DNA of 64,000 bases, from NCBI GenBank assembly GCA_015501595.1, contig JADNRX010000082.1, positions 62,001-126,000 on the forward strand. The letters are read 5' to 3'. Position 1 is the first letter of the stretch. Every line of letters starts with the position of its first letter. Both the position numbers and the translations under genes were made by a program. The notes beneath the pieces were generated by a model. It was not told the origin of the DNA and ran no database searches. It worked only from the letters and a program-made list of their open reading frames with translations. The stretch comes from Hymenopellis radicata. Its lineage: Eukaryota; Basidiomycota; Agaricomycetes; Agaricales; Physalacriaceae. Shown in pieces: positions 1-64,000 of this stretch.

Positions 1-9
1 ACAAAAATC

Positions 10-250
10 ATAGATTCGTGACTCAGCTCAGACTGGCAGCTCAATTCGGAAACCACGTGGTAACTCGTGATTCAACTCGCGATCTCAATTCAACTCGCGA
101 TCTCGATTCAACTCGCAATCTCGATTCTCAATTCAACTCGCGATACCAACTCAACTCGCTATACCAATTCAACCCGCCGGCCGCCATAGCAATTTAACTC
201 AAGATACCCATTCAACTCGCAATTCAAGTCGGGAAACCCAACACCAACAC
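10..250. repeat. Left terminus and subterminal CAACTCG array
   Basis: After the terminal TCGTGACT (16-23), a loose tandem series of TCAACTCG(C)-type units spaced about 10-25 bp apart runs from about 60 to 225. The orientation is inverted with respect to the right-end array at 24210-24325. Such subterminal motif clusters are commonly transposase binding sites; that role is inferred here. The candidate target duplication is ATAGAT at 10-15. Confidence 0.65.
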
Positions 251-379
251 ATAGGTCAGATAGGTTCTTATTGGTAATATAATTCATTGGAGAGTCTTTG
301 ATACATAACAACTTTGGAGCTCGAATAAGTAAAAACAGGTGCCATCAATCAGTCGAGCCTCTTCAAGACAGTAAGCAAG

Positions 380-830
380 TCAAGAAACAACAACGGAGAA
401 GGAGAAGGATACACACTCGATTTGAACAGCCGCCTCAGCCGCCTCCCACATCCTCTCAATGCGCATGTTGTGCGTAGACCTGAATAACATCAGACATAGC
501 TTGGCGCAGTAGAGAAAAGGCATACATTCCCCAACGATATCCCGGCAGAATTGCGCTACCAGGACCTTGTACTGCACTGGGTGGCGGGTTAGGTGCACCT
601 GCCAGCACTTCAGGTGGCGGGATAGGCGCGGCACTGAGCGCTTCAGGTAGCGGAGTAGTTGCTGTAGCTGGAACTCCTTTTACGGAAGCTAGCTCTTCCC
701 TTTTTGCAGAGACAAGCGATAACGCAGCAATAGTGGTCGACATTGGGTCGTCAATGGTGGTGGTTGGGGTAAGAAAAAAATCTTGACAGGTGACAGTTAG
801 TGGAAGCGAACCACAGCAGGATTCGAACAT
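380..830 (-). pseudogene. Decayed fragment with a DDE-integrase motif
   Basis: On the minus strand, a short stretch around 455-495 reads RSTHNMRIERMW. This matches RSVHNIRIERLW, the segment that carries the catalytic glutamate of the integrase encoded at 22352-24136. The match stops abruptly after the Trp. The overlapping frame (456-830) encodes a Pro/Ala-rich stretch with a PPPEVLAGAPNPPP-type repeat and no recognisable domain. I read this as a relic of a second integrase copy next to the left end. It is too short to be functional. Confidence 0.45.
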
Positions 831-1028
831 TTGTAGGTAGCAAAAAATCAGGGTCTTTGAACACTTGAGTCCACAAGTAGTATCGAAGCCGCTGGGCTAC
901 GTACATACATTGAGAATGCTCACCTCCCTCTCAATATTCAAAATCACAGTGTCTTGATGCCAAACCCACTGGCTACAGTTTGTGAAGAAGTTCTCTGCAC
1001 ATCAGGCTTATAAGAAGAGGTTTACCGT

Positions 1029-1550
1029 TTACAGAGCGGAGGAAGGGTCCCACCCAGCTGCACCCCAAACACATGAGACCCGTCGGCTCGATGAACACAA
1101 CTTGGTATTCATGCGTGTAGTCCAGCAGATGTTCCTCGTCAGCTTTGATTGAAAAGTGAAATCACATCGTGCCGGTCTCCATGTCGAGGTTGAAGGACGA
1201 CGGCGCGATAAGCTCTGTGCGCCGGAAACCATACTGCGGCCCGCCGCTTCTGGCACGAATACGGAGGACCAGTCGATGGTGATTGCGACGGCCTGCTCTT
1301 GAGGCAAGCGATGGGTAGGATTGTACAGGGCAGTAGGCGCGGATGATGAACCGAGGAAAAAGGTGTAGGCTTGGGTCCTCAAATCCCTTCACGGCACTAT
1401 GAGGCGTTTGAACACGAATTTCAGAAATTAGAGAGAATACACACGTATTGAATGGCTCCGATGACGCATCAAGGACGGTACTGTTCATGCTGAGAGGAAC
1501 GCGTCCATCATAGATGATCGACGCCGCAACGCTTAACACCAAAGTTGCTG
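1029..1550 (-). pseudogene. Broken copy of an unrecognised gene
   Basis: Protein-like sequence runs through this stretch on the minus strand but changes frame. One frame contains PTHRLPQEQAVAITIDW and FVPEAAGRS. The continuation in another frame contains FRRTELIAPSSFNLDMETG, followed by an in-frame TGA, and then HEYQVVFIEPTGLMCLGC. An intron-like segment lies near 1385-1440. I do not recognise the family. The frame switches and the stop argue for a pseudogene. It abuts the glutathione synthetase fragment directly, as expected for patchwork captured DNA. Confidence 0.4.
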
Positions 1551-1559
1551 GAAAGAGAA

Positions 1560-1925
1560 CACGGAGGCTCCTTCTCTCTGCGCCTTGAGCACTAGCGCGT
1601 GGTGTTTCTGCAATGCTTTCTGGATACCATCATCCTCATCCAGTCCCCACATCTCCATCAAGCTAGCACGTAATTCCTCTGCTCCGGTGGTGTCGACGAA
1701 CCGCTCGAGAACCCCTGGTTGGGCGAGCACCTGCTGCACCTTCTTGCCCCCAGCGAGCTGAAGAGGGATGGACGGGCACTTGATAGCCTTTGAACGCATA
1801 AGAAGGAAATGCATGTCATAGTTAGATTTTGCCAGATAATCAGTGGGCGTGTAACCGGCGCGATAGTAGATTTCTGTATGCTTGACAGTTAATACAGATG
1901 TTTGTGGGTTCACAGGTGACAGAGG
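1560..1925 (-). pseudogene. Glutathione synthetase fragment
   Basis: The minus-strand translation contains IYYRAGYTPTDY, RSKAIKCPSIPLQLAGGKK and VQQVLAQPGVLERF, then DEDDGIQKALQKHHALVLKAQREG. These are hallmark segments of eukaryotic glutathione synthetase (ATP-dependent joining of gamma-Glu-Cys and Gly; ATP-grasp fold). The similarity breaks off just after QREG, at the start of the Gly-rich ATP-binding loop, and the following residues are unrelated. Only about 110 of the usual roughly 500 residues are present. It lies inside the large transposon and looks like a captured host-gene piece. The protein match is strong, the partial status is clear, and no function is expected. Confidence 0.8.
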
Positions 1926-1974
1926 CCGACTGTGCGAGTTGATCAAAAGTTTGTCTTATGACTTTGATAGAGTA

Positions 1975-2862
1975 TCTAGGAGATTGCTTAGAACAGGGAG
2001 AGGCGGGTAGTCAAAGACAAAATCAACACCAGTAACACCACACTGTATATAGACGTTCTGCGGCGTGTTCGACTGTCCGCCGTCAGAGAGATCGCGCTGT
2101 ATTGATGGGGTATTGATCTTCCAAGTCATTAAATTCCACGAAATCCGACTTTCAAGAGGGGGCAACTCACTCTCTTTCCATCAAGAGTGCGGAACTGCGT
2201 CGACACGACTTTGAGGAAATACTGGAGCATATATTGGGCCTTGTTCATCCGCCCAACCGCACCGTCGCCTACATCACGATCAATCATAATTTCGAGAGCG
2301 AAGGGAACAGCAAAAACTCGTACCTTCAAACGAAAACTTGTGAATCGCTTGCGAGAAATCGTGGCGGTTCCCGTCATCGTGGAGGTACGGCACGAGCTCG
2401 TCTGGAACGAGCGACCCGCTGCCGGGCATAGGTGAATGTTACCGATGACCTTGTCCAGCCGCGGTTGACATACGCCGTGCGGACCTCCTCGCATGTATTG
2501 CAGCACTCGCTCTCGGCCTCCAGCCCCTCCGTAGCACGAGCCGCAATACCCGTCCTCCTTGGCCAAGTTCATCTTATCTAGGTCATTCTGCAGGTCCACG
2601 CTATATGACCCCGGCACTGCCTTGCCCATCGTGTCCAGCCGCGCCTTGAGAATATCATGCGTCAAGTACCGCTGCGTCTCCCGCTGACGTTCATCACGTC
2701 CAAGCTCAGCACCGCACAATAGCACGGTACCCGCGGAAATGTGACGTTCATATGGACAGTGAGCTTCTCGCCGCGACTCTTGTCGACGACGATGGAGGTG
2801 TAGACCCGGCGATAGTCGATTAATTCTATAGTCGAGAACACAACACTGTCGACTGGCATCAA
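1975..2862 (-). pseudogene. ERV46/ERGIC3 fragment with frameshifts
   Basis: In 5'-3' order on the minus strand the segments are: YRRVYTSIVVDKSRGEK; FPRVPCY; SLDVMNVSG; then in another frame LTHDILKARLD, DYCGSCYGG-like DGYCGSCYGG; in another frame ESECCNTCEEVRTAYVNRGW; DKVIGNIHLCP; FLKVVSTQFRTLDGK; and DLSDGGQSNTPQNVYIQ. These match the luminal part of Erv46, a COPII cargo receptor cycling between ER and Golgi. I see at least one 1-bp loss (near 2690) and one 1-bp gain (a GGGG run near 2530). Two segments behave as ordinary introns (about 2290-2345 and 2110-2165), so the source was genomic DNA rather than cDNA. The N-terminal membrane segment and the C-terminus are missing. Confidence 0.8.
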
Positions 2863-4048
2863 GCATTGCCCTCGCAGTTACAAGCAAAAGGCGGCTCACA
2901 GAATGCGTGGCCTTTTTCCTCCGCTTCGTATCTAACAATCTTGTCTCGAGAGGACTTGTGTGAGAGTATTGGGAAGGGGCTGACACTTGTCGATAACTGA
3001 TGGATGGTGGGAGTGCAGACTCTGTAGACAGATGTTGTTTCCAAAGGCAGAGGGGACCGCTTGGCGTCAAAGTGTTTCGAAAGGGACCAGGTACGCCCTC
3101 CGAAGATCAAAAGATCTTCATTCTCTGTTCCCGTGGACCTCTCAGGAGAATGGGAACATGGATCGTGCTCGTGTTGCGCAGCAGAGAGAGCGATATGAGC
3201 CTTTTCGTTCAATTTCACAAGAATGGGCTTTCAGAAATATTGTTCAGTGTACCGTTTAAGATATAAAGTCAATAAACTCACCAGGGCTTTTTTCGCGTCA
3301 GACATTAGGCTCTTGTAGGGTCATCGTCTTCGTCTTCTTCGACACATGTGATGACTCTGCTCATCAGCCAAGCACATTAGAGTCAGCCAGACATTCACCG
3401 CAGGCAGAATCATCTAGGTCGCATGTGTATGGGTCCAGCGAGCTGTCCAGGGGAGGACCTGAATAAGGATGAGTATGAGTATGAGTATGAGTTGGGGCTG
3501 ACCACTTCTGCCGCCTATTTAGCAACAGTCATGGCTCCGCGCTCACGCATCCCGGCCACGCGCTCGCGGTCGTCGAGGTAATGTCACAATTGGGTGGACA
3601 GGCAGATTGAAACCCTACACTGCCGACTAGTGATTTGGCACGGCCACTTGTCATTGAGACCGGTGAGTCACTGCGAGTTGAGACTGGGGAGTCTTTGCAA
3701 GTCGAGGGGTCGTAGAGGAAGAGCGATTCCTGCTAATCTCCTTATCAACACTGTATGTAGAATGACGAACTGCGAATATTACCTCTGGACCATGATTCGC
3801 GTGGGTGATCCTGGCGGAGAATCAAGATCCGTGTGACTGGAGGCGCGTTGAAGAGAAAGGTCACATCATGTTGTCCTATGTGGGTAGAGGCAACACAACA
3901 GAATGCAGGGCTTGTAGATTACAGACAGAGTATGTATAGAATGCTAAAATGATATGACACAGCGTATTGTATGAAGCAGATTCAGAGTATTGTATGAAGC
4001 AAGCAGCGTATCGTATGGAGTCGTATATTGTATGAAGCAGGTAGCGTA
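2863..4048. other. No convincing gene; short simple repeats
   Basis: Only short open frames without recognisable domains are seen. A GAGTAT trinucleotide-pair run lies near 3465-3492. A loose four-fold repeat of GTATTGTATGAAGCAG-like units occupies about 3960-4050, just downstream of the HECT-like gene. A stretch near 2860-3220 may be another eroded coding piece, but I could not identify it. Confidence 0.5.
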
Positions 4049-7000
4049 TTAAACGATTTCGAATGTGAAGTCTGATACTTTAAAGTATACGTCAAATTGA
4101 GCAAAGTTCTGTTCCTCATCCTGAGGAATTCGACTAAAACTGGTAATGAAGTCTTGGTTGAGTGTTACTTCAATTTCTCTGGAACAAATGTGGAAGACGA
4201 GCTGAAGACTGATTAGTTTCTACGTATGAAAAATATTAAAATGACATACGCCGTTCTCTGCAGCCCTAATGTTCGCTCGCTCGACATCCGGCATATCGTC
4301 GGGAAGCTCCTTGGGGAGTACGAATACTACCTATAGTAGTAGAACTCGTTCAGTATGAAATAACATTAGTGAAATCAGCGCATTACCTCAAAAAAGTTTC
4401 CTAGTGCCGGTAAGCGAGCCTCTGCAGAGCAGGTTCTGATGAACGAAGTCGTGTTTTTCAGACTATGTCGAAGCCATCGACATAATTGTTGCATAAACTG
4501 GCATTGGGCCAGTTCTGCCGCGGGCCCGGAGTTTCGTATGCGTGACGATCTTCGTAGAACAGATATCAGTGATTCTGGAGAGGATATATTTGCAAGAGTA
4601 TAGAGTGATCGTAGAATTTCTGGGGCGCGCTCGCGAAAGATCTGCAAGACAGTCAGTTACTAGAGAAACACAGTCTAAAAAAACAATGCACGTACGGTGC
4701 AAACATTATGCTCATCAGTTTCCTGTCCGATAAGGCGGTTGAAGCCTTCTTGTATGGCATTGATAATCGATGTATAATCAGCAGAAAGATGGGCTTGTGC
4801 ATTTCCCCAGGCGAGATGCGCTATCAGCGCATTCGTTGTATCCGCGACCTCTTCCCGAGTCATATTACGTAGATCATCCAACTGAATAAATCTGTCAGTG
4901 CCAAGTTTTAAGCAAACTAGAATTGCATACCTCGATGGAAAGCACGTCGATAATTAGCATTACAATTGGATCACGTGCCGTCAGTGTCATCATGCTGTTT
5001 GGAGGCCAATTGACAAGTGGGTCAAGCAGTTTTGGATGTAGAATGTCGATAAGGTCGGTGGAGAGTGTTTCAGCAAGGGGGATTCGGCGTATCAGTAAGC
5101 AGATGAGACTGGGAGAGATGGGAGCCAAATTGTGTCCCCACAACAAACAAAGCTTGAGAAAAAGACCAAAGGCCTCATAATAATGCAACGCGCTAGTTGA
5201 CGGTCGAAGAGTGGGAATTGTTGGTACGATGCATCCAGGACCGACACAAGTAAAGCGAGGGGATTGCGTAAACATTTCCATAACAGTAGAAATAACTGCG
5301 CGTTCGACACCTTCACCAATGGCAGGAGAACTGATGGACTGTTAGCGCCAAGTCAAGTTTGGATCAACGGAGCTCATACATATCAAACGCGCGATACTGA
5401 TAACCTAACGTTATCCACGTAAGTCGCCGTACTTGAACGTCTTGCTCTTGGACCGGTGATGGATCGCGACCTTGGAGTAGATCTAACAGAGATCGAAAGA
5501 ATGTATGCGCACTGGACTGTGCCGAAGATGCTATGATAGAGAAACTTGATTCGTAGGTCTGTTCATCGACGAGAAGGTCGTTGCATTGTGTTTGAAAGTC
5601 GTACAAATCAAGCGAGGTGATGTTATCAAATGTCGCATTGGCAGCCGAGGGCGCATCCTCAGTAGCCAAGACGGCACGATATGGGCCGATGGACATGTCC
5701 TCAATGTCATGCATTAGCAGATCTGCTTCGACCTGGTCTACGTCATTCAACGGTGCAGGAGGTGGTATTGGAGATGATGGAGAAGGAGATCTGCTAAGAC
5801 GTCTTGGTCGTCGTTGAGGAGATGGAGATCGACTGGGACGTCTTGGTCGTCGTCGAGAAGATGAAGATCGACTGGGACGTCTTGGTCGTCGTTGAGGAGA
5901 TACCTGAGGTGACAGTGTAGGGGGAATGTCGGATGATGTGCCGTTGTCAGGTGTAGACGTTGTCTAAAAGATGGTATAAACAACTTGAACATGACCATAG
6001 TGCGAAAGACTTACATCGGTGCAATTATACACTTCACACCATGAATCAGTATCGTCATTCATATCCTTAGATGCGGTATATAGACTGGAATTCAGTCCAT
6101 TCCACAAACGCTCGTATAAACAAGCGTGAGTTCCAGAAGGCGACAAAACACCATTTGGTGCATATGGTCCGATTACAATATCATATCGAGGGGCTAGAAA
6201 GCTGTATTAGCCTTTAGCGATATCGTAGAGATGAGAGATATACCCAAAATGAGAAGCAATTCCCGTTTGTCCTTGTCATCCTTGTTCTGTTCTACATTCG
6301 AGTACTTCCCGCAAGAATGAATAGCCTGCCCCACCGTTAGAGTCTCCGTATCGTCATACTTGCCAAGCTTCGCAGGCAAATTGGAGCCTGCCCGAGCAAT
6401 CTGCTTGCAGACTAGGGCATCCCACAATAGAGGTCGTGCCTGTAAAGCGGCTGCTGAGATGTGTGAGGTTTGCGGGGCGACGAACATCATCCCCGAGGTC
6501 TGCATAGCTGCGACCAGGGCATTATTCAAACGAGTTGCAATCAGCTGGTCTGGATTACTGTGCGGACCAGGAGCCCACATGAAGGAGAGCCCTAGACGCT
6601 TCGCTCGTACGCAAAACTCCGCCTGTTGCGGCCCGCGACCTGGGGCGCGGAAGGTAGTCCCACAAGATTCGTGTGAGACAGGGAATGGTGATAGGACAAC
6701 GCAAAAGATAACGGTTGCCGGAGTAAGTGGGGGTGCACGTGAACCTGTCGCTTGAGATAGTGCTCGAGCCCGTGATCGAGTAGAAGATGCTGAATATGTA
6801 AGCATGGGAGGATTGAGAAGCCGTGCGCTAGATGAGCCAGCAGAAGCGGCCTGTTGAGAGATTGGTAGGGTGGAAGATATGGGCTGGGCGATCCCTAAAG
6901 GTGAATAGCGTCGTTGAAGATCCGTTCTATCTCTTCCAGCGCGACGACGCGCACTTGGCTCTTGGGAGGGAAGAAATGATGATGGGGGATTCCATTCTCT

Positions 7001-7411
7001 TATTTCACCAGTAGTGGAAGGCGCTGGTGGGGGCTGAGCGGTTGTTGGCGGGGGTCGGGGGGTTGTTGAGGCAAGCACATGACTGAGATGAACAGCTCCG
7101 CAGTTGCGGCATTGAGCGCGAGGCCCTTGATCGTTCTAAAAACCATAAGATATTATACATGATGAGAGAGAAATAATCGTACAGTTGTCGATTGGAAATG
7201 CGTTGATTGTCCTGGACATACTCGGGGAGATGGCACTTGATGAGCGGCACGCGAATGCCCGCAGGCACATAACCCTGTCGTCTATGAAGAGTTAGAAATA
7301 GTGCAGCAAAAAGATATTCCATAGACGCACTGCTGGATCCAGCCAATAGCCTGCACATCTATGAGCACATCCACCCTCGACATGACATGGGTTATTTTCA
7401 TCTGTATTCAT
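4049..7411 (-). CDS. Cys-rich protein with HECT-like E3 ubiquitin ligase domain (969 aa)
   Basis: Ten exons give one open frame: 7411-7331, 7281-7183, 7135-6244, 6193-6015, 5963-5380, 5330-4931, 4881-4696, 4641-4387, 4330-4250 and 4201-4049. The N-terminus carries a dense Cys/His cluster (PCHVEGGCAHRC, LCACGH, CRNCGAVH) that probably binds zinc. A Ser/Pro-rich middle follows, with an Arg-Ser repeat (see separate entry). The last 330 residues follow the HECT layout: IGEGVERAV, FGLFLKLCLLWGHNLAPIS, IQEGFNRLIG, then RLPALGNFF and VFHICSREIEV. The last resembles the HTCFN segment around the catalytic Cys, which makes C925 the candidate nucleophile. HECT enzymes pass ubiquitin through a thioester; whether this one is active is inference. 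No stop or frameshift was found, which suggests recent selection. It is the first of four same-strand element genes. The HECT assignment rests on motif order only. Confidence 0.72.
5775..5905 (-). repeat. In-frame Arg-Ser repeat inside the HECT-like gene
   Basis: About three tandem copies of a 42-45 bp unit encode SP(Q/S)RRRPRRPSRS-like peptide inside exon 5 of the HECT-like gene. The length is a multiple of three, so the frame is kept. The encoded stretch is strongly basic and resembles RS-type or nucleic-acid-binding tails; that function is inferred from composition only. Confidence 0.8.
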
Positions 7412-7679
7412 GAGGAGAAAATATCAATGAAGGACCATGAATGAACGACTGTGGAAGAGAGAGAGAGAAAGAGAGAAAGGACGACACGTCATTTGGACTG
7501 CTCAGTTTTATGGGGGAAAGAATGAACGTGAATCGAAGCAGCCTCTTCACGTGATGTGCACGTGCCAGCGCGTTTCCTTAAAGGACGCGTTTTCTACAAT
7601 GAAACATTGGCGTAGCGGATATATACGATGTGCATAGCAGAAATACGTGATACATGATAGCAACGCGAGGATCCGAAGA

Positions 7680-9970
7680 TCAAGTCTTCTCAGCTTCAAA
7701 CTTGAAGATACCAGTTGCGGCGTCTTCATGGCAGATCTGGACATTGGAGTACCCAGTCGCTGTGAGACGCTTCCGCCACTCCTTCTCGTCAATAGTACAG
7801 TGCATGTGATCATCGGTATAATTTGAGCTATGCACGGTGCCGTCGGTATCAACTACGAGGATGTGCCCACCAGGCGCGAGCTTATCCACGTTCAAGCCAG
7901 GGATTATATCGTAGTGGCCGGCTCTTGTTCGCTCGCCTCATACATCTTCCCAACCATATTCTTGTAGGTGAAGGATTGCGCCAAGCTGCTGGCTAGCGAG
8001 TAAGAGAGATCTGGTCGCACAAGGCCTCGATGAGGAACTTCGTCAATCCACCGACACCTAGAGATACACAGTCAGCCGGTTTATTGAAACTAAAGAAACG
8101 AGATGCACACCTGCACCGACTTCCAATACCCTGATAGGACGCTGCGTCCCAAAGTCAGGAGACGAGACAAGCGACTTACATAAAGGTCTTCGCAGCCTCT
8201 TGGTTCATGCTGGTGAAAACCCTGTTCTCCCGATAGAAGCCGTCAATCATGTCGTCGGAGTACAACACTCCAACAGCGGCCTAATGTACGAGAAAAGCTT
8301 AGCAAAAGTTAGACATAAGAACTTTTACATACCGCTGGGAATTCCACGGAGGTGTGCACCTTTGCAATACGATCCGTCGTCTCGAACTATAGCGGGAAGA
8401 GCGTCTTGGAGCGTTCGTATTCTTCGTCTGTCTATATGCTTTGTGACTGTGTTCGGACGAAGTCTTCTATTGTGTCATACAACCGCTTGCGACTGATCTG
8501 TTGGTGAGTTAATATTTTTTTCAGGCCTGATGATGAGGCTCAGCACATACCTCCGATCCCACGCGAGGATGTTGACTGACGGTGTCCGCCATGACCAGGG
8601 GCCATGAAGGACCAGGCGTTTGGATACCGTCCCGTTAGATACTCGATACCAGTGTTTGCACTGGTTACAGCGATCAGCATATGAGGACAAAGCCAGAAAT
8701 GTAGAGAAAGCTTACCTAGCATAGTTCGTTTGACCGGCGGTGCCGAAACCAGCCACAGACGAGACTGCGAGTAAGAAGTCAAGTTTCTCGATGGCGACGG
8801 CCTTCTCCAGGGTGAAATACGCATCAGTCTTCGGCTTGAAAGGGATGGGGAAGCTTTCGGTATCTTGCTTCAAGAACAACCGGTCGGACAAGACGGCTGC
8901 TGTGAGCATGCAGCCGGCGAGGGGACGATCCAGCGAGCTGATCAACTTGGTAAGAGATTTCACTGATGAGGCGTCGCACGCCTCTAGCCAAAGGTCAAGA
9001 TCAGGACGGCTCTTAAGGTAGTCGACGGCACCACGCATGGCTCTGTTCTGGGCTCCGACAAGCTGACTAACACCTTTTCGGGTGGTAAGAGTGATATGTC
9101 GTGCACCTTTCTATTATCATACGACTCTCATTAGCATCAGCAACCTCAAGGAAACATGTTACTTACTCGGTACATCCAAATGGCGACTTGGAGTCCCAAA
9201 GAGCCCATTCCACCCAGAATAAGATAGAACTTGTCGTCTGCCAAAGTGAGAGTCTGCGAGACATCGAAACTTGATGGGAGCAATTGCTCAGGTGTGAGCG
9301 GGTTGTCGTTCCCGTTGACCTTCTGAACGGCACTGGTTAAGTGTGCATTGATTGTTGTCCCAACTAACCAGGGGTTTTAGGTCACGGCGGTGAGAGCGCC
9401 TTGGTCTGTATCCTCCCAGTTGAAGACAGAGACTCTGTCGATGCGGAGAATAGTACGAGCAGTGGTGGCGGATAGTCCGCACATGATAACATCCCCAGGG
9501 GACAGACGAGGAAGGATCAGGGGAAGCGAAGGAGAAACCAAAACTGGTTTGACGCCCAGATGCTCTAGGACACGCACTACAGAGGAAGCAAACTTGCTGG
9601 TGTTAAGGACAACGACTTGGATATCCTGTAAGCTTTTCAGTGGCCTGGAGTCCAGTCGAAGGCCAAGAGCCGCGAAAACCAACAGCAATGCAACATTAGC
9701 AGATGCTCGCTCGTCAGTGTTCTCGGGGATTTCAGCGATCTGGCCCTCGTGGACGAGGACGAAGTTGGACAGGGCAGACGGCGCGACGGAAACCACACAA
9801 GCTCCGACTTTGAACTGCGATGACCCACTGCGTGCGACTGTCCCAACGACGCCCCGGAGCCCGCCCTCCGCATCGGAAAGAGACGAGATCTTGATGAGTA
9901 CCTGATGAGGGCGGGGCAAGGGAAGCGCTGACTGAACGACAGTCTTCGCCTTGTCCACCATCCAGTACTT
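7680..9970 (-). pseudogene. Polyketide synthase fragment (ER-like, KR, methyltransferase regions)
   Basis: In transcription order: an enoylreductase-like stretch at 9961-9400 (GLRGVVGTVARSGSSQFKVG, VVVLNTSKFASSVVRVLEHLG); a ketoreductase with Rossmann start FYLILGGMGSLGLQ near 9240-9170, then PLAGCMLTAAVLSDRLF, LDFLLAVSSVAGFG and GQTNYAR at 9040-8712, then NTGIEYLTGRYPNAWSF; and finally a methyltransferase-like RPIRVLEVGAGVGGLTKF near 8130-8040 with its tail at 7895-7680. In-frame stops occur (near 9380 and within 8200-8520), and no ketosynthase or acyltransferase is present. It is therefore a partial, dead PKS. Intron-like gaps remain between the parts. It sits between two intact transposon genes, consistent with captured or inserted host DNA. 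The KR call is firm; the ER and methyltransferase calls are less so. Confidence 0.7.
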
Positions 9971-10543
9971 GTCATGGTCCAGAGATTCGGGAGCGCAGGC
10001 GGGGCATCAGCACCACACCCGAGGCATCGAGAGCAATTTCAGACTCAAGGGTAGCTAGTTCCTGCAAGGATGGAGAGGGAGACAGCGCGGAGAATGAGAG
10101 CGGGCACTATGGCTCTCTAGACTTCTGCTGCTTCGAATCCTTAAGCACAATCCTTGGCTTCCCTGTTTGCAGAATAGGCAGGAGTCTATGAATAGCATAT
10201 ATGGTACTCACCAACTTCCACCTCATCTTTCATATCTATACCAATGCTGCTCCTTCCCAGAGACGATGTCGAGCTTGCTGCAGCCCACGACGACGGGATA
10301 CAAACATCCTGGATTCACGACCGCCCTTAACCGCGACGCATTTGTAGCCTTTGGGCTGGTCCTTGTTTGTGGAGGTTAGAGGGTATGTGAGAGAGGATAT
10401 GGCGGTAGAGGCCAGATGGCGGATGTGGCAAAAGCCAGCCTATGCTAGTATTTCTCACGCAGTGCGCTCTCTCATGGCCAATAATCCATTGTCAACCGTT
10501 TCTACATTCCGCGCTATGTATTCTTAATCTTCACCAATAATAA
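9971..10543. other. No gene seen
   Basis: This is the spacer between the PKS remnant and the 3' end of the chromodomain gene. Short frames only; no domain or clear repeat was recognised. Confidence 0.5.
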
Positions 10544-13500
10544 CTATGTACGTTCTCGTACCTCTAAATGCCAAGTCTGAAGCTGTAAACGATCTACATG
10601 AAGAGGTAAAGGGTAATGCTCTCCTCGCCAATCATGCCCTGCCGCAATATCTGCGAGCATTTTATCGACTTGTTCCCTAAGATTAGCATGGGTCAATAGA
10701 TTACTCCAACGAATAACCTTGCAGAGCAAATGCTCGACGAATATAGCACCAAATCCGAGAGTTTCCTTGTCACCCGCAGAAAGATAGTGATCAAGGTAGT
10801 CATACACGCATTTAAATGCACGAATAACGTCGCGCTCACCTATGAAATTCAATGAGAAGAGATCATTCGAGTGGATTACATACGTACCAGCATTTCGAAC
10901 ATCGAATCCAAGGTTAACCAACCCGTTCAAGGCTCCCTTGCCGTTTTTCCAAGTCAAGCTACCCATTGTCTCGACGGAAGGAAGTCGACAAAGACCAACA
11001 AGAGCCATAAAGTTGGCAAGTTGCATAGACGTGATGCTCTTGCTGCCGAATCCCTGAATCCCGATGCCCTCGATCATTTTTTGAGTAGTCTCGTAGGAAG
11101 GAAGATCCTGAATAGACACATCGGAAAGGTCCTTGTCGAATACGGCTTCTCCAAGGTGAGTTTTCCAGGTTTTCAAAAGTGATGCAGCGAACATGGGTTC
11201 GAATCGTTCCCGAAAACATCGTGGCGTCTTTGTAGTATCCGTTCTCTTTTTAACATCATCAAGAGAAAGCTGCCAGCAGGGCTGCCCCCAACACTGCCCA
11301 TTCGAAAACTTGATCTTTTCCTTCTTGGGACAGCCTTGATTACTCTGGCGGGCATGCTCGAAAACCTCAAGACACTCGGTGTACGACGTGAACCAACGAT
11401 GGAGATGGCTGGTCATAAACTCTTCAGTCTTTAGGCCTTGACCGGTGCCAAAGCGAACAAGCATATTGGAAAGCCCATATTCGGATGTAAGCCGATAGTC
11501 TGAGGATTGAAGACTAGCGAGCATAAGCTGTTGGCCGCGATTGGCATGTCGAATGGGAGTGAAGTGATCGGGATCAAGGAATGGTTGGAGTTTATGAGTG
11601 CGAAGACTTCGACACTCAAGAATATCATGAAGACATCTGGAATGAGTAGCTTCCTGGCGATTGAATGCAAGAACCTCTCGTAGCATAAGCGAGACAAAGG
11701 CCATTCGAGGAGCGTGTTGCATCGGACAAAGATCATATAGAGGTGTATTGTCCGGTACTGGGACACCGCCACAGGTATCATCCTGCATACGGCGAATTCG
11801 GCGTCGACGTGCACGTCTTGTGGATGCGACCATTGTGTTGGATAGTTGTAAAATACAATCACGCACAAGATGTGCTAGCTGTCGTGCATCCTCCTGAATT
11901 ACAGGAAGATGGCTATGACTTTGAAGCCATTCGCGAAGACCATCTGTAAAGGTATTTGGCGCCTCGATGATCTTCTTTCGCAGTTGTCGAGGTCGCACAT
12001 CTCCAAAGAGAGTCCACGGCGATCTCAAAGCCGCTTGAACTGGTGGACAACAGAGAATAGAATCATCGTCAAAGGCGTCAATGAGTGCGTCCACAACTGC
12101 ACCCCGGACAACCCATTCATCAACGGAATCCAGACAACGGGACTTGGTGGGAGCGATAATGAGATGATCCGTAACAAATGTGAAGAGGCATGAATGAGCC
12201 GCCTTGTCAAAGAGTGCAGCGTTATGAAGTTGAGAGGAATCAAATGAGATCGTGATCGATGAAAGAGCAGTTACGGAGTGAGGAAATAATGGTTTTAGCG
12301 AGTCTGGCGATAGCGAAACACTTTTATAGGATGTGTCCACTCTAGCAAAGGCGATTTTAGACTGCGTACCACGCTCTCTGCGCAAAGCTGTAAGGCCGTT
12401 GAGAATCTCGCTGACCGCCTTGGCAAAATCGGGGTATTTTGACTCTAGCGAGCCTTCCCCATATGCAAGAAGAAGAGCACGTATGAATTTCCCACCATAA
12501 TCAACATACCAGTTGAAGATGAATAGATAGGCGCGACACATAGAGAGATTCATAGCAAAGGTATTGGCCTCGCTCTCCAGCAAAGCAAGTTCACTGTGCT
12601 GAGCAACACCAAGAGCAGTATGAAGATGAGGAATAAGAGCAAAGGCTAGCTCTTGGGAAAAGTCGGCGACACTATCCAAGGTAAATGTCTCCATGGTGGC
12701 TGCTACACGCTGAAGAGAAGCTCCAGATTCCACAAGCGAAGACGAGCTAGGAGGTAGCCCTTTACGTTCTCGTAGGTTTGTCTGTAAGCGTTCCATATTG
12801 ATAATCTCGAACTGAAGCGCGTCGGGAACGAAAAGCTGAGAAAGTGCTTCAAAGCTTTGACTTGTGCTGGGCAAAGGCGGGGAAAGTGTCCGCTTGTAAT
12901 AGTCTTCGATCAGCTCATTCGCACTACAAAAATATTAGACGTCAATCTATAAAGCAATGAACATTGTATACTTCATGTTTTGCGCTGAAACCCATTTATC
13001 GGCTGATTTTCCAAAGCCTTTCCATCGAACTTGGTAATCGGTTACATTTCCCTGGGCCTCTCGTTAGCAAATGAAGACATATCAGAAGAATTAGACGTAC
13101 TGAAATCCGATGAGCAACAATAAAGGACAATTCGTGCTCTGCAATATTCTGCTCGTCTTCCTCATCGTAACTTGGGGCTTCGTCGTCGTCGTGCTCATCT
13201 TCAGAGTCGGAATCCTTCTCCGGAACCTCAGATTCACCGTCATCATCAAACACTGGATATGGTGCTGGACTCGTGTTCGCTGAACTCGCATTCACGTTGA
13301 GAGCTGGTGATAAAGTCGTAGCGTGAGGAGATAGAAGATTAAGAGGAGTGGAGTTTGTATGTTTAGCTTTCTTTAAAGGCGCCGGTAGTGTGACAGGAGA
13401 ATCCTTTCGCTTGAGTTCACGTAGTCGGCGAGCCGGAAAGGATGCCTGAGCAGTTTGATCTACCACAGCAGCGTTGGCAGTCAATGCAGTCGGCGGAGGA

Positions 13501-13694
13501 AGTCCAGCTCTAAACACAGTCTGGGGAACGGCATCCTCAGTCAAGCTAGCTTGATAATCTGCGTGGCCGAGCTCTTGACCAAAGCGATACTGATACTTGG
13601 TCATGTGCAATAGATACCGCCGTGACAATATTTCGTGCTGCTTCCATAGACCGCGCATCAGAGCAAAGTACTCTGCATGCTGAACTGGGTTCAT
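10544..13694 (-). CDS. Chromodomain protein of the large transposon (1019 aa)
   Basis: Three exons (13694-13101, 13057-12972, 12923-10544) join in phase into 1020 codons including the stop. Residues about 185-235 form a chromodomain: ELSFIVAHRIS, NVTDYQVRWKGFG, DKWVSAQNM, NELIEDYY. It is preceded by a Ser/Pro stretch and a long acidic run (DSDSEDEHDDDEAPSYDEED). The 790-residue C-terminal part is one exon without a domain I recognise; it contains Cys/His pairs such as CPMQHAP and GQCWGQPCW. Chromodomains bind methylated histone tails, and in some chromoviral integrases they steer insertion, so a targeting role is a reasonable inference. The start is the ATG at 13694, which overlaps the stop of the upstream gene. 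The frame also stays open upstream to about 13870 without an ATG. The gene is intact, which is notable among the decayed neighbours. Confidence 0.8.
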
Positions 13695-15391
13695 TGGAAT
13701 AGCGACGGAGGGTTGAGACACAGAAGGTGAAGGAGGAATGAATATGGAAAGAGGGGATTGACGGTGATGAAATCCGAATCTGAGTTTGTAGACAATGGGT
13801 AAAAATTTGGAATGAGGGAACTTGTAACCGGTAGGGCGCCATCTAGCCCAAGCAAGAGATCTTCATTCCAACTCCGCATGAAGCGATCTGTAAGACATCT
13901 TATGTTGCAAGACGTCTTATCGCCCAGTGCGGGAACTCCTTCGCTGGAGAAGAAGTGATAGTTGTTGCCGACATGGATAGCTATACCATCTGAGGGATAT
14001 GTCGCCATATTGACGCGGCGATGGCAGATTGCCTCGTTGGGATAGCAGACATATACAATGCGGTTGACAGTCTGCAACCACTCAGCCAAATCCTGAAGGA
14101 AGGCACGACGAGCTTCGGCATCTGCACTAGGAGCAACGCCCGAGTGGAGATCGTTTCCTTTGAAAAACAAGACAAGACGGACTTGTCCATTAGGTGAAAC
14201 CTCAACCCGTGCGTATAGTCCGAATCGACCAAGAAGAAATGCACCGGGATCACTACCTATTTCAAGAGGTCAATGTTTGAGCGAAGAGAACATAATGAAT
14301 ATGTACCAGGTGGTAACATAACTTGAATGACAAGCATTGTCCAACGACATGGATCATCGTTGATATCCACATGCCAGCGGCCTTGTATGATCCCCAACAA
14401 CAACCCTAAATCTCCGCCTGCCCACCCCGAAGAGAAATTCCACTGAGAGCTTGTCAGCCCAGTCGGCGACATGCCACCGAACGAGTAGGCGTTAACGTCA
14501 AGCGATCGGAACGTCGTGACATCGAACTCGAGTTTGGACAGTGCCAGAGGTGCCAGCACACAAGCAAGTTCAGACAATGTCTGTAGAACCTGCAGACGAC
14601 GGGCTTTGGCATCCTCGTCGTCAACCTGGGTCGCAGGAATGCCGATTCCTTCCCCGTTTCCTTCCAGCTTTGTCGATGCATGACTGGATGAGCCATCATA
14701 GGGATGATCAGGCGGTGGGTCCGCCGAGCGCATGTTACGCTTGACATCAAAAAGATACACCGGTCTCCGAGTCCCATCCAATCCCCACGACATATCCCAG
14801 AGCTTGTCGCTGAGCTCCTTGATCTTTGGGTACTCAGGAAAGCGTTGAATGCTGGAGTCAAGAATATCAAACAAGGCGGCCACAGTGACGGACATGGATG
14901 GATTGCCATCAATATCGAGACAGACAGGTATTGTAGGATACAATCGGGTCATGCCCTCGATGGGGTTCATGATATATCTGCTGTTTGTCGTATCATAGCA
15001 GAGAGGTGACGTGCCCGGAGGGGATTGTATCCGACAAAGGTGCTCTATTTCAGCATCCCGATTTACAGGAGGGTAATATGACGCGGCGTATACCTCGCGT
15101 GCTCGGTAGCGATTGTCCGCGCGCAAGTTGAAGGTGAGTCCCTTGGGATATGTAAACCCTACGGGTGGAGGTGAAAGGGAAGGTGCGGGCTCGAGTTTGG
15201 ACGGAGCCTCTGGATTGCGTTCCGTCGGCGTCAGACTTGGCGCGTAGTTGATCCGAGCGTCCGTGCGCTCAACCATCGGGATCGACTTGATGTAGGTGGT
15301 GCGGAGACTCCATTGACGCGCATCAGAGGTTGCTAAAAATATATAAATCAAGGATCCCTGTGTTGGGAAGTATTGACGCACTGCCAGCCAT
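13691..15391 (-). CDS. Unrecognised transposon-borne protein (533 aa)
   Basis: Exons 15391-15382, 15332-14307 and 14256-13691 give 534 codons with two 49-50 nt introns. The first exon is only 10 nt (ATGGCTGGCA). Features visible in the protein are a Pro-rich segment (about residues 30-60), YDTTNSRYIMNPIEGMTRLYP, VCLDIDGNPSMSVTVAALFDI, and later IVYVCYPNEAICHRR and GIAIHVGNNYHFFSSEG. I know no family for these. The gene lies head-to-tail upstream of the chromodomain gene, and its TGA shares bases with that gene's ATG. It is intact and travels with the integrase and HECT-like genes, so it is probably a core element component. The last 40 residues overlap a possible 49-nt intron (about 13846-13798), so the true C-terminus is uncertain. 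Confidence 0.72.
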
Positions 15392-15458
15392 TAATCCTAC
15401 GAAATGTTGATGCCCGGTTCCGTACCTGCGAGGAATGTTAGCTAGGGTTAGGGTTCTC

Positions 15459-15507
15459 AAGGCTTCAAACTTCACAGTGGTCACGCGGATGTGAAGTTTG
15501 AAGCCTT
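15459..15507. repeat. Perfect 18-bp hairpin
   Basis: AAGGCTTCAAACTTCACA (15459-15476) is repeated exactly inverted at 15490-15507, with a 13-nt loop. It lies just upstream of the start of the 533-aa gene, next to a TAGGGTTAGGG run (15443-15453). It could be a regulatory palindrome or the footprint of a small inverted-repeat element. Confidence 0.85.
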
Positions 15508-15599
15508 GGTTGTGGCTGTGTCTTACCTGGAGCTCAAAGTTTTTAAATGTGTCGTTTAAGCGTTTGATGGCACGAAAATAAAGAAAGAATAGGTGGCAA

Positions 15600-17290
15600 A
15601 GAGGCCGAGGTGCGTATCACGGTCGAAAGAACAGAGAATTCGAGGCCAGAGGGTGTTGGGTGACGGCGACGGTGGTGGTTAAGGAGCAAGAAGCCACTTG
15701 CCTAAATCGGCCACGGTGCAATTCCTTCCTGCCATCACTGGTCTGCCCGTTCTCAGTCGTCGAGGCTTTGTGGAATCGGTCTACTCTACGGCACGCTACC
15801 TTTCGTCGTCTGCTTTCCCTCAGACTTACCTTGGCTATAGACGATGTCTAGCACCCATGCCCAAATACTCGCGGAGACTGCGCACAGGAGTTTTGTTAAA
15901 CACTTGCTTTCCTTTGTTCGGTAAGCCTTTCGCTTATTCCATTCTTCGAAGGTGCTGAACTCACTCTCATCATAGCCGTAACCGGCTCTTTCCAAAATTT
16001 ATCCTCCTGCGGACCGCGAGCAAGGAATGCTTGGGATGGCGTTGGCGCGGAATTTGACGGTGCGCGCACTTTTCCGCCGCCTCAACAGGTTATTTATCAT
16101 CGTTCTTACAGGTGGTGCTGTATTGGCCTTGAAGCGCTGCGGATTGACGCCCAGGACGACGAAGACCCACCTATTCTCGACCACCCTCGTACGTTTGAGG
16201 CGTACTCGAACTCCGGCGCTAATTCGAGGTTGATCTGACCAAACATCGGGCAACCAAGTCGATACCCATCAATATCCCATCTACACCATCCAGTATATCC
16301 ATAGACCGACCGCCGGAGACTCCGCCTAGATATCGCGAGCCCAGCAGTCCACCAAGCACGCCGACTCCCATGTCGCGGTCTCGGGGTCAACTAGGTCAGT
16401 CGGCAGCTTTGAGCTCCGGCCACCTTCCGCTCTCTTCTTCTCCGCCACGCCCTAGTATCAGTCCTCGAACGGGCAGTCCGATGCGTACTAGATCGCCTTC
16501 AACATCACGAAATCGCGTTGTATCTCCAACCACTCACCGTGGGCTGAATTCATCATCTTCGTCTCATCTTCCAATCACACCTCCCATCGAGAGGACGGTG
16601 GGTGCGATGGACGTTGCGCAGAGGTGCAATTGGCTCGCCTTCCGCGTGCGCTCCTCCCTTGACTTTGTGTTGGTGGGAGGATAACGTCCCGCGTCATTCG
16701 TCTCTCGAAGTCCCGAACTCGGTCCGCCACAGACGACGGTCTGTTTTACTTGCTTCCCGTACTATTCAGGGAAGTCGCTGATGAAAGGGCAGAAGAAATG
16801 GGCAGAGAGGGTTTTGAGGGAGGAAGAGGTCTCTCCACAAATGTCGCCTCAACTGGAGATGTAACAATAGGTTGGTCGCCCTCGAGGATGCTGGGATTGT
16901 CATGATGATCATCAGACATGCTCGCGCAACTACGGTTTGGCACCGCGAGCCAGTCTCTTTGTCGCCAATCCTGACCATCGCCACGCGTCGTCTGGGATTT
17001 ATGAAGGGCTCCATTTCTTTTGTATCATTTTGGGTGTATCTTTCCGGTCTCTCTGCTCTCATTGTATCGTCATCTCGCATCTCTTAAACCTCCGAAACCA
17101 GTATATCTTACCCGCACCCTCGGCTTCTGGACCATAGATTTCCGTGCGCCGCCTTTTACATCAGTTGGACTTGCTTTGAGTTTTTTGTTGCTATGTATAC
17201 TTTTTTTGTTCATGACTCACGACCCCAATCCACGACGTTTTCTTCTGTTCTGCCCGATACAATTTTACACGTTGTTGTTTTGATTAGTAC
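15600..17290 (+). pseudogene. Eroded Ser/Pro-rich coding remnants
   Basis: Several plus-strand stretches look protein-coding but cannot be joined. One near 16130-16220 reads RIDAQDDEDPPILDHPRTFE. One near 16260-16680 is Ser/Pro/Arg-rich (SRSRGQLGQS, PSISPRTGSPMRTRSPSTSR). One near 16700-16860 reads DDGLFYLLPVLFREV, and another at 17080-17280 is hydrophobic. Frames shift and stops intervene. I do not recognise the source gene. It lies inside the large transposon, between the 533-aa gene and the integrase. Confidence 0.35.
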
Positions 17291-17501
17291 TTTGACCGGC
17301 TGATGGGCTACATATTACTTACTGTACAGCGAATCCTAAATTGTTCGTAGATCAATCTCAAAGCCGCTGCGAGAAGCTAAGGAGAAGGCAGAGGCCAAGC
17401 TAAAGAGAGAAGAGGAAGGTGAGTAATCTTGTTGTCATTATTGACGTTGACTGACCTCTTGCAGAAACGCAGCTCCACTTCAACCTAGCTAATCCATCAC
17501 G

Positions 17502-17880
17502 ATGTCTGCTCGCAACTGGCCCCGCATGAAAACTTCTCCTCTCAGACGCGCATTCTTTCCCACTCTTTCGTGGCCAAACACAGCTACCGCTACCGAAATC
17601 GGTATCATAGATGAAATAGCAGGCATGAAACTTGCGACCCGCCTTGGAGTGCGAGTCCCGAAGCTACATCGCGTCGTTCCTGCCGACAGCGACCAGGGAT
17701 CGTATCTAATTCTGACACGTATTCATGAGCGCGTCGTCGTCGACATCTGGATGTCTCTCACCTAGTGGCGCACCATTTGCCTCGCGTTGCAGCTTTCGCG
17801 TTTTGTGAAGCTCATACGTAGCGTCAAGAGATGTGTCTTGCAGCAAGACGAGACGGCAACGCGGGTGTTTTAGAGCCAGG
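17502..17880 (+). pseudogene. APH-like kinase fragment
   Basis: The ATG at 17502 opens a frame containing IIDEIAGMKLATRLGVRVPKLHRVV and GSYLILTRI. This is the N-lobe pattern of fungal phosphotransferase (aminoglycoside/choline kinase-like) proteins, which are abundant in basidiomycetes. After a stop at 17763 the reading continues in another frame with WRTICLALQLSRFVKLIRSV, again typical of the same family. No catalytic HGD-type loop is visible downstream. It is a partial, disrupted gene, another apparent cargo fragment of the large transposon. Confidence 0.6.
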
Positions 17881-20060
17881 CACTCACGCGTCGAAACGAC
17901 TCGAAAGGTACCATGTCCGCCGCCGACATCTATCCGCTACTTTTCCTGGTAACCGCTACCACCTGCGTCCGACACACCATCAACGCGCGAGCCATTTCCA
18001 TAGGCCCGGACACACCAAGCCTCGACCGGGTCACCGCCAGTCGAACAGGAACAGAAAAAAGTCGAAGAAGGCAGGAAAAGAGGTGCCGTTGTCCTCGGGT
18101 CATTTGGTTTCAATTTCCTGACTGTCTACATAGAATAGGATGGTGAGAATCTTTATCCTACGCAGCATCACGCTTTTACACTCACTTCCATGTCCAGCGA
18201 ACAGCGATCTCACACGCAGCGTATCGGTGTCGGGTGCGGTGTGTCGTCAGAAATCTCGGTCCAAAACGCCCTTCAACACGTACGGGCAGGTAGACTCGGT
18301 TGTCGCCTCGATTGGTAAACGAGAATTACAAACAAGCGTACGCACTACTCGTTCTTCTGGCGTCTACGAGCAGGACGAGGACGTGCCGGAGGGCAGGACA
18401 ATGGGCCAATTCATCATTCTCCCCACCGCTCTTGATGGTCAACGGTGGTATTAACGCACAGCTGGTTACTCAGAGAAGACTCTCGAGACTCAGTCGTACG
18501 CTGATATGCCTTTCGGCATGTCTTGCCTCTGACCCCGCCTTCACCCCCGCTATCTAGTCCAGGGAGAGATTGGATGTTTCCAAGATCCCCCGTCTGTATC
18601 TCCTCAGCCATCCTCCCACTTGATACCTCGGTTCTCATTGGCGGCTCAAACCCCAACGACCACCTACTACCCGACCACATATGCTCTCGAGATATTCTAC
18701 CCTCCCTATTTCTCTGCTTCTGTTCGTCCCACATTCACTGTGCACCGGCGGTGCCTAGTTCGACCTTACCATCTCGTACTCCTTTACCACCGCCACCTCC
18801 CTACCAGCCATGTCCGCTGCAACCGTAAATCCATCCATGTCGGCCGTCTCGTTTAACCCTCTCGCTCGGCCATCTGCCCAGCAAGAAAGACATCAAAAGT
18901 GCTGGAACTGGAACCTGTGCGATGCTGCTTATGGTGCCCTCGTTCTCGACATCAAGGAGGGTCGAGCGCAGAACTAAGGAGTCAAGGTAAGAATTTCGAA
19001 TTCCGAATTACTCATTTTCTTACAATAAACAGGCTTCAACCCTCCTCCCGCCAACAAGGCAGCACCCGCACCAGAGCCAGAAGCGACGACACCCAATGAC
19101 GGACAAGAACAAAAAGGACAAAACCTCGTCGCCCGCCCTTGGTTCCCCTCTGGCATTCGGCTCGTCGCGATTGTGGAACTCAAGGCATCAATTCGCCATA
19201 TCAATCGATGCTTTGCGACTCATTGAATGCCCGTACAAGCCGACGTGCCTGCATTGTTGAATTGTGAATCCCGAACATCGGCCGACGCGACCCAGGCGGG
19301 ACATTCTTCGCGGCGTCGGGATTTTGGCACCCTACTCAGACATCTGCACTGTCAATAGAAGGTTTACATGCTGAACATGCCATGTACACAGTATTAACGC
19401 CGTCGACGCGTTCCTCGTTCCAAGGTGAGATTATTCATTTCGACCACTTTGCAAGTTATCTGACACTACTCTCTAGTCCAACGTTGCTCATTGAATCACC
19501 ACTCTAGGACGTGATGTTGGACTACTCGCTGGTACTCACGCCGCCGTTATGTTCGAATGGCGGATACTGCGCCCACCAGACGTTGCCCATGTCTGGGCGG
19601 CATGATGTTCGGGATGTTGGCGGGAAGTTCAATCCTTACTTGAACTCTTCAATACTCTGAAGGGGTCTATCTATGACGGTTTTTTTCGTCAACTATGGGC
19701 TTCGTCGTCGGCCCCTCCACACGATGGTAAGTAATTCCTTGTTTTTATTCTATTTGACACTTGAACTGACTTCCCACTGTAGACGTGCCTCAGGCTTCCA
19801 CTCGTAGCGCTGCACGTCGCGATATGAACGTGTCCTTGACTGTGAGACGGCTTGTGGACGCGGAGTAGGACGAGTGTAGAGTCGACTATGCTCGAACTCT
19901 TGCTCAGGTCGCACACCGGGATGACTGTTGTCGAGGCTCGGGAATCTCAACGCTCTCGTTGAACAGAGGTACGTTGATGATGTCGTTGTTCTCATTTCAC
20001 CGGGCTCATTGTTTAACGAGGTTTTGTTCATATCTCGTATAGAAACACCTTGTTGAAGAA
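17881..20060. other. Decayed region with coding-like scraps, no gene
   Basis: Short open stretches on both strands change frame often. Intron-like GT...AG segments recur (for example around 18990-19035 and 19420-19480), suggesting eroded genes. A phrase near 18900-18975 (NWNLCDAAYGALVLDIKEG) looks protein-like, but I cannot place it. Nothing can be supported as a functional feature. Confidence 0.4.
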
Positions 20061-20064
20061 GGAC

Positions 20065-20119
20065 AGAAGGGAGCAGCGGCCTTTGCCGCTGTGCTCGCGG
20101 ATGCTCGCGTCTCCCTTCT
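20065..20119. repeat. 55-nt cloverleaf-like palindrome, copy 1
   Basis: The outer arms AGAAGGGAG and CTCCCTTCT pair (9 bp). They enclose a perfect inner hairpin (AGCGGC/GCCGCT with a CTTT loop) and a weaker CGCG/CGCG hairpin. This three-way shape recurs almost unchanged at 20351-20405. Confidence 0.8.
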
Positions 20120-20350
20120 GATATCGATAGGTACGTTCATTAATGTTGATTTGTCGTGAGCCCGGGACTAACATCGACATCGACAGGACAGGACCTCGTT
20201 GTATAATTCAATACTTCTAAACAACACGGCTCCTTTGAAGAGTTTCTTGTTTCTCGACTTGTTCTCGACCTTGTCTTCACTCATCTCGAATTCGACACGG
20301 GTCTAGTAGGACCATACGTCGAATAACAACGTCTTGCTGTGTGATGCGGG

Positions 20351-20405
20351 AGAAGGGAGTAGCGGCCTTCGCCGCTGTGCTCGCGGATGCTCGCGTCTCC
20401 CTTCT
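20351..20405. repeat. 55-nt cloverleaf-like palindrome, copy 2
   Basis: Same length and layout as the copy at 20065-20119, with two substitutions; one of them (T to C in the loop) makes the loop CTTC. The outer 9-bp stem is unchanged. The copies are 286 bp apart in direct orientation. Confidence 0.8.
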
Positions 20406-20719
20406 CGTATGTCTCCGGTGTGTTCATTAACATTGTTTCTTCTTGATGTTGACTAAAGTCAAGTCTTGTAGGACTTGTCTTGAAGAAATATTTTCTCAAT
20501 GTGACTGGTCTGCTGTGCATCGTGCCGTCACGACTCTGGTTCTCCGCGCTGTACGACAAAGGTTTGTGAGATGTCCCTTTGCCCGGTGAGTGACTTCTGA
20601 CTGTTCGTGTATCCGAACATAAAGCCTAATCGCGCCGTTTAGATAAATTCTGCGAACTAGACACGCTGAACGTCAGACTATCGCCGACAACTTTGCGGCT
20701 TCAATAAGGACATCGATGG

Positions 20720-21365
20720 TCCACTCGAGTACTGTCGTGACCTCTGGCTTGTCCGCGGATATCATAGAGGAATTAAACATGGTACGTGTCTTCGTCTTGT
20801 TCTCATGTTCACTGACTAACTCAACTTGTCGATTAGTTCTTCTCATCATCCGGCTATCTATTCGCCTGTCGTGACCTCTGGCTTGTCCGCGTCGGATGTC
20901 ATAGACTAAGAAGTAATTAACCATGGTACGTGTGTTCATCGTCTTGTTTTCATGTTCCGTCACTAACTGAACTCATCGAGTAGCTATTCTCATCATCGGG
21001 ATATCTGTTCGCGAAGGAGCGAGTGCAGCCGACTCGGTGCAAGGCATACGCCGGTTGGTCAATGGGAGTCGAGACACTTATCGTGTCTCGATACGGCGAA
21101 GGTGTGTTCCTTTCGTCTCTCGTGAGCATTGCTCATGCTGACCGTACTCTTCAGAAAACGAGTCGTTCTTTTGCACGGTACAGTTGCGTATTTGACGTCC
21201 TGCGGTTCCAGTGGGGCGAGTTCATAGATGAACTACGGTGCTCATGAGCGCGGAGATGCCCTCAGAAAACGACTACTCTCACCGCCGTACATACTACGTA
21301 GATTACAGTTGTGTATTTGACGACCTGCCGTTACAATGCGACAATCGTGCAGATGAACGCGACTG
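20720..21365. repeat. Two pairs of intron-bearing tandem repeats
   Basis: A unit of about 140-150 bp starting GTCGTGACCTCTGGCTTGTC occurs at about 20727-20865 and again at about 20869-21015. Each copy contains a GTACGTGT...TAG segment that looks like an intron. A second pair, with TGTATTTGACG(A/T)CCTGC and AGATGAAC motifs, lies at about 21180-21235 and 21310-21360. They probably derive from tandemly duplicated exons of a gene now lost. Confidence 0.6.
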
Positions 21366-21562
21366 GTCGTACGCGAGCGCGAAGTCATCGTCGTGGCACC
21401 ATTGAACCTGTTACCATGCAGTTTATGATTGACACCTCGGGTCTCAACTCGTATGCCCACACTTTCCTGTTGCCTTCTGGTTTGATGTTCCTTCAAGCCA
21501 ACCTTTCAAGCAGCAAGTCCGATTGATATCCCATCTCCATCATCTGCTGATATTTCGGTACA

Positions 21563-21745
21563 GCCCTCTGGGATCCTGCTACCAACGCCGAGACCCGCCT
21601 TCCCGACATGCCTAAAGGCGTAGCTCGCGTTTACCCCGCATCAGGTGGTGTCGCCATGCTCCCCTTTACCCCCGAGAACAACTACACTCCCACCATCCTC
21701 TTCTGTGGTGGTACCGACATGCCCGACTACGCTTGGGGCAACTAA
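21563..21745 (+). pseudogene. Glyoxal oxidase (copper radical oxidase) fragment
   Basis: The frame reads ALWDPATNAETRLPDMP, GVARVYPASGGVAMLPF and TPTILFCGGTDMPDYAWGN, followed by a stop. This is a highly characteristic central segment of fungal glyoxal oxidases, extracellular copper radical enzymes that make H2O2 for lignin-degrading peroxidases. Only about 60 residues of roughly 550 remain. A stop replaces the tyrosine that usually follows WGN. It lies inside the large transposon. Confidence 0.8.
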
Positions 21746-21865
21746 TCGTGGTCCTTTAGTATATACGGCGGAGATGTTGCAGTTTAGTCTGAGGTGTTTT
21801 CGGTTTGAGGAGGCGCATGCGCTTTACAGGGTGTTGGCTCCCAGACGCGACAGCGTACAGCATCT

Positions 21866-22360
21866 ATGTCTATTCCACGTGAGTCACCCATTTCGCCCAC
21901 GAGCGCGTCGTGGGGTGCCCCGCCTCCCGTACCGCTGCATGTATCGGACGAGCAGAGCGCGACGCGTCCTCCTCTGTTCGAGCACCCAACGTTGGAGCTG
22001 CCCGCAGAGCCAGAGTTAAACCTCGCCGACTTCATCAACATTGACGATGACCCCATGGTTGATGTCAAGTCAGGCGAGGATGGCGGTGCGGTTCGCAGTT
22101 CCCCGGTGCCGAGCTCCAATCTCCTGCCAATCCCTCCGCATCCCCCCACGTCGGTGTCTCCTCGCCTACCATCGCCATATCCCCCTTCGCCCCCCGTCCT
22201 TCCCTGGCCGATAACTCGAGATCCTTCTGCTTTGACCTGTACACATCTGCCTCGACTCGATGCTCATATTACACGCAGCGCGTGAGGTCGTGGACTATAC
22301 GGAAATCTTCAAAGTCTTTGAGAAGGATACTGGTTCTACCTACTACTATTATTACGACTG
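21866..22360 (+). pseudogene. Unrecognised Pro-rich coding remnant
   Basis: A 139-codon open frame starts with ATG at 21866. It contains LELPAEPELNLADFINIDDDPMVDVKSG in pieces and then a Ser/Pro-rich tail, and stops at 22285. Beyond it, in another frame, VVDYTEIFKVFEKDTGS and a poly-Tyr end run up to the integrase stop. It may be the end of an eroded gene, possibly part of an element-specific gene. No family recognised. Confidence 0.3.
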
Positions 22361-24136
22361 AAGAATGCTATTTGCTTTAATCAGAGCTTCCGTCCATAGC
22401 TGAGCTCGAGCCGACATTGTCTGAGTTGTACGAAAGGGTAAAGTAGAAAGGTAATCTTCGAGTTCGTCAAGTTCATCCTGCGTAAAAGGACAGCCTGGAA
22501 TGGCAACGGGAATATGAGAAAAGGTGGATGGGTGATTTTCCAGGAATGGGTTTGCATTATCATCGGGATCGTCCACGTTTTCCGCCTGATGATGTGAGCG
22601 GATTTGATTATTGTCCAAATCATCCCAATCGACTCCATAAGAATGAACCTCTTCCTCGTCGAACTCCGGATCATCATTGAGAAGTAGTGCAGGAAAGCCT
22701 TCAGAGTCATCGTCTCCGAGAAAAATCCCCCGCTTTCCGCAGTGCATCATGCCATGATTGTATTTGAACATAGGTGATCGATGTGGTTCGTAGTGGTGAG
22801 AAATGACATGGTTGTTCCATGCCTTCATCCATGAATGAGCATCTTGATTGATGTCTTCCAGAAATAGGTAGTGGAGGAGCCACAGATGAGCGTCAAGATC
22901 TGGATGTAGACCGAATGAGGTTTCGAGGTAGCGTAGAAACTCTTTCCAGTGTCGCCCAAACCCTTGAGTAACGTTCACCCACAGCCGTTCGATACGAATA
23001 TTGTGAACGGAGCGTCCAAAAATATATGAACCGCGTCCAGGGCCTCGGACTTCCTCCATCCTCCTGGCAACATAAAAGTTTTCTGTTCCATGGTCCCCGC
23101 GAACGCGACTGGGATATCCAAAGACTGCAGCGATATCCTCGAATAGGTCTAGTACCGTTTGAGAGCGGTTGTTATTGCTAATCCGAATGCCCGTGACCAA
23201 TCGCGAATATCCATCCACAAAGGCATGGATGATCAATTTCCACCGTATCAATCCTAACAGAAATAATAAGCACATATTCAAACAAACAACCTGTAACATA
23301 CCGTGTTGACCGTCATGATGCCATAATGAATTGGGTCCTGGAACAGAATACACACGGCGGTAGAGACGACGAGGAGCAAAGGTGTTGGGCGAAACACCAA
23401 TAACACGCTCATACGATTCGATAACACGTTGTCGAGGGACACGATGGCCGAGAGCAATAAGATACCCATCTATCAAGCGCCGACCAAATGAGGGAAACTG
23501 GTTGTAGCACGCTCGGATGACAGTGTCAAGCTCATCATTCGAAAGTTGAGCAAGGTCACTGGAACGACCTGCACGATATATCCGTACAAAGCTGCCATCA
23601 TCAAGTTCCTCATCTGTATAAACCGGAGGACCAGGAGTGGACATTCCGTATGCCAGGAGATTTCGGCGAATGGTGCGCGCAGAAACACCAAAACATGCAG
23701 CTACATCGAGACGGGTGGAGCGCCCTTGAGAGAGGGTGGCAAGTTGAGCAGGATCAATATGAATGCGAGGTCTTCCTCGACGTCCCGTTGGCAACGATTG
23801 TATGGGAGTGGAGGGAGTGTCGGGCTCATCGGATGAAGTGAGGATGGCACGATCAAGATACTCGATCATCCGTGAAATATTGGTGGAGAAAAAATCAAAT
23901 ATATTCCGAGAGATGGAACCTTGGGACTGAAACAATTGAGACTATTACAATCCCAATAATGCATGCACTTACGAATGCATTTTGAGCATGCTCTCGAACA
24001 ATTTCGCACCGTCGCCGCTGCTCCCCAACCTTGCCGCATCACCCAATTGTGTATACAAAGCACGTGTAGTATCATCTCCCAGAGCCTGGAAAGATTGCTG
24101 TAGGTTGTGCTGAATGAGATTTACTTGGTCGGTCAT
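22352..24136 (-). CDS. DDE integrase/transposase of the large transposon
   Basis: The main frame runs from about 23935 to 22352. A 48-nt in-frame intron (23301-23254) removes the odd hydrophobic insertion and restores HDGQHGLIRWKLIIHAFVDGYSRL. The N-terminal third has an AT-hook-like GRRGRPR and a helix-turn-helix (LDVAACFGVSARTIRRNLL). The catalytic core shows D (WHHDGQH), D (VRGDHGTEN) and E (NIRIERLW) in the spacing of rve-type integrase cores of eukaryotic transposons. A 5' exon (24136-23973) encoding MTDQVNLIQHN and KLFESMLKMHS looks real, but its donor phase does not match the acceptor at 23926. The extreme N-terminus is therefore unresolved and may hold a small lesion. The gene lies next to the right terminus, as expected for a mobilising enzyme. 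The Asp-rich C-terminus (DDSEGF, DDPEFDEEE) is of unknown role. Confidence 0.82.
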
Positions 24137-24204
24137 GGTGGTTAGGCGTCAGCAAAGAAAAGGCGACCGGTGGCCACAATGATTGGTCATGTGACCTGGC
24201 GGCA

Positions 24205-24341
24205 GACATTATCCGGATTCCGAGTTGACCGAGTTGAGCCGAGCGAGTCGAGTTAAGAAGCCGAGTTGAGTTGAGAAGCCGAGTTGAGTTGACCGAGCTG
24301 AGTTTGATGAGCCGAGTTGAATTCATCAGTCACGAATAGAG
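24205..24341. repeat. Right terminus and subterminal CCGAGTTG array
   Basis: On the plus strand this is a run of GAGTTGA/CCGAGTTG units, i.e. CAACTCGG read inward from the right end. It ends with AGTCACGA (24328-24335), the inverse of the left end. ATAGAG follows as the candidate target duplication. The array lies upstream of the integrase ATG at 24136, so it may also contain that gene's promoter. Confidence 0.65.
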
Positions 24342-24729
24342 TTGCCTACTACAAGGTATCTATTTTGTCCAGGGAGACCATAAAACCTTGACAAGCGCCG
24401 GGCTGACACAGAGCCGCTTATTCACAGGTCCGCGTCGCGTGGCAACGATTTGGGCACCATGATGGCGTGCCTAGGCACAAGTTTAGATTCTCTTCCATCC
24501 ATCTTTCCTCTTGCGCCGAGTCTACATACAGACTTGCTTGGTTTCGCACTCTTACCCCACATTCCTTTGTGAACACATTCTTTCTACTACACACGCCGCC
24601 TCCAACTAGTCCCCTAGTTGGTTTATCTCGAGAATTAGAAGCTTTTCGTTAGGCTTGGACCCTTGGACGAGTCGTCTCCCCACCATTCGTCTTTATATTT
24701 GATTCTCAACATGTCTCGGCCTGGTATTT

Positions 24730-25275
24730 ATGGTTCTCTCGAGCGTTTACAGCAGTACTTACCACTTGGTAGGATTCCGCCAGCACAGGTTACCCCCGTT
24801 GCGCACTCTCGACTATACCTTGATACCTGCTCCCTTAGGTGAGTTGCGCTGTACCTCTCCCCAGATTGCTCATCTAACGCCCTTGACAGACTTCTCCTCC
24901 CTACCCACCTTGACCGAAAAATCCCCCCTGCCAGCTATCGTCGTTACGCCCTCGTCACCCAGGTCGCCTACCGACTATTCCATAGCGTTTCTCGCACCCG
25001 AGCCAAAGCCCACGCTGCTCAAGCGCATGCGCGCGTACACCCCGTCGCTCCGAGCCCGTACCGCGATCATCCTGTTCCTCATTCTGTTCATCCTGATGTG
25101 TCACGTCGTTACCCATCGTCTTGCGGCGCGCCGACCCTTCCTGGAGTTTGGCGTCCAGCCGGGCGAGCCCGTGGTGCAGAGCTGGTTCAGTCTGCAGGCG
25201 CTCTGGGGCGGGGACGATCTCACGGAGGATAAGCGCGACTTTGTCATCTCCGAGGTTGTTGGCGCCGCGACATAG
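24730..25275 (+). CDS. Small single-pass membrane protein
   Basis: Exons 24730-24838 and 24890-25275 give about 164 residues. A 51-nt intron with GTGAGT and CAG ends separates them. Near residue 105 is one clear hydrophobic helix (TAIILFLILFILMCHVV), preceded by basic residues (KRMRAYTPSLRAR), so a type II orientation is likely. The preceding half is Pro/Ser-rich (LPTLTEKSPLPAIVVTPSSP). An upstream ATG at 24711 lies in a different frame (MSRPGIYGSLERLQQYLP), which also looks coding, so the first exon may be misjudged. No function known. It is the first host gene outside the large transposon. Confidence 0.55.
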   Translation: MVLSSVYSSTYHLVGFRQHRLPPLRTLDYTLIPAPLGELRCTSPQIAHLTPLTDFSSLPTLTEKSPLPAIVVTPSSPRSPTDYSIAFLAPEPKPTLLKRMRAYTPSLRARTAIILFLILFILMCHVVTHRLAARRPFLEFGVQPGEPVVQSWFSLQALWGGDDLTEDKRDFVISEVVGAAT

Positions 25276-26194
25276 CGCTCTTCGTCGTATTCGTCGTTTT
25301 ATCGCTTTCGTATTTCCCGACGGTTCTTGTTTTAAAGATGGACTGGAGGGTTAGACTCGCTGTGTGTCATGTAGTTGTGCTTATCTATTCCCTGTTTATG
25401 GTATGCTTACGGGGAACATGTTTTTGAATCTTTGCGCTGAGCGCCGAATATTGGACATTTTAACGAGTTCGGCATGTGGGGGTTACGACATTGCGTTGAC
25501 AATGACATGCAACCCGACTGGCCCGCAACTCTGATCCCGTCGACTGCCTACTAGTTCTTCTGTCTGGTGAGGCGGCTGAATAAAGGACCAAGCATGGTGA
25601 ATTGGACTGAAGTTCATTCGCGGGTCTCGATGTTCGATATATTATACTCCGCCACAGTCTCGATGCGAGCTATGGGTCGGACATGTCCCTTCCCTCGAAA
25701 TGCCAGAATCAGCAGGGCACCAACATTCGGGGCGATAAGAATGCTTGGCATCCCTTCGACAGGCAGCCTGGCCAGCCCGAAGTTGTACCCTCCAATCCTA
25801 GCCACTGTATAGCTCTTCTATAGCGGTGGGCTGTTTACTACCATGTTTCAATGGTCGATGTGTGGCGCAGTTATTTTCGGCCACGGATACTTGCAGACTA
25901 CAGACTTCTTGAAGGTTCTATTATGCCGTTATTCTGTGAGCTAATAATAGTGCCGTGATGGCTCTTGTGTGGCCTTGTTCTACTCTCACACGGTCTTGTT
26001 CGCGAACAACACTGCTTTTGTTTCGTTTCCACCACAAGGCTAGCAACTGTCGTTGTCTGGACGGTCGACAATAACTTTCAAAGACCGACCGCCTTGTTTA
26101 CCGTATCGATGATCTGCGCCACGGTCATGTATAAAAGCTTCCCGTGTATTGTCATCGACACACCCCCATATTCAAGTTTATACCCTTCCGCACC
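25276..26194. other. No gene seen
   Basis: Intergenic DNA with only short frames on both strands. The last 100 bases before 26195 include a TATAAAAG sequence (26130-26137), which is a plausible promoter element for the DUF6699 gene. Confidence 0.5.
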
Positions 26195-26884
26195 ATGCGC
26201 ACCAAGATCAACCGACGCGTCCGCTTCCAGCTCCCGACGAATAAACCTGCGGCGACCTCATTGAATGAGCACTCACGCCCTTACCCGCGCCACGTACACA
26301 ATAGCAGGCCACCAGGTTCATCACGCATCGGGGAGCCTGGCCACATTCCGAGCCCATCTGTCGCGAAATACGAGCACTTCTGGAGACACATACGCGAACC
26401 CTCGGGGCCCACATGTATTACGCCACTGTTATCAGCCGCATCTCCCTCATCGCGTCTAATATCATACGACTTTCTAAACCCGCCGTCCACCCTCATGTCC
26501 TTCTATTCTCTGGATGTACTTTTCTCCCCAGTCTCGAGCGTTTCCTCTTCCGCCCCGTCACATATACGCATATCAACCAAGGCGGGTTATTTTTGCTGGA
26601 CGATGGCCATTGTCGTGTACTCTATACCAACGGTTGCGGATGTGCTTGCGGGGATTTGGAAGGGATTGCAGACGCCGGTGACGGCGCAGGAATACGAGGC
26701 GTTGTCATGGGAAGCGCAGTATGCTGTTGTCGGCGCGTACAGAAAGCGGTGCGCGCGAAGGGGACAGCATATGGCTATACAGGATGAGTTAAGAAGGGGT
26801 GTGAGGCGCATTGATTTCCTAGCCGGAAAAACACGGTTTGCGGGAGTCCTTGAAGGAAGAATTTGGGAGTTTTTTGTTGAGTGA
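26195..26884 (+). CDS. DUF6699-type protein (229 aa)
   Basis: Single exon. I chose the second in-frame ATG because the preceding 17 codons overlap the promoter-like stretch with TATAAAAG. The N-terminal half is low complexity. The C-terminal half has the pattern of the DUF6699 family common in Agaricomycetes: hydrophobic strands (YFCWTMAIVVY), then TVADVLAGIWKGLQTPVTAQEYEAL, a basic YRKRCARR, and RRIDFLAGKTRFAGV. The family's function is unknown. Family assignment is from memory of the layout. Confidence 0.7.
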   Translation: MRTKINRRVRFQLPTNKPAATSLNEHSRPYPRHVHNSRPPGSSRIGEPGHIPSPSVAKYEHFWRHIREPSGPTCITPLLSAASPSSRLISYDFLNPPSTLMSFYSLDVLFSPVSSVSSSAPSHIRISTKAGYFCWTMAIVVYSIPTVADVLAGIWKGLQTPVTAQEYEALSWEAQYAVVGAYRKRCARRGQHMAIQDELRRGVRRIDFLAGKTRFAGVLEGRIWEFFVE

Positions 26885-26997
26885 CACGACATTGATGATG
26901 GATAGAGTATTGTACACATATAATTAAACCAACAGCAGTTTATGAATACTATACGATTAACGATTGTCGATGGAGGGTCGTTACAGGAGAGCAAGCG

Positions 26998-28075
26998 TTG
27001 CCAAATAACGTGACCGTAAGCAGACTCAGGGCAGACTCAATCACGGTCAGCTCGTACCTCACTACTTAGGCCATGAGCAATTTATCATGCCCAGATCATG
27101 CCAGACAAAGTGGTACGAGGTTGTTGCTTTGGCTTCCCACCCTTCCCTCTACAGGATAAAAACGGACAAGCTTCTTTCGTCGTCGCCAGCCTCTCCTTGT
27201 TTATTCTTTTCGCCCAACTGATAGTGCTGCAATGGCTGCCAAGCAGGCTCAGAAAGAAACAGCACTAGCAAAATCATCATCTCTGCTCAAGTGGGCTACT
27301 CGCGCGCTCATATTCGGCGTCGTAGTCGTCATATGCCGCTATCTGGATACTATCAAGGTGCGGCCAATCCTACGCGGTCTATTGCTCGAATTGAATTGTT
27401 GTAGGACCGGTGGTACGTCCTGGATCCGACCGAGCTACATGAACTGGCGAAGAGCGCTATCGACGCTAGCCCGAACAACACTGCGGGCATGATAGAGCAT
27501 ATCGTAGCCAACCTTACCGCCACGTATCCCTCCGAAGTCATACGGATTAACCCTGATACCTCGGAGTGGGTCTTCAACAACGCGGGCGGCGCGATGGGAG
27601 CCATGTACATTATCCACGCTAGCATAACCGAATACCTGATCATCTTCGGAACCCCTCTTGGAACGGAAGGCCACAGTAATTATATGCACACCTCTGATAA
27701 CTACTTTAACATTCTTGTCGGGGAGGAGTGGGCGTTCGCCCCGGGTGCGCTCGAGATGGAGAGATATCCGGCTGGATCTGTGAATCATATGCCCCGCGGC
27801 ACTGTCAAGCAGTATAAGATGCACGAAGGGTGCTTTGCGCTGGAGTACATGCGTGGTATGGACTTTTTTTCTTTTCTTTCGACTTCAGGCTAATCGAACT
27901 CTTTCTAGGATGGATACCATTACTGCTTCCTTTCGGCTTCGCTGATGGACTAACCTCGACTCTTGACTTCCCCACGTTATATCACACAGCACTCTTTACT
28001 GGGCGGGAGATGATCCTGAACCTCCTTCGTGGTAAAATCTAGATTTATTTTGTAACTTATCTGTCCTCTTGGCGG
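26998..28075 (+). repeat. ERG2 duplication unit, copy 1
   Basis: Starts at TTGCCAAATAACGTGACCGT and runs through the whole gene to the shared 3' sequence ending CTTATCTGTCC. The matching unit is at 29097-30090. Both promoter and 3' UTR are included, so this is a genomic segmental duplication in direct orientation. Confidence 0.8.
27232..28042 (+). CDS. ERG2: C-8 sterol isomerase, copy 1 (236 aa)
   Basis: Exons 27232-27357, 27405-27855 and 27909-28042 join in frame. The enzyme moves the sterol double bond from C8 to C7 in ergosterol synthesis and sits in the ER membrane. An N-terminal helix ([16 protein letters not shown]) anchors it. The family core is clear: [47 protein letters not shown] and [10 protein letters not shown]. 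It is nearly identical to the copy at 29244. Differences include a SNYMHTSDN versus SGLHTADD segment and a 3-residue shorter N-terminus. All splice sites are intact, so both copies could be expressed. The conserved upstream region suggests similar regulation. Confidence 0.93.
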
Positions 28076-28990
28076 ACTCGAACGTACGAATGCACCTTCG
28101 TTGGCGCCTCAACTATCCGAGTGGAACATGACACTGACCAATGAATTCTTTCCCGAGCTTTTCCACCCGCTCTTTCGAGGCATTCTGCGTGCGTGTGCGG
28201 ACGGACCGCTTGGCCTTCGTTACCTGCTCCTGGGTATCGCGCAAATTTGGCAAGACACATGGTTCTATGTTCCGCCTCAGCGAGTGCTTGCTGTGCAGCA
28301 GGCAGCTGGGCGAAATCAGGTGGCAACTTGACGGCGACGTTCTCATCAATGCTGATCATGAGGTTTCCATCCGCGTCGAATATTGCTGGCTCGTAGGCGG
28401 CAATAGGGGGAATGTTAGCCTGGAAGGGGAGAGGAGGAATAGAAGTCCTCTGCCAGTCGATGACGACAGTGGGGGAAATATGCGTATGGGTGTAAGGAGT
28501 GAAGCTTCCTCCGTCTTTCTGTTCCTTACTGAGACGCGGTTTAGACTCCTCTTCAACCCCCTCATCCAATGATTCCGCCGCGGCCCCATCACATCACAGA
28601 TCCACAAATTTAGGTGGTCCTCCGTTTATAAGATCTCGATGCTCACGAACATGTCCTCGTACTATGTATCGCCACCTCAGTTCATCATCACCGTCATCTT
28701 CAGGATTCGGAGCATCGATCCTAGGGTTTCTGGGCTCACCTGGCTTGAAGTTTTCGAGAAGTTCGCATTCGTGGTTTGGGGCAAATCAACTTCGCGGTTA
28801 ATGTGAACATGTCGTGTAACGGTAAGTCCGCTGCTTTCTCTGACTTGGGGGGCTTTATGATGTTTTGATAGGACGTTGTAAGATGCTCTTCGTCGCATTT
28901 TGGCCCCTCGAGGAGCTTTGATGAGGTGATATCCCCGCCCACATACACTGCAACCTCCGTTTCCATTGGCGGGGGAGGCGTCGGGCATGT
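28057..28990 (-). pseudogene. Decayed unrecognised gene between the ERG2 copies
   Basis: Minus-strand pieces include CSVCGRGYHLIKAPRG, RWRYIVRGHVREHRDLINGG, then VVIDWQRTSIPPLPFQ, EPAIFDADGNLMISIDENVAV and LPPDFAQLPAAQQALAEAEHR, with a basic coiled tail in another frame (VTKAKRSVRTRTQNASKERV). The frames do not join, and stops intervene. I do not recognise the family. It may be a relic of an inserted mobile gene or of the gene originally next to ERG2. Confidence 0.4.
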
Positions 28991-29096
28991 ACTTACCTTC
29001 AGAAGATTCTGTTGTCGTTATATTATATTATATATAAGAACCAAATTAACTTTGGCGAGAAATGTTTCCGCTTGTCGCCCATGCCCAAACAAGTTT

Positions 29097-30090
29097 GCCA
29101 AATAACGTGACCGTGAAGACAAATTTGTGGTACGAGTTTGTCGTCTTGGCTTCCAACCCTTCCCTCCACAGGATAAAACCGGTCAAACTCCCTTGTCGCC
29201 AGCCCCTCCTTGTTTATTGTTTCGCCCAACTGATAGTGCTGCAATGGCTGCCAAGCAGGCTCAGAAAAAAACTGGCACAACAGCACCAGCAAAACCATCA
29301 TCTCTGCTCAAATGGCTTACTCGCGCGCTCATATTCGGCGTCGTAGTCGCCATATGCGGCTATCTGGATACTATAAAGGTGCGGCCAATGCTACGCGGTC
29401 TATTGCCTGAACTGAATTATCGTAGGACCGGTGGTACGTCCTGGATCCGACCGAGCTACATGAACTGGCGAAGAGCGCCATCGACGCTAGCCCCAACAAC
29501 ACTGCGGGCATGATAGAGCACATCGTAGCCAACCTCACCGCCACGTATCCTTCCGAAGTCATACGGATTAATCCTGATACCTCGGAGTGGGTCTTCAACA
29601 ACGCGGGCGGCGCAATGGGAGCCATGTACATTATCCACGCCAGCATAACCGAATACCTAATCATCTTCGGAACCCCTCTGGGAACGGAAGGCCACAGTGG
29701 TCTGCACACCGCCGATGACTACTTTAACATTCTTGTCGGGGAGCAGTGGGCGTTTGCGCCGGGTGCGCTCGAGATGGAGAGATATCCGGCTGGATCTGTG
29801 CATCATCTTCCCCGCGGCACTGCCAAGCAGTATAAGATGCACGAAGGGTGCTTTGCGCTGGAGTACGCTCGTGGTATGAACTTTTCTTTTCTTTTCTGTC
29901 GACTTTAGGCTAATAGAGCTGTTTCTAGGATGGATACCATTAATGCTTCCTTTCGGCTTCGCTGATGGACTAACCTCGACTCTTGACTACCCCACGTTAT
30001 ACCACACATCACTCTTCACTGGGCGAGAGATAATCCTGAACCTCCTTCGTGGTAAAATCTAGATTTATTTTGTAACTTATCTGTCCTTTT
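29097..30090 (+). repeat. ERG2 duplication unit, copy 2
   Basis: Direct-orientation partner of 26998-28075, beginning TTGCCAAATAACGTGACCGT and ending in the same 3' flank. The upstream region is shorter than in copy 1 (about 100 bp of the leader is missing). Confidence 0.8.
29244..30062 (+). CDS. ERG2: C-8 sterol isomerase, copy 2 (238 aa)
   Basis: Exons 29244-29378, 29426-29873 and 29929-30062 keep phase. It has the same architecture as copy 1: an N-terminal anchor ([16 protein letters not shown]), then the family core with [20 protein letters not shown] and [10 protein letters not shown], and a hydrophobic C-terminus ([14 protein letters not shown]). SGLHTADDY is, from memory, the more usual family form, so this may be the ancestral copy and 27232 the diverged one; that is inference. 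ERG2 is the target of morpholine fungicides, and an extra copy could alter dosage. Confidence 0.93.
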
Positions 30091-30833
30091 AAGTATCCGC
30101 ACTACCATGCCTTTCGGAATGTCCAGTCTGAGTGTCGAAGTCTCCTCTAAATGTCTGGTATTGGCATGCTTCTCCGAGTCGCCTTCACCTTGTGATGGCT
30201 TGAATTGAAAGCCGCTTGGGACATTTTTCGTCTACCGTGTACCCGAAAAAACAGGGACCTCACGTGGACTCACCTTCGTTCCGCGTAACAGGCTTGTCTT
30301 CTGCTAGTTCTTCCGCTCTTTTTATGCCCAAGTGATCAAGAAAGCATTGCAGTCTACCCTGCACTTGACGATGATTCTGACCATCATTCCTTCAGTTTAA
30401 GCGGACTGCCTGACTGTGCGGATCCGTGCAGGTGAGTCAACATCGAGTCAGTCAAAAATTTCCCTGATGGCTAGAACGTTCCACAGGCAGAAACAGAATC
30501 ATCGACAATTTCAGTTCAGTTGTTGAGACACGGCTACCCGTACATCTATCTGAGAACGTCTATCGATGCCTCTCCGAATCGGTGTCTGAGATTTTACGCC
30601 TCAATGGCTGCCTCGAACATCATAGGAGGATTCTGTGCAGTGTTTGTACCCACAATCGAGCTTGAGGTGATCTCAAATTTGCTTCCGAAGTCCCCTATGA
30701 CATTACTTCAAAAACTGGACGGAGGCAAAAGTTGCTCCTTGTTCTGTTCCTTCTCAGACGCTTCAGAGTCTTTGTACGCTGCTCTTCTTGTATGCTTCTT
30801 TCGCTCTAACTGTTAGCAATCTAGGTCCTTCCT
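30063..30833. other. No gene seen; upstream region of the F-box gene
   Basis: A 98-codon plus-strand frame (30520-30816) has no recognisable domain and ends just before the F-box start. It more likely belongs to the leader than to a gene. Confidence 0.45.
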
Positions 30834-32195
30834 ATGTCGTCGAAAGTCGACGACTTTCCGCTAGAGATATGGCAAGAAATATACATGTACTGCCTCCCTG
30901 ACGACAGGAATACTGCGCCTCATTCGTTCCAAGCTCCGCTACTCTTCTTGAGCGTAAGCAAAGCGTGGCATGCATTGGCGCTGTCTACGCCGCGACTTTG
31001 GGCTGTCCTCCCCATCGAAATCTGGAGCGGAAAATCATACCCACCATTAGCCATCGTCGAGCTGTGGCTGGAACGCTCGCGGCGCGTCCCCCTCACGTTC
31101 TCGCTCTGCCAGATGACCGGCTGGGGCGACGACGACATCCTCGCGAGCAAGCTCATCCACAAGCTCATGAAGCACCTCGACCGGTGGGCGGACGTCACGC
31201 TCAAGCTGGACTGTGCCATGTCGGTCCGCGCGCTGACGAAGCACCGCAACGTCGCGCCGCGCCTCCTCCGCTCCATGGACATCACCTTCAACCTCCCGTT
31301 CCGCGCGCTCCATGTGCGCGACATCGACGAGCTCAGCCAGACGCTGCTCCTGTTCACCGACGCCCCGCGCTTTTCGAGCCTGGTGGTCCACGGCGCGAAT
31401 GTCTTCCAGCACATCGACGTGCCGCGCGTGCACTGGGGCGGGCTGACGGAGATCCGGCTGAGCGAGGTCGACTCGGTGTATACGTGCCTCGACCTCTTTG
31501 CGATGTGCAAGAACTTGGTCCGGTGCAGCTTGGGGGTGGTCGCGACGGAGAGCGAGGATGTGTTGCCGCCGACGGTGGGGGCGATTACGCTCCCGGGGCT
31601 GTCGTCGCTCACTATTAGCTTGGACGAGCTGGGCATGCGCGAGATATTCGGACGGCTGTGTGTGCCTCAGCTTCGCGAGCTCTCAGTGAGCTCCGTGGCG
31701 ATGAATTGGCCGCAGGATTCGTTCACGTCGATGCTGGAACGCTCGCAGTGTTCGCTGACGAAGGTTTCTTTCTTCAACACACGCATGCTGGCGGCGGACT
31801 TTTCAGACTTGTTATCCCACGGTGCTATGGCGTCGCTGGCTTCCCTGGCGGTGCAAGAACACGGGTGGCTGCCGGAGGGCTGGTCGTGTCTTATGTCGAA
31901 GGACACTATCGAGCGGATGTCTGCCGTTGATGCAGAGACAGATGCACCTTTATTGGCGCCGCATCTACAGTCTTTGGTTCTGAATGGGAGATGTGTCGAG
32001 GATGATTATGGTAAAGCTGTGGTGGACATGGTACTCGCACGATGGGAGCGGCGGACTCTGACTCAGTTTTCATGGACGAATCAGAATACCTCGGCTGACA
32101 TTGACGAGAAGGAGTTTACGCGCCTAGGTGTTGCAGAACTTGAAGGTTTGGGTCTGAGCATCGGTCGTATTGGGTCTACATGGTGGGATGCGTAA
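30834..32195 (+). CDS. F-box protein (453 aa)
   Basis: Single exon. Residues 6-50 form an F-box: DFPLEIWQEIYMYCLPDD, then LLFLSVSKAWHALALSTPRLWAVLPI. This links substrates to SCF ubiquitin ligases through Skp1. The rest contains irregular leucine-rich stretches (LTEIRLSEVDSV, LSSLTISLDELGM), as in the large Agaricomycete F-box family. The 31050-31620 part is very GC-rich, which opens long spurious frames on other strands. Substrate unknown. Confidence 0.85.
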   Translation: MSSKVDDFPLEIWQEIYMYCLPDDRNTAPHSFQAPLLFLSVSKAWHALALSTPRLWAVLPIEIWSGKSYPPLAIVELWLERSRRVPLTFSLCQMTGWGDDDILASKLIHKLMKHLDRWADVTLKLDCAMSVRALTKHRNVAPRLLRSMDITFNLPFRALHVRDIDELSQTLLLFTDAPRFSSLVVHGANVFQHIDVPRVHWGGLTEIRLSEVDSVYTCLDLFAMCKNLVRCSLGVVATESEDVLPPTVGAITLPGLSSLTISLDELGMREIFGRLCVPQLRELSVSSVAMNWPQDSFTSMLERSQCSLTKVSFFNTRMLAADFSDLLSHGAMASLASLAVQEHGWLPEGWSCLMSKDTIERMSAVDAETDAPLLAPHLQSLVLNGRCVEDDYGKAVVDMVLARWERRTLTQFSWTNQNTSADIDEKEFTRLGVAELEGLGLSIGRIGSTWWDA

Positions 32196-32762
32196 AGTAA
32201 CATTTGATTGTGCTTGGAAGTTTGACTTGTATTTGATACACGCGGTGGCCCAGCAATACTGGGGACTTCCCATAACGTTTGAATAGATATTTTGTTTCTT
32301 CAGACGCATAGCAACCGCCCGAATAGGAAGGTAAGCGCATGGCGCCGTCAAGCTGCGTCAGGGTACGAAAACAAAGTGGAGCGAAGAGTGTCTTTCAGAT
32401 TCCGAGTCTGGAGGGATGTACCCCCCCGCCTCCAGACTCCAAACTATCAACAAGATTTTTGCCAGTCCCGTATGCATACCTTCAAGTGTATACGACACGT
32501 TTTGCTACCTCTGGCAAGCCGGAAAGTGGTCACGTCTCGTTACATGACCCACTCGATGTTCAGGATCCAAGTTCAGTTGACAGTGCAATACTTCGCCGAA
32601 ATGCATACTTGCCTTACGGAGACATGAGCGGCAACGACTCCGAGGCAAGTTGGAATTTATCGAACTCTCCAAAATGACTGTTATGGTTTTGATACTATCG
32701 ACTCCAAGTGTGCAGCACGAGTTTTATTGTCATTGTCGACAAGATCCCTATTTTCAGAACCC
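32196..32762. other. No gene seen
   Basis: Intergenic between two genes whose 3' ends face each other (F-box on plus, SET on minus). Only short frames are present. Confidence 0.5.
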
Positions 32763-33984
32763 TCACAGTACGCCGAGCCCTTCCTTCAATTCCGCCTCCA
32801 AGTCAGAGACATCTGTCACCCCTTTACGTTCATCTTGAACACATCTTGAACACCTGCAAACAAATCCCCATTCACCTAGAGCGCGCTTGCGCTCACCATA
32901 AGTTAATTCGGGATTGACATAGGTGATCGTGAGCTCCTCTCCAGGTGAAATGTCACGGAGAGCAATGACACTGATACGCGCTAACGCTTCGCGCTGATGA
33001 AGGTGCCGCACAGAGATGTTAGGTTCGCAAGAGTGGTTGAGATGGGAGTGGAGCGTGTATAGACCGCCATGAGCCTCCAAGTCTATCATGATTGTTAGTC
33101 TGAAGCCTGGCATAAAGGGAGGAAGATTTACTCAGGCTCATTCGTCCTAATCCTTTCAAGAATCCTTCAAGCGTCCCCATGTCGCCCAGGTCCTTTCCCG
33201 CAAAAGCGGCTTTGTACACCTCAAAGGACCTTACCCACATGCTCCTCAGCTCTCCGACGTCTGCGCCTTGAAAGCGAAACCGCTCTTCCAGTCCCAGGAC
33301 AGCGAACGCTTCGTAGACGTCCGTCTCGCGCGTCTGCAGTACACGCGCCGTCGCTCTCGCCAATGCATGCAACGCCAACCAGCCCATCTCACGCGCCAAT
33401 GCCAGGAGCTTCCGTCCGCTCTGCGTGCACAGAATCCGATGCCCCGCGTCCCGCGCCCTGTTCAAGCAAAGGCGGTTGCAAAACTGCAGCCCGCACTCTT
33501 CACATGGTATCCCTGTGCGCCGGAGAGGCGTCGAGCAGTGCGCGCAAGCTCCGCCCTGCTGTTGCAAGTCGTAAACATTCCATTCCGGAGCAAGGATCCA
33601 CGGGTCCTCTTTCCAGAGGACGTCACCCGCGGTAATGGGAGTCTTCGCTACGAGGCCTTTGCCACGGAGAGGACCGAGCTGTCGAACGGAGATGGAAGGA
33701 GGCATGATAGCGATAGCGGACTCTGGCATTAGGCGGGAAGATGGAACTAGAGAAGCATCCGCAGGGATTGTCACGGTGCCGGTAAGACCTTCGTTTTGGA
33801 GTATTTTTCGCGTCCTTTTCTCGCTGACCGTCCATTCTGGATGCGAGACTAAGAGCTGCGCGTGGATCTTTTGAATTCCGAGTGCAGGGTGTTCTGTTTT
33901 TAGAGCTATGAGGGCAGAACGTAGGTCTGCTTCTGGTGGCGATGTAGCTGCCATTTTTTGGGCAGAATAATGCAGGAGAGTCAA
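32763..33984 (-). CDS. MYND/SET-domain protein methyltransferase (390 aa)
   Basis: Exons 33984-33132 and 33082-32763 are separated by a 49-nt intron. The start may instead be the in-frame ATG ten codons later (KMAATSPP). An N-terminal helical region (LRSALIALKTEHPALGIQKI) precedes the SET start (RGKGLVAKTPITAGDVLWKE). A MYND-type Cys cluster follows (CAHCSTPL, CEECGLQFCNRLC). The split SET domain ends with LNHSCEPNISV and GEELTITYVNP, then a post-SET CRCSRC. The layout matches SMYD/Set5 enzymes, which transfer methyl from AdoMet to protein lysines, including histone H4 in yeast Set5. The NHSCEPN segment contributes to AdoMet binding. Exact substrate unknown. Confidence 0.85.
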
Positions 33985-35405
33985 GGAGACTGGTTCAACT
34001 GTGAATGTCGTGGGCTATGAGGCAGGTAAGGTGTACCCCCGTTCGACGTTCATGAACGTTCAGATCAAGATGGTCTGATCGCAATGAAGATCTCTCACAC
34101 ACGTGGCAGGCACGCGTACTCAGTCTGCTATAGAAGTCTGCTTACTAGGTTTACGGTACGCACAAGCGTTTGTACTGAACAAAGCTGAGTAATTTTACTG
34201 AAATCAAAGAAAGATCTTTCCGGTTTATCGGGCAGCAGGCCTTGACAACTTGATGCGAACTGAATACTTGGAGGGAAAGAATGTATCTCAGGTCTTCCTT
34301 CCGCTTCCATAGACTGAGTCCTGTCTAATGTAAGTGAAGAAATGTTTAACTTCATGGATTTTCGCGTAACATTCGGAGCAACTGAGGGAAGATGACGGTG
34401 AGAGATAGGCCGAAACTACGCCGAAAGATCTACCGACCTTCCTTTCTTACCACCACCATCAACATAACTTGGGACGCGTCGGCTACTCTCCACAGCGTGT
34501 CTTACTGTTTCAAGCAATTCCATATCATCGACAGTCCCCTAAAACACAGTCTCTAAAGGTCCTAACCCTGTGACACCGATGATACCGACGTTAGCCTCGA
34601 ACTCAACTCAAGGCGTCTATTTGCAGTTTTGGGATGTGTCAGACAATCGGCGCGAAGGCTGTTTCACGCGGTTTATCTGCCTATCAGGTTGTTAGCTTTC
34701 TGTCCGCCAAAGGAACGGTTTTGCTTGTCATTCGAATATTCCAGTTTTTAAATCTGTGGGATGACCGATTCACCTTCCTGGGCAACTTGAATGTTCTTCT
34801 TTACGTCTCAATCGCACAACCATGACGATGGCGAAATCTTATGACACCTGTCCAAGATGATCACAGATGATCTTGTTTTCCAACACGAGCGCCACATTGC
34901 CCCTTGCCTCCCTCGACCTTCGAGTTGGAGAGTACGCGTTACAGAACTCAACGAGTATATTACCAGTGCCAACATCGAGGTCAATTTAACGCTCATCCTA
35001 TATGGAATCGCTTTCATCTGGATTTGACACCGAAACTTGACTCGGAACAAGCTTAAACGTGTGAGATCTTCTTACCGCAACGTGAAGCGAATTTTCTCAT
35101 CGTTGCATCAGGTGCCAATATCGTTGATGTATTTTATCATAATGTTCAACACTGTCACTGTCAGTAAGTACACTGCAACAAACAAAGTGATCTGACAATC
35201 ATCAGACAACGAACGTCAGTCATGCTTCCATAGGCTCATAGAAGCTTAACGGTCAAGTATGCTGCCCAAATCTTTCTCGCTACCATCGTTGCACTTCCCG
35301 CTATCATGATATCCAGTAGAGTCGGTTCAGCTGTCCCCCGATCACGCAACGCCTCGCCTCACATAAAGAGCCCAGGAAACCAGTCCCTCTCCTCTCCCCA
35401 TCACC
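33985..35405. other. Mostly intergenic, with possible eroded membrane-protein scraps
   Basis: Near 34940-35170 on the plus strand, hydrophobic phrases such as ANIEVNLTLILYGIAFIWI and QVPISLMYFIIMFNTVTV appear in different frames. They resemble fragments of the multi-TM families abundant here. Nothing joins into a gene. Confidence 0.35.
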
Positions 35406-36624
35406 ATGTCTTCACTATTTGACGATTCCGGCGTAACGGTGTCTGACGTCCAAGGTCTCTTCTCGAGCTATCTGCACTCTCGGATTCTCTTTGTTCTCTC
35501 CCACGCCATGCATACTTGCATTTTTGTCGTCGCATTGTATTATATCGGTAAGGTATCTTCCGTTCCTTGACGTTCCTGACCTCTGTGTACTAGTCTCGAG
35601 GAATTCGCATCTTGACCGGAAGCAGATTGCTTTCGTAGCTATCATTACTTTCTTGTGGTGCAGCGACACTGTCATCATGGGGATGGAGTGGAGAGATTTA
35701 GACAATCTTCTCATTAGACATGACGAATCTCTCGAGTCCGAATACGAGCATTACATGTTCGGCTACTCAACATCCCCAATGGCGACCAACATTCTTCGTG
35801 GGCTGAATGTCATCCTGGCCGATATGGTACTGGTGAGCTCGCTGCCCAAACGATCCTTGAATAGAAGGTAACACCAGCTGTGCAGATCTGGCGTTGCTGG
35901 ACAATGTACGGACACAATTGGAAAATTGCTGTCGGCCCAAGTCTCTGTCTAATAACAGAAACATGTGAGTTCTCTGTCCATTATTGCTTATCACTCATGC
36001 ATATCCTCTAATAGTCAGTTTCTTCGTCATTCTCGTGGGTTCTGATGACGGCTGGGTAGGGCTGGCCACCGTCAGCTGGGTCGTGGTCTATTACACGATG
36101 ACCGTCGTGACAAACAGCGTCTGCACTGCGCTTATTCTATATCGTATGTTGCGATTCAACGACGCAGGCGTCAGCATCCGGACATACCGCGGTATCATCG
36201 AGCTTCTCGTCGAATCAGCCGTGGTCTATTCGCTCGTCTACATTACACTCCTCGCTGTGTATGCGTATGAGTTCTATACACCCGGTCTCCCTTTCATGCG
36301 CTGGTATTTTTATCCCCAGGTGCTCTCCTGGAGTATTACGGTGAGCCACAGGCCGTTCGTGTATCTCTTCTGGATACTGATTCCGGCTGACAGGGGATCA
36401 CACCTACACTCATCATCATCCGCGCCATGGCAGGCCACACTTGCGCAAACACACAACCTTCGATACCGCACACAGAAAGCCATCCGAAGTCTATGGGTCA
36501 GATTCAAAGTGGTGGACTTACCACGGCAGATATTCAAGTTGATCTGGAGGCCGCACGTAGTAACGCCTTGACCCACGATGAACTACAGAAGTGGAGTTCT
36601 GAGGTCATGATCATTGGAAAGTAG
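35406..36624 (+). CDS. Seven-TM basidiomycete membrane protein (338 aa)
   Basis: Exons 35406-35547, 35594-35832, 35886-35964, 36015-36340 and 36394-36624 join in phase. Seven hydrophobic helices are visible, among them ILFVLSHAMHTCIFVVALYYI, NVILADMVLIWRCW, IIELLVESAVVYSLVYITLL and SITGITPTLIIIRA. The (I/L)AD..L.WRCW and G(I/L)(A/T)PTLI motifs recur in the paralogues at 45685 and 47063. They mark a large lineage-specific family in Agaricomycetes with no assigned function. The hydrophilic C-terminal tail is about 70 residues. A receptor or transporter role would be guesswork. Confidence 0.85.
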
Positions 36625-37215
36625 TACAACGGACTCATTGGGGAGTTCCCGTTCGTCTAGTATCATTAGAAGAATTTAAATATATACCCTCGCTAGCCTC
36701 AAGTTCGAGGACGCCAAGAATCGTTGCTTCGGCAGCGAACAATGACGGAGTCGAGACCGACGTTTACCAAGGTCGATTGCGGTGGCCGCTCGCGGGTATC
36801 AAGTCTCGACACATCTTCAATGGAAGGCATTGCATAGTCATCGGGAGACGCCAAGCACCGTTGCTGAGGTATTTAAACGCTGTAATTAGTCACCATACTG
36901 ACTATAACGGGCTCACATAGGGCGCCTTACATAAACGCCACAATTCGAGACCACGCAAGAAGACGTATATACATAAAGAGAACAGATGAAGCGAGAGTGA
37001 GCTCAGAGCTGAAGAGAAATATGAAATACCGATTTCCGTAGTTTCTGTTTCAAAAAGGTCCGCGACTTCGCGAACCATATGGCGGAAAATACAAGCGCGC
37101 GCCGAGCAGCTGCGCGGCCCAGGAGCGTTGCCTAAACGCAAAGCGGCCGATTTACGTCCGCAGCTCACACTCCGGGAGCCTTCTCCCGCAGAATGCTTGC
37201 AGTCTTCCAACGACC
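36625..37215. other. No gene seen; promoter region of the wall-protein gene
   Basis: The spacer cont ains only short frames. No repeat or RNA gene recognised. Confidence 0.45.
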
Positions 37216-37925
37216 ATGGCTTCCTCCTCCTCCTCCCACCTGCCTTGTCGTGTGCAGCTTCTGACCACGCTCTGCCTGCTGTTTCTGATTATTCCTATTC
37301 ATGGCGAGTTACTACACAATTGTTGAGAACATGTACTTACCGCGTTGCGCAGCCTACTTTATGGTGAAAGAACCCACAGAGTCAACACAATGGCAGAACG
37401 GAGCGTACAACTTGTTGGAATGGGACAAGGGTGTCGCGGACGGGATTGAATACTTCGATATCGAGTTAACGAGGTTGGGGAGTAATGGGTTGTTGTACGG
37501 TGCAATGAACGGTACGACCTTCCCTAACTATACCTTCACACTAAGATGCTCACCGATTGACAGTTGCGTGCAAGAATTACTCGCCAAAATCACTAAAAGT
37601 ATACCTTGAAGACGTCCCCACCGGCGACGACTACTTCGTGGTCCTCCTCAACTCGTCGCACGGCGTCGTCCATACACTGTCCCCGAGATTCTCTATTGTT
37701 AATGCCTCGGATGCCACGACCACGGCGTCCGCATCTGCAACGACAGACACATCACTCGCCACCTTCACCATATCTGGCAGTCCAGATCCGACTCGTGACT
37801 TTGCTACGACCTTCGCGTCGGAAGCTTCGACTGTGTTGCTGCGCATTGGACGGGGGCATGTATTGGGCGGTGTCGGGGTCGTGGTGGGACTCGTGATTGG
37901 TGCGGCACTTACACTCAGACTGTAA
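37216..37925 (+). CDS. Secreted GPI-type Kre9/Knh1-family wall protein (202 aa)
   Basis: Exons 37216-37303, 37353-37511 and 37564-37925. The first intron would use a GC donor (G|GCGAGT), which fits the phase and places a signal-peptide end near PIHA. The mature part starts YFMVKEPTESTQWQNG and continues with FDIELTRLG and DDYFVVLLNSSHGVVHTLSPRFSI, the Kre9/Knh1-like Ser/Thr-rich GPI-anchored family pattern (beta-glucan-associated wall proteins). The C-terminal third is Ser/Thr/Ala-rich and ends in a hydrophobic tail (GVGVVVGLVIGAALTLRL), consistent with a GPI signal. The gene is small but complete. Confidence 0.8.
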
Positions 37926-38104
37926 ACATATACAGACAGAGTGGCGTTGGTCCGTAGTCATCTGCAGCACCTATTTTGCTGGCAGTTCCATCAGGGATGT
38001 TGTACGTTATTAAGCTGCATGCAATTTTGGACATTAGGTAGACACGAGGTAGATGCCAATAATACACACGACTATACCCTCGCCACGTTTACTTGTGAAG
38101 CGTA

Positions 38105-39489
38105 CTAACACCCATGACCTGATGGAAAGTAAGCATCGAAACGAGGAAAAAGGAGAGTCAATACCTTTACCCTCGGCAGGAGAGTGCACGAGATCCTGAT
38201 CTTTGAGTCTAACGCCCCGAGTCTATCTCGCATCCACTTCTCGGAATCCTCCAGAATTTCTTTTCGAGGGCCTGACACGACAATGCTCTCCAAACTCTTC
38301 CAGTTTTCGCCTCCTTTGATAGTTGAGATGACTTCGTTCCAATCAATGAGGTCCAAATCTTTCGGTGTGTTGATCTGAACACGAAAGGTTATCTCCTTCA
38401 TACGTGCTTTGATCGTCCTCAAGACACCCGGCACATATTTGGACATCTCGAAGCGCCCACCATATGGCTCACAGATGATGAGTTGGTCGAAGGTGATAGA
38501 TTGCAGTGATGTATTGTGCCGTAAGTCGACGTAGTGACAGAACGTGTCTGGAAATGAAGATGTTGAGAGGAGGAGATAAGATGGAGGTCGATGTGCTCAC
38601 CTAGCATGCCATAATCGTCGGCAACATCGACGACGGTGAACTCCAAGCTCTCCAGACTCGAGCCCAGTTGCTGCAGAAATTGGGCAACGACTATGGTCTC
38701 TGTGTCCGTGACGCGTTCCAGAATCAAATTTGATATCTTAGGTTTGTACCCTGGCGTTTGCCCAATCCAACGCAGTATAGCGTCGTAATTTCCCATCCTA
38801 TGGCTGTCAAGGCTGAGTGAAGCCAAACGGAGAGGCGGTCTAGGTAATGGCTCCATTCGCAAATGGAAGCCCAGTAGTATGTCCATGTCCAAAGACGTTC
38901 TCCGCATAACCAAATTCTCTAGCGATTCGAACACCGACAACGCGTCAAGGCATTGATCAGGAGTGCGGAATTGGCAGCCGGTGAGGTACAGATCTGTTAC
39001 ACTCTTCATGTGTGCGAAGAAGGGTATTCCCGCGGAAGACCAGTGGTCAGGCCGCATGCGGTCAAAGCGTGCTCCGAAGATGGCGAGGGTTTGAACGTTG
39101 GTAAGCGCGGATAGTTGAGGAAGCGCATCGTTGAACCATAGAGCACCCATGCCGGCGAAACCGTAAGCCTCGCGAATGATGAGAGTGCGAACATACGAGA
39201 TGAGCGTGCAAAGGGGATTCGAAAGTAAGCTGCTGAAAGCGGTGCAACGATCGAAATCGTTTGGGAGGAGATGGACGGTGCGGAAAAGAAAATATCTGCT
39301 CCGCGGGAGCCACGAGCGCGAAGTGAGAGCGCACGCGCCGAGGGTTTCTCGCCGCACGCGATAATCCGACGCTTCACACGGAGCGGTGCATTCGGACATT
39401 TCAGGTCCGAGCGTATGCACCTGATCGATGATGGCATCAACGATTTCGTTCGGGAGGGTTGGACCATGCTTTGCGGGCGAACAGGACAT
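38105..39489 (-). CDS. F-box-like protein (443 aa)
   Basis: Exons 39489-38601 and 38547-38105 with a 53-nt intron. The N-terminus LPNEIVDAIIDQVHTLG, then LGACALTSRSWLPRSRYFLFRTV, is the degenerate F-box pattern of basidiomycete proteins. The body has leucine-rich segments (LSALTNVQTLAIFGARFDR, VTDLYLTGCQF, LESLEFTVVDVADDYG). It probably recruits targets to an SCF ligase; the target is unknown. The last 20 residues (VLTLLFPRFDAYF) could change if a further intron exists. Confidence 0.8.
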
Positions 39490-40047
39490 GCTGTTGCCTA
39501 TGTTGTGGGGGTAGGAAAAGAGGAGTCGGTTGCTGTTTATGCCACGTCTAATAGTAATAGCCCCGAGTTGCCGCGTTCCGACAGTGCATTTGGGTCCGAT
39601 GACGCCTGAGAAACAACAGCGGCGATGGATTTAGTTCTACGCGCTCCGAAACGGAGACATGGTTGGTCAGACTGCCTCGGGCAACGCGAGGTTGGTACAT
39701 GAGAACCATAGCAGCCAGCAGTTCAGTATATCACTGTCGAAAGGACGAACACGCGCCCTCGTCGATTAGTGATGTTGCACATGAAGTGGTTTACTCACAA
39801 AGTGTTTAGTGGCGTGTCTCCGTACTGGCCCTTTGCATGCATTCACAAGTCCGGCGGAGTCCGAGCCTGGCGTGATACGGTCTGATAACTCTTCTTCGCC
39901 TGCACCCCTGCTTTTCTGGCGATACAGTACAAGATTTGCGACGCCGATCGGAATGTCGTAAGGCTCCGAAATGGTGTTGACGTCCGACTTGGATGTCAAT
40001 GGCGTAAAATGAGCATGCAAGTCTGAGGCTATATCAGAGATATGTAG
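39490..40047. other. No gene seen; left flank of the 776-bp array
   Basis: A minus-strand frame runs out of the array into this flank (SDIASDLHAHFTPL, EPYDIPIGVANLVLYRQK) and ends at 39766. It has no recognisable domain, so I treat it as fortuitous or a relic. Confidence 0.4.
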
Positions 40048-43000
40048 TTCATATCTGGGCGTTACCGCCTGGCGCGGTGACGGCGGTAGTAACGTTTCGC
40101 CTTGCGGGTAGAAACGTTTCCATGCTAATATGACGGGCCCGCCTTTGTTCACTACAAACAGTAGCCCTGAAATCCACACAATGAACTTAGTGGACCACCG
40201 GCATTGCCTTTCTTAGTATCAGTACTGTACACGACCTGTATCTAGCCGTCCATGCAATGGACATCTCAGATTAGTCGGCCGCCTCTGAACCATTGTAGTA
40301 CACGCGTACGGCAGGTCACAGTGAGTCGAACTACATCTGTTGTCTTAAATCCACATTCACAGTGACGGTGCGTTCGCACTACTAGCGGACAGAAAACAAA
40401 TCCTGAAAGCGGCCACGGTCTATAAGAATATCCATAGAGTATATTAGAAGAACTCGTCAACTAGAGCTCATGCCAAACGAGCATTACCACGCTCAACAGA
40501 GGCGGAAGCAGTCGCGTCGCATGAACTCTTGCGATGACAAGATCCAAGTCGAAGATGACCGTGTCGGAAAGTCGTGTCAGCAGATCTGCTCACTCGGAGA
40601 GGCTTCTGTCACGCGTGAGTGTGCCCACTCGACGCGAGTGAGCAGAGTGAGCGTTAACGAGAAAGGAAGTGATTACCCGATCGGGATGAAAGTTGCCCGA
40701 TCGAGACGTAGAAACGCTTGGCTAATCCCCGCCACGTCCCCAGCCGTCAAAAGCGATTATTTTGGCAGGGAAAGAAGGCGTTACCGCCGTTTCTGCGGTA
40801 ACGAAGAAGCACTTTATATGTAGTTCATATCTGGGCGTTACCGCCTGGCGCGGTGACGGCGGTAGTAACGTTTCGCCTTGCGGGTAGAAACGTTTCCATG
40901 CTAATATGACGGGCCCGCCTTTGTTCACTACAAACAGTAGCCCTGAAATCCACACAATGAACTTAGTGGACCACCGGCATTGCCTTTCTTAGTATCAGTA
41001 CTGTACACGACCTGTATCTAGCCGTCCATGCAATGGACATCTCAGATTAGTCGGCCGCCTCTGAACCATTGTAGTACACGCGTACGGCAGGTCACAGTGA
41101 GTCGAACTACATCTGTTGTCTTAAATCCACATTCACAGTGACGGTGCGTTCGCACTACTAGCGGACAGAAAACAAATCCTGAAAGCGGCCACGGTCTATA
41201 AGAATATCCATAGAGTATATTAGAAGAACTCGTCAACTAGAGCTCATGCCAAACGAGCATTACCACGCTCAACAGAGGCGGAAGCAGTCGCGTCGCATGA
41301 ACTCTTGCGATGACAAGATCCAAGTCGAAGATGACCGTGTCGGAAAGTCGTGTCAGCAGATCTGCTCACTCGGAGAGGCTTCTGTCACGCGTGAGTGTGC
41401 CCACTCGACGCGAGTGAGCAGAGTGAGCGTTAACGAGAAAGGAAGTGATTACCCGATCGGGATGAAAGTTGCCCGATCGAGACGTAGAAACGCTTGGCTA
41501 ATCCATCAGGAATTGCCCCACTGGCAAATTCCTGCTAAAAATCCTCAAATACCTGTAATATGTGTAGAATACCTACATTCTGTTGTTTCAGTTGAATAGC
41601 AGAAATAGGAAAAATTCGCTATCCCCGTAATAGCAGAAAGTTGGTTTTAGCTTCCACAAGTCAAGGTCAGTGAGAGCAAGCATGGGTCAAACAGCAGGTT
41701 CCTTAGCTTATTGAGCCTTGTATTGCAGTACACACAGATGAAAAGTGGTAAAGACAGCATATATTGATGTACATAGTGATACAGCAGCACACTATGATGG
41801 TACAGAGGTAGCAGTAAGTAACTAACGAACACCACCAAGCCATGAGCCTTGCCTCACGAGGCTTCCACGAGGACCGCGTGGAGAATTTGCGTCGTCCGGA
41901 AATGCACTCGCACATACACACATCCTATACAACCCGATTAGCGGAGCACTAGGCAACGACGACACAAGTGAACTCACCGAAAGCCTTAAAGAAGCGCTGT
42001 TGAGTACGATTGGTCGTCCAAATGCAATACGCCGGTAGAGAAGGAGGGACGACGTGCTGATGACGCACAGCTTCTCTTCGTCGTCCAGAGGTATCGAGGG
42101 TGATGATAGTATGTGGCGGCTTCAACGAACGCGAACCGCTCTACTACGCGGCGGATTGGCACTGGCACTACGCGTGGTGCGCCAATGCGGCCTGCCACCC
42201 GCACGGTTATTGTTCCTGTTCATGTATAGGTGAGCAGGTTGTTAGCTTGGTGGGAATCGTGAGCGTACCAAAACAACAGTAGGGGTTGACTCGGGGTTAC
42301 TCTAAACAATGCTTAGTTCAATAGACAGACGGGGCACGAGCGCGCGTACATCTTGAGCGACGGGAGCAGTCAGGTAGGTCCTCGGCAAGCTTTGACTTGG
42401 CGATGCCTCCCGGCAGGCAGTAGTAGTCGCGTTGCAGTACGTGGTTGGAACATAGGCTGGAGAGCTGGTGTGAGGCCAGGTCATGAGGCCGGATAACAAG
42501 GAAGGCAGCCGGAGGATGGAGGAGGCGCGGCTACACAGAACCGTGCAGGTTAGTTCGACCAGGGAATGGCAGTGAAAAAAAGACGCACCTTGGCTCTTGC
42601 TACTCGTCTTCCTCTGGTGCAATGTTAGTCACTCTATTGAAATACCAACTGAAAAGTAAGTAGAGAATGACTGCAAACGTACTGGTACGCAGTAATAACT
42701 GTTGCCCATTCCCTGGACGGCCATTTCTGCTGAATGCGCGATTTCATGGCGAGCGCGTCTGCTACGGGGCTAAGATGCTCTCCAGAAAGGTTGCTGCGGC
42801 TCCTGAGCACCGGTTACGCAAAGTCGTCGATGTGGGAACAAGCAGGGAGTGGTGGGTGAGCACCATGAGCGCGGCCAGGTCGTGGGGAGAAGGCAAGAAG
42901 AGTTGAACCATGTTTGGCCATGGTTCGTTTTGATGCAGCGGGGTCATCGGTCCATCGGTCCGTGCCGGAGTTTCAAATGGACTTGACAAGTTTGCGTTTC

Positions 43001-44121
43001 GACCACCTTGCTCTGTGCCTTCATCGACGTCGATAAGGCTAGTGCAGCTACGTCGACAAGCTAGATTGCAACTGTCTTAATGAAACCATCCTCTGGAGGG
43101 TAAAAAAATGATTCAAAATGTTGAACTTCTTTCCCTGCTCAAAACTGTGCTGATTTCAGCTTTTTTCGAAGAAAGAAGAATAAAAAGCACGATAAGTGAC
43201 ATTTCGAGAAATTCAGGAAGAATTTGCCAGTGGGGTTTTTCCTGATGTCCCCGCCACGTCCCCAGCCGTCAAAAGCGATTATTTTGGCAGGGAAAGAAGG
43301 CGTTACCGCCGTTTCTGCGGTAACGAAGAAGCACTTTATATGTAGTTCATATCTGGGCGTTACCGCCTGGCGCGGTGACGGCGGTAGTAACGTTTCGCCT
43401 TGCGGGTAGAAACGTTTCCATGCTAATATGACGGGCCCGCCTTTGTTCACTACAAACAGTAGCCCTGAAATCCACACAATGAACTTAGTGGACCACCGGC
43501 ATTGCCTTTCTTAGTATCAGTACTGTACACGACCTGTATCTAGCCGTCCATGCAATGGACATCTCAGATTAGTCGGCCGCCTCTGAACCATTGTAGTACA
43601 CGCGTACGGCAGGTCACAGTGAGTCGAACTACATCTGTTGTCTTAAATCCACATTCACAGTGACGGTGCGTTCGCACTACTAGCGGACAGAAAACAAATC
43701 CTGAAAGCGGCCACGGTCTATAAGAATATCCATAGAGTATATTAGAAGAACTCGTCAACTAGAGCTCATGCCAAACGAGCATTACCACGCTCAACAGAGG
43801 CGGAAGCAGTCGCGTCGCATGAACTCTTGCGATGACAAGATCCAAGTCGAAGATGACCGTGTCGGAAAGTCGTGTCAGCAGATCTGCTCACTCGGAGAGG
43901 CTTCTGTCACGCGTGAGTGTGCCCACTCGACGCGAGTGAGCAGAGTGAGCGTTAACGAGAAAGGAAGTGATTACCCGATCGGGATGAAAGTTGCCCGATC
44001 GAGACGTAGAAACGCTTGGCTAATCCCCGCCACGTCCCCAGCCGTCAAAAGCGATTATTTTGGCAGGGAAAGAAGGCGTTACCGCCGTTTCTGCGGTAAC
44101 GAAGAAGCACTTTATATGTAG
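40048..44121. repeat. Three tandem copies of a 776-bp unit, middle copy interrupted
   Basis: The units are 40048-40823, 40824-41503 plus 43250-43345, and 43346-44121. By eye they are identical. The copies are head to tail and each ends in TATGTAG; the same 7-mer precedes the first copy (40041-40047). Internal palindromes include CGTTACCGC/GCGGTAACG in the last 100 bp and CTGCTCACTCG/CGAGTGAGCAG further left. Each unit has 64- and about 90-codon open frames without a domain. The 7-bp boundary repeat fits either microhomology-driven tandem triplication or insertion of a multimeric circle. The lack of divergence implies a very recent event. Confidence 0.88.
41504..43247. mobile_element. 1744-bp terminal-inverted-repeat element inserted in the array
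   Basis: The ends read CATCAGGAATTGCCCCACTG at the left and, inverted from the right, CATCAGGAAAAACCCCACTG; similarity continues to about 30 bp. It splits the second 776-bp unit. The split unit sums to 778 bp, exactly 776 plus a 2-bp duplication (TC at 41502-41503 and 43248-43249; TCC is also possible because of a C run). Only short frames lie inside (for example 42302-42622 minus and 42667-42906 plus), so it appears non-autonomous. The superfamily is not clear. Confidence 0.8.
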
Positions 44122-44479
44122 AGGAAACTCAGCACGCGAAACCCACCGTTAAGAGCTCGACTCTCCGAAAACGACGGCGCACCGTACAGCGCAAGGGCGA
44201 AGTAAACCCAATACGCCAATAGAACAAGCAGAACTGAGTACGCTGGCAGTACGATTGCCCAGTGCCTAGGGAGAAGCCTTCAATTCGTTTTTCCGTTGAG
44301 ATAAAAAGAGTTATCAACCTGCTGGGGAACCAGCTTATTCCCATGGACACGATTATCTCCTCGTTAAGAACCGACCAGAAGATATAGACCAAGAAACCCA
44401 AGTAAGTAGTTGTCCACGCCACGAATCCAATGAATTCAGAGGCACGGTGATGAGGTACATCATCAAGAGCTTGTATCAT
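44112..44479 (-). CDS. PIG-P/Gpi19 subunit of GPI-GlcNAc transferase (104 aa or slightly longer)
   Basis: Exons 44479-44319 and 44265-44112 with a 53-nt intron. The protein reads EFIGFVAWTTTYLGFLVYIFW, then ISWFPSRHWAIVLPAYSVLL and WVYFALALYGAPSFSESRAL, the complete two-helix PIG-P domain. The subunit belongs to the ER complex that starts GPI-anchor synthesis by adding GlcNAc to phosphatidylinositol. A tiny upstream exon (MSLK, about 44543-44533) is possible. The last two codons and the stop lie inside the final TATGTAG end of the 776-bp array. The C-terminus after the domain is therefore set by the array junction and may be shortened. Confidence 0.85.
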
Positions 44480-45684
44480 TCTTCAAGAACAAGTCAATTG
44501 AAGCAGAGGCACACGGTTTGACGCGTTCACTTGAGAGACATGATAGTTACAGTGAACTTGTTTGAAGGGCTCACTCTGCGCCGACTTAGCCCGACACAGT
44601 AGCCGCAAAAGGCAAGTACCTCGGGTTCTTTACCGACAGGTCACGTGTGCGTACCCCGCTCTCTTCTTGAACTTCCTCTATTTTCCTTCGGCCATTCCAC
44701 CTGTCAACTATGCTCGTGCTGAAATGGCCGTCCCACTGTACCCGGCCTGAATATGGGCCAGGCGTGTCCAGGAGAATCACTACGTCGACCTTCACGTAAC
44801 TCGAATAGATTAGAAAGTCATTAGCCAAAAGAAGCGCGCAGGCCCGCTACATCACGTCGCGGTAAGCCCACGAGTTTGATTCAGATTCAATCGGTTTAAC
44901 GATTACAGTCAGTCTCGAGCCGCGCACAACAGAATCTTGGAGAATCTATCACTTTAGTCACATATTGGCCACGTATCAATTGATCATCCCATCATTGGAT
45001 GCGTGATATCTTACAGTTACACCGTGGATGCCGGAATACCTCGAGCATCGATGGCTTCAAAGATGACGCTTGGTGCGCATTGCCGCTAAAAGTCGCGAAG
45101 AACACGCCTACTGAGTCTCCGCGCCCTTCGGTGCTGTCTATCAGTAATTGTTCACTTGTCGATCCTCGCCGTAATGATCCTGACATTTTTGCAGGATTTA
45201 TTTACGGCTTACATGGGAATGTGAAGAGAAGCGACTACTAATCATATCCAGGACCAGCGCTTGGGAAGGTCTTCAGTGATTCTTACGCGTCTTGGCTTCT
45301 TGACTTGATTGGCAGCCATCTGATGCCACGCACCATCCTCAATCTGTTGGTGCCTTTGGGCTAGCGTCTAGAGATAAGTATGACTCGTTTCTTGGCCGCC
45401 TCAAAACTTACACCGTTCTGGAATCTGGCATTTTGGAAATCGCCTTATAAGTGAAGACTTCGCAGGTGCAACGAGGACTGGGCCGGGGTGAAATGCTATC
45501 GCCACCTAAGCTTCGACGCTCGCTGTCAGGCAGATCCACATGTGTCTTCACGTCTTACTGGTCGCCGGTCCTTGCGCGGTTAGATCAATCTTAGTCACGG
45601 CTCCTGCCAGGGGATCTACTAAAAGCATTCGCTCTTTACGATAGTACGGTACAGCAGCTCATCTCCACTGACTGCGGGCCCCCA
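44480..45684. other. No gene seen
   Basis: Short frames on both strands only (for example 44586-44828 minus and 44999-45241 plus), without recognisable domains or repeats. It contains the upstream regions of the PIG-P gene and of the 7-TM copy at 45685. Confidence 0.45.
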
Positions 45685-46956
45685 TGTCCTCTAGCGATGT
45701 TGATATATCCGAGTTCTCATACCACTGGCGGGACGCCCTCCTCAACGTTACGATTCTAGAATCACTTACGCACGGTGCGCCGGGTCTGTTTCCTAAATCA
45801 CAGTGAAATTGATGATGAACGACGCTTTAGGTATCTACACAACGTTTGTGGGGCTGACTTTATGGCTGCTCCGTTGGTGTTCATTTAATACAACAAGCAT
45901 CCCGCTCTAATCAAGACGCATGTTCAGTCACTCGGGACACGCGTAATAACCGGACCCGCGGTCTCTGCATTTGGATGATCTCAATTATGCATCTGCTGGC
46001 GACGGCGCATCTAGCGGCGCGGTGGATTTACGTCCGACAAGCGTTTATCGTCCACGGAGCTACGGCGGAGTCGACCTACGACTACCTCTCTACCTCGCCC
46101 AGATGGATGCTGACTAGCTCCGTTGCATTCAGCTCGAATACGTTAATAGCCGACTGTGTTTTGGTCAGTCGATAATATGACTTGTGTTCTTCTGGTCTCA
46201 CAAGTATATTTAGATTTGGCGCTGCTGGATAATCTGGGGAACAAGATGGATCGTCGTAGCCTTCCCCATCTTATGCACCGTCGTGGGGACTAGTACGTAT
46301 TATATCGTTCTAATCTTGCCTTCGCCTGACAAGAGCCAGTCTTTGCTATATTTTCCATATATCAGCAAGCCACTACACCGCCTCCCGGAAGTGCTTGGAG
46401 CGAAGCCCAGATCGACTGGGGCGTGCCCTACTTCTCTATGTCCCTCGCCGTCACAGTGCTATGCACGGTATTGATTATATACCGCGTCGTTACTGTTGGG
46501 TTGAAGGGCACAAGTAGCCTTGGTGTTTCGACGGCCTACAGGGTCGTCAGCTACAACGCTGTTATTGAGATTGTGGTCGAATCCGCTGCCCTTTACTCCA
46601 TTGCTCTGTGTATATGGATGGCGTACTACGTCAAAGGTGTACCTGAGGGGAACTATCCTCTAGTAATTTTGACGACTGCTACGGTAAGCCTGGCGAGATC
46701 CCTCTGTTTTGTATGTTTTTCTGAATGAAGGGTACAGGGGCTTGCGCCGACATTGATCATGTATCGGGTTTGTTCAGGGCAAACGCGCAACGAGGATAGT
46801 TGGAAGGAACCGGCCAACTCCTTTATATATTTCGCAAGCATGCGCGCTCATGGTTCGAAGAGCCTCTCTCGCATTGACGGAGAAAGCGAAGCAAGTAGCC
46901 CACAGGTGGACAAAAACGAGTCGAGTGCAGGGTGGTATACGGAAACGCAGGTTTGA
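45685..46956 (+). pseudogene. Seven-TM paralogue, probably disrupted
   Basis: The ATG at 45685 opens MSSSDVDISEFSYHWRD. After an intron the frame gives GIYTTFVGLTLWLL, matching the paralogue at 47063-48295. Between about 45880 and 45975 the expected second helix is broken: stops occur, and a one-base shift would be needed to reach WMISIMHLLATAHLAARW. Downstream exons are intact, carrying TLIADCVLIWRCWIIWG, DWGVPYFSMSLAVTVLC, IEIVVESAALYSIALCIW and GLAPTLIMYR, with a Ser-rich tail ending at 46956. Either there is a frameshift lesion or I missed an unusual exon. Same family as 35406-36624. Confidence 0.6.
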
Positions 46957-47062
46957 GAAAGGAAAGATGGTAAGACAGAAAGATGAGTAATTTGTACATC
47001 GCGGTAATAATAATTGTAAAGATATATACAAGCAAGAAAGGAAGATGGTATGGTATGCCTGA

Positions 47063-48295
47063 TCAATTTGCAAGATAAACGGGACGCGTCATGGGAATAG
47101 GTTTCTCCTCGCTGATCGATTGAGTTCCGTATGATGCGAGATCCATACCCTGGCGTTCAACGTCTCGCGTCGAATCAGCTCCAAAGCGAAGGGAGCTCGA
47201 CTGAAGAGTGCTTCGATGCTCCCTCGGGTGCGACGCGACTCGTACAACAATCAAAGTAGGTGCTATGCCCTGTCAGCAGATTATCAGCACCGGGGTGGAT
47301 GTCACATTAGAGATATGAATACCGTAATTGAGTACAAGACTGCTTGGGGGTAGCCCGTGTTCAGGTCATCTCGGACGAAGAACACAAGGAAAACCACAAG
47401 CGCGATCGCGTATAGCGCGGCAGACTCGACGATGACCTCAATGATGCGATGGTACGTTCGGAGCGCATCGACGCGCCCGAGGTACCAAATACGGAACACG
47501 ATGAGGGATGTGCAGAGGAGTGTCGTGGCCAAGGACATTGCAAAGTAGGGTACGCCCCAGTTGATGGACGCGCCCCATGAACTCCACTGAGCACTGGGAT
47601 GAGGCTGTTCCTGGTATATGAAGAATCCGGTGAATACTGAGCCACATGAGTACGTTGAATAGAATCAAGAGTGAAATGGGACTGACTGATACCTATAATG
47701 GTACACATGATAGGGACGATGACGACCTTCCATCTTCCGTCCCAAACACACCAGCAGCGCCAGATCTGCCGTTGGATTCTATTAGCCTTCGGATTGAAAT
47801 AGACATTGAGGGGAAGCATACCAAGATACAATCCGCGATGAAGATATTGAGACTGGCGACGATGCCGCTGGTCATCCAGAGCCATAAGAAGCGCGTATCT
47901 CCAAGAGCAGCGACCACAGACGACGCGGTTGTCCCTTTAACGATCAAGGCTTGGCGAATCCAGTACCACCGAACGGAGACGTGGATGGTGGCCAACGAGT
48001 ACATCGTGAGGATAAGCAGCGCCAGTGAAATATGTGTCGAGGTGCTGTACAGTTTTTTGGAGCGGTTAACTGCCATGAAATGTTGAGCACCTAGTGAACG
48101 CAGCTCAGAGAACGCCTACATACAGAGACTGTACAACGCGACGCTGACGATGGCCGTATAGATCCCTGGAGCGAGCTCATGTCAAGGCAGAATATTCTTG
48201 AAGGACATGCGCTCACCATGTGTCAGAATCTCCAAACATAGAGAGTTGAAGTACGAGTCCCTGATTTTGAAGGAATGCTCAGACGCTGAATCCAT
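47063..48295 (-). CDS. Seven-TM basidiomycete membrane protein
   Basis: Starts at the ATG at 48295 (MDSASEHSFKIRDSYFN). Introns were placed at about 48233-48183, 48137-48105 (unusually short), before VWRCWCVWDGRWK, after CTIIG, and before GIAPTLIVVR. It shares the family motifs FIADCILVWRCW, NWGVPYFAMSLATTLL, IIEVIVESAALYAIALVVF and GIAPTLIVVR. The C-terminal tail is hydrophilic. It lies tail to tail with the related copy at 45685-46956, only about 100 bp apart, which suggests an inverted duplication. The function of the family is unknown. Confidence 0.75.
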
Positions 48296-49180
48296 GACGG
48301 GGACTTTTCGAGTTGCGCAAGCCGCGCACGATGTCCACCTCGCTTTATACACTTCAAAAACGCCGCGTACTAAATCCGGAGACCTCGTGGAAAGCATACT
48401 ACTGGAACCATTCCCAGGAATCATATAGGTCCTTCTGGTTCTGACGTTCCTTTGTACTTGAATGAGCTTCTACTAATGCTGGCACGAGTACCCTTGTTGA
48501 CGCTGAAAGAGTCAACGTCAACAAAAGAATAGAAAGTACTGCAATATAGAGCCGCCACATACCGCATGTATACTGAGGATCCCGGAATTAAGTGCAGTTC
48601 GCATGCTTTCCGGTAGCCTTATTCAGGTCATCTGCAGATCAACGCCAGAGAAAACTGCGGTTCTTTCCAACTAGGGAACAAGGATTAATCGGATGAATCG
48701 GCGTTTTTTGCGTGGTTCCCGCTTTCGATTACGAACAGTCTGTCAATTCAAGTACATTGAACGTAGTGGATTTCGGGTGTCCTTAGGATAGGTTTACATG
48801 AGACGTACGTCGAAGAAGGAGCCCAGAAAGAGGCATTCTTGGGCGAACATTCTGTACTTGATCGGTTCTTGAGCCGACGAAGTCCTGATAGGGAAGGCCC
48901 TGACCGTTAGAGGCGGGCAAAAATTGCCGTTTTTCAGTGCGCTGCCGACGCCTTGAGCTTGAGCCTCGAGGACCTATGACATCGGAAATGACTTGAGCCT
49001 CCATTGCCAAGTTGAAGCTTCAACGGACTTAGCGGAGCGATTGAAGAAAGGGATCTGAGTTTGGTCTTGCTTGCCGGCGCCATCATGCCATCATGACGAC
49101 GCGTGCCTCGGCGCGTCAGCGTTGCATCCAGGTCATTTTTCCCATACACGACGACGACGAAAGAGGTAACATAAAGGACG
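48296..49180. other. No gene seen; upstream of the amine oxidase
   Basis: Only short frames. Part of this stretch is the shared upstream region of two diverging genes (47063-48295 minus and 49181 plus). Confidence 0.45.
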
Positions 49181-51092
49181 ATGAAGATAGCTGTAATTGG
49201 TTCAGGTGTCTCTGGCCTAGCAGCAACATGGGTCAGTCAAAGCCAGCTTGTTCAGTAGTGAAAACCGAGACGTTCAACAGGTTTTGAATGAGTACAGCGA
49301 GCACGAAGTGCACCTTTATGAAGCGGACGGCAGACCCGGAGGTCATGCAAATACTATACCCTTCAGTGTGCAAAATGGGGGACAGAAACGGACTGTTAAC
49401 GTTGACACGTACGTGTATTTTCTGTCACTCATTAAAAAGCTTTGTTGACAGTTTACAGTGGTTTCGTATGTAGGCTAATCTTGAAGTTGAAAACCTGCCA
49501 TTGACCATTACGTGTCCTAGATTGTATTCAACCCGTACACCTACCCAAACTTCCTCCGTTTCCTCAAACTATATCCTTCCATTAGCATTCTGCCGACCGA
49601 AATGACGTTCAGCATCTCGCGGGACCAAGGCAAATTTGAATGGGCGGGCGACAACCTGTTTACTCTGTTCTGTCAGCCCTACAGATTGTTGGACGTGAAC
49701 ATGTGGCGAATGCTCTACGACATCTTTCGCTTCAACGCGTCTGCTAAACGCCTCGTGTCCATGTGGAATAAACAAAATGCCGAGCAATGGGAAGATTACT
49801 CTATCGGCGAGTATCTTGACTGGGGCTCATATTCCGATGCTTTCCGGGACAACTATCTTATTGTCAGGTCTATTTTTTTTCATTCAGTTGAACTTGAAAT
49901 TAACCTCGCGTTGCAGCCAATGACCGCCGCGATATGGAGCACGCCACCTGATAAATGTGCTCTGGACTTTCCTGCACGCACGTTGATTCAGTTCATGAAC
50001 AACCATCACCTACTCCAGCTCACCGGGAAGCCGAAATGGCTTACATTCCAGGATGGCAGGTAAGAACAGGCTTGCTTCATCTCATTCCTTCGTTTCTGAA
50101 ACACCAATAGTCATTCATATGTCAACGCGATCCTCGATAAGCTACCTCGGTCGCGGTTACATTTGTCGACACCCATAGAGTCTGTCAACACAGAGTCGGG
50201 CGTTGTACTGAAGACTGTAGATGGACGTGAAGAACATTTCGACCACGTCGTTATGGCTTGTCATTCGGATACAGCGCTCTCGATCCTGAAAGCTGGCGGC
50301 GACATCACGCCCCAGGAAACCGAAATTCTGAGCCTATTCAAGTGGAATAAGAACGAAGCCATTTTACATTCCGATCCCAAGGTATGCTGATCCTCCTACA
50401 GCCTTCCTTGTTTTTTTCTGACACGTATTCATAGCTCATGCCCAAGAGCACTCTAGCTTGGTCCTGTTGGAATTATCTAACGCGTTCGACTGTTGACGCC
50501 AACGGCAAAAGAAAAGCCAACAATGACGAAGTGTCTCTGTACGTCTAACCAAGTATGCCCTCGATCTCTCTAACCACCGCCTCTTAGCACCTATGGCATG
50601 AACGCTCTCCAACACATCCCGAAGGACAAATACGGCCCCGTCTTGGTCACGCTAAACGCTCCCTTCGAACCCGACGCGTCAACTGTGCGAGGGCGGTGGC
50701 GCTATGACCACCCGGTTCTCGACCAGTGCGCCATCCAAGCGCAGAATCGCATGCACACTATCCAGCACACCCGGGGTATCTCATTCGCCGGCGCGTACCT
50801 GAACTTTGGCTTCCACGAGGATGGGTTCACGTCTGGTTTGGTTGCTGCGTCGGGTCTGGAGGGTGTGAGGCTGCCGTTTGCGTTGCAGTTTGCGGATGGC
50901 GGCGTTTGGGATACGCGCTCAACACCCAGAGCGTCGGAGAAGGGAAAAGATAGGGTGATAGAGTTGACGGCGACGTTCTTTGATGTCTTGCAGGCGTTTG
51001 GGATTCGGCATGTTATGGGAAGGGTGTTGGGCTTTGTACTGTGGTATTATCTTTTCCTGTTGTCGTTGCTTGGAATTCGGTTTGAGTTCTAG
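49181..51092 (+). CDS. FAD-dependent amine-oxidase-family oxidoreductase (516 aa)
   Basis: Exons 49181-49231, 49281-49408, 49459-49465, 49521-49862, 49917-50059, 50111-50381, 50435-50538 and 50588-51092. The third exon is 7 nt and restores VDTGFIVFNPYTYPNF across the junctions. The N-terminus MKIAVIGSGVSGLAATW is a dinucleotide-binding GxGxxG fold. HEVHLYEADGRPGGHANT is the second FAD contact and VFNPYTYPNF the family signature. Later segments (PMTAAIWS, HLLQLTGKPKWLT, GISFAGAYLNFGFHEDGF) match the NAD(P)/FAD oxidoreductases that in bacteria often sit next to cyclopropane-fatty-acid synthases. A hydrophobic C-terminal helix (GFVLWYYLFLLSLLG) suggests membrane attachment. The substrate is unknown; lipid modification is an inference. 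Confidence 0.88.
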
Positions 51093-51382
51093 AAAGATGT
51101 GTTTACCACTCATGTACATTATTGTCTTTGCTGCGTGTATTTCGGTCATTGCTGTGAACGCAGGTCTGTTGGGGCAGGAGGCCAGAAAGATCGTTGTCCA
51201 GAAAAGGCAAAGCGCTTGCCCAAATTGGCCGAGCCATTTCGCTATGACGTTGAATGTCAAACTCAGGTCAGCCGCTCGACGCCGGTTTTTTGAGGGGATG
51301 AGGACACGAAATCTTCCAGTCGCTTCGCCAACGATCCGGAAGCGACTGGCATCGAGTCTAGGTCAAACTTGAACGTTATTTA

Positions 51383-52653
51383 ATGCCCCTTTTCTCTGAG
51401 ATTCCTCAGACCTCTCTCTCAACCGCAATGACTGCACCACCCGTCCCGCAAACAGTTTTTCGCTATTATCGAGCCAACGATGACCGTTCTCCCCGCCGCA
51501 AAGCGAACGCCTTTGAGACAGACATCCTCGTCTCCCTCGTAACCCAAGTGAACATGTTCTTCAGGATCCCGCGCATAGTCCGCCTAGTTGCATTATATCT
51601 CCAGAAATCCGAGGACGAAGACTTAGATGTGGATGCTGTCAATGTGTCTCCAGAAGCACTTGAGGCAGCAAAGAATATCCTCGCCAGTGTGGTTCCTCAA
51701 ATCGACCTCGTAGAAGGACTTGTTCAGGAAGGACGAGTCGTAAAGGCCCCGGACTCCTCGCCCGACGCACCCGCTCCCACGAAACCCATACGAATTGACA
51801 TTCGTGCCGAAGTAAGCGGGCGCAATCCCTCCTTCTTGAAAATGCTCAATATCGTGTACAGAGAATATACAGTCTGTGCTCGATTGCCGCCCATATGGGC
51901 CCCGAGTACCAGAACAAACCAGTGTATAGGCGGGCGTTCTCGTGGGCATTCTGTGTTTTGCTTCACCAGGTGATGCACTTTGTGTGTGATACTCCTCACA
52001 GGCAGCCAGCATCCACCTCCCGCGAATCTCCCCGGTTACAATCACATCCAACGACGGCCTCACGACTCAAACCTCGCCCCAAAGGAGCGGGGTTTTGGCT
52101 AGAAGAAGAGCTCTACGGGGGAACTTACCTCGCCGCCCAAGATTCGCCCGCTGAGTATCCCGTACCTCGGCACCCGACCGTTCCAGTGCCAGACGGCCTA
52201 ATCCTTTATGTAAGACTTGGATTCTATGGGAACTGGTGAATGATGTGTTTTCTCCCTTGCAGCACATTCGGGACATCCGCGCGAAAACATTGTGTGAGAA
52301 CGGCGGTTACAAAATTTGGATTCTAGACGACGAGCTTCTGCCTCTTGTTGGCCCATTCACTGATGGTGAGTGATCCATTTTGAAATCCACATCAAACCGC
52401 TCATGCAATATTGTGCATAGCCGCCTCTCCCTCGGCGATGGAAAGCATTTCAAGAAATCTCGAAAGCCACATTTCTAGTACGGACCCAATTATGAAGACA
52501 GCGCAACTTGCCCAAGTTAGCTTAAAGTACGACGGCGAGCACGAAGCCTCCGTGATCCGGGACGTTTTTTTGGGCGATGAGATGGATGAGGAAGTCCAGA
52601 AGTATAACAAGTGGAGATACACGCCGTGGAAGGAAGGGGAGCTTGATTTATGA
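51383..52653 (+). CDS. Hypothetical protein, intact (370 aa)
   Basis: Exons 51383-51811, 51862-52209, 52263-52365 and 52421-52653 join in phase. The start could be the in-frame ATG at 51428. Recognisable stretches without a known domain are ANAFETDILVSLVTQVNMFF, YQNKPVYRRAFSWAFCVLLHQ, KGAGFWLEEELYGGTYLAAQD, KTLCENGGYKIWILDDELL and MKTAQLAQVSLKYDGEHEASV. No signal peptide or membrane helix is evident. I know no function. The ordered exon structure argues that it is real. Confidence 0.7.
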
Positions 52654-53092
52654 TGGACCGAGTGAACTGTGTATTACAATTGTCACTGTTGTAGCCAACA
52701 TCGGAAGTTCCTTTAGGTTGGGTGTCCAGAAGCATAGCAGTGAATGCGAAAGAGGCCAGAGTCTTGACAATAGCTTGACTCGGAGCGAAAGTCCTCCATG
52801 ATGGCAGCGGAAGGGACAAGAAAACACAGCTCGAAGATTCAAGCCCAGTGAAAACACGCTCCGAGCTGTCGGTGCTATACCGAGTCTGGCGGAGTCTATC
52901 TGCAAATGCCAGAGCAGGTCAGAAACCAATGTAATAGATAATCCGGTGTTTTGCTGTGAAATGAGTTCGATTGTTAACCATTGAGCTTCTCGACGAAAGT
53001 GACTTCAAAGTGTTTCTACCGACATCAACCTGACTTCGGCAAGCGGCAAAGGTGAACCATACAGTATGCATAACCCGTAAACTTTGGGATCG
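52654..53092. other. No gene seen
   Basis: 3' regions of two convergent genes; no recognisable feature. Confidence 0.45.
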
Positions 53093-54717
53093 CTACTTGG
53101 TCGGCACGTAGTGCACACCTACAATCTCAGAAAGCCTCTTCAATTCGGTCTCGATGGAGCGAAGTCGGGCACGAGACAGTGTTACATCCAAGACCACACT
53201 GCCATCAGGCAGCCGTCCTGATATTAAGACAGCATTCGAGAACGGCGACCCCCTTGGCATGAGGGAGTACCTATACCCACACACGGTCCGTGACGCCCCA
53301 ACGCCCGTCCAGTCCGCTTCCAATATCTTCGTAGAAGAGACATTCGACAGGAAGAACGTCTCGTCTGCGTCCGGATGTATCGGCGCACTGACTAGTGCCG
53401 TCTTAAAGACGTGCTGTGCTGACAGGACGTGGAACATGGACAACGACTTGCGGCAGAACATCAGTTGATGTGCTAAGGCGGGTAGGGGAAACTCTCTGAG
53501 GTCGGCGGCGGTGTAAAGGGGGTATGGGAGCGGTGTGAATGCATTGTGTGGGTATTTCTGGATCTCGGGGGTGTCTGGAAGGAGATGGCGGTACGACGCC
53601 AGGTTGGTACAGTTGATTGTGATGTTGTCCGTTTCGTCTGCGTAAATAACCTAGGGAGACATTGGGCGCACGTCAGTGCCGGGTAAGAAGAATACTGGGA
53701 GACAACTTGCCTTCCAAAGCCATGCCGTCAAGATGTCTGCTGTAGAAACTCTGGGCTCATCCTTACCCTCTTTGACCAATGACACCCGCACATTCTGAAC
53801 GAGGTACTCCAGAATCGCTTTATGAAGAATTACGCAATGAATTCCAAGATTGTGGAAGAGCTTCTTCCGCGTGACGTTCAGTGCTAATTTGAAGTCGCCA
53901 AATATACCAACGTCCGAGTAGCCAGCGAAGGAGACCAAGGCGACTGTCCCTGATTTCTCCTGCTCATCCAGAACCTTTTGCACCGGGTTCTCGTTCATAC
54001 CAGGTTTCGGCGGCGGAGGGACAGTCCATTCTTGCCCATTTATCTCGCTTACCAATGCGTGCACGATTTGGGCAGCACCGGTACCATCGAAGACACCATG
54101 AGGACGAGAGAAGCTTATGGCAGTGCGCGATTTCCCTGTTGTTGGGTCCGCACGAAGTCGGGTTATATGCCAGCAAGTCAGAGGATACTGAGAGGAATTA
54201 GGACTCACCCCGCACTTTCGATCATGTTTAGTTACCGGTCCACGTGATCCAAGGATGTTCTTTCCCAATCCTGATTGCATCGAGGCGTCGCGGGATCTAT
54301 GAGCAAGTGCAAGGGAGGAGAGGGGGAGACGGTAGGCAGTGACTCGTGTGGCTCGAAAGCCGCATGTTCAGATGTCGATGTTGTGAGCGAGAAAGTCTCA
54401 TAGTTTGGTCTAAATGACCCTAGAGGGATGATTATTCGCCAGTTCTTTCCCTATATCATGAAGTAACGGTAAAGTCGTAGTATGAGGGAGAGGTGAACAC
54501 TCACTAAGCCTTCGTAACTTTGTAGTCTGCCGGCAAGTAAGCGCCATTTGTTCGTAAGACGAGAAAGGGCACCGCGGAAAGCTTCGCGATCGATCTCCCC
54601 CTCAACAAGCCATACTGTAATGAAAATGCTTGCTCCGTGCCCAGCGTCATTGGGGGTTAACGGGAAAGTAGCAGTGGAGGACATGGTGATGGGAAGAGGA
54701 AGGGTGAGATATGACAT
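53093..54717 (-). CDS. HXXXD-type (BAHD-like) acyltransferase (about 484 aa)
   Basis: Exons 54717-54505, 54450-54244, 54187-53711 and 53650-53093. The start could be the ATG twelve codons in (MSSTATFPL). The central motif RPHGVFDGTG matches the HXXXDG active site, where the His deprotonates the acceptor; it is preceded by the beta-rich ISFSR. WRLLAGRL is the typical N-domain segment. Intron 53710-53651 has a GC donor in strong context (AAG|GCAAGT). The donor at 54243 (GTGGAC) is weak and was chosen for phase. The DFGWG motif of plant members is not seen, which is usual for fungal relatives. It probably transfers an acyl group from CoA to an alcohol or amine; the substrates are unknown. Confidence 0.8.
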
Positions 54718-55434
54718 TCATCAGCTATCGTGACGTATGTCTGCCAGTGTTTGTCGCGTACATTCGATACCTTCAAATACTTGTAGACGCGTCAAGATGG
54801 GTTAAATAATGCTGTAGACATTGTTGAAGAGTGTAACTCGAGATGACGGCGAATTTACATAAACGTTGACCGAAATTGACACGCGCCGCTCACACCTTCG
54901 CAGCCTACCTACGATGTTCAAGAACTACATAGCATCGTTCCAAGTTCTACCTTTCTGGCTTGGAACCTGCATATTCCAGGACACCTGGTCCTCACCAGGC
55001 TCGCAAGTTACTCAAACGGCTGTCTATGGTGATCCGACATGTCCCAAATGTCCATCAGATCTAAATTTATGGTCGTCGTCAACCAGTCGCTCGAACCTGC
55101 CAGTGGAAACGCGAAAAGGATAGTGGAATGCAGATCTTGCACGGGAAAAATGGTCGGGGAATGGAGAGATTGGTCCTCTGGTGGTCATGGACTTAACGTT
55201 GTCCGCATTCTTCCTAAGTAGGTCAGGAACGCAGCGCGATCGCTTGGAGCCCTGCAATTGGATGATCGGGCGTTATCCACTGCATTGTCATCATCATTGC
55301 TCGGCGCTCGGTCCTCACAGGCCTTGTTCTTTTCCCCTTGTCTGCGATGCTCGTGCAGTGACTGCTATCAGCCTATATGAACTATTCTGACGACACCTCT
55401 CCACTAACGTTTACCTGCCTGTAGTTGACCTACC
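54718..55434. other. No gene seen; shared upstream region of acyltransferase and LPMO
   Basis: A divergent intergenic region of about 700 bp. Only short frames; no clear element recognised. Confidence 0.45.
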
Positions 55435-57023
55435 ATGACCTCTTTTATGCTTTTCATCTCGGTCCTGCTGGCCTCTGCGCGCCTCGCACACGCGCATTTC
55501 GCTGCCTGGGCGCTAGGTGCGTGTTTTCAAAGGCCTCCAACCCGACGCCCCTTCATGACGCCGCTAGGAATGTACTGTTTGAATGGGACGCAGAAGGGCT
55601 TTGATGACCAGAATAACAACGCTCCTGTTAACCCTCTATTCAACGTATGTGCTCCTGTTGCGCCACCGAATCATTGATTCAATTATTCCCGCTACCTAGC
55701 TTTCAAGGGAAGACTGGTGGTTTCACCATGTTAACGGCGTAAGCCCATAACGACCTCGAACGCGCACTGGACTGACTCGATGGCTGCCTTGTAGTGCGAC
55801 GAATTTCCCCCGATGAAGGCCACTTTCTGGAAATGTGAGTGCCGAACACTACGCTCTGTGAACTGTCTATCTCATGCTCTGTTCGTGCAGACCAGCAAAC
55901 AGCGAATTCACAGTGGAACTGGCTGTCAACCGCGCCTTCACCACGCTGTCTTACGGCGGAGATAATATTGCGCGTTTCGGGGACGGTGATGACCATGATG
56001 AATTCGACCAGTTGGCAAAGCAAGGAAAGCTGACGACGTGTATCGGCAACCCCAATAGTGCGTTGGTCTTTGGTGTCATTTCCTGTCCTATCTGAACACG
56101 GACTGCAGTTCATACACAGAATGAATCGATGGCCGCGGGCACCATCTTTGCGATATCATATAATGTTCGTTATCTTTGACCTTTTCTTAAAACATCACTA
56201 AACTGTTGGATAGTCTGACCTAACGAAAATCACTGAAGATAACCTAGTAGTTTTCTCAGTACTGCCCCAGTGCGTTGAGATACCTTTCACTCCATAATCG
56301 AGGCTTATCAATTCTCCATACAAGTACGCCTTGGTTTCGCCTCGCTACATACGAAGTCCCGAACCTACCTGCTTGTCCCGATGACGGCTGCACATGTGCT
56401 GTAAGTTTGGATCTCTCTCCCGCATACTTTATTAACAAGACCTGTTTCGTCTTTATCAGTGGGGTTGGGTAAGTGCTCCTCATGAATCTTCCACTACTAT
56501 CAGCCTAATCATCTCCGTACTAGGTTGCCAATGGGTACGTGACTTCTGAATTATTCGCAACGCCACGTCCTCATCTCCCTGTAGCTGTGGCGAGCCCAAC
56601 TTCTACATGCAGGGCTTCAAATGCAAAGTTGTCGGGAATACCGGCGGCGCGCGTCTAGCGACAGCCAAACCGGCGGCGTGGTGCGAAGACGACACGTCCA
56701 AGTGCGTCTCCGGCGCGAAACAGATGATATTCTACAACGCGATTGACGGAAACAACGTCAACGTCAGCGGATATGATCTCTCCGGATCGCCCAGATCCCC
56801 AACGTACAACTCGAAGATGGGGTTCTCGAACGGGCGGCAGACTGATATCTTTGACGAGGATGGGACTGCTACGACAACGAGTATCACACCGACCTCAACC
56901 TCGTTCGGACCGCCAAACCCCGACGATGATGACGACAGCGGTGCTGCAGCGCTCTCGGACATCCTGCGCCAAACTTCACGTTATCTTTCAATGCTATTTC
57001 TTCTTCCCTTCTTCTTCGGTTAA
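55435..57023 (+). CDS. AA14 family lytic polysaccharide monooxygenase (348 aa)
   Basis: Eleven exons: 55435-55516, 55568-55644, 55700-55738, 55795-55834, 55896-56057, 56109-56164, 56214-56269, 56325-56400, 56460-56468 (9 nt), 56524-56534 (11 nt) and 56585-57023. They sum to 349 codons. A signal peptide ends ARLAHA, so the mature chain begins with His (HFAAWALGMYCLNGT), the copper-binding His brace. NPNIHTQNESMAAG holds the likely second His. WWFHHVNGCDEFPP, AVNRAFTTLSYGG, ATYEVPNLPACPDDGCTCAWGW and GCGEPNFYMQGFKC match AA14 enzymes, which oxidatively cleave xylan coating cellulose. Cysteines are plentiful, as in the family. The tail is Thr/Ser- and Asp-rich with a hydrophobic end (LSMLFLLPFFFG), suggesting GPI anchoring. 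Assignment is from remembered family motifs. Confidence 0.9.
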
Positions 57024-57414
57024 ACGTTAAACGGCTGTGAGTTGACTTCCTAAGATCGTCTTGCCTCTTTTGATGTTCTCTTGAAACAGATATCTTATTC
57101 TCATTAGAACAATAGAGGGACAATTCATCACTACACTGCATACAATACGACAATACTCTTACTTTATTACGAACGAGCACCTTCAGTACTATCAAGCACC
57201 GGTTTACTGACATGAGACGTCCCGCACGTTGCGTGGAGTGATTTTCGAGACACTATATAGGGATGTCTTCGCTAACACTAGAGCACCCTTTGTACGCATT
57301 ATTTCCAGCCCTTGGGAATCCACACGTCACCTCCCGCTACACTCGAAAGTGCCTAATTTCCCTACATAGCATGCGTACGCTTGTCTTGAATAGCCCATCA
57401 ACTTTGCGCTGACA
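57024..57414. other. No gene seen
   Basis: Spacer between the LPMO and the coiled-coil gene; nothing recognised. Confidence 0.4.
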
Positions 57415-58077
57415 ATGCTAGACACCACTGAGGGAGATTCGATGGTCGTTATACTACACCGCCTGGAGAACGACATCAATAACCTTTCCAGCACCATCGC
57501 ACGGCGATTTGAGTCTATCGAAGCACAGTTGGGCCCCGGGCCAGCTCGCAGTGTGCATGAACGATTGGGCGCTATCGAACGCCGCCTAGACGACGGGTTC
57601 GACAAAACCGACGCCAAGTTGGACAGAATCGACGCCAAGCTTGACAACGCACAGAAGAGACTCTCAAACAAACATTCGATGGCGCATATCGGTAGACTGA
57701 CATACATGCTCCATAAAATAGTGCGTCCGAATTTCGCTCTTTGTGTGTGCCCAATAAAGTATCCTACATAGATTCCAGGCAGCGGTCTTCAACGCGCCAT
57801 AAACTTGCTCCCTCAGACCGTCATCTGCCCACATCGCAGTGATCTAGAGAGTTTCGAACCGGAACCAACACTCGGCGCTGTCTTCGACATCGACGCATCT
57901 TTGCTTAGTGACTTCACCCATCTCGACATTCTCAAGCTTATCATCTTCTACAACGAGACGTTCAGGATTGAGCCTGCGGACTCGCTTTTGGATCGCAAGG
58001 CGAAGTTGTTTATTTGGCTTACGGTCGGATATGTTGCTGATTCTGAAAAGACGTCGCACATTGGAATTGGAATGTAG
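57415..58077 (+). CDS. Coiled-coil hypothetical protein (203 aa)
   Basis: Exons 57415-57720 and 57772-58077 with a 51-nt intron. The first exon has heptad-like repeats (ILHRLENDINNLSSTIARRF, IERRLDDGFDKTDAKLDRID), so a coiled-coil dimer is likely. The second exon (FDIDASLLSDFTHLDILKLI, NETFRIEPADSLLDRKAKLF) looks globular and helical. No family recognised. Similar short coiled-coil proteins are common in this fungal group. Confidence 0.65.
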
Positions 58078-58313
58078 AGAGCCGCATCTGCAGTGTCGAT
58101 GTTTTCAGAGTCACTGTCAGGCGCTAGCGAAGAAGTAGGTTCCGGCTCGACGAATGTGATACCGATGATGATGATGAAGACTCGAGCCAGTTGCAACAAC
58201 CTCCATTTTACGACGGGTTTTCCTGCGTGAACGGACATCTAAACACAAGGCTCACCCGAAGAATCGAAAATGCGTGAACCAAGCGTTCTCTTGTATATAC
58301 ACACACACCGTAT

Positions 58314-60435
58314 CTACAGCTCCTCATGCTTCGCACCCCCGTTCGTCTCCGAGACAGGCAAACACAGCGCAGGCGACGTGCCCGTAAACTGATACTGGCA
58401 CTTTTCCAGCTCAGCCACCGTGTGGATCACATTCTCCGTCCCACACGTCATGACCAACTATGAACGAGTCAGTCCGCCAATATAACTTAAAGAGGGAGGG
58501 TAAAGGCTTACAAGTAAACTCCGCTCTGGTCCATTCCAGCACTTGGTACCCTTGGTGTACATTTGCTTCTCGTAGTATTCAGGCGTGCCAGGCTCCGCGT
58601 CCGGATTCCAAGACGAGAATTTTCTGGTGGTGAGATAAACGTCAAGCCCAGATATCCCCTCAGCTCGTCCAAAGACCACTCACCCAAGGTTGAACGTCGT
58701 TCCGCCCTTCTTTGGCTTCTGCTTCGAAGCTCCGAACAGACACACTTCATAGGTATAGCTAGAATCCTAACGTCAGTATGACAAAGACACGAATGTACAA
58801 TGCGAACTGACTCTCCGAGGTCCTTTTCCAAACATGTCCCGTCGAGCTTCTTCCACTCGCCTTGAGGTCCAAAGGTGATGGAATCAGATAGTTTCTGCAG
58901 ATCCTCCTCGGCCGTTTGTTTCTCCTTTTCCACCTTTCTCAGCGAATTCTTCGCGTCATTGAGAGCTTGCTGGGCATGAGTAGCCTCTGCAACGCCAATC
59001 AGCAATTAAAAGGGATGAAGAGAAACTGCACCGACCTGTCGACATTCCGACACTTGGGCGGATGACACCGATGGTCTCCATCCATCCAAGCAGCGTGTCT
59101 TTGAAATCTTCATATTGAGGTATAAGGGCATCAGGAAGATAATTCGAGAGCTCAAACACTGAATATACAATGAGCGTTATCGGTAATCTTGAAGGATGAC
59201 ACGCACGCATAGATCCTTCCGCTGGTGCGCTAACGTGCTCGTCATGTTCGAGTAGCAACGACACATAATCCGTCTTGAGGAGCTTGGGCAAATCCTTCTC
59301 CAACTGCACAGCCGTCCATTCGCCCTCGGGGATAACCTCCTCAGGCTCCGAATCGGTCTCTTCGTCATCTTCAGTTTCTGCAGAAGCGTCCTTTCCAACG
59401 TCGTTGATGTGGGGGAGCCCGGCGAGGTATTCCCACCCGCGAACGGCATCGAGGACAGCCATGTCTTGATAATTGGGATTGTAGCCCGTCCGAAGAGCAT
59501 CCAAAATCTCGCTCAATGTTTTCTCGCGTTCTAGATGTTTCTTGTGTTCGCGTTGGAGGGACTTGAGGGCGTCTCGGTGTTCAATGAGGGACTGGTATAG
59601 AGCTGGGGATATGAGTTTGAAACTGACAACGACTGGAAAAGCACATACGAGATTCCTTCTTGTATTCGAGCTCGGCGGCGGATAATGATTCGGTGCGGTC
59701 GGCAATGTCTCAAGGACTGTAAGATATAATTCTTGAGTTGTTGATATGCGTACCTTGCAATCTGGCAACTTCTTTCTCGCGAACGGTGATCTCTTGAGAC
59801 GAGGTCTGGATAACGCCCTCGAGGCGCTTCTTCTCCTTCTCGGCGAATGCGACGTATGTCGAGCGTATTTTGGCACCCTGGCGACTGTAAGCAACACAGC
59901 AGTTATCATGTATAATGCGGGACTCACGGTCTTCTGTATCTTGAGTTCCTCGGCGCGTTTCTTTCTATATTCCTTGCCAACTTCAACACAGATGTTCTCA
60001 CAGACGCCTGGCCGTTCATCTGAGCCGTCGCAGCATTCAGGCTCTAAGTTGGAATATATAAGCAACCAAGTAAGCGGGTTTTGCATATAAACACACCGCA
60101 AAGCCCGTCTCCCACTCTTGAACTCGGTATGTTGGCGCCTATGTGTCCCTCATTCCGGCAATAGAAATAGGTATTCGGGCAAGCACCAGTGCCTGCAGTC
60201 ACTCAGTACCAATGCAGAGACCGCTCAGACGCGTCAGACCTGGCTCATCGCTGCCGTCGGGGCAGTCACACGAATCGTCGTTGACAAACTTCCAAGGAAT
60301 CTCCTTTGAACCGTCCAAGCATTTCCAGGATCCCGACGCCGAGGGCGTGTAACTCGCCTGCAGACTAGGCGGCACACCGACGACCTCGACGGCGCGCGCG
60401 ACGGGTAAAGGCAAGAGCAGCAGCCAGGGAATCAT
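58314..60435 (-). CDS. GTB1: Glucosidase II beta subunit (PRKCSH-like)
   Basis: The start MIPWLLLLPLPVARA is a signal peptide. Two LDL-receptor-like repeats follow (DSCDCPDGSDEPG and EPECCDGSDE), then a long coiled coil (IEHRDALKSLQREHKKHLER) with an acidic insert (TEDDEETDSEPEE). A second coil (EATHAQQALNDAKNSLRKVE) comes next. The C-terminal mannose-receptor-like domain contains KKLDGTCLE, YTYEVCLFG, NLGKFSSWN and YTKGTKCWNGPERSLL. The protein ends HEEL, an ER-retrieval-type signal. At least seven short introns interrupt the gene. The subunit keeps the catalytic alpha chain in the ER and helps it trim glucose from N-glycans during folding quality control. Exon borders were not all fixed, so the length (about 540 aa) is approximate. 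Confidence 0.9.
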
Positions 60436-60479
60436 TGCCCGAACGAGAGGAAAGAATGCTAACGTGTCTAAGCTGCGCA

Positions 60480-61060
60480 CCCTTGCCCACAAACACTGCT
60501 CGTGCCTTCCTCTCTGAGCGCTCTTCCTGGGCGCGTCTCCTCTCTTATCGCGCGTCGCTTCGTGAGAGTCGTCTTCCTGCGCCGAGTCCTCTGGGTGCAT
60601 CTTCAAGCGAGTGCCTTCCTGGGTGCGTGGGGGGCATCTTCGTGGGGTGCTCTTCGGGTGTGGCTCTTCGGATGGCGCCTCCTCTGGGGTTCTTCTTCAC
60701 GGACTGCTCCTCTGCTTCTTCAATGGAGTGCTCTTCCTGAGTGCGTCTCCTCTGGGGCGCGTCTTCAAGCGGGTCATCTTCTCGGGTGCGTCTCCTCTCT
60801 CCTGGCGCGTCCTACTGACATCTTCGCGGGAGACGTCTTCGTGGGCGTTGTCTTCGTGAGTGCTTCTTCGCGGACTGCTTGGGGTGCTTCTTCGCGGACT
60901 ACTCCTCTGGGGTGCTCTTCCCGGGCGCGTCGGGTCATCTTCTCGGGAGCGTCGCCTCTGTGCCGGCGAGTCGTCTTCGTGAGGAGTGCTCCTCTGGATG
61001 GGCGTCCTCTGTGTGCGCGCGATGGATGGGAGATAAGAGCTGCCTGATTGGGACTCAACG
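60480..61060. repeat. Degenerate TCTTC/GCGTC minisatellite
   Basis: Loose tandem array of 15-60 bp units rich in TCTTC, GCGTCTCCTCT and GGGTGC, starting only about 45 bp upstream of the GTB1 start codon. It opens long frames on several strands (for example 60502-61047), which I take as artefacts of the repeat. Confidence 0.75.
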
Positions 61061-62239
61061 CTTGTGTGGCTGTGCTGACTCGGAGTGCGCCGTGCTATTC
61101 ACTCGAGATTAAGTCTATTCACTTTGATAGGGTGTACGGCTTCGCAGATTGAATTCTAACAGTAAACTATATAGCTGGGATACTCTCAGACAGAAATTCA
61201 GACGGTAAAGCCTCGAAAAAAAAACTCAGACACTTTATTTTAGGGTAGGGGGTACAAAAAGTGGTATTTTCACGAATGCAAGTCCACAAAGTTCATACAT
61301 CGTACGGGCGTGAAGGGTCCGGCCTGGTGGGCCCCAAAGAGCCGAAAAAAATCCCCAAGCCAACCCTCTGGCTCGGGGATCCTCTTGGCTCTCACCGGTT
61401 GATAAGACCGATGGCCTCGAGAGGAGGTCTTTGTGCGAACGTCTGACGACGGCGTACCACCATGTGGGACGTCTAACATGCTCCCCTTTCTATCCCCAAG
61501 GACCCCGCGGCCGACCCGGTGGTGGAAGGTTAGTCCAAGGGTTCCGGGGAGCAAGCCATTTATAAAGTGTGGTCAGTACAATGAGAGAAGCGGGAAGGAA
61601 AGAGTGGAATATGGCTCTGGCTCTGTCGAGGCGGTTTATATACCCTCTGGACGGTGACGTGATGCCGATACCGAATCGGACTGGCTGACGTACGACTTGG
61701 AATTCGGACTTGGCACGCCGTTGCGCCACACTTCTTTCCGTCCCTTCGACTTCTCCGTTGTACGTTTCGATAGTGGTGATCTGTAGCTTTTGATACATAT
61801 ACTGAATGTCCCGTTCTGATGCCCAAATGCCAGACTAGCAGCTCAAAGGAATTCACCACTCCGTCATTGCAATATTGGAAGTAGGCAGGGACGATCCATC
61901 TGTACCTTGCCCAGTCCAGGAATAGAGGTGTGTACACAGGCTAGTTAGGTCCCGTTAAGGTGTTCTTAGTGTCTGTCGACTGAGAAAATCAAGTACAATT
62001 CCATGAATAAACCGGACAGTGGAATTAAACAGGACTTGCGACAGGAAAGTGACTAAAGATGCAAGCGGGCAGGGTCCTCAGAAGCAAGGTCTAGAGCCCC
62101 GAATGCGAAAATCTGCCGTGCTTGGTAAGTGGTACAGGCGTTCGGCAAACTCATTCCTTCCTCCCGTCACTACGTCTCGTCGTTGGCACTTCCAGTTCGA
62201 CTTGAACGGCACAGCAAGTCGACGGCTTGTGAGACGCGT
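61061..62239. other. Possible LTR or retroelement remnant; no gene
   Basis: On the minus strand, around 61640-61540, is a TATATAAACCGCC sequence followed by a pyrimidine-rich stretch, TATAAATGG and a GC-rich segment. This resembles the promoter and R region of a basidiomycete LTR. No paired LTR, primer-binding site or retroelement protein is visible. Confidence 0.3.
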
Positions 62240-62665
62240 ACATAGTCGTTCAATTCGTCCAGATTCGGGTTTGGATTTTGGGATTGTTCAGCAGTCGGTA
62301 AGTCAGTTGTCGCCTTGAGTCGGTTCGCCCGCTGAAATTCCATACAGTCTTTGAGGTATTGACTTTCGAAGAGCTCGCACGACGTAGAGACGGCCCCTCA
62401 ATTCGTCCAGATCCGGGTTTGAATTTTTTGGGGAATGTCAGCAAGTGAGTCGTCGCCTTATCCCACTTTGCCCGCTGAAGACTCATACAGGACAAACTCA
62501 AGACTCGGGAGGCGCACAGACGGAGAAAACAGTCGCCCAAGGCATCCAGATCGTTTGGGTAGTCGCGCCGAGAGCAGAGCAGCTCAATTTGTCCAGATCC
62601 GGGGTCATATTTTGCGGGAAATTCAAGTGCGTATCCAGTTCGTTGGTATATTCCAGGCTGACTCG
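62240..62665. repeat. Three intron-bearing tandem repeats
   Basis: Units start at about 62247, 62398 and 62581 with (C)AATT(C/T)GTCCAGAT(T/C)C. Each contains a GT(A/G)AGT...(A)CAG or GTGCGT...CCAG segment shaped like a short intron. Units are about 150-185 bp and moderately diverged. Confidence 0.7.
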
Positions 62666-62899
62666 TTTACAGGGAAACAGAGGGTGTAGCTATGGAGACG
62701 AGCGTAATGAGCTCTGACGCGACGTGACTGAGAGGAAGCAAGAAGGACCGTCGATCACGTCCATGCCCAATGAGGCAGTTCAACGTTCTCCTCCCGCCAT
62801 CATCGTCAAAAACGCCAAGGTGGAACACGACGCGTTTCGCAGCAGGTTCAAAGTTCGATTCCGCCGCGGAACGCCTTTCGCTTCGACTGGGAACAACAA

Positions 62900-63890
62900 T
62901 TTCTGAAACTTGGATACCATGGATGCCCTCGCCGGGCAGGCGTGAATCTGGAGAGAAAAGTGCGTAATTTTGGTGTTTTTCGTTCTCCATTTTGACGTAT
63001 TTCCAAGACGATTATTAGCCGTTTCCTCCCCCGTACGCGCAACTTTGCGGATTTCGAGAGGACCACGACGCCTTGATGTGGCAGGTTTAAATGCGGGAAA
63101 CGAAATCTTGCAGGAGAACGACGTGTGGTGTCCTCGCCGGACCGGCATTTTTTTCGGGTGAAATGGTGCGTATTTCGTGTTGATATTCCACCTTCATTTC
63201 TGACCCTTTTGATCAGATCTTGCATTGATATTTGGTTCAATTGCGCCCGAGCTATGCGCCTTACGATTCCTTGGGAAACGCAGAGGCGGCTGCGCCGCCT
63301 CCCGACACGCGACCGACGACGTGGGCAACTTTACCTCAAGACGTCTAGATCGGAACACGAGATATCCATCTCCTTCCAGCGTGTGGTGGCCTCGCCGGCC
63401 AGGCTTTTGTTCCAGGAAAAAGGTGCTTGCTTTCCATCATTTTCCGCTCGCATTTCTGACCCTTCTTAGATCAAATCGACTTCATTTTATACGTAGATCT
63501 GATGAGATCCGTTACGCAATGGACTTTCGCGTCTGGACGACGAGGCGGCTTCGCCGCCTCCTTGGACCCCGCCACCCTACCTCAAGACTTTGGCTTTTCG
63601 AAATACAGGCTGTTGAATGTCTACGGCGTGGGGTGGCCTCGCCGGCCGGGCTTTTTTTCCAGAATTACGGGTTCATTTGAGAAGGATTTCTGACATGAAT
63701 TTCCTCTAGAGTTCGGCGCCATCTTTCCATCAAATTCGGTATGTCTTGGCTTCGAATTCATTTGTTTTGAACCTGACACCGCGCCAGGAATCAATTCGGC
63801 CGCTTCGCCGCCTTCATGATGTCCGCCTGACTGGACTTTTTCGCTCCCGTCTCTGGGGAACCAACGGGCGATATTATTTCGCATGGACTT
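62900..63890. repeat. Tandem repeats with GC hairpins and intron-like segments
   Basis: Units of roughly 260 bp recur. Each has a GGCCTCGCCGG(C/A)C(C/G)GGC box (near 63130, 63390 and 63637), most have a following GTGC...TTTCTGACCC...AG segment resembling an intron, and a perfect GC hairpin such as GAGGCGGC-TTC-GCCGCCTC (63541-63559; relatives near 63282 and 63800). Open frames in the units repeat the peptide WPRRPGF. No domain recognised. Confidence 0.65.
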
Positions 63891-64000
63891 ACGGCCGCCC
63901 CTTCACTCCCGGATAAACTACGCCGTTGACGGAGATCTGGATCTCTTCACCTTCGGTATTCTCGCCGCATTTGGAACATTGTCCGGGAGTTCATTTCGAG

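Follow-up and report, generated by a model that had tools for sequence, protein, structure and literature searches.

The window analysed here, a 64,000-nucleotide stretch of the Hymenopellis radicata genome, contains a genuine DNA transposon, whose ends and gene set had to be corrected relative to those first drawn. The element is 24,403 bp long and extends from position -17 to position 24385 of the window (C1207:61983-86385), its first 18 bases lying just outside. It is very probably an IS3EU-like cut-and-paste chassis carrying modular cargo. The original prediction of one large integrase-type DNA transposon agrees with a second copy, with target duplications and with uninterrupted sites.

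The second copy was found on another contig (C697:24186-43761). Both ends are common to the two copies, at 97.5-98% identity, and the homology extends past the termini first proposed, 16 and 24335, out to -17 and 24385, where it ceases at perfect 6-bp duplications present in 2 of 2 copies: CCTTGA for C1207 (right copy at 24386..24391; the left one, at C1207:61977-61982, falls outside the window) and CTTGAG for C697. The inverted motifs at the first-drawn termini are there, TCGTGACT at 16 and AGTCACGA at 24328-24335, but the element continues for another 33 bases on the left side and another 50 on the right side before its true ends. A further TCGTGACT is present in the window at 37793. As for ATAGA(T/G), initially taken as the target duplication in place of CCTTGA, it is internal to the element, because the C697 copy, located at another site, has nearly the same bases there.

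The C1207 unit begins with TATG and finishes with CCATAAAA, a terminus found in both copies. The right terminal inverted repeat (24363..24385, minus strand), which reads TTTTATGGTCTCCCTGGACAAAA inward, has as its left partner TATGAAGGTCCCCAGCGGACAAAA, beginning at -17. The repeats are identical at 17 of 24 positions, and an equal score was obtained in 0 of 5000 letter shuffles. Beyond these first 24 positions, 20 matches were counted across the next 36-37 and the score is negative, the ends reading TATGAAGG and CCATAAAA. The inverted subterminal CAACTCG arrays that had been noticed are well above expectation: up to 300 bases from the true ends, we counted 9 copies of AACTC on the left against 0.87 expected (AACTC/CAACTCG array at 60..225, plus strand) and 10 of GAGTT on the right against 1.2 expected (inverted array at 24222..24318, minus strand), and over the same distance the motif in the opposite orientation is absent at either end. 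Because only two copies, C1207 and C697, have these ends, the evidence for recent mobility amounts to n=2; termini were also looked for in the relatives on C1089 and C619, and none were found there.

Uninterrupted sites were searched with flanks joined at the ends already chosen (-17/24385). The joined C1207 flanks matched contig C827 end to end, at 92%, and the joined C697 flanks matched two loci of contig C1053 at 79% identity, the match covering positions 1-698 of 700. The C1053 locus read in detail has one CTCGAG in place of the duplication CTTGAG. The site on C827 falls short of a clean single copy: where the joined flanks have CCTTGACAA it has AAGCCT, explained either by a scar of excision or by divergence. 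The uninterrupted sites, which lie elsewhere in this genome, lack the 33 and 50 extra bases that ends at 16 and 24335 would leave behind.

The integrase gene (22352..24136, minus strand) has three exons in the splice model, with introns at about 23972-23927 and 23301-23254. Its assignment as a DDE integrase held: the ORF matches the Pfam family rva_4 (PF24764) at 181 bits (2.1e-53), and the DD34E residues D210, D283 and E318 are the same in all 15 aligned sequences. The C1207 and C697 copies differ by 13 synonymous and 8 non-synonymous changes (dN 0.0068, dS 0.037), and 8 non-synonymous changes among 21 depart from the 3:1 neutral expectation (binomial P 0.0004), a pattern that fits purifying selection. 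Autonomy is doubtful for the C1207 copy, in which exon 1 of the integrase is frame-shifted relative to C697, and no canonical GT-AG intron keeps the chromodomain gene described below in one frame across 13.85-13.69 kb.

IS3EU transposons are, with GingerRoot, eukaryotic integrase-type DNA transposons whose fungal members carry extra genes, according to the excerpts of PMC12730594 and PMC10045372. As the integrase is a DD34E enzyme of the rva_4 family, the element is called IS3EU-like, a label based on the Pfam match. Of the TA..TA termini of IS3EU, the left TATG agrees and the right CCATAAAA does not; the element is therefore not filed as an IS3EU member.

Gene 3 (4052..7135, minus strand), a gene of about 815 aa in seven exon pieces and of unknown function, is probably the one first described as HECT-like. 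The 815-aa concatenation of its exon pieces (7135-4052) gave no Pfam match at E <= 10, nor did the 796-aa ORF at E <= 1. The HECT domain PF00632 has 12 matches genome-wide, 0 of them on C1207, C697 or C1089. Neither the HECT ubiquitin ligase identity of gene 3 nor the ubiquitin-ligase role proposed with it is supported by the Pfam scans or the genome search. The only other match to gene 3 in the genome is on C697, where the gene is inverted relative to the ends; the two proteins are 62.8% identical over 800 codons (dN 0.28, dS about 3).

The two copies have near-identical ends and integrase around different interiors. A left chassis segment (1..975) is 97.5% identical with C697, and a right one including the integrase (21840..24385) is 98% identical. 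Between them, the C1207 copy holds a fragment of a eukaryotic glutathione synthase (1536..1955, minus strand; PF03917 2.3e-15, PF03199 2e-11), a polyketide synthase-type ketoreductase domain fragment (8715..9110, minus strand; PF08659 2e-19) and a weak ER-vesicle transporter-like fragment (2132..3106, minus strand; PF07970 2.7e-5, barely above the cut-off), and the C697 interior holds an FGGY kinase host fragment. The genes inside look like cargo that can be exchanged, not like the parts of a fixed four-gene machine, an exchange read from identity levels. The 98% identical ends might instead mean that two old elements recently underwent gene conversion of their termini and integrase, a reading to which we give somewhat less than even chances. 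In its favour, identity falls from 98% to 84%, then to patches of 73-88%, and to 64% in gene 3; against it, a perfect 6-bp duplication of its own flanks each copy, as young insertions would equally well explain. Recent transposition followed by cargo change is the reading retained here.

Gene 2 (10544..15391, minus strand) encodes a predicted protein of about 1,500 aa, with an HxD...H region, a chromodomain and a domain of ~790 aa with unknown function. It is collinear with P0126 and P0127, each a single annotated protein of Mycena, as well as with loci on C1089, C1295 and C644. On these alignments, the proteins originally listed as "unknown" and "chromodomain" are one predicted gene; the long same-strand ORFs of the original prediction are seen, but they do not make four genes. 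The chromodomain itself was correctly recognised (12890..13130, minus strand, with introns 13100-13058 and 12971-12924 in the splice model): the spliced exons match PF00385 at 38.8 bits (cut-off 25.1, E 8.9e-10), and solved chromodomains such as CDY1 are matched at E 8.7e-6.

In the conserved HxD...H region, all 6 aligned sequences share the residues H324, D326, H383 and R411, arranged as HxD...GxDxHxG...R. Gene 2 might thus be a TET/JBP-like 2-oxoglutarate Fe(II) oxygenase that its chromodomain tethers to methylated histones, and that erases DNA or chromatin methylation to let the element escape silencing. Two precedents speak for it: IS3EU elements with TET/JBP genes are known from rusts and Tuber, as far as the excerpts of PMC12730594 go, and in the DIM-5/HP1/DIM-2 pathway silencing proceeds via H3K9me3 read by a chromodomain (PMC13297926, in excerpt). 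Against it, the domain and its relatives gave no Pfam oxygenase match at E <= 10, hhalign with the genome's only PF20515 exon was negative, of the 18 solved structures matched by the family profile, 16 belong to chromodomain proteins and the remaining two match only at E > 1, and the AlphaFold model (pLDDT 37) is too poor for the fold to be judged. We keep the anti-silencing oxygenase as a motif-based lead, about one chance in three by our estimate.

The distribution of gene 2 bears on whether it belongs to the element. Among five loci, two have the integrase (C1207 and C1089), and three (C644, C1295 and C463, the last a partial match) lie on contigs where no relative of it was detected at E <= 0.001; this count leaves out weak matches on C499 (24.6 bits) and C1242 (23.1 bits). 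Homologues in Marasmius, Gymnopus and Mycena were found as proteins alone, without genomic context. Both observations would suit a gene family of independent origin, mobile or of the host, that the integrase element simply took in. We judge this less likely than not: C1207 and C1089, with integrases that share only 30-60% identity per exon, both have gene 2 downstream, in the same order and strand. Gene 3 was found at two loci (C1207 and C697), in opposite orientations; C1089 could not be scored for it because only about 2.6 kb of contig remain after gene 2. The expected co-occurrence is kept for integrase and gene 2 at C1089, but the genes are combined differently in other relatives, and from these gene contents we conclude that the four-gene set is not obligate. 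Breakpoints away from 16 and 24335 and genes at unlinked loci, which the original prediction had itself named as contrary to it, were thus in part observed. The element as first proposed, autonomous, with four obligatory genes between TCGTGACT ends and relying on a ubiquitin ligase and on chromatin targeting, is very improbable: the chromodomain and the gene order at C1089 suit it, and that contig is too short to count against it through gene 3, but its ends are wrong, it has no HECT signal in Pfam on gene 3 or on these contigs, C644 and C1295 carry gene 2 without the integrase on the contig, and the fully bounded C697 unit, with integrase and inverted gene 3 but no gene 2, contradicts it.

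In the IS3EU-like chassis that we favour, the integrase would bind the terminal repeats, which are imperfect and ~24 bp long, and probably also the inverted AACTC/GAGTT arrays, excise the unit and join it across a 6-bp stagger. Besides host-gene fragments and a second long gene, the interiors hold the ~1,500-aa chromodomain gene as a facultative component; they would be exchanged or captured. The chromodomain protein would read histone methylation, which could let the element evade silencing or steer its insertion. That the chassis swaps whole interiors, one of them a chromodomain-tethered oxygenase of a new family removing heterochromatin silencing marks for the element, is a more speculative and rather improbable extension. 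With a nearly identical chassis around very different interiors, the two copies offer a direct way to test whether large DNA transposons exchange cargo.

Chromodomains on mobile elements are best known as tails of retrotransposon integrases; here the domain belongs to a separate accessory protein encoded by an integrase-type DNA transposon, and a conserved motif resembling a metal site accompanies it. Pack-MULEs are gene-capturing transposons, and the H. radicata element resembles them by its fragments of unrelated host genes within termini, although it belongs to another superfamily. It is large and cargo-bearing like Starships and other giant fungal elements, but Starships use a tyrosine recombinase, and this element a DDE integrase, inverted repeats and 6-bp duplications. 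With IS3EU it shares the integrase-core DDE transposase, 6-bp target duplications, a 5'-TA left start and inverted termini, as described in the excerpts of PMC12730594 and PMC10045372. The rust form, in the excerpted PMC12730594, has inverted repeats >30 bp and TAYGG..CCRTA ends, whereas our element has imperfect ~24-bp repeats and CCATAAAA instead of CCRTA. The TET/JBP-bearing rust elements (same excerpts) also combine a transposase with a long accessory gene having HxD...H, a likeness of motif only: gene 2 has no detectable TET/JBP homology and is fused to a chromodomain, and alpha-kinase is absent among the ORFs scanned. Compared to IS3EU, the H. radicata element, at 24 kb, thus has a chromodomain gene in place of alpha-kinase and TET/JBP; should gene 2 be an oxygenase, it would offer fungal elements a second route to fight silencing, beside transposon-borne TET/JBP enzymes.

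A search of the genome (75.5 Mb in 1,405 contigs) revealed a 98% identical copy of the integrase ORF (22355-23941, minus strand) on C697, another contig of H. radicata. The surrounding DNA is conserved as well, at 97.5% over the left 1.0 kb and 98% over the right 2.5 kb of the element. The original prediction had placed the ends at 16 and 24335, next to an ATAGA(T/G) flanking repeat. This was not borne out, as homology with C697 continues beyond both positions and halts at window -17 and 24385. Both the ATAGA(T/G) repeats and TCGTGACT recur in the C697 copy, where the right-hand ATAGAG has one base changed, and so belong to the interior of the element. Perfect 6-bp repeats lie immediately outside the homology, CCTTGA on C1207 (the contig of the window) and CTTGAG on C697, for units of 24,403 and 19,576 bp, respectively. 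The outermost 24 and 23 bases form terminal inverted repeats matching at 17 positions, a score equalled by none of 5000 letter shuffles. Used as a query against the genome, each end found only the C1207 and C697 places. At the very point where its 98% identity to the window gives out, the C697 copy contains about 2 kb (C697:26741-28728).

Uninterrupted sites were searched with 350 bases of each flank joined, one duplication being removed and the junction being set at the ends already inferred. The joined C1207 flanks match contig C827 (2123-2802) end to end, at 92%, and the joined C697 flanks match C1053 at two places, with 79% identity across query positions 1-698 of 700. Breakpoints at 16 and 24335 predict 33 + 50 extra bases, which are absent from both alignments. 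One of the two C1053 places (1329-2079) was read base by base, and carries CTCGAG only once, at the position of the CTTGAG duplication. The C827 site (2100-2830) is uninterrupted but departs from the joined flanks exactly at the target bases (AAGCCT versus CCTTGACAA), which could mean an excision scar or ordinary divergence. Shorter matches of the joined C697 flanks were also found on C456 and C1040, which suggests that the sequence around the C697 site is repeated.

The integrase matches the Pfam profile rva_4 (2.1e-53), with rve barely above cut-off. D210, D283 and E318 are invariant in all 15 aligned sequences, 34 residues separating D283 from E318; the alignment took in 14 homologues from the 120 matches listed of 634. 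Those of the 120 listed that carry an organism name are all, we take it, Agaricomycetes. In exons 2-3, the C1207 and C697 copies are separated by 13 synonymous and 8 non-synonymous changes (dN/dS 0.18, binomial P 0.0004). Compared with C697, the window copy has a one-base difference in a G run that throws exon 1 out of frame, possibly a sequencing error. Near the left end, RSTHNMRIERMW (446-505, minus strand) resembles the last catalytic motif of the integrase; in a 4-kb subject it was matched by 8 integrases with E values of 0.001-0.13, and it is perhaps the relic of a second integrase gene.

The chromodomain and unknown proteins had been proposed as separate genes. ORFs of 377, 192, 288 and 796 aa in fact make up a single one (gene 2, 10544..15391, minus strand): removal of two introns puts the 796-aa ORF in one frame with the exons of the chromodomain, for 1,021 open codons, and on contig C1089 the first three blocks are found in one 788-aa frame. 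Two Mycena proteins (P0126, P0127) and loci on C1295 and C644 are collinear with gene 2, and the annotated H. radicata protein P0123 matches it. The chromodomain itself was confirmed (38.8 bits). All 6 sequences compared, the window's own among them, share H324, D326, H383 and R411 in the N-terminal half, an arrangement resembling an Fe(II)/2-oxoglutarate oxygenase. Profile searches gave no support for the oxygenase reading of this half, and the fold model was unusable. As a lead, the product could be a chromodomain-tethered anti-silencing enzyme. At 13.85-13.69 kb, one frame is kept only via two rare GC-AG introns; as no GT-AG intron preserves it there, the window copy may be broken at this place, where the annotated P0123 also stops. 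On C1051 (57844-58110 and 83580-85133), a PF20515 (Tet-like oxygenase) match, the only one found in the genome, lies ~25 kb from an integrase relative on the same strand.

The predicted HECT-like protein is probably gene 3 (7135-4052, minus strand), for which no HECT support was found. Its sole relative in the genome (2 of its 7 pieces being searched genome-wide) is on C697, in opposite orientation to the ends. Over 800 codons the two share 62.8% protein and 64.3% DNA identity. By codon position, the DNA identity is 71% (first), 82% (second) and 40% (third), so gene 3 has evolved as coding sequence.

C1207 and C1089 both link the integrase to gene 2, with gene order and strand conserved. Gene 2 is found with no relative of the window integrase on the same contig on C644, C1295 and C463, weak matches on C499 and C1242 being excluded from the locus count. 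The bounded C697 unit contains the integrase and gene 3, with no gene 2 match; C1089 stops ~2.6 kb past gene 2, and gene 3 is not scorable there. Integrase relatives on C619, C1051, C866 and C601 have no gene 2 match on their contigs, C601 being cut by the contig end, and C1051, C866 and C601 being read in small part. Host-gene cargo consists of glutathione synthase and polyketide-synthase-type ketoreductase fragments inside the window element and an FGGY kinase fragment inside the C697 unit; an ER-transporter fragment in the window element is a weak match. A weak GH131 glycoside hydrolase match, below cut-off (5e-4; 1165-1629, minus strand), overlaps the glutathione synthase fragment. The chassis, i.e. 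the ends and the integrase common to both copies, is 98% identical between them, whereas the synonymous sites of gene 3 are saturated; interiors and ends thus have different histories, and we infer exchange or gene conversion behind this contrast.

Outside the element, a DUF6699 ORF (PF20415, 2.8e-18; 26135-26881, plus strand) lies close by, and an ORF at 33022-34014 (minus strand), whose HTH_21 and C1 matches are weak and fall below cut-off, is possibly another transposase remnant.

In the literature searched, no paper mentions IS3EU together with a chromodomain, and PMC12730594 mentions neither chromodomain nor HECT. In PMC12730594 and PMC10045372, IS3EU elements are described with 6-bp duplications and TA..TA termini, and rust-fungus members as bearing TET/JBP and alpha-kinase genes. 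The element studied here is a real, sizeable transposon of known kind, with corrected ends and gene models and a modular cargo. Like IS3EU it makes a 6-bp duplication, but it lacks the right-hand TA, and we therefore call it IS3EU-like.
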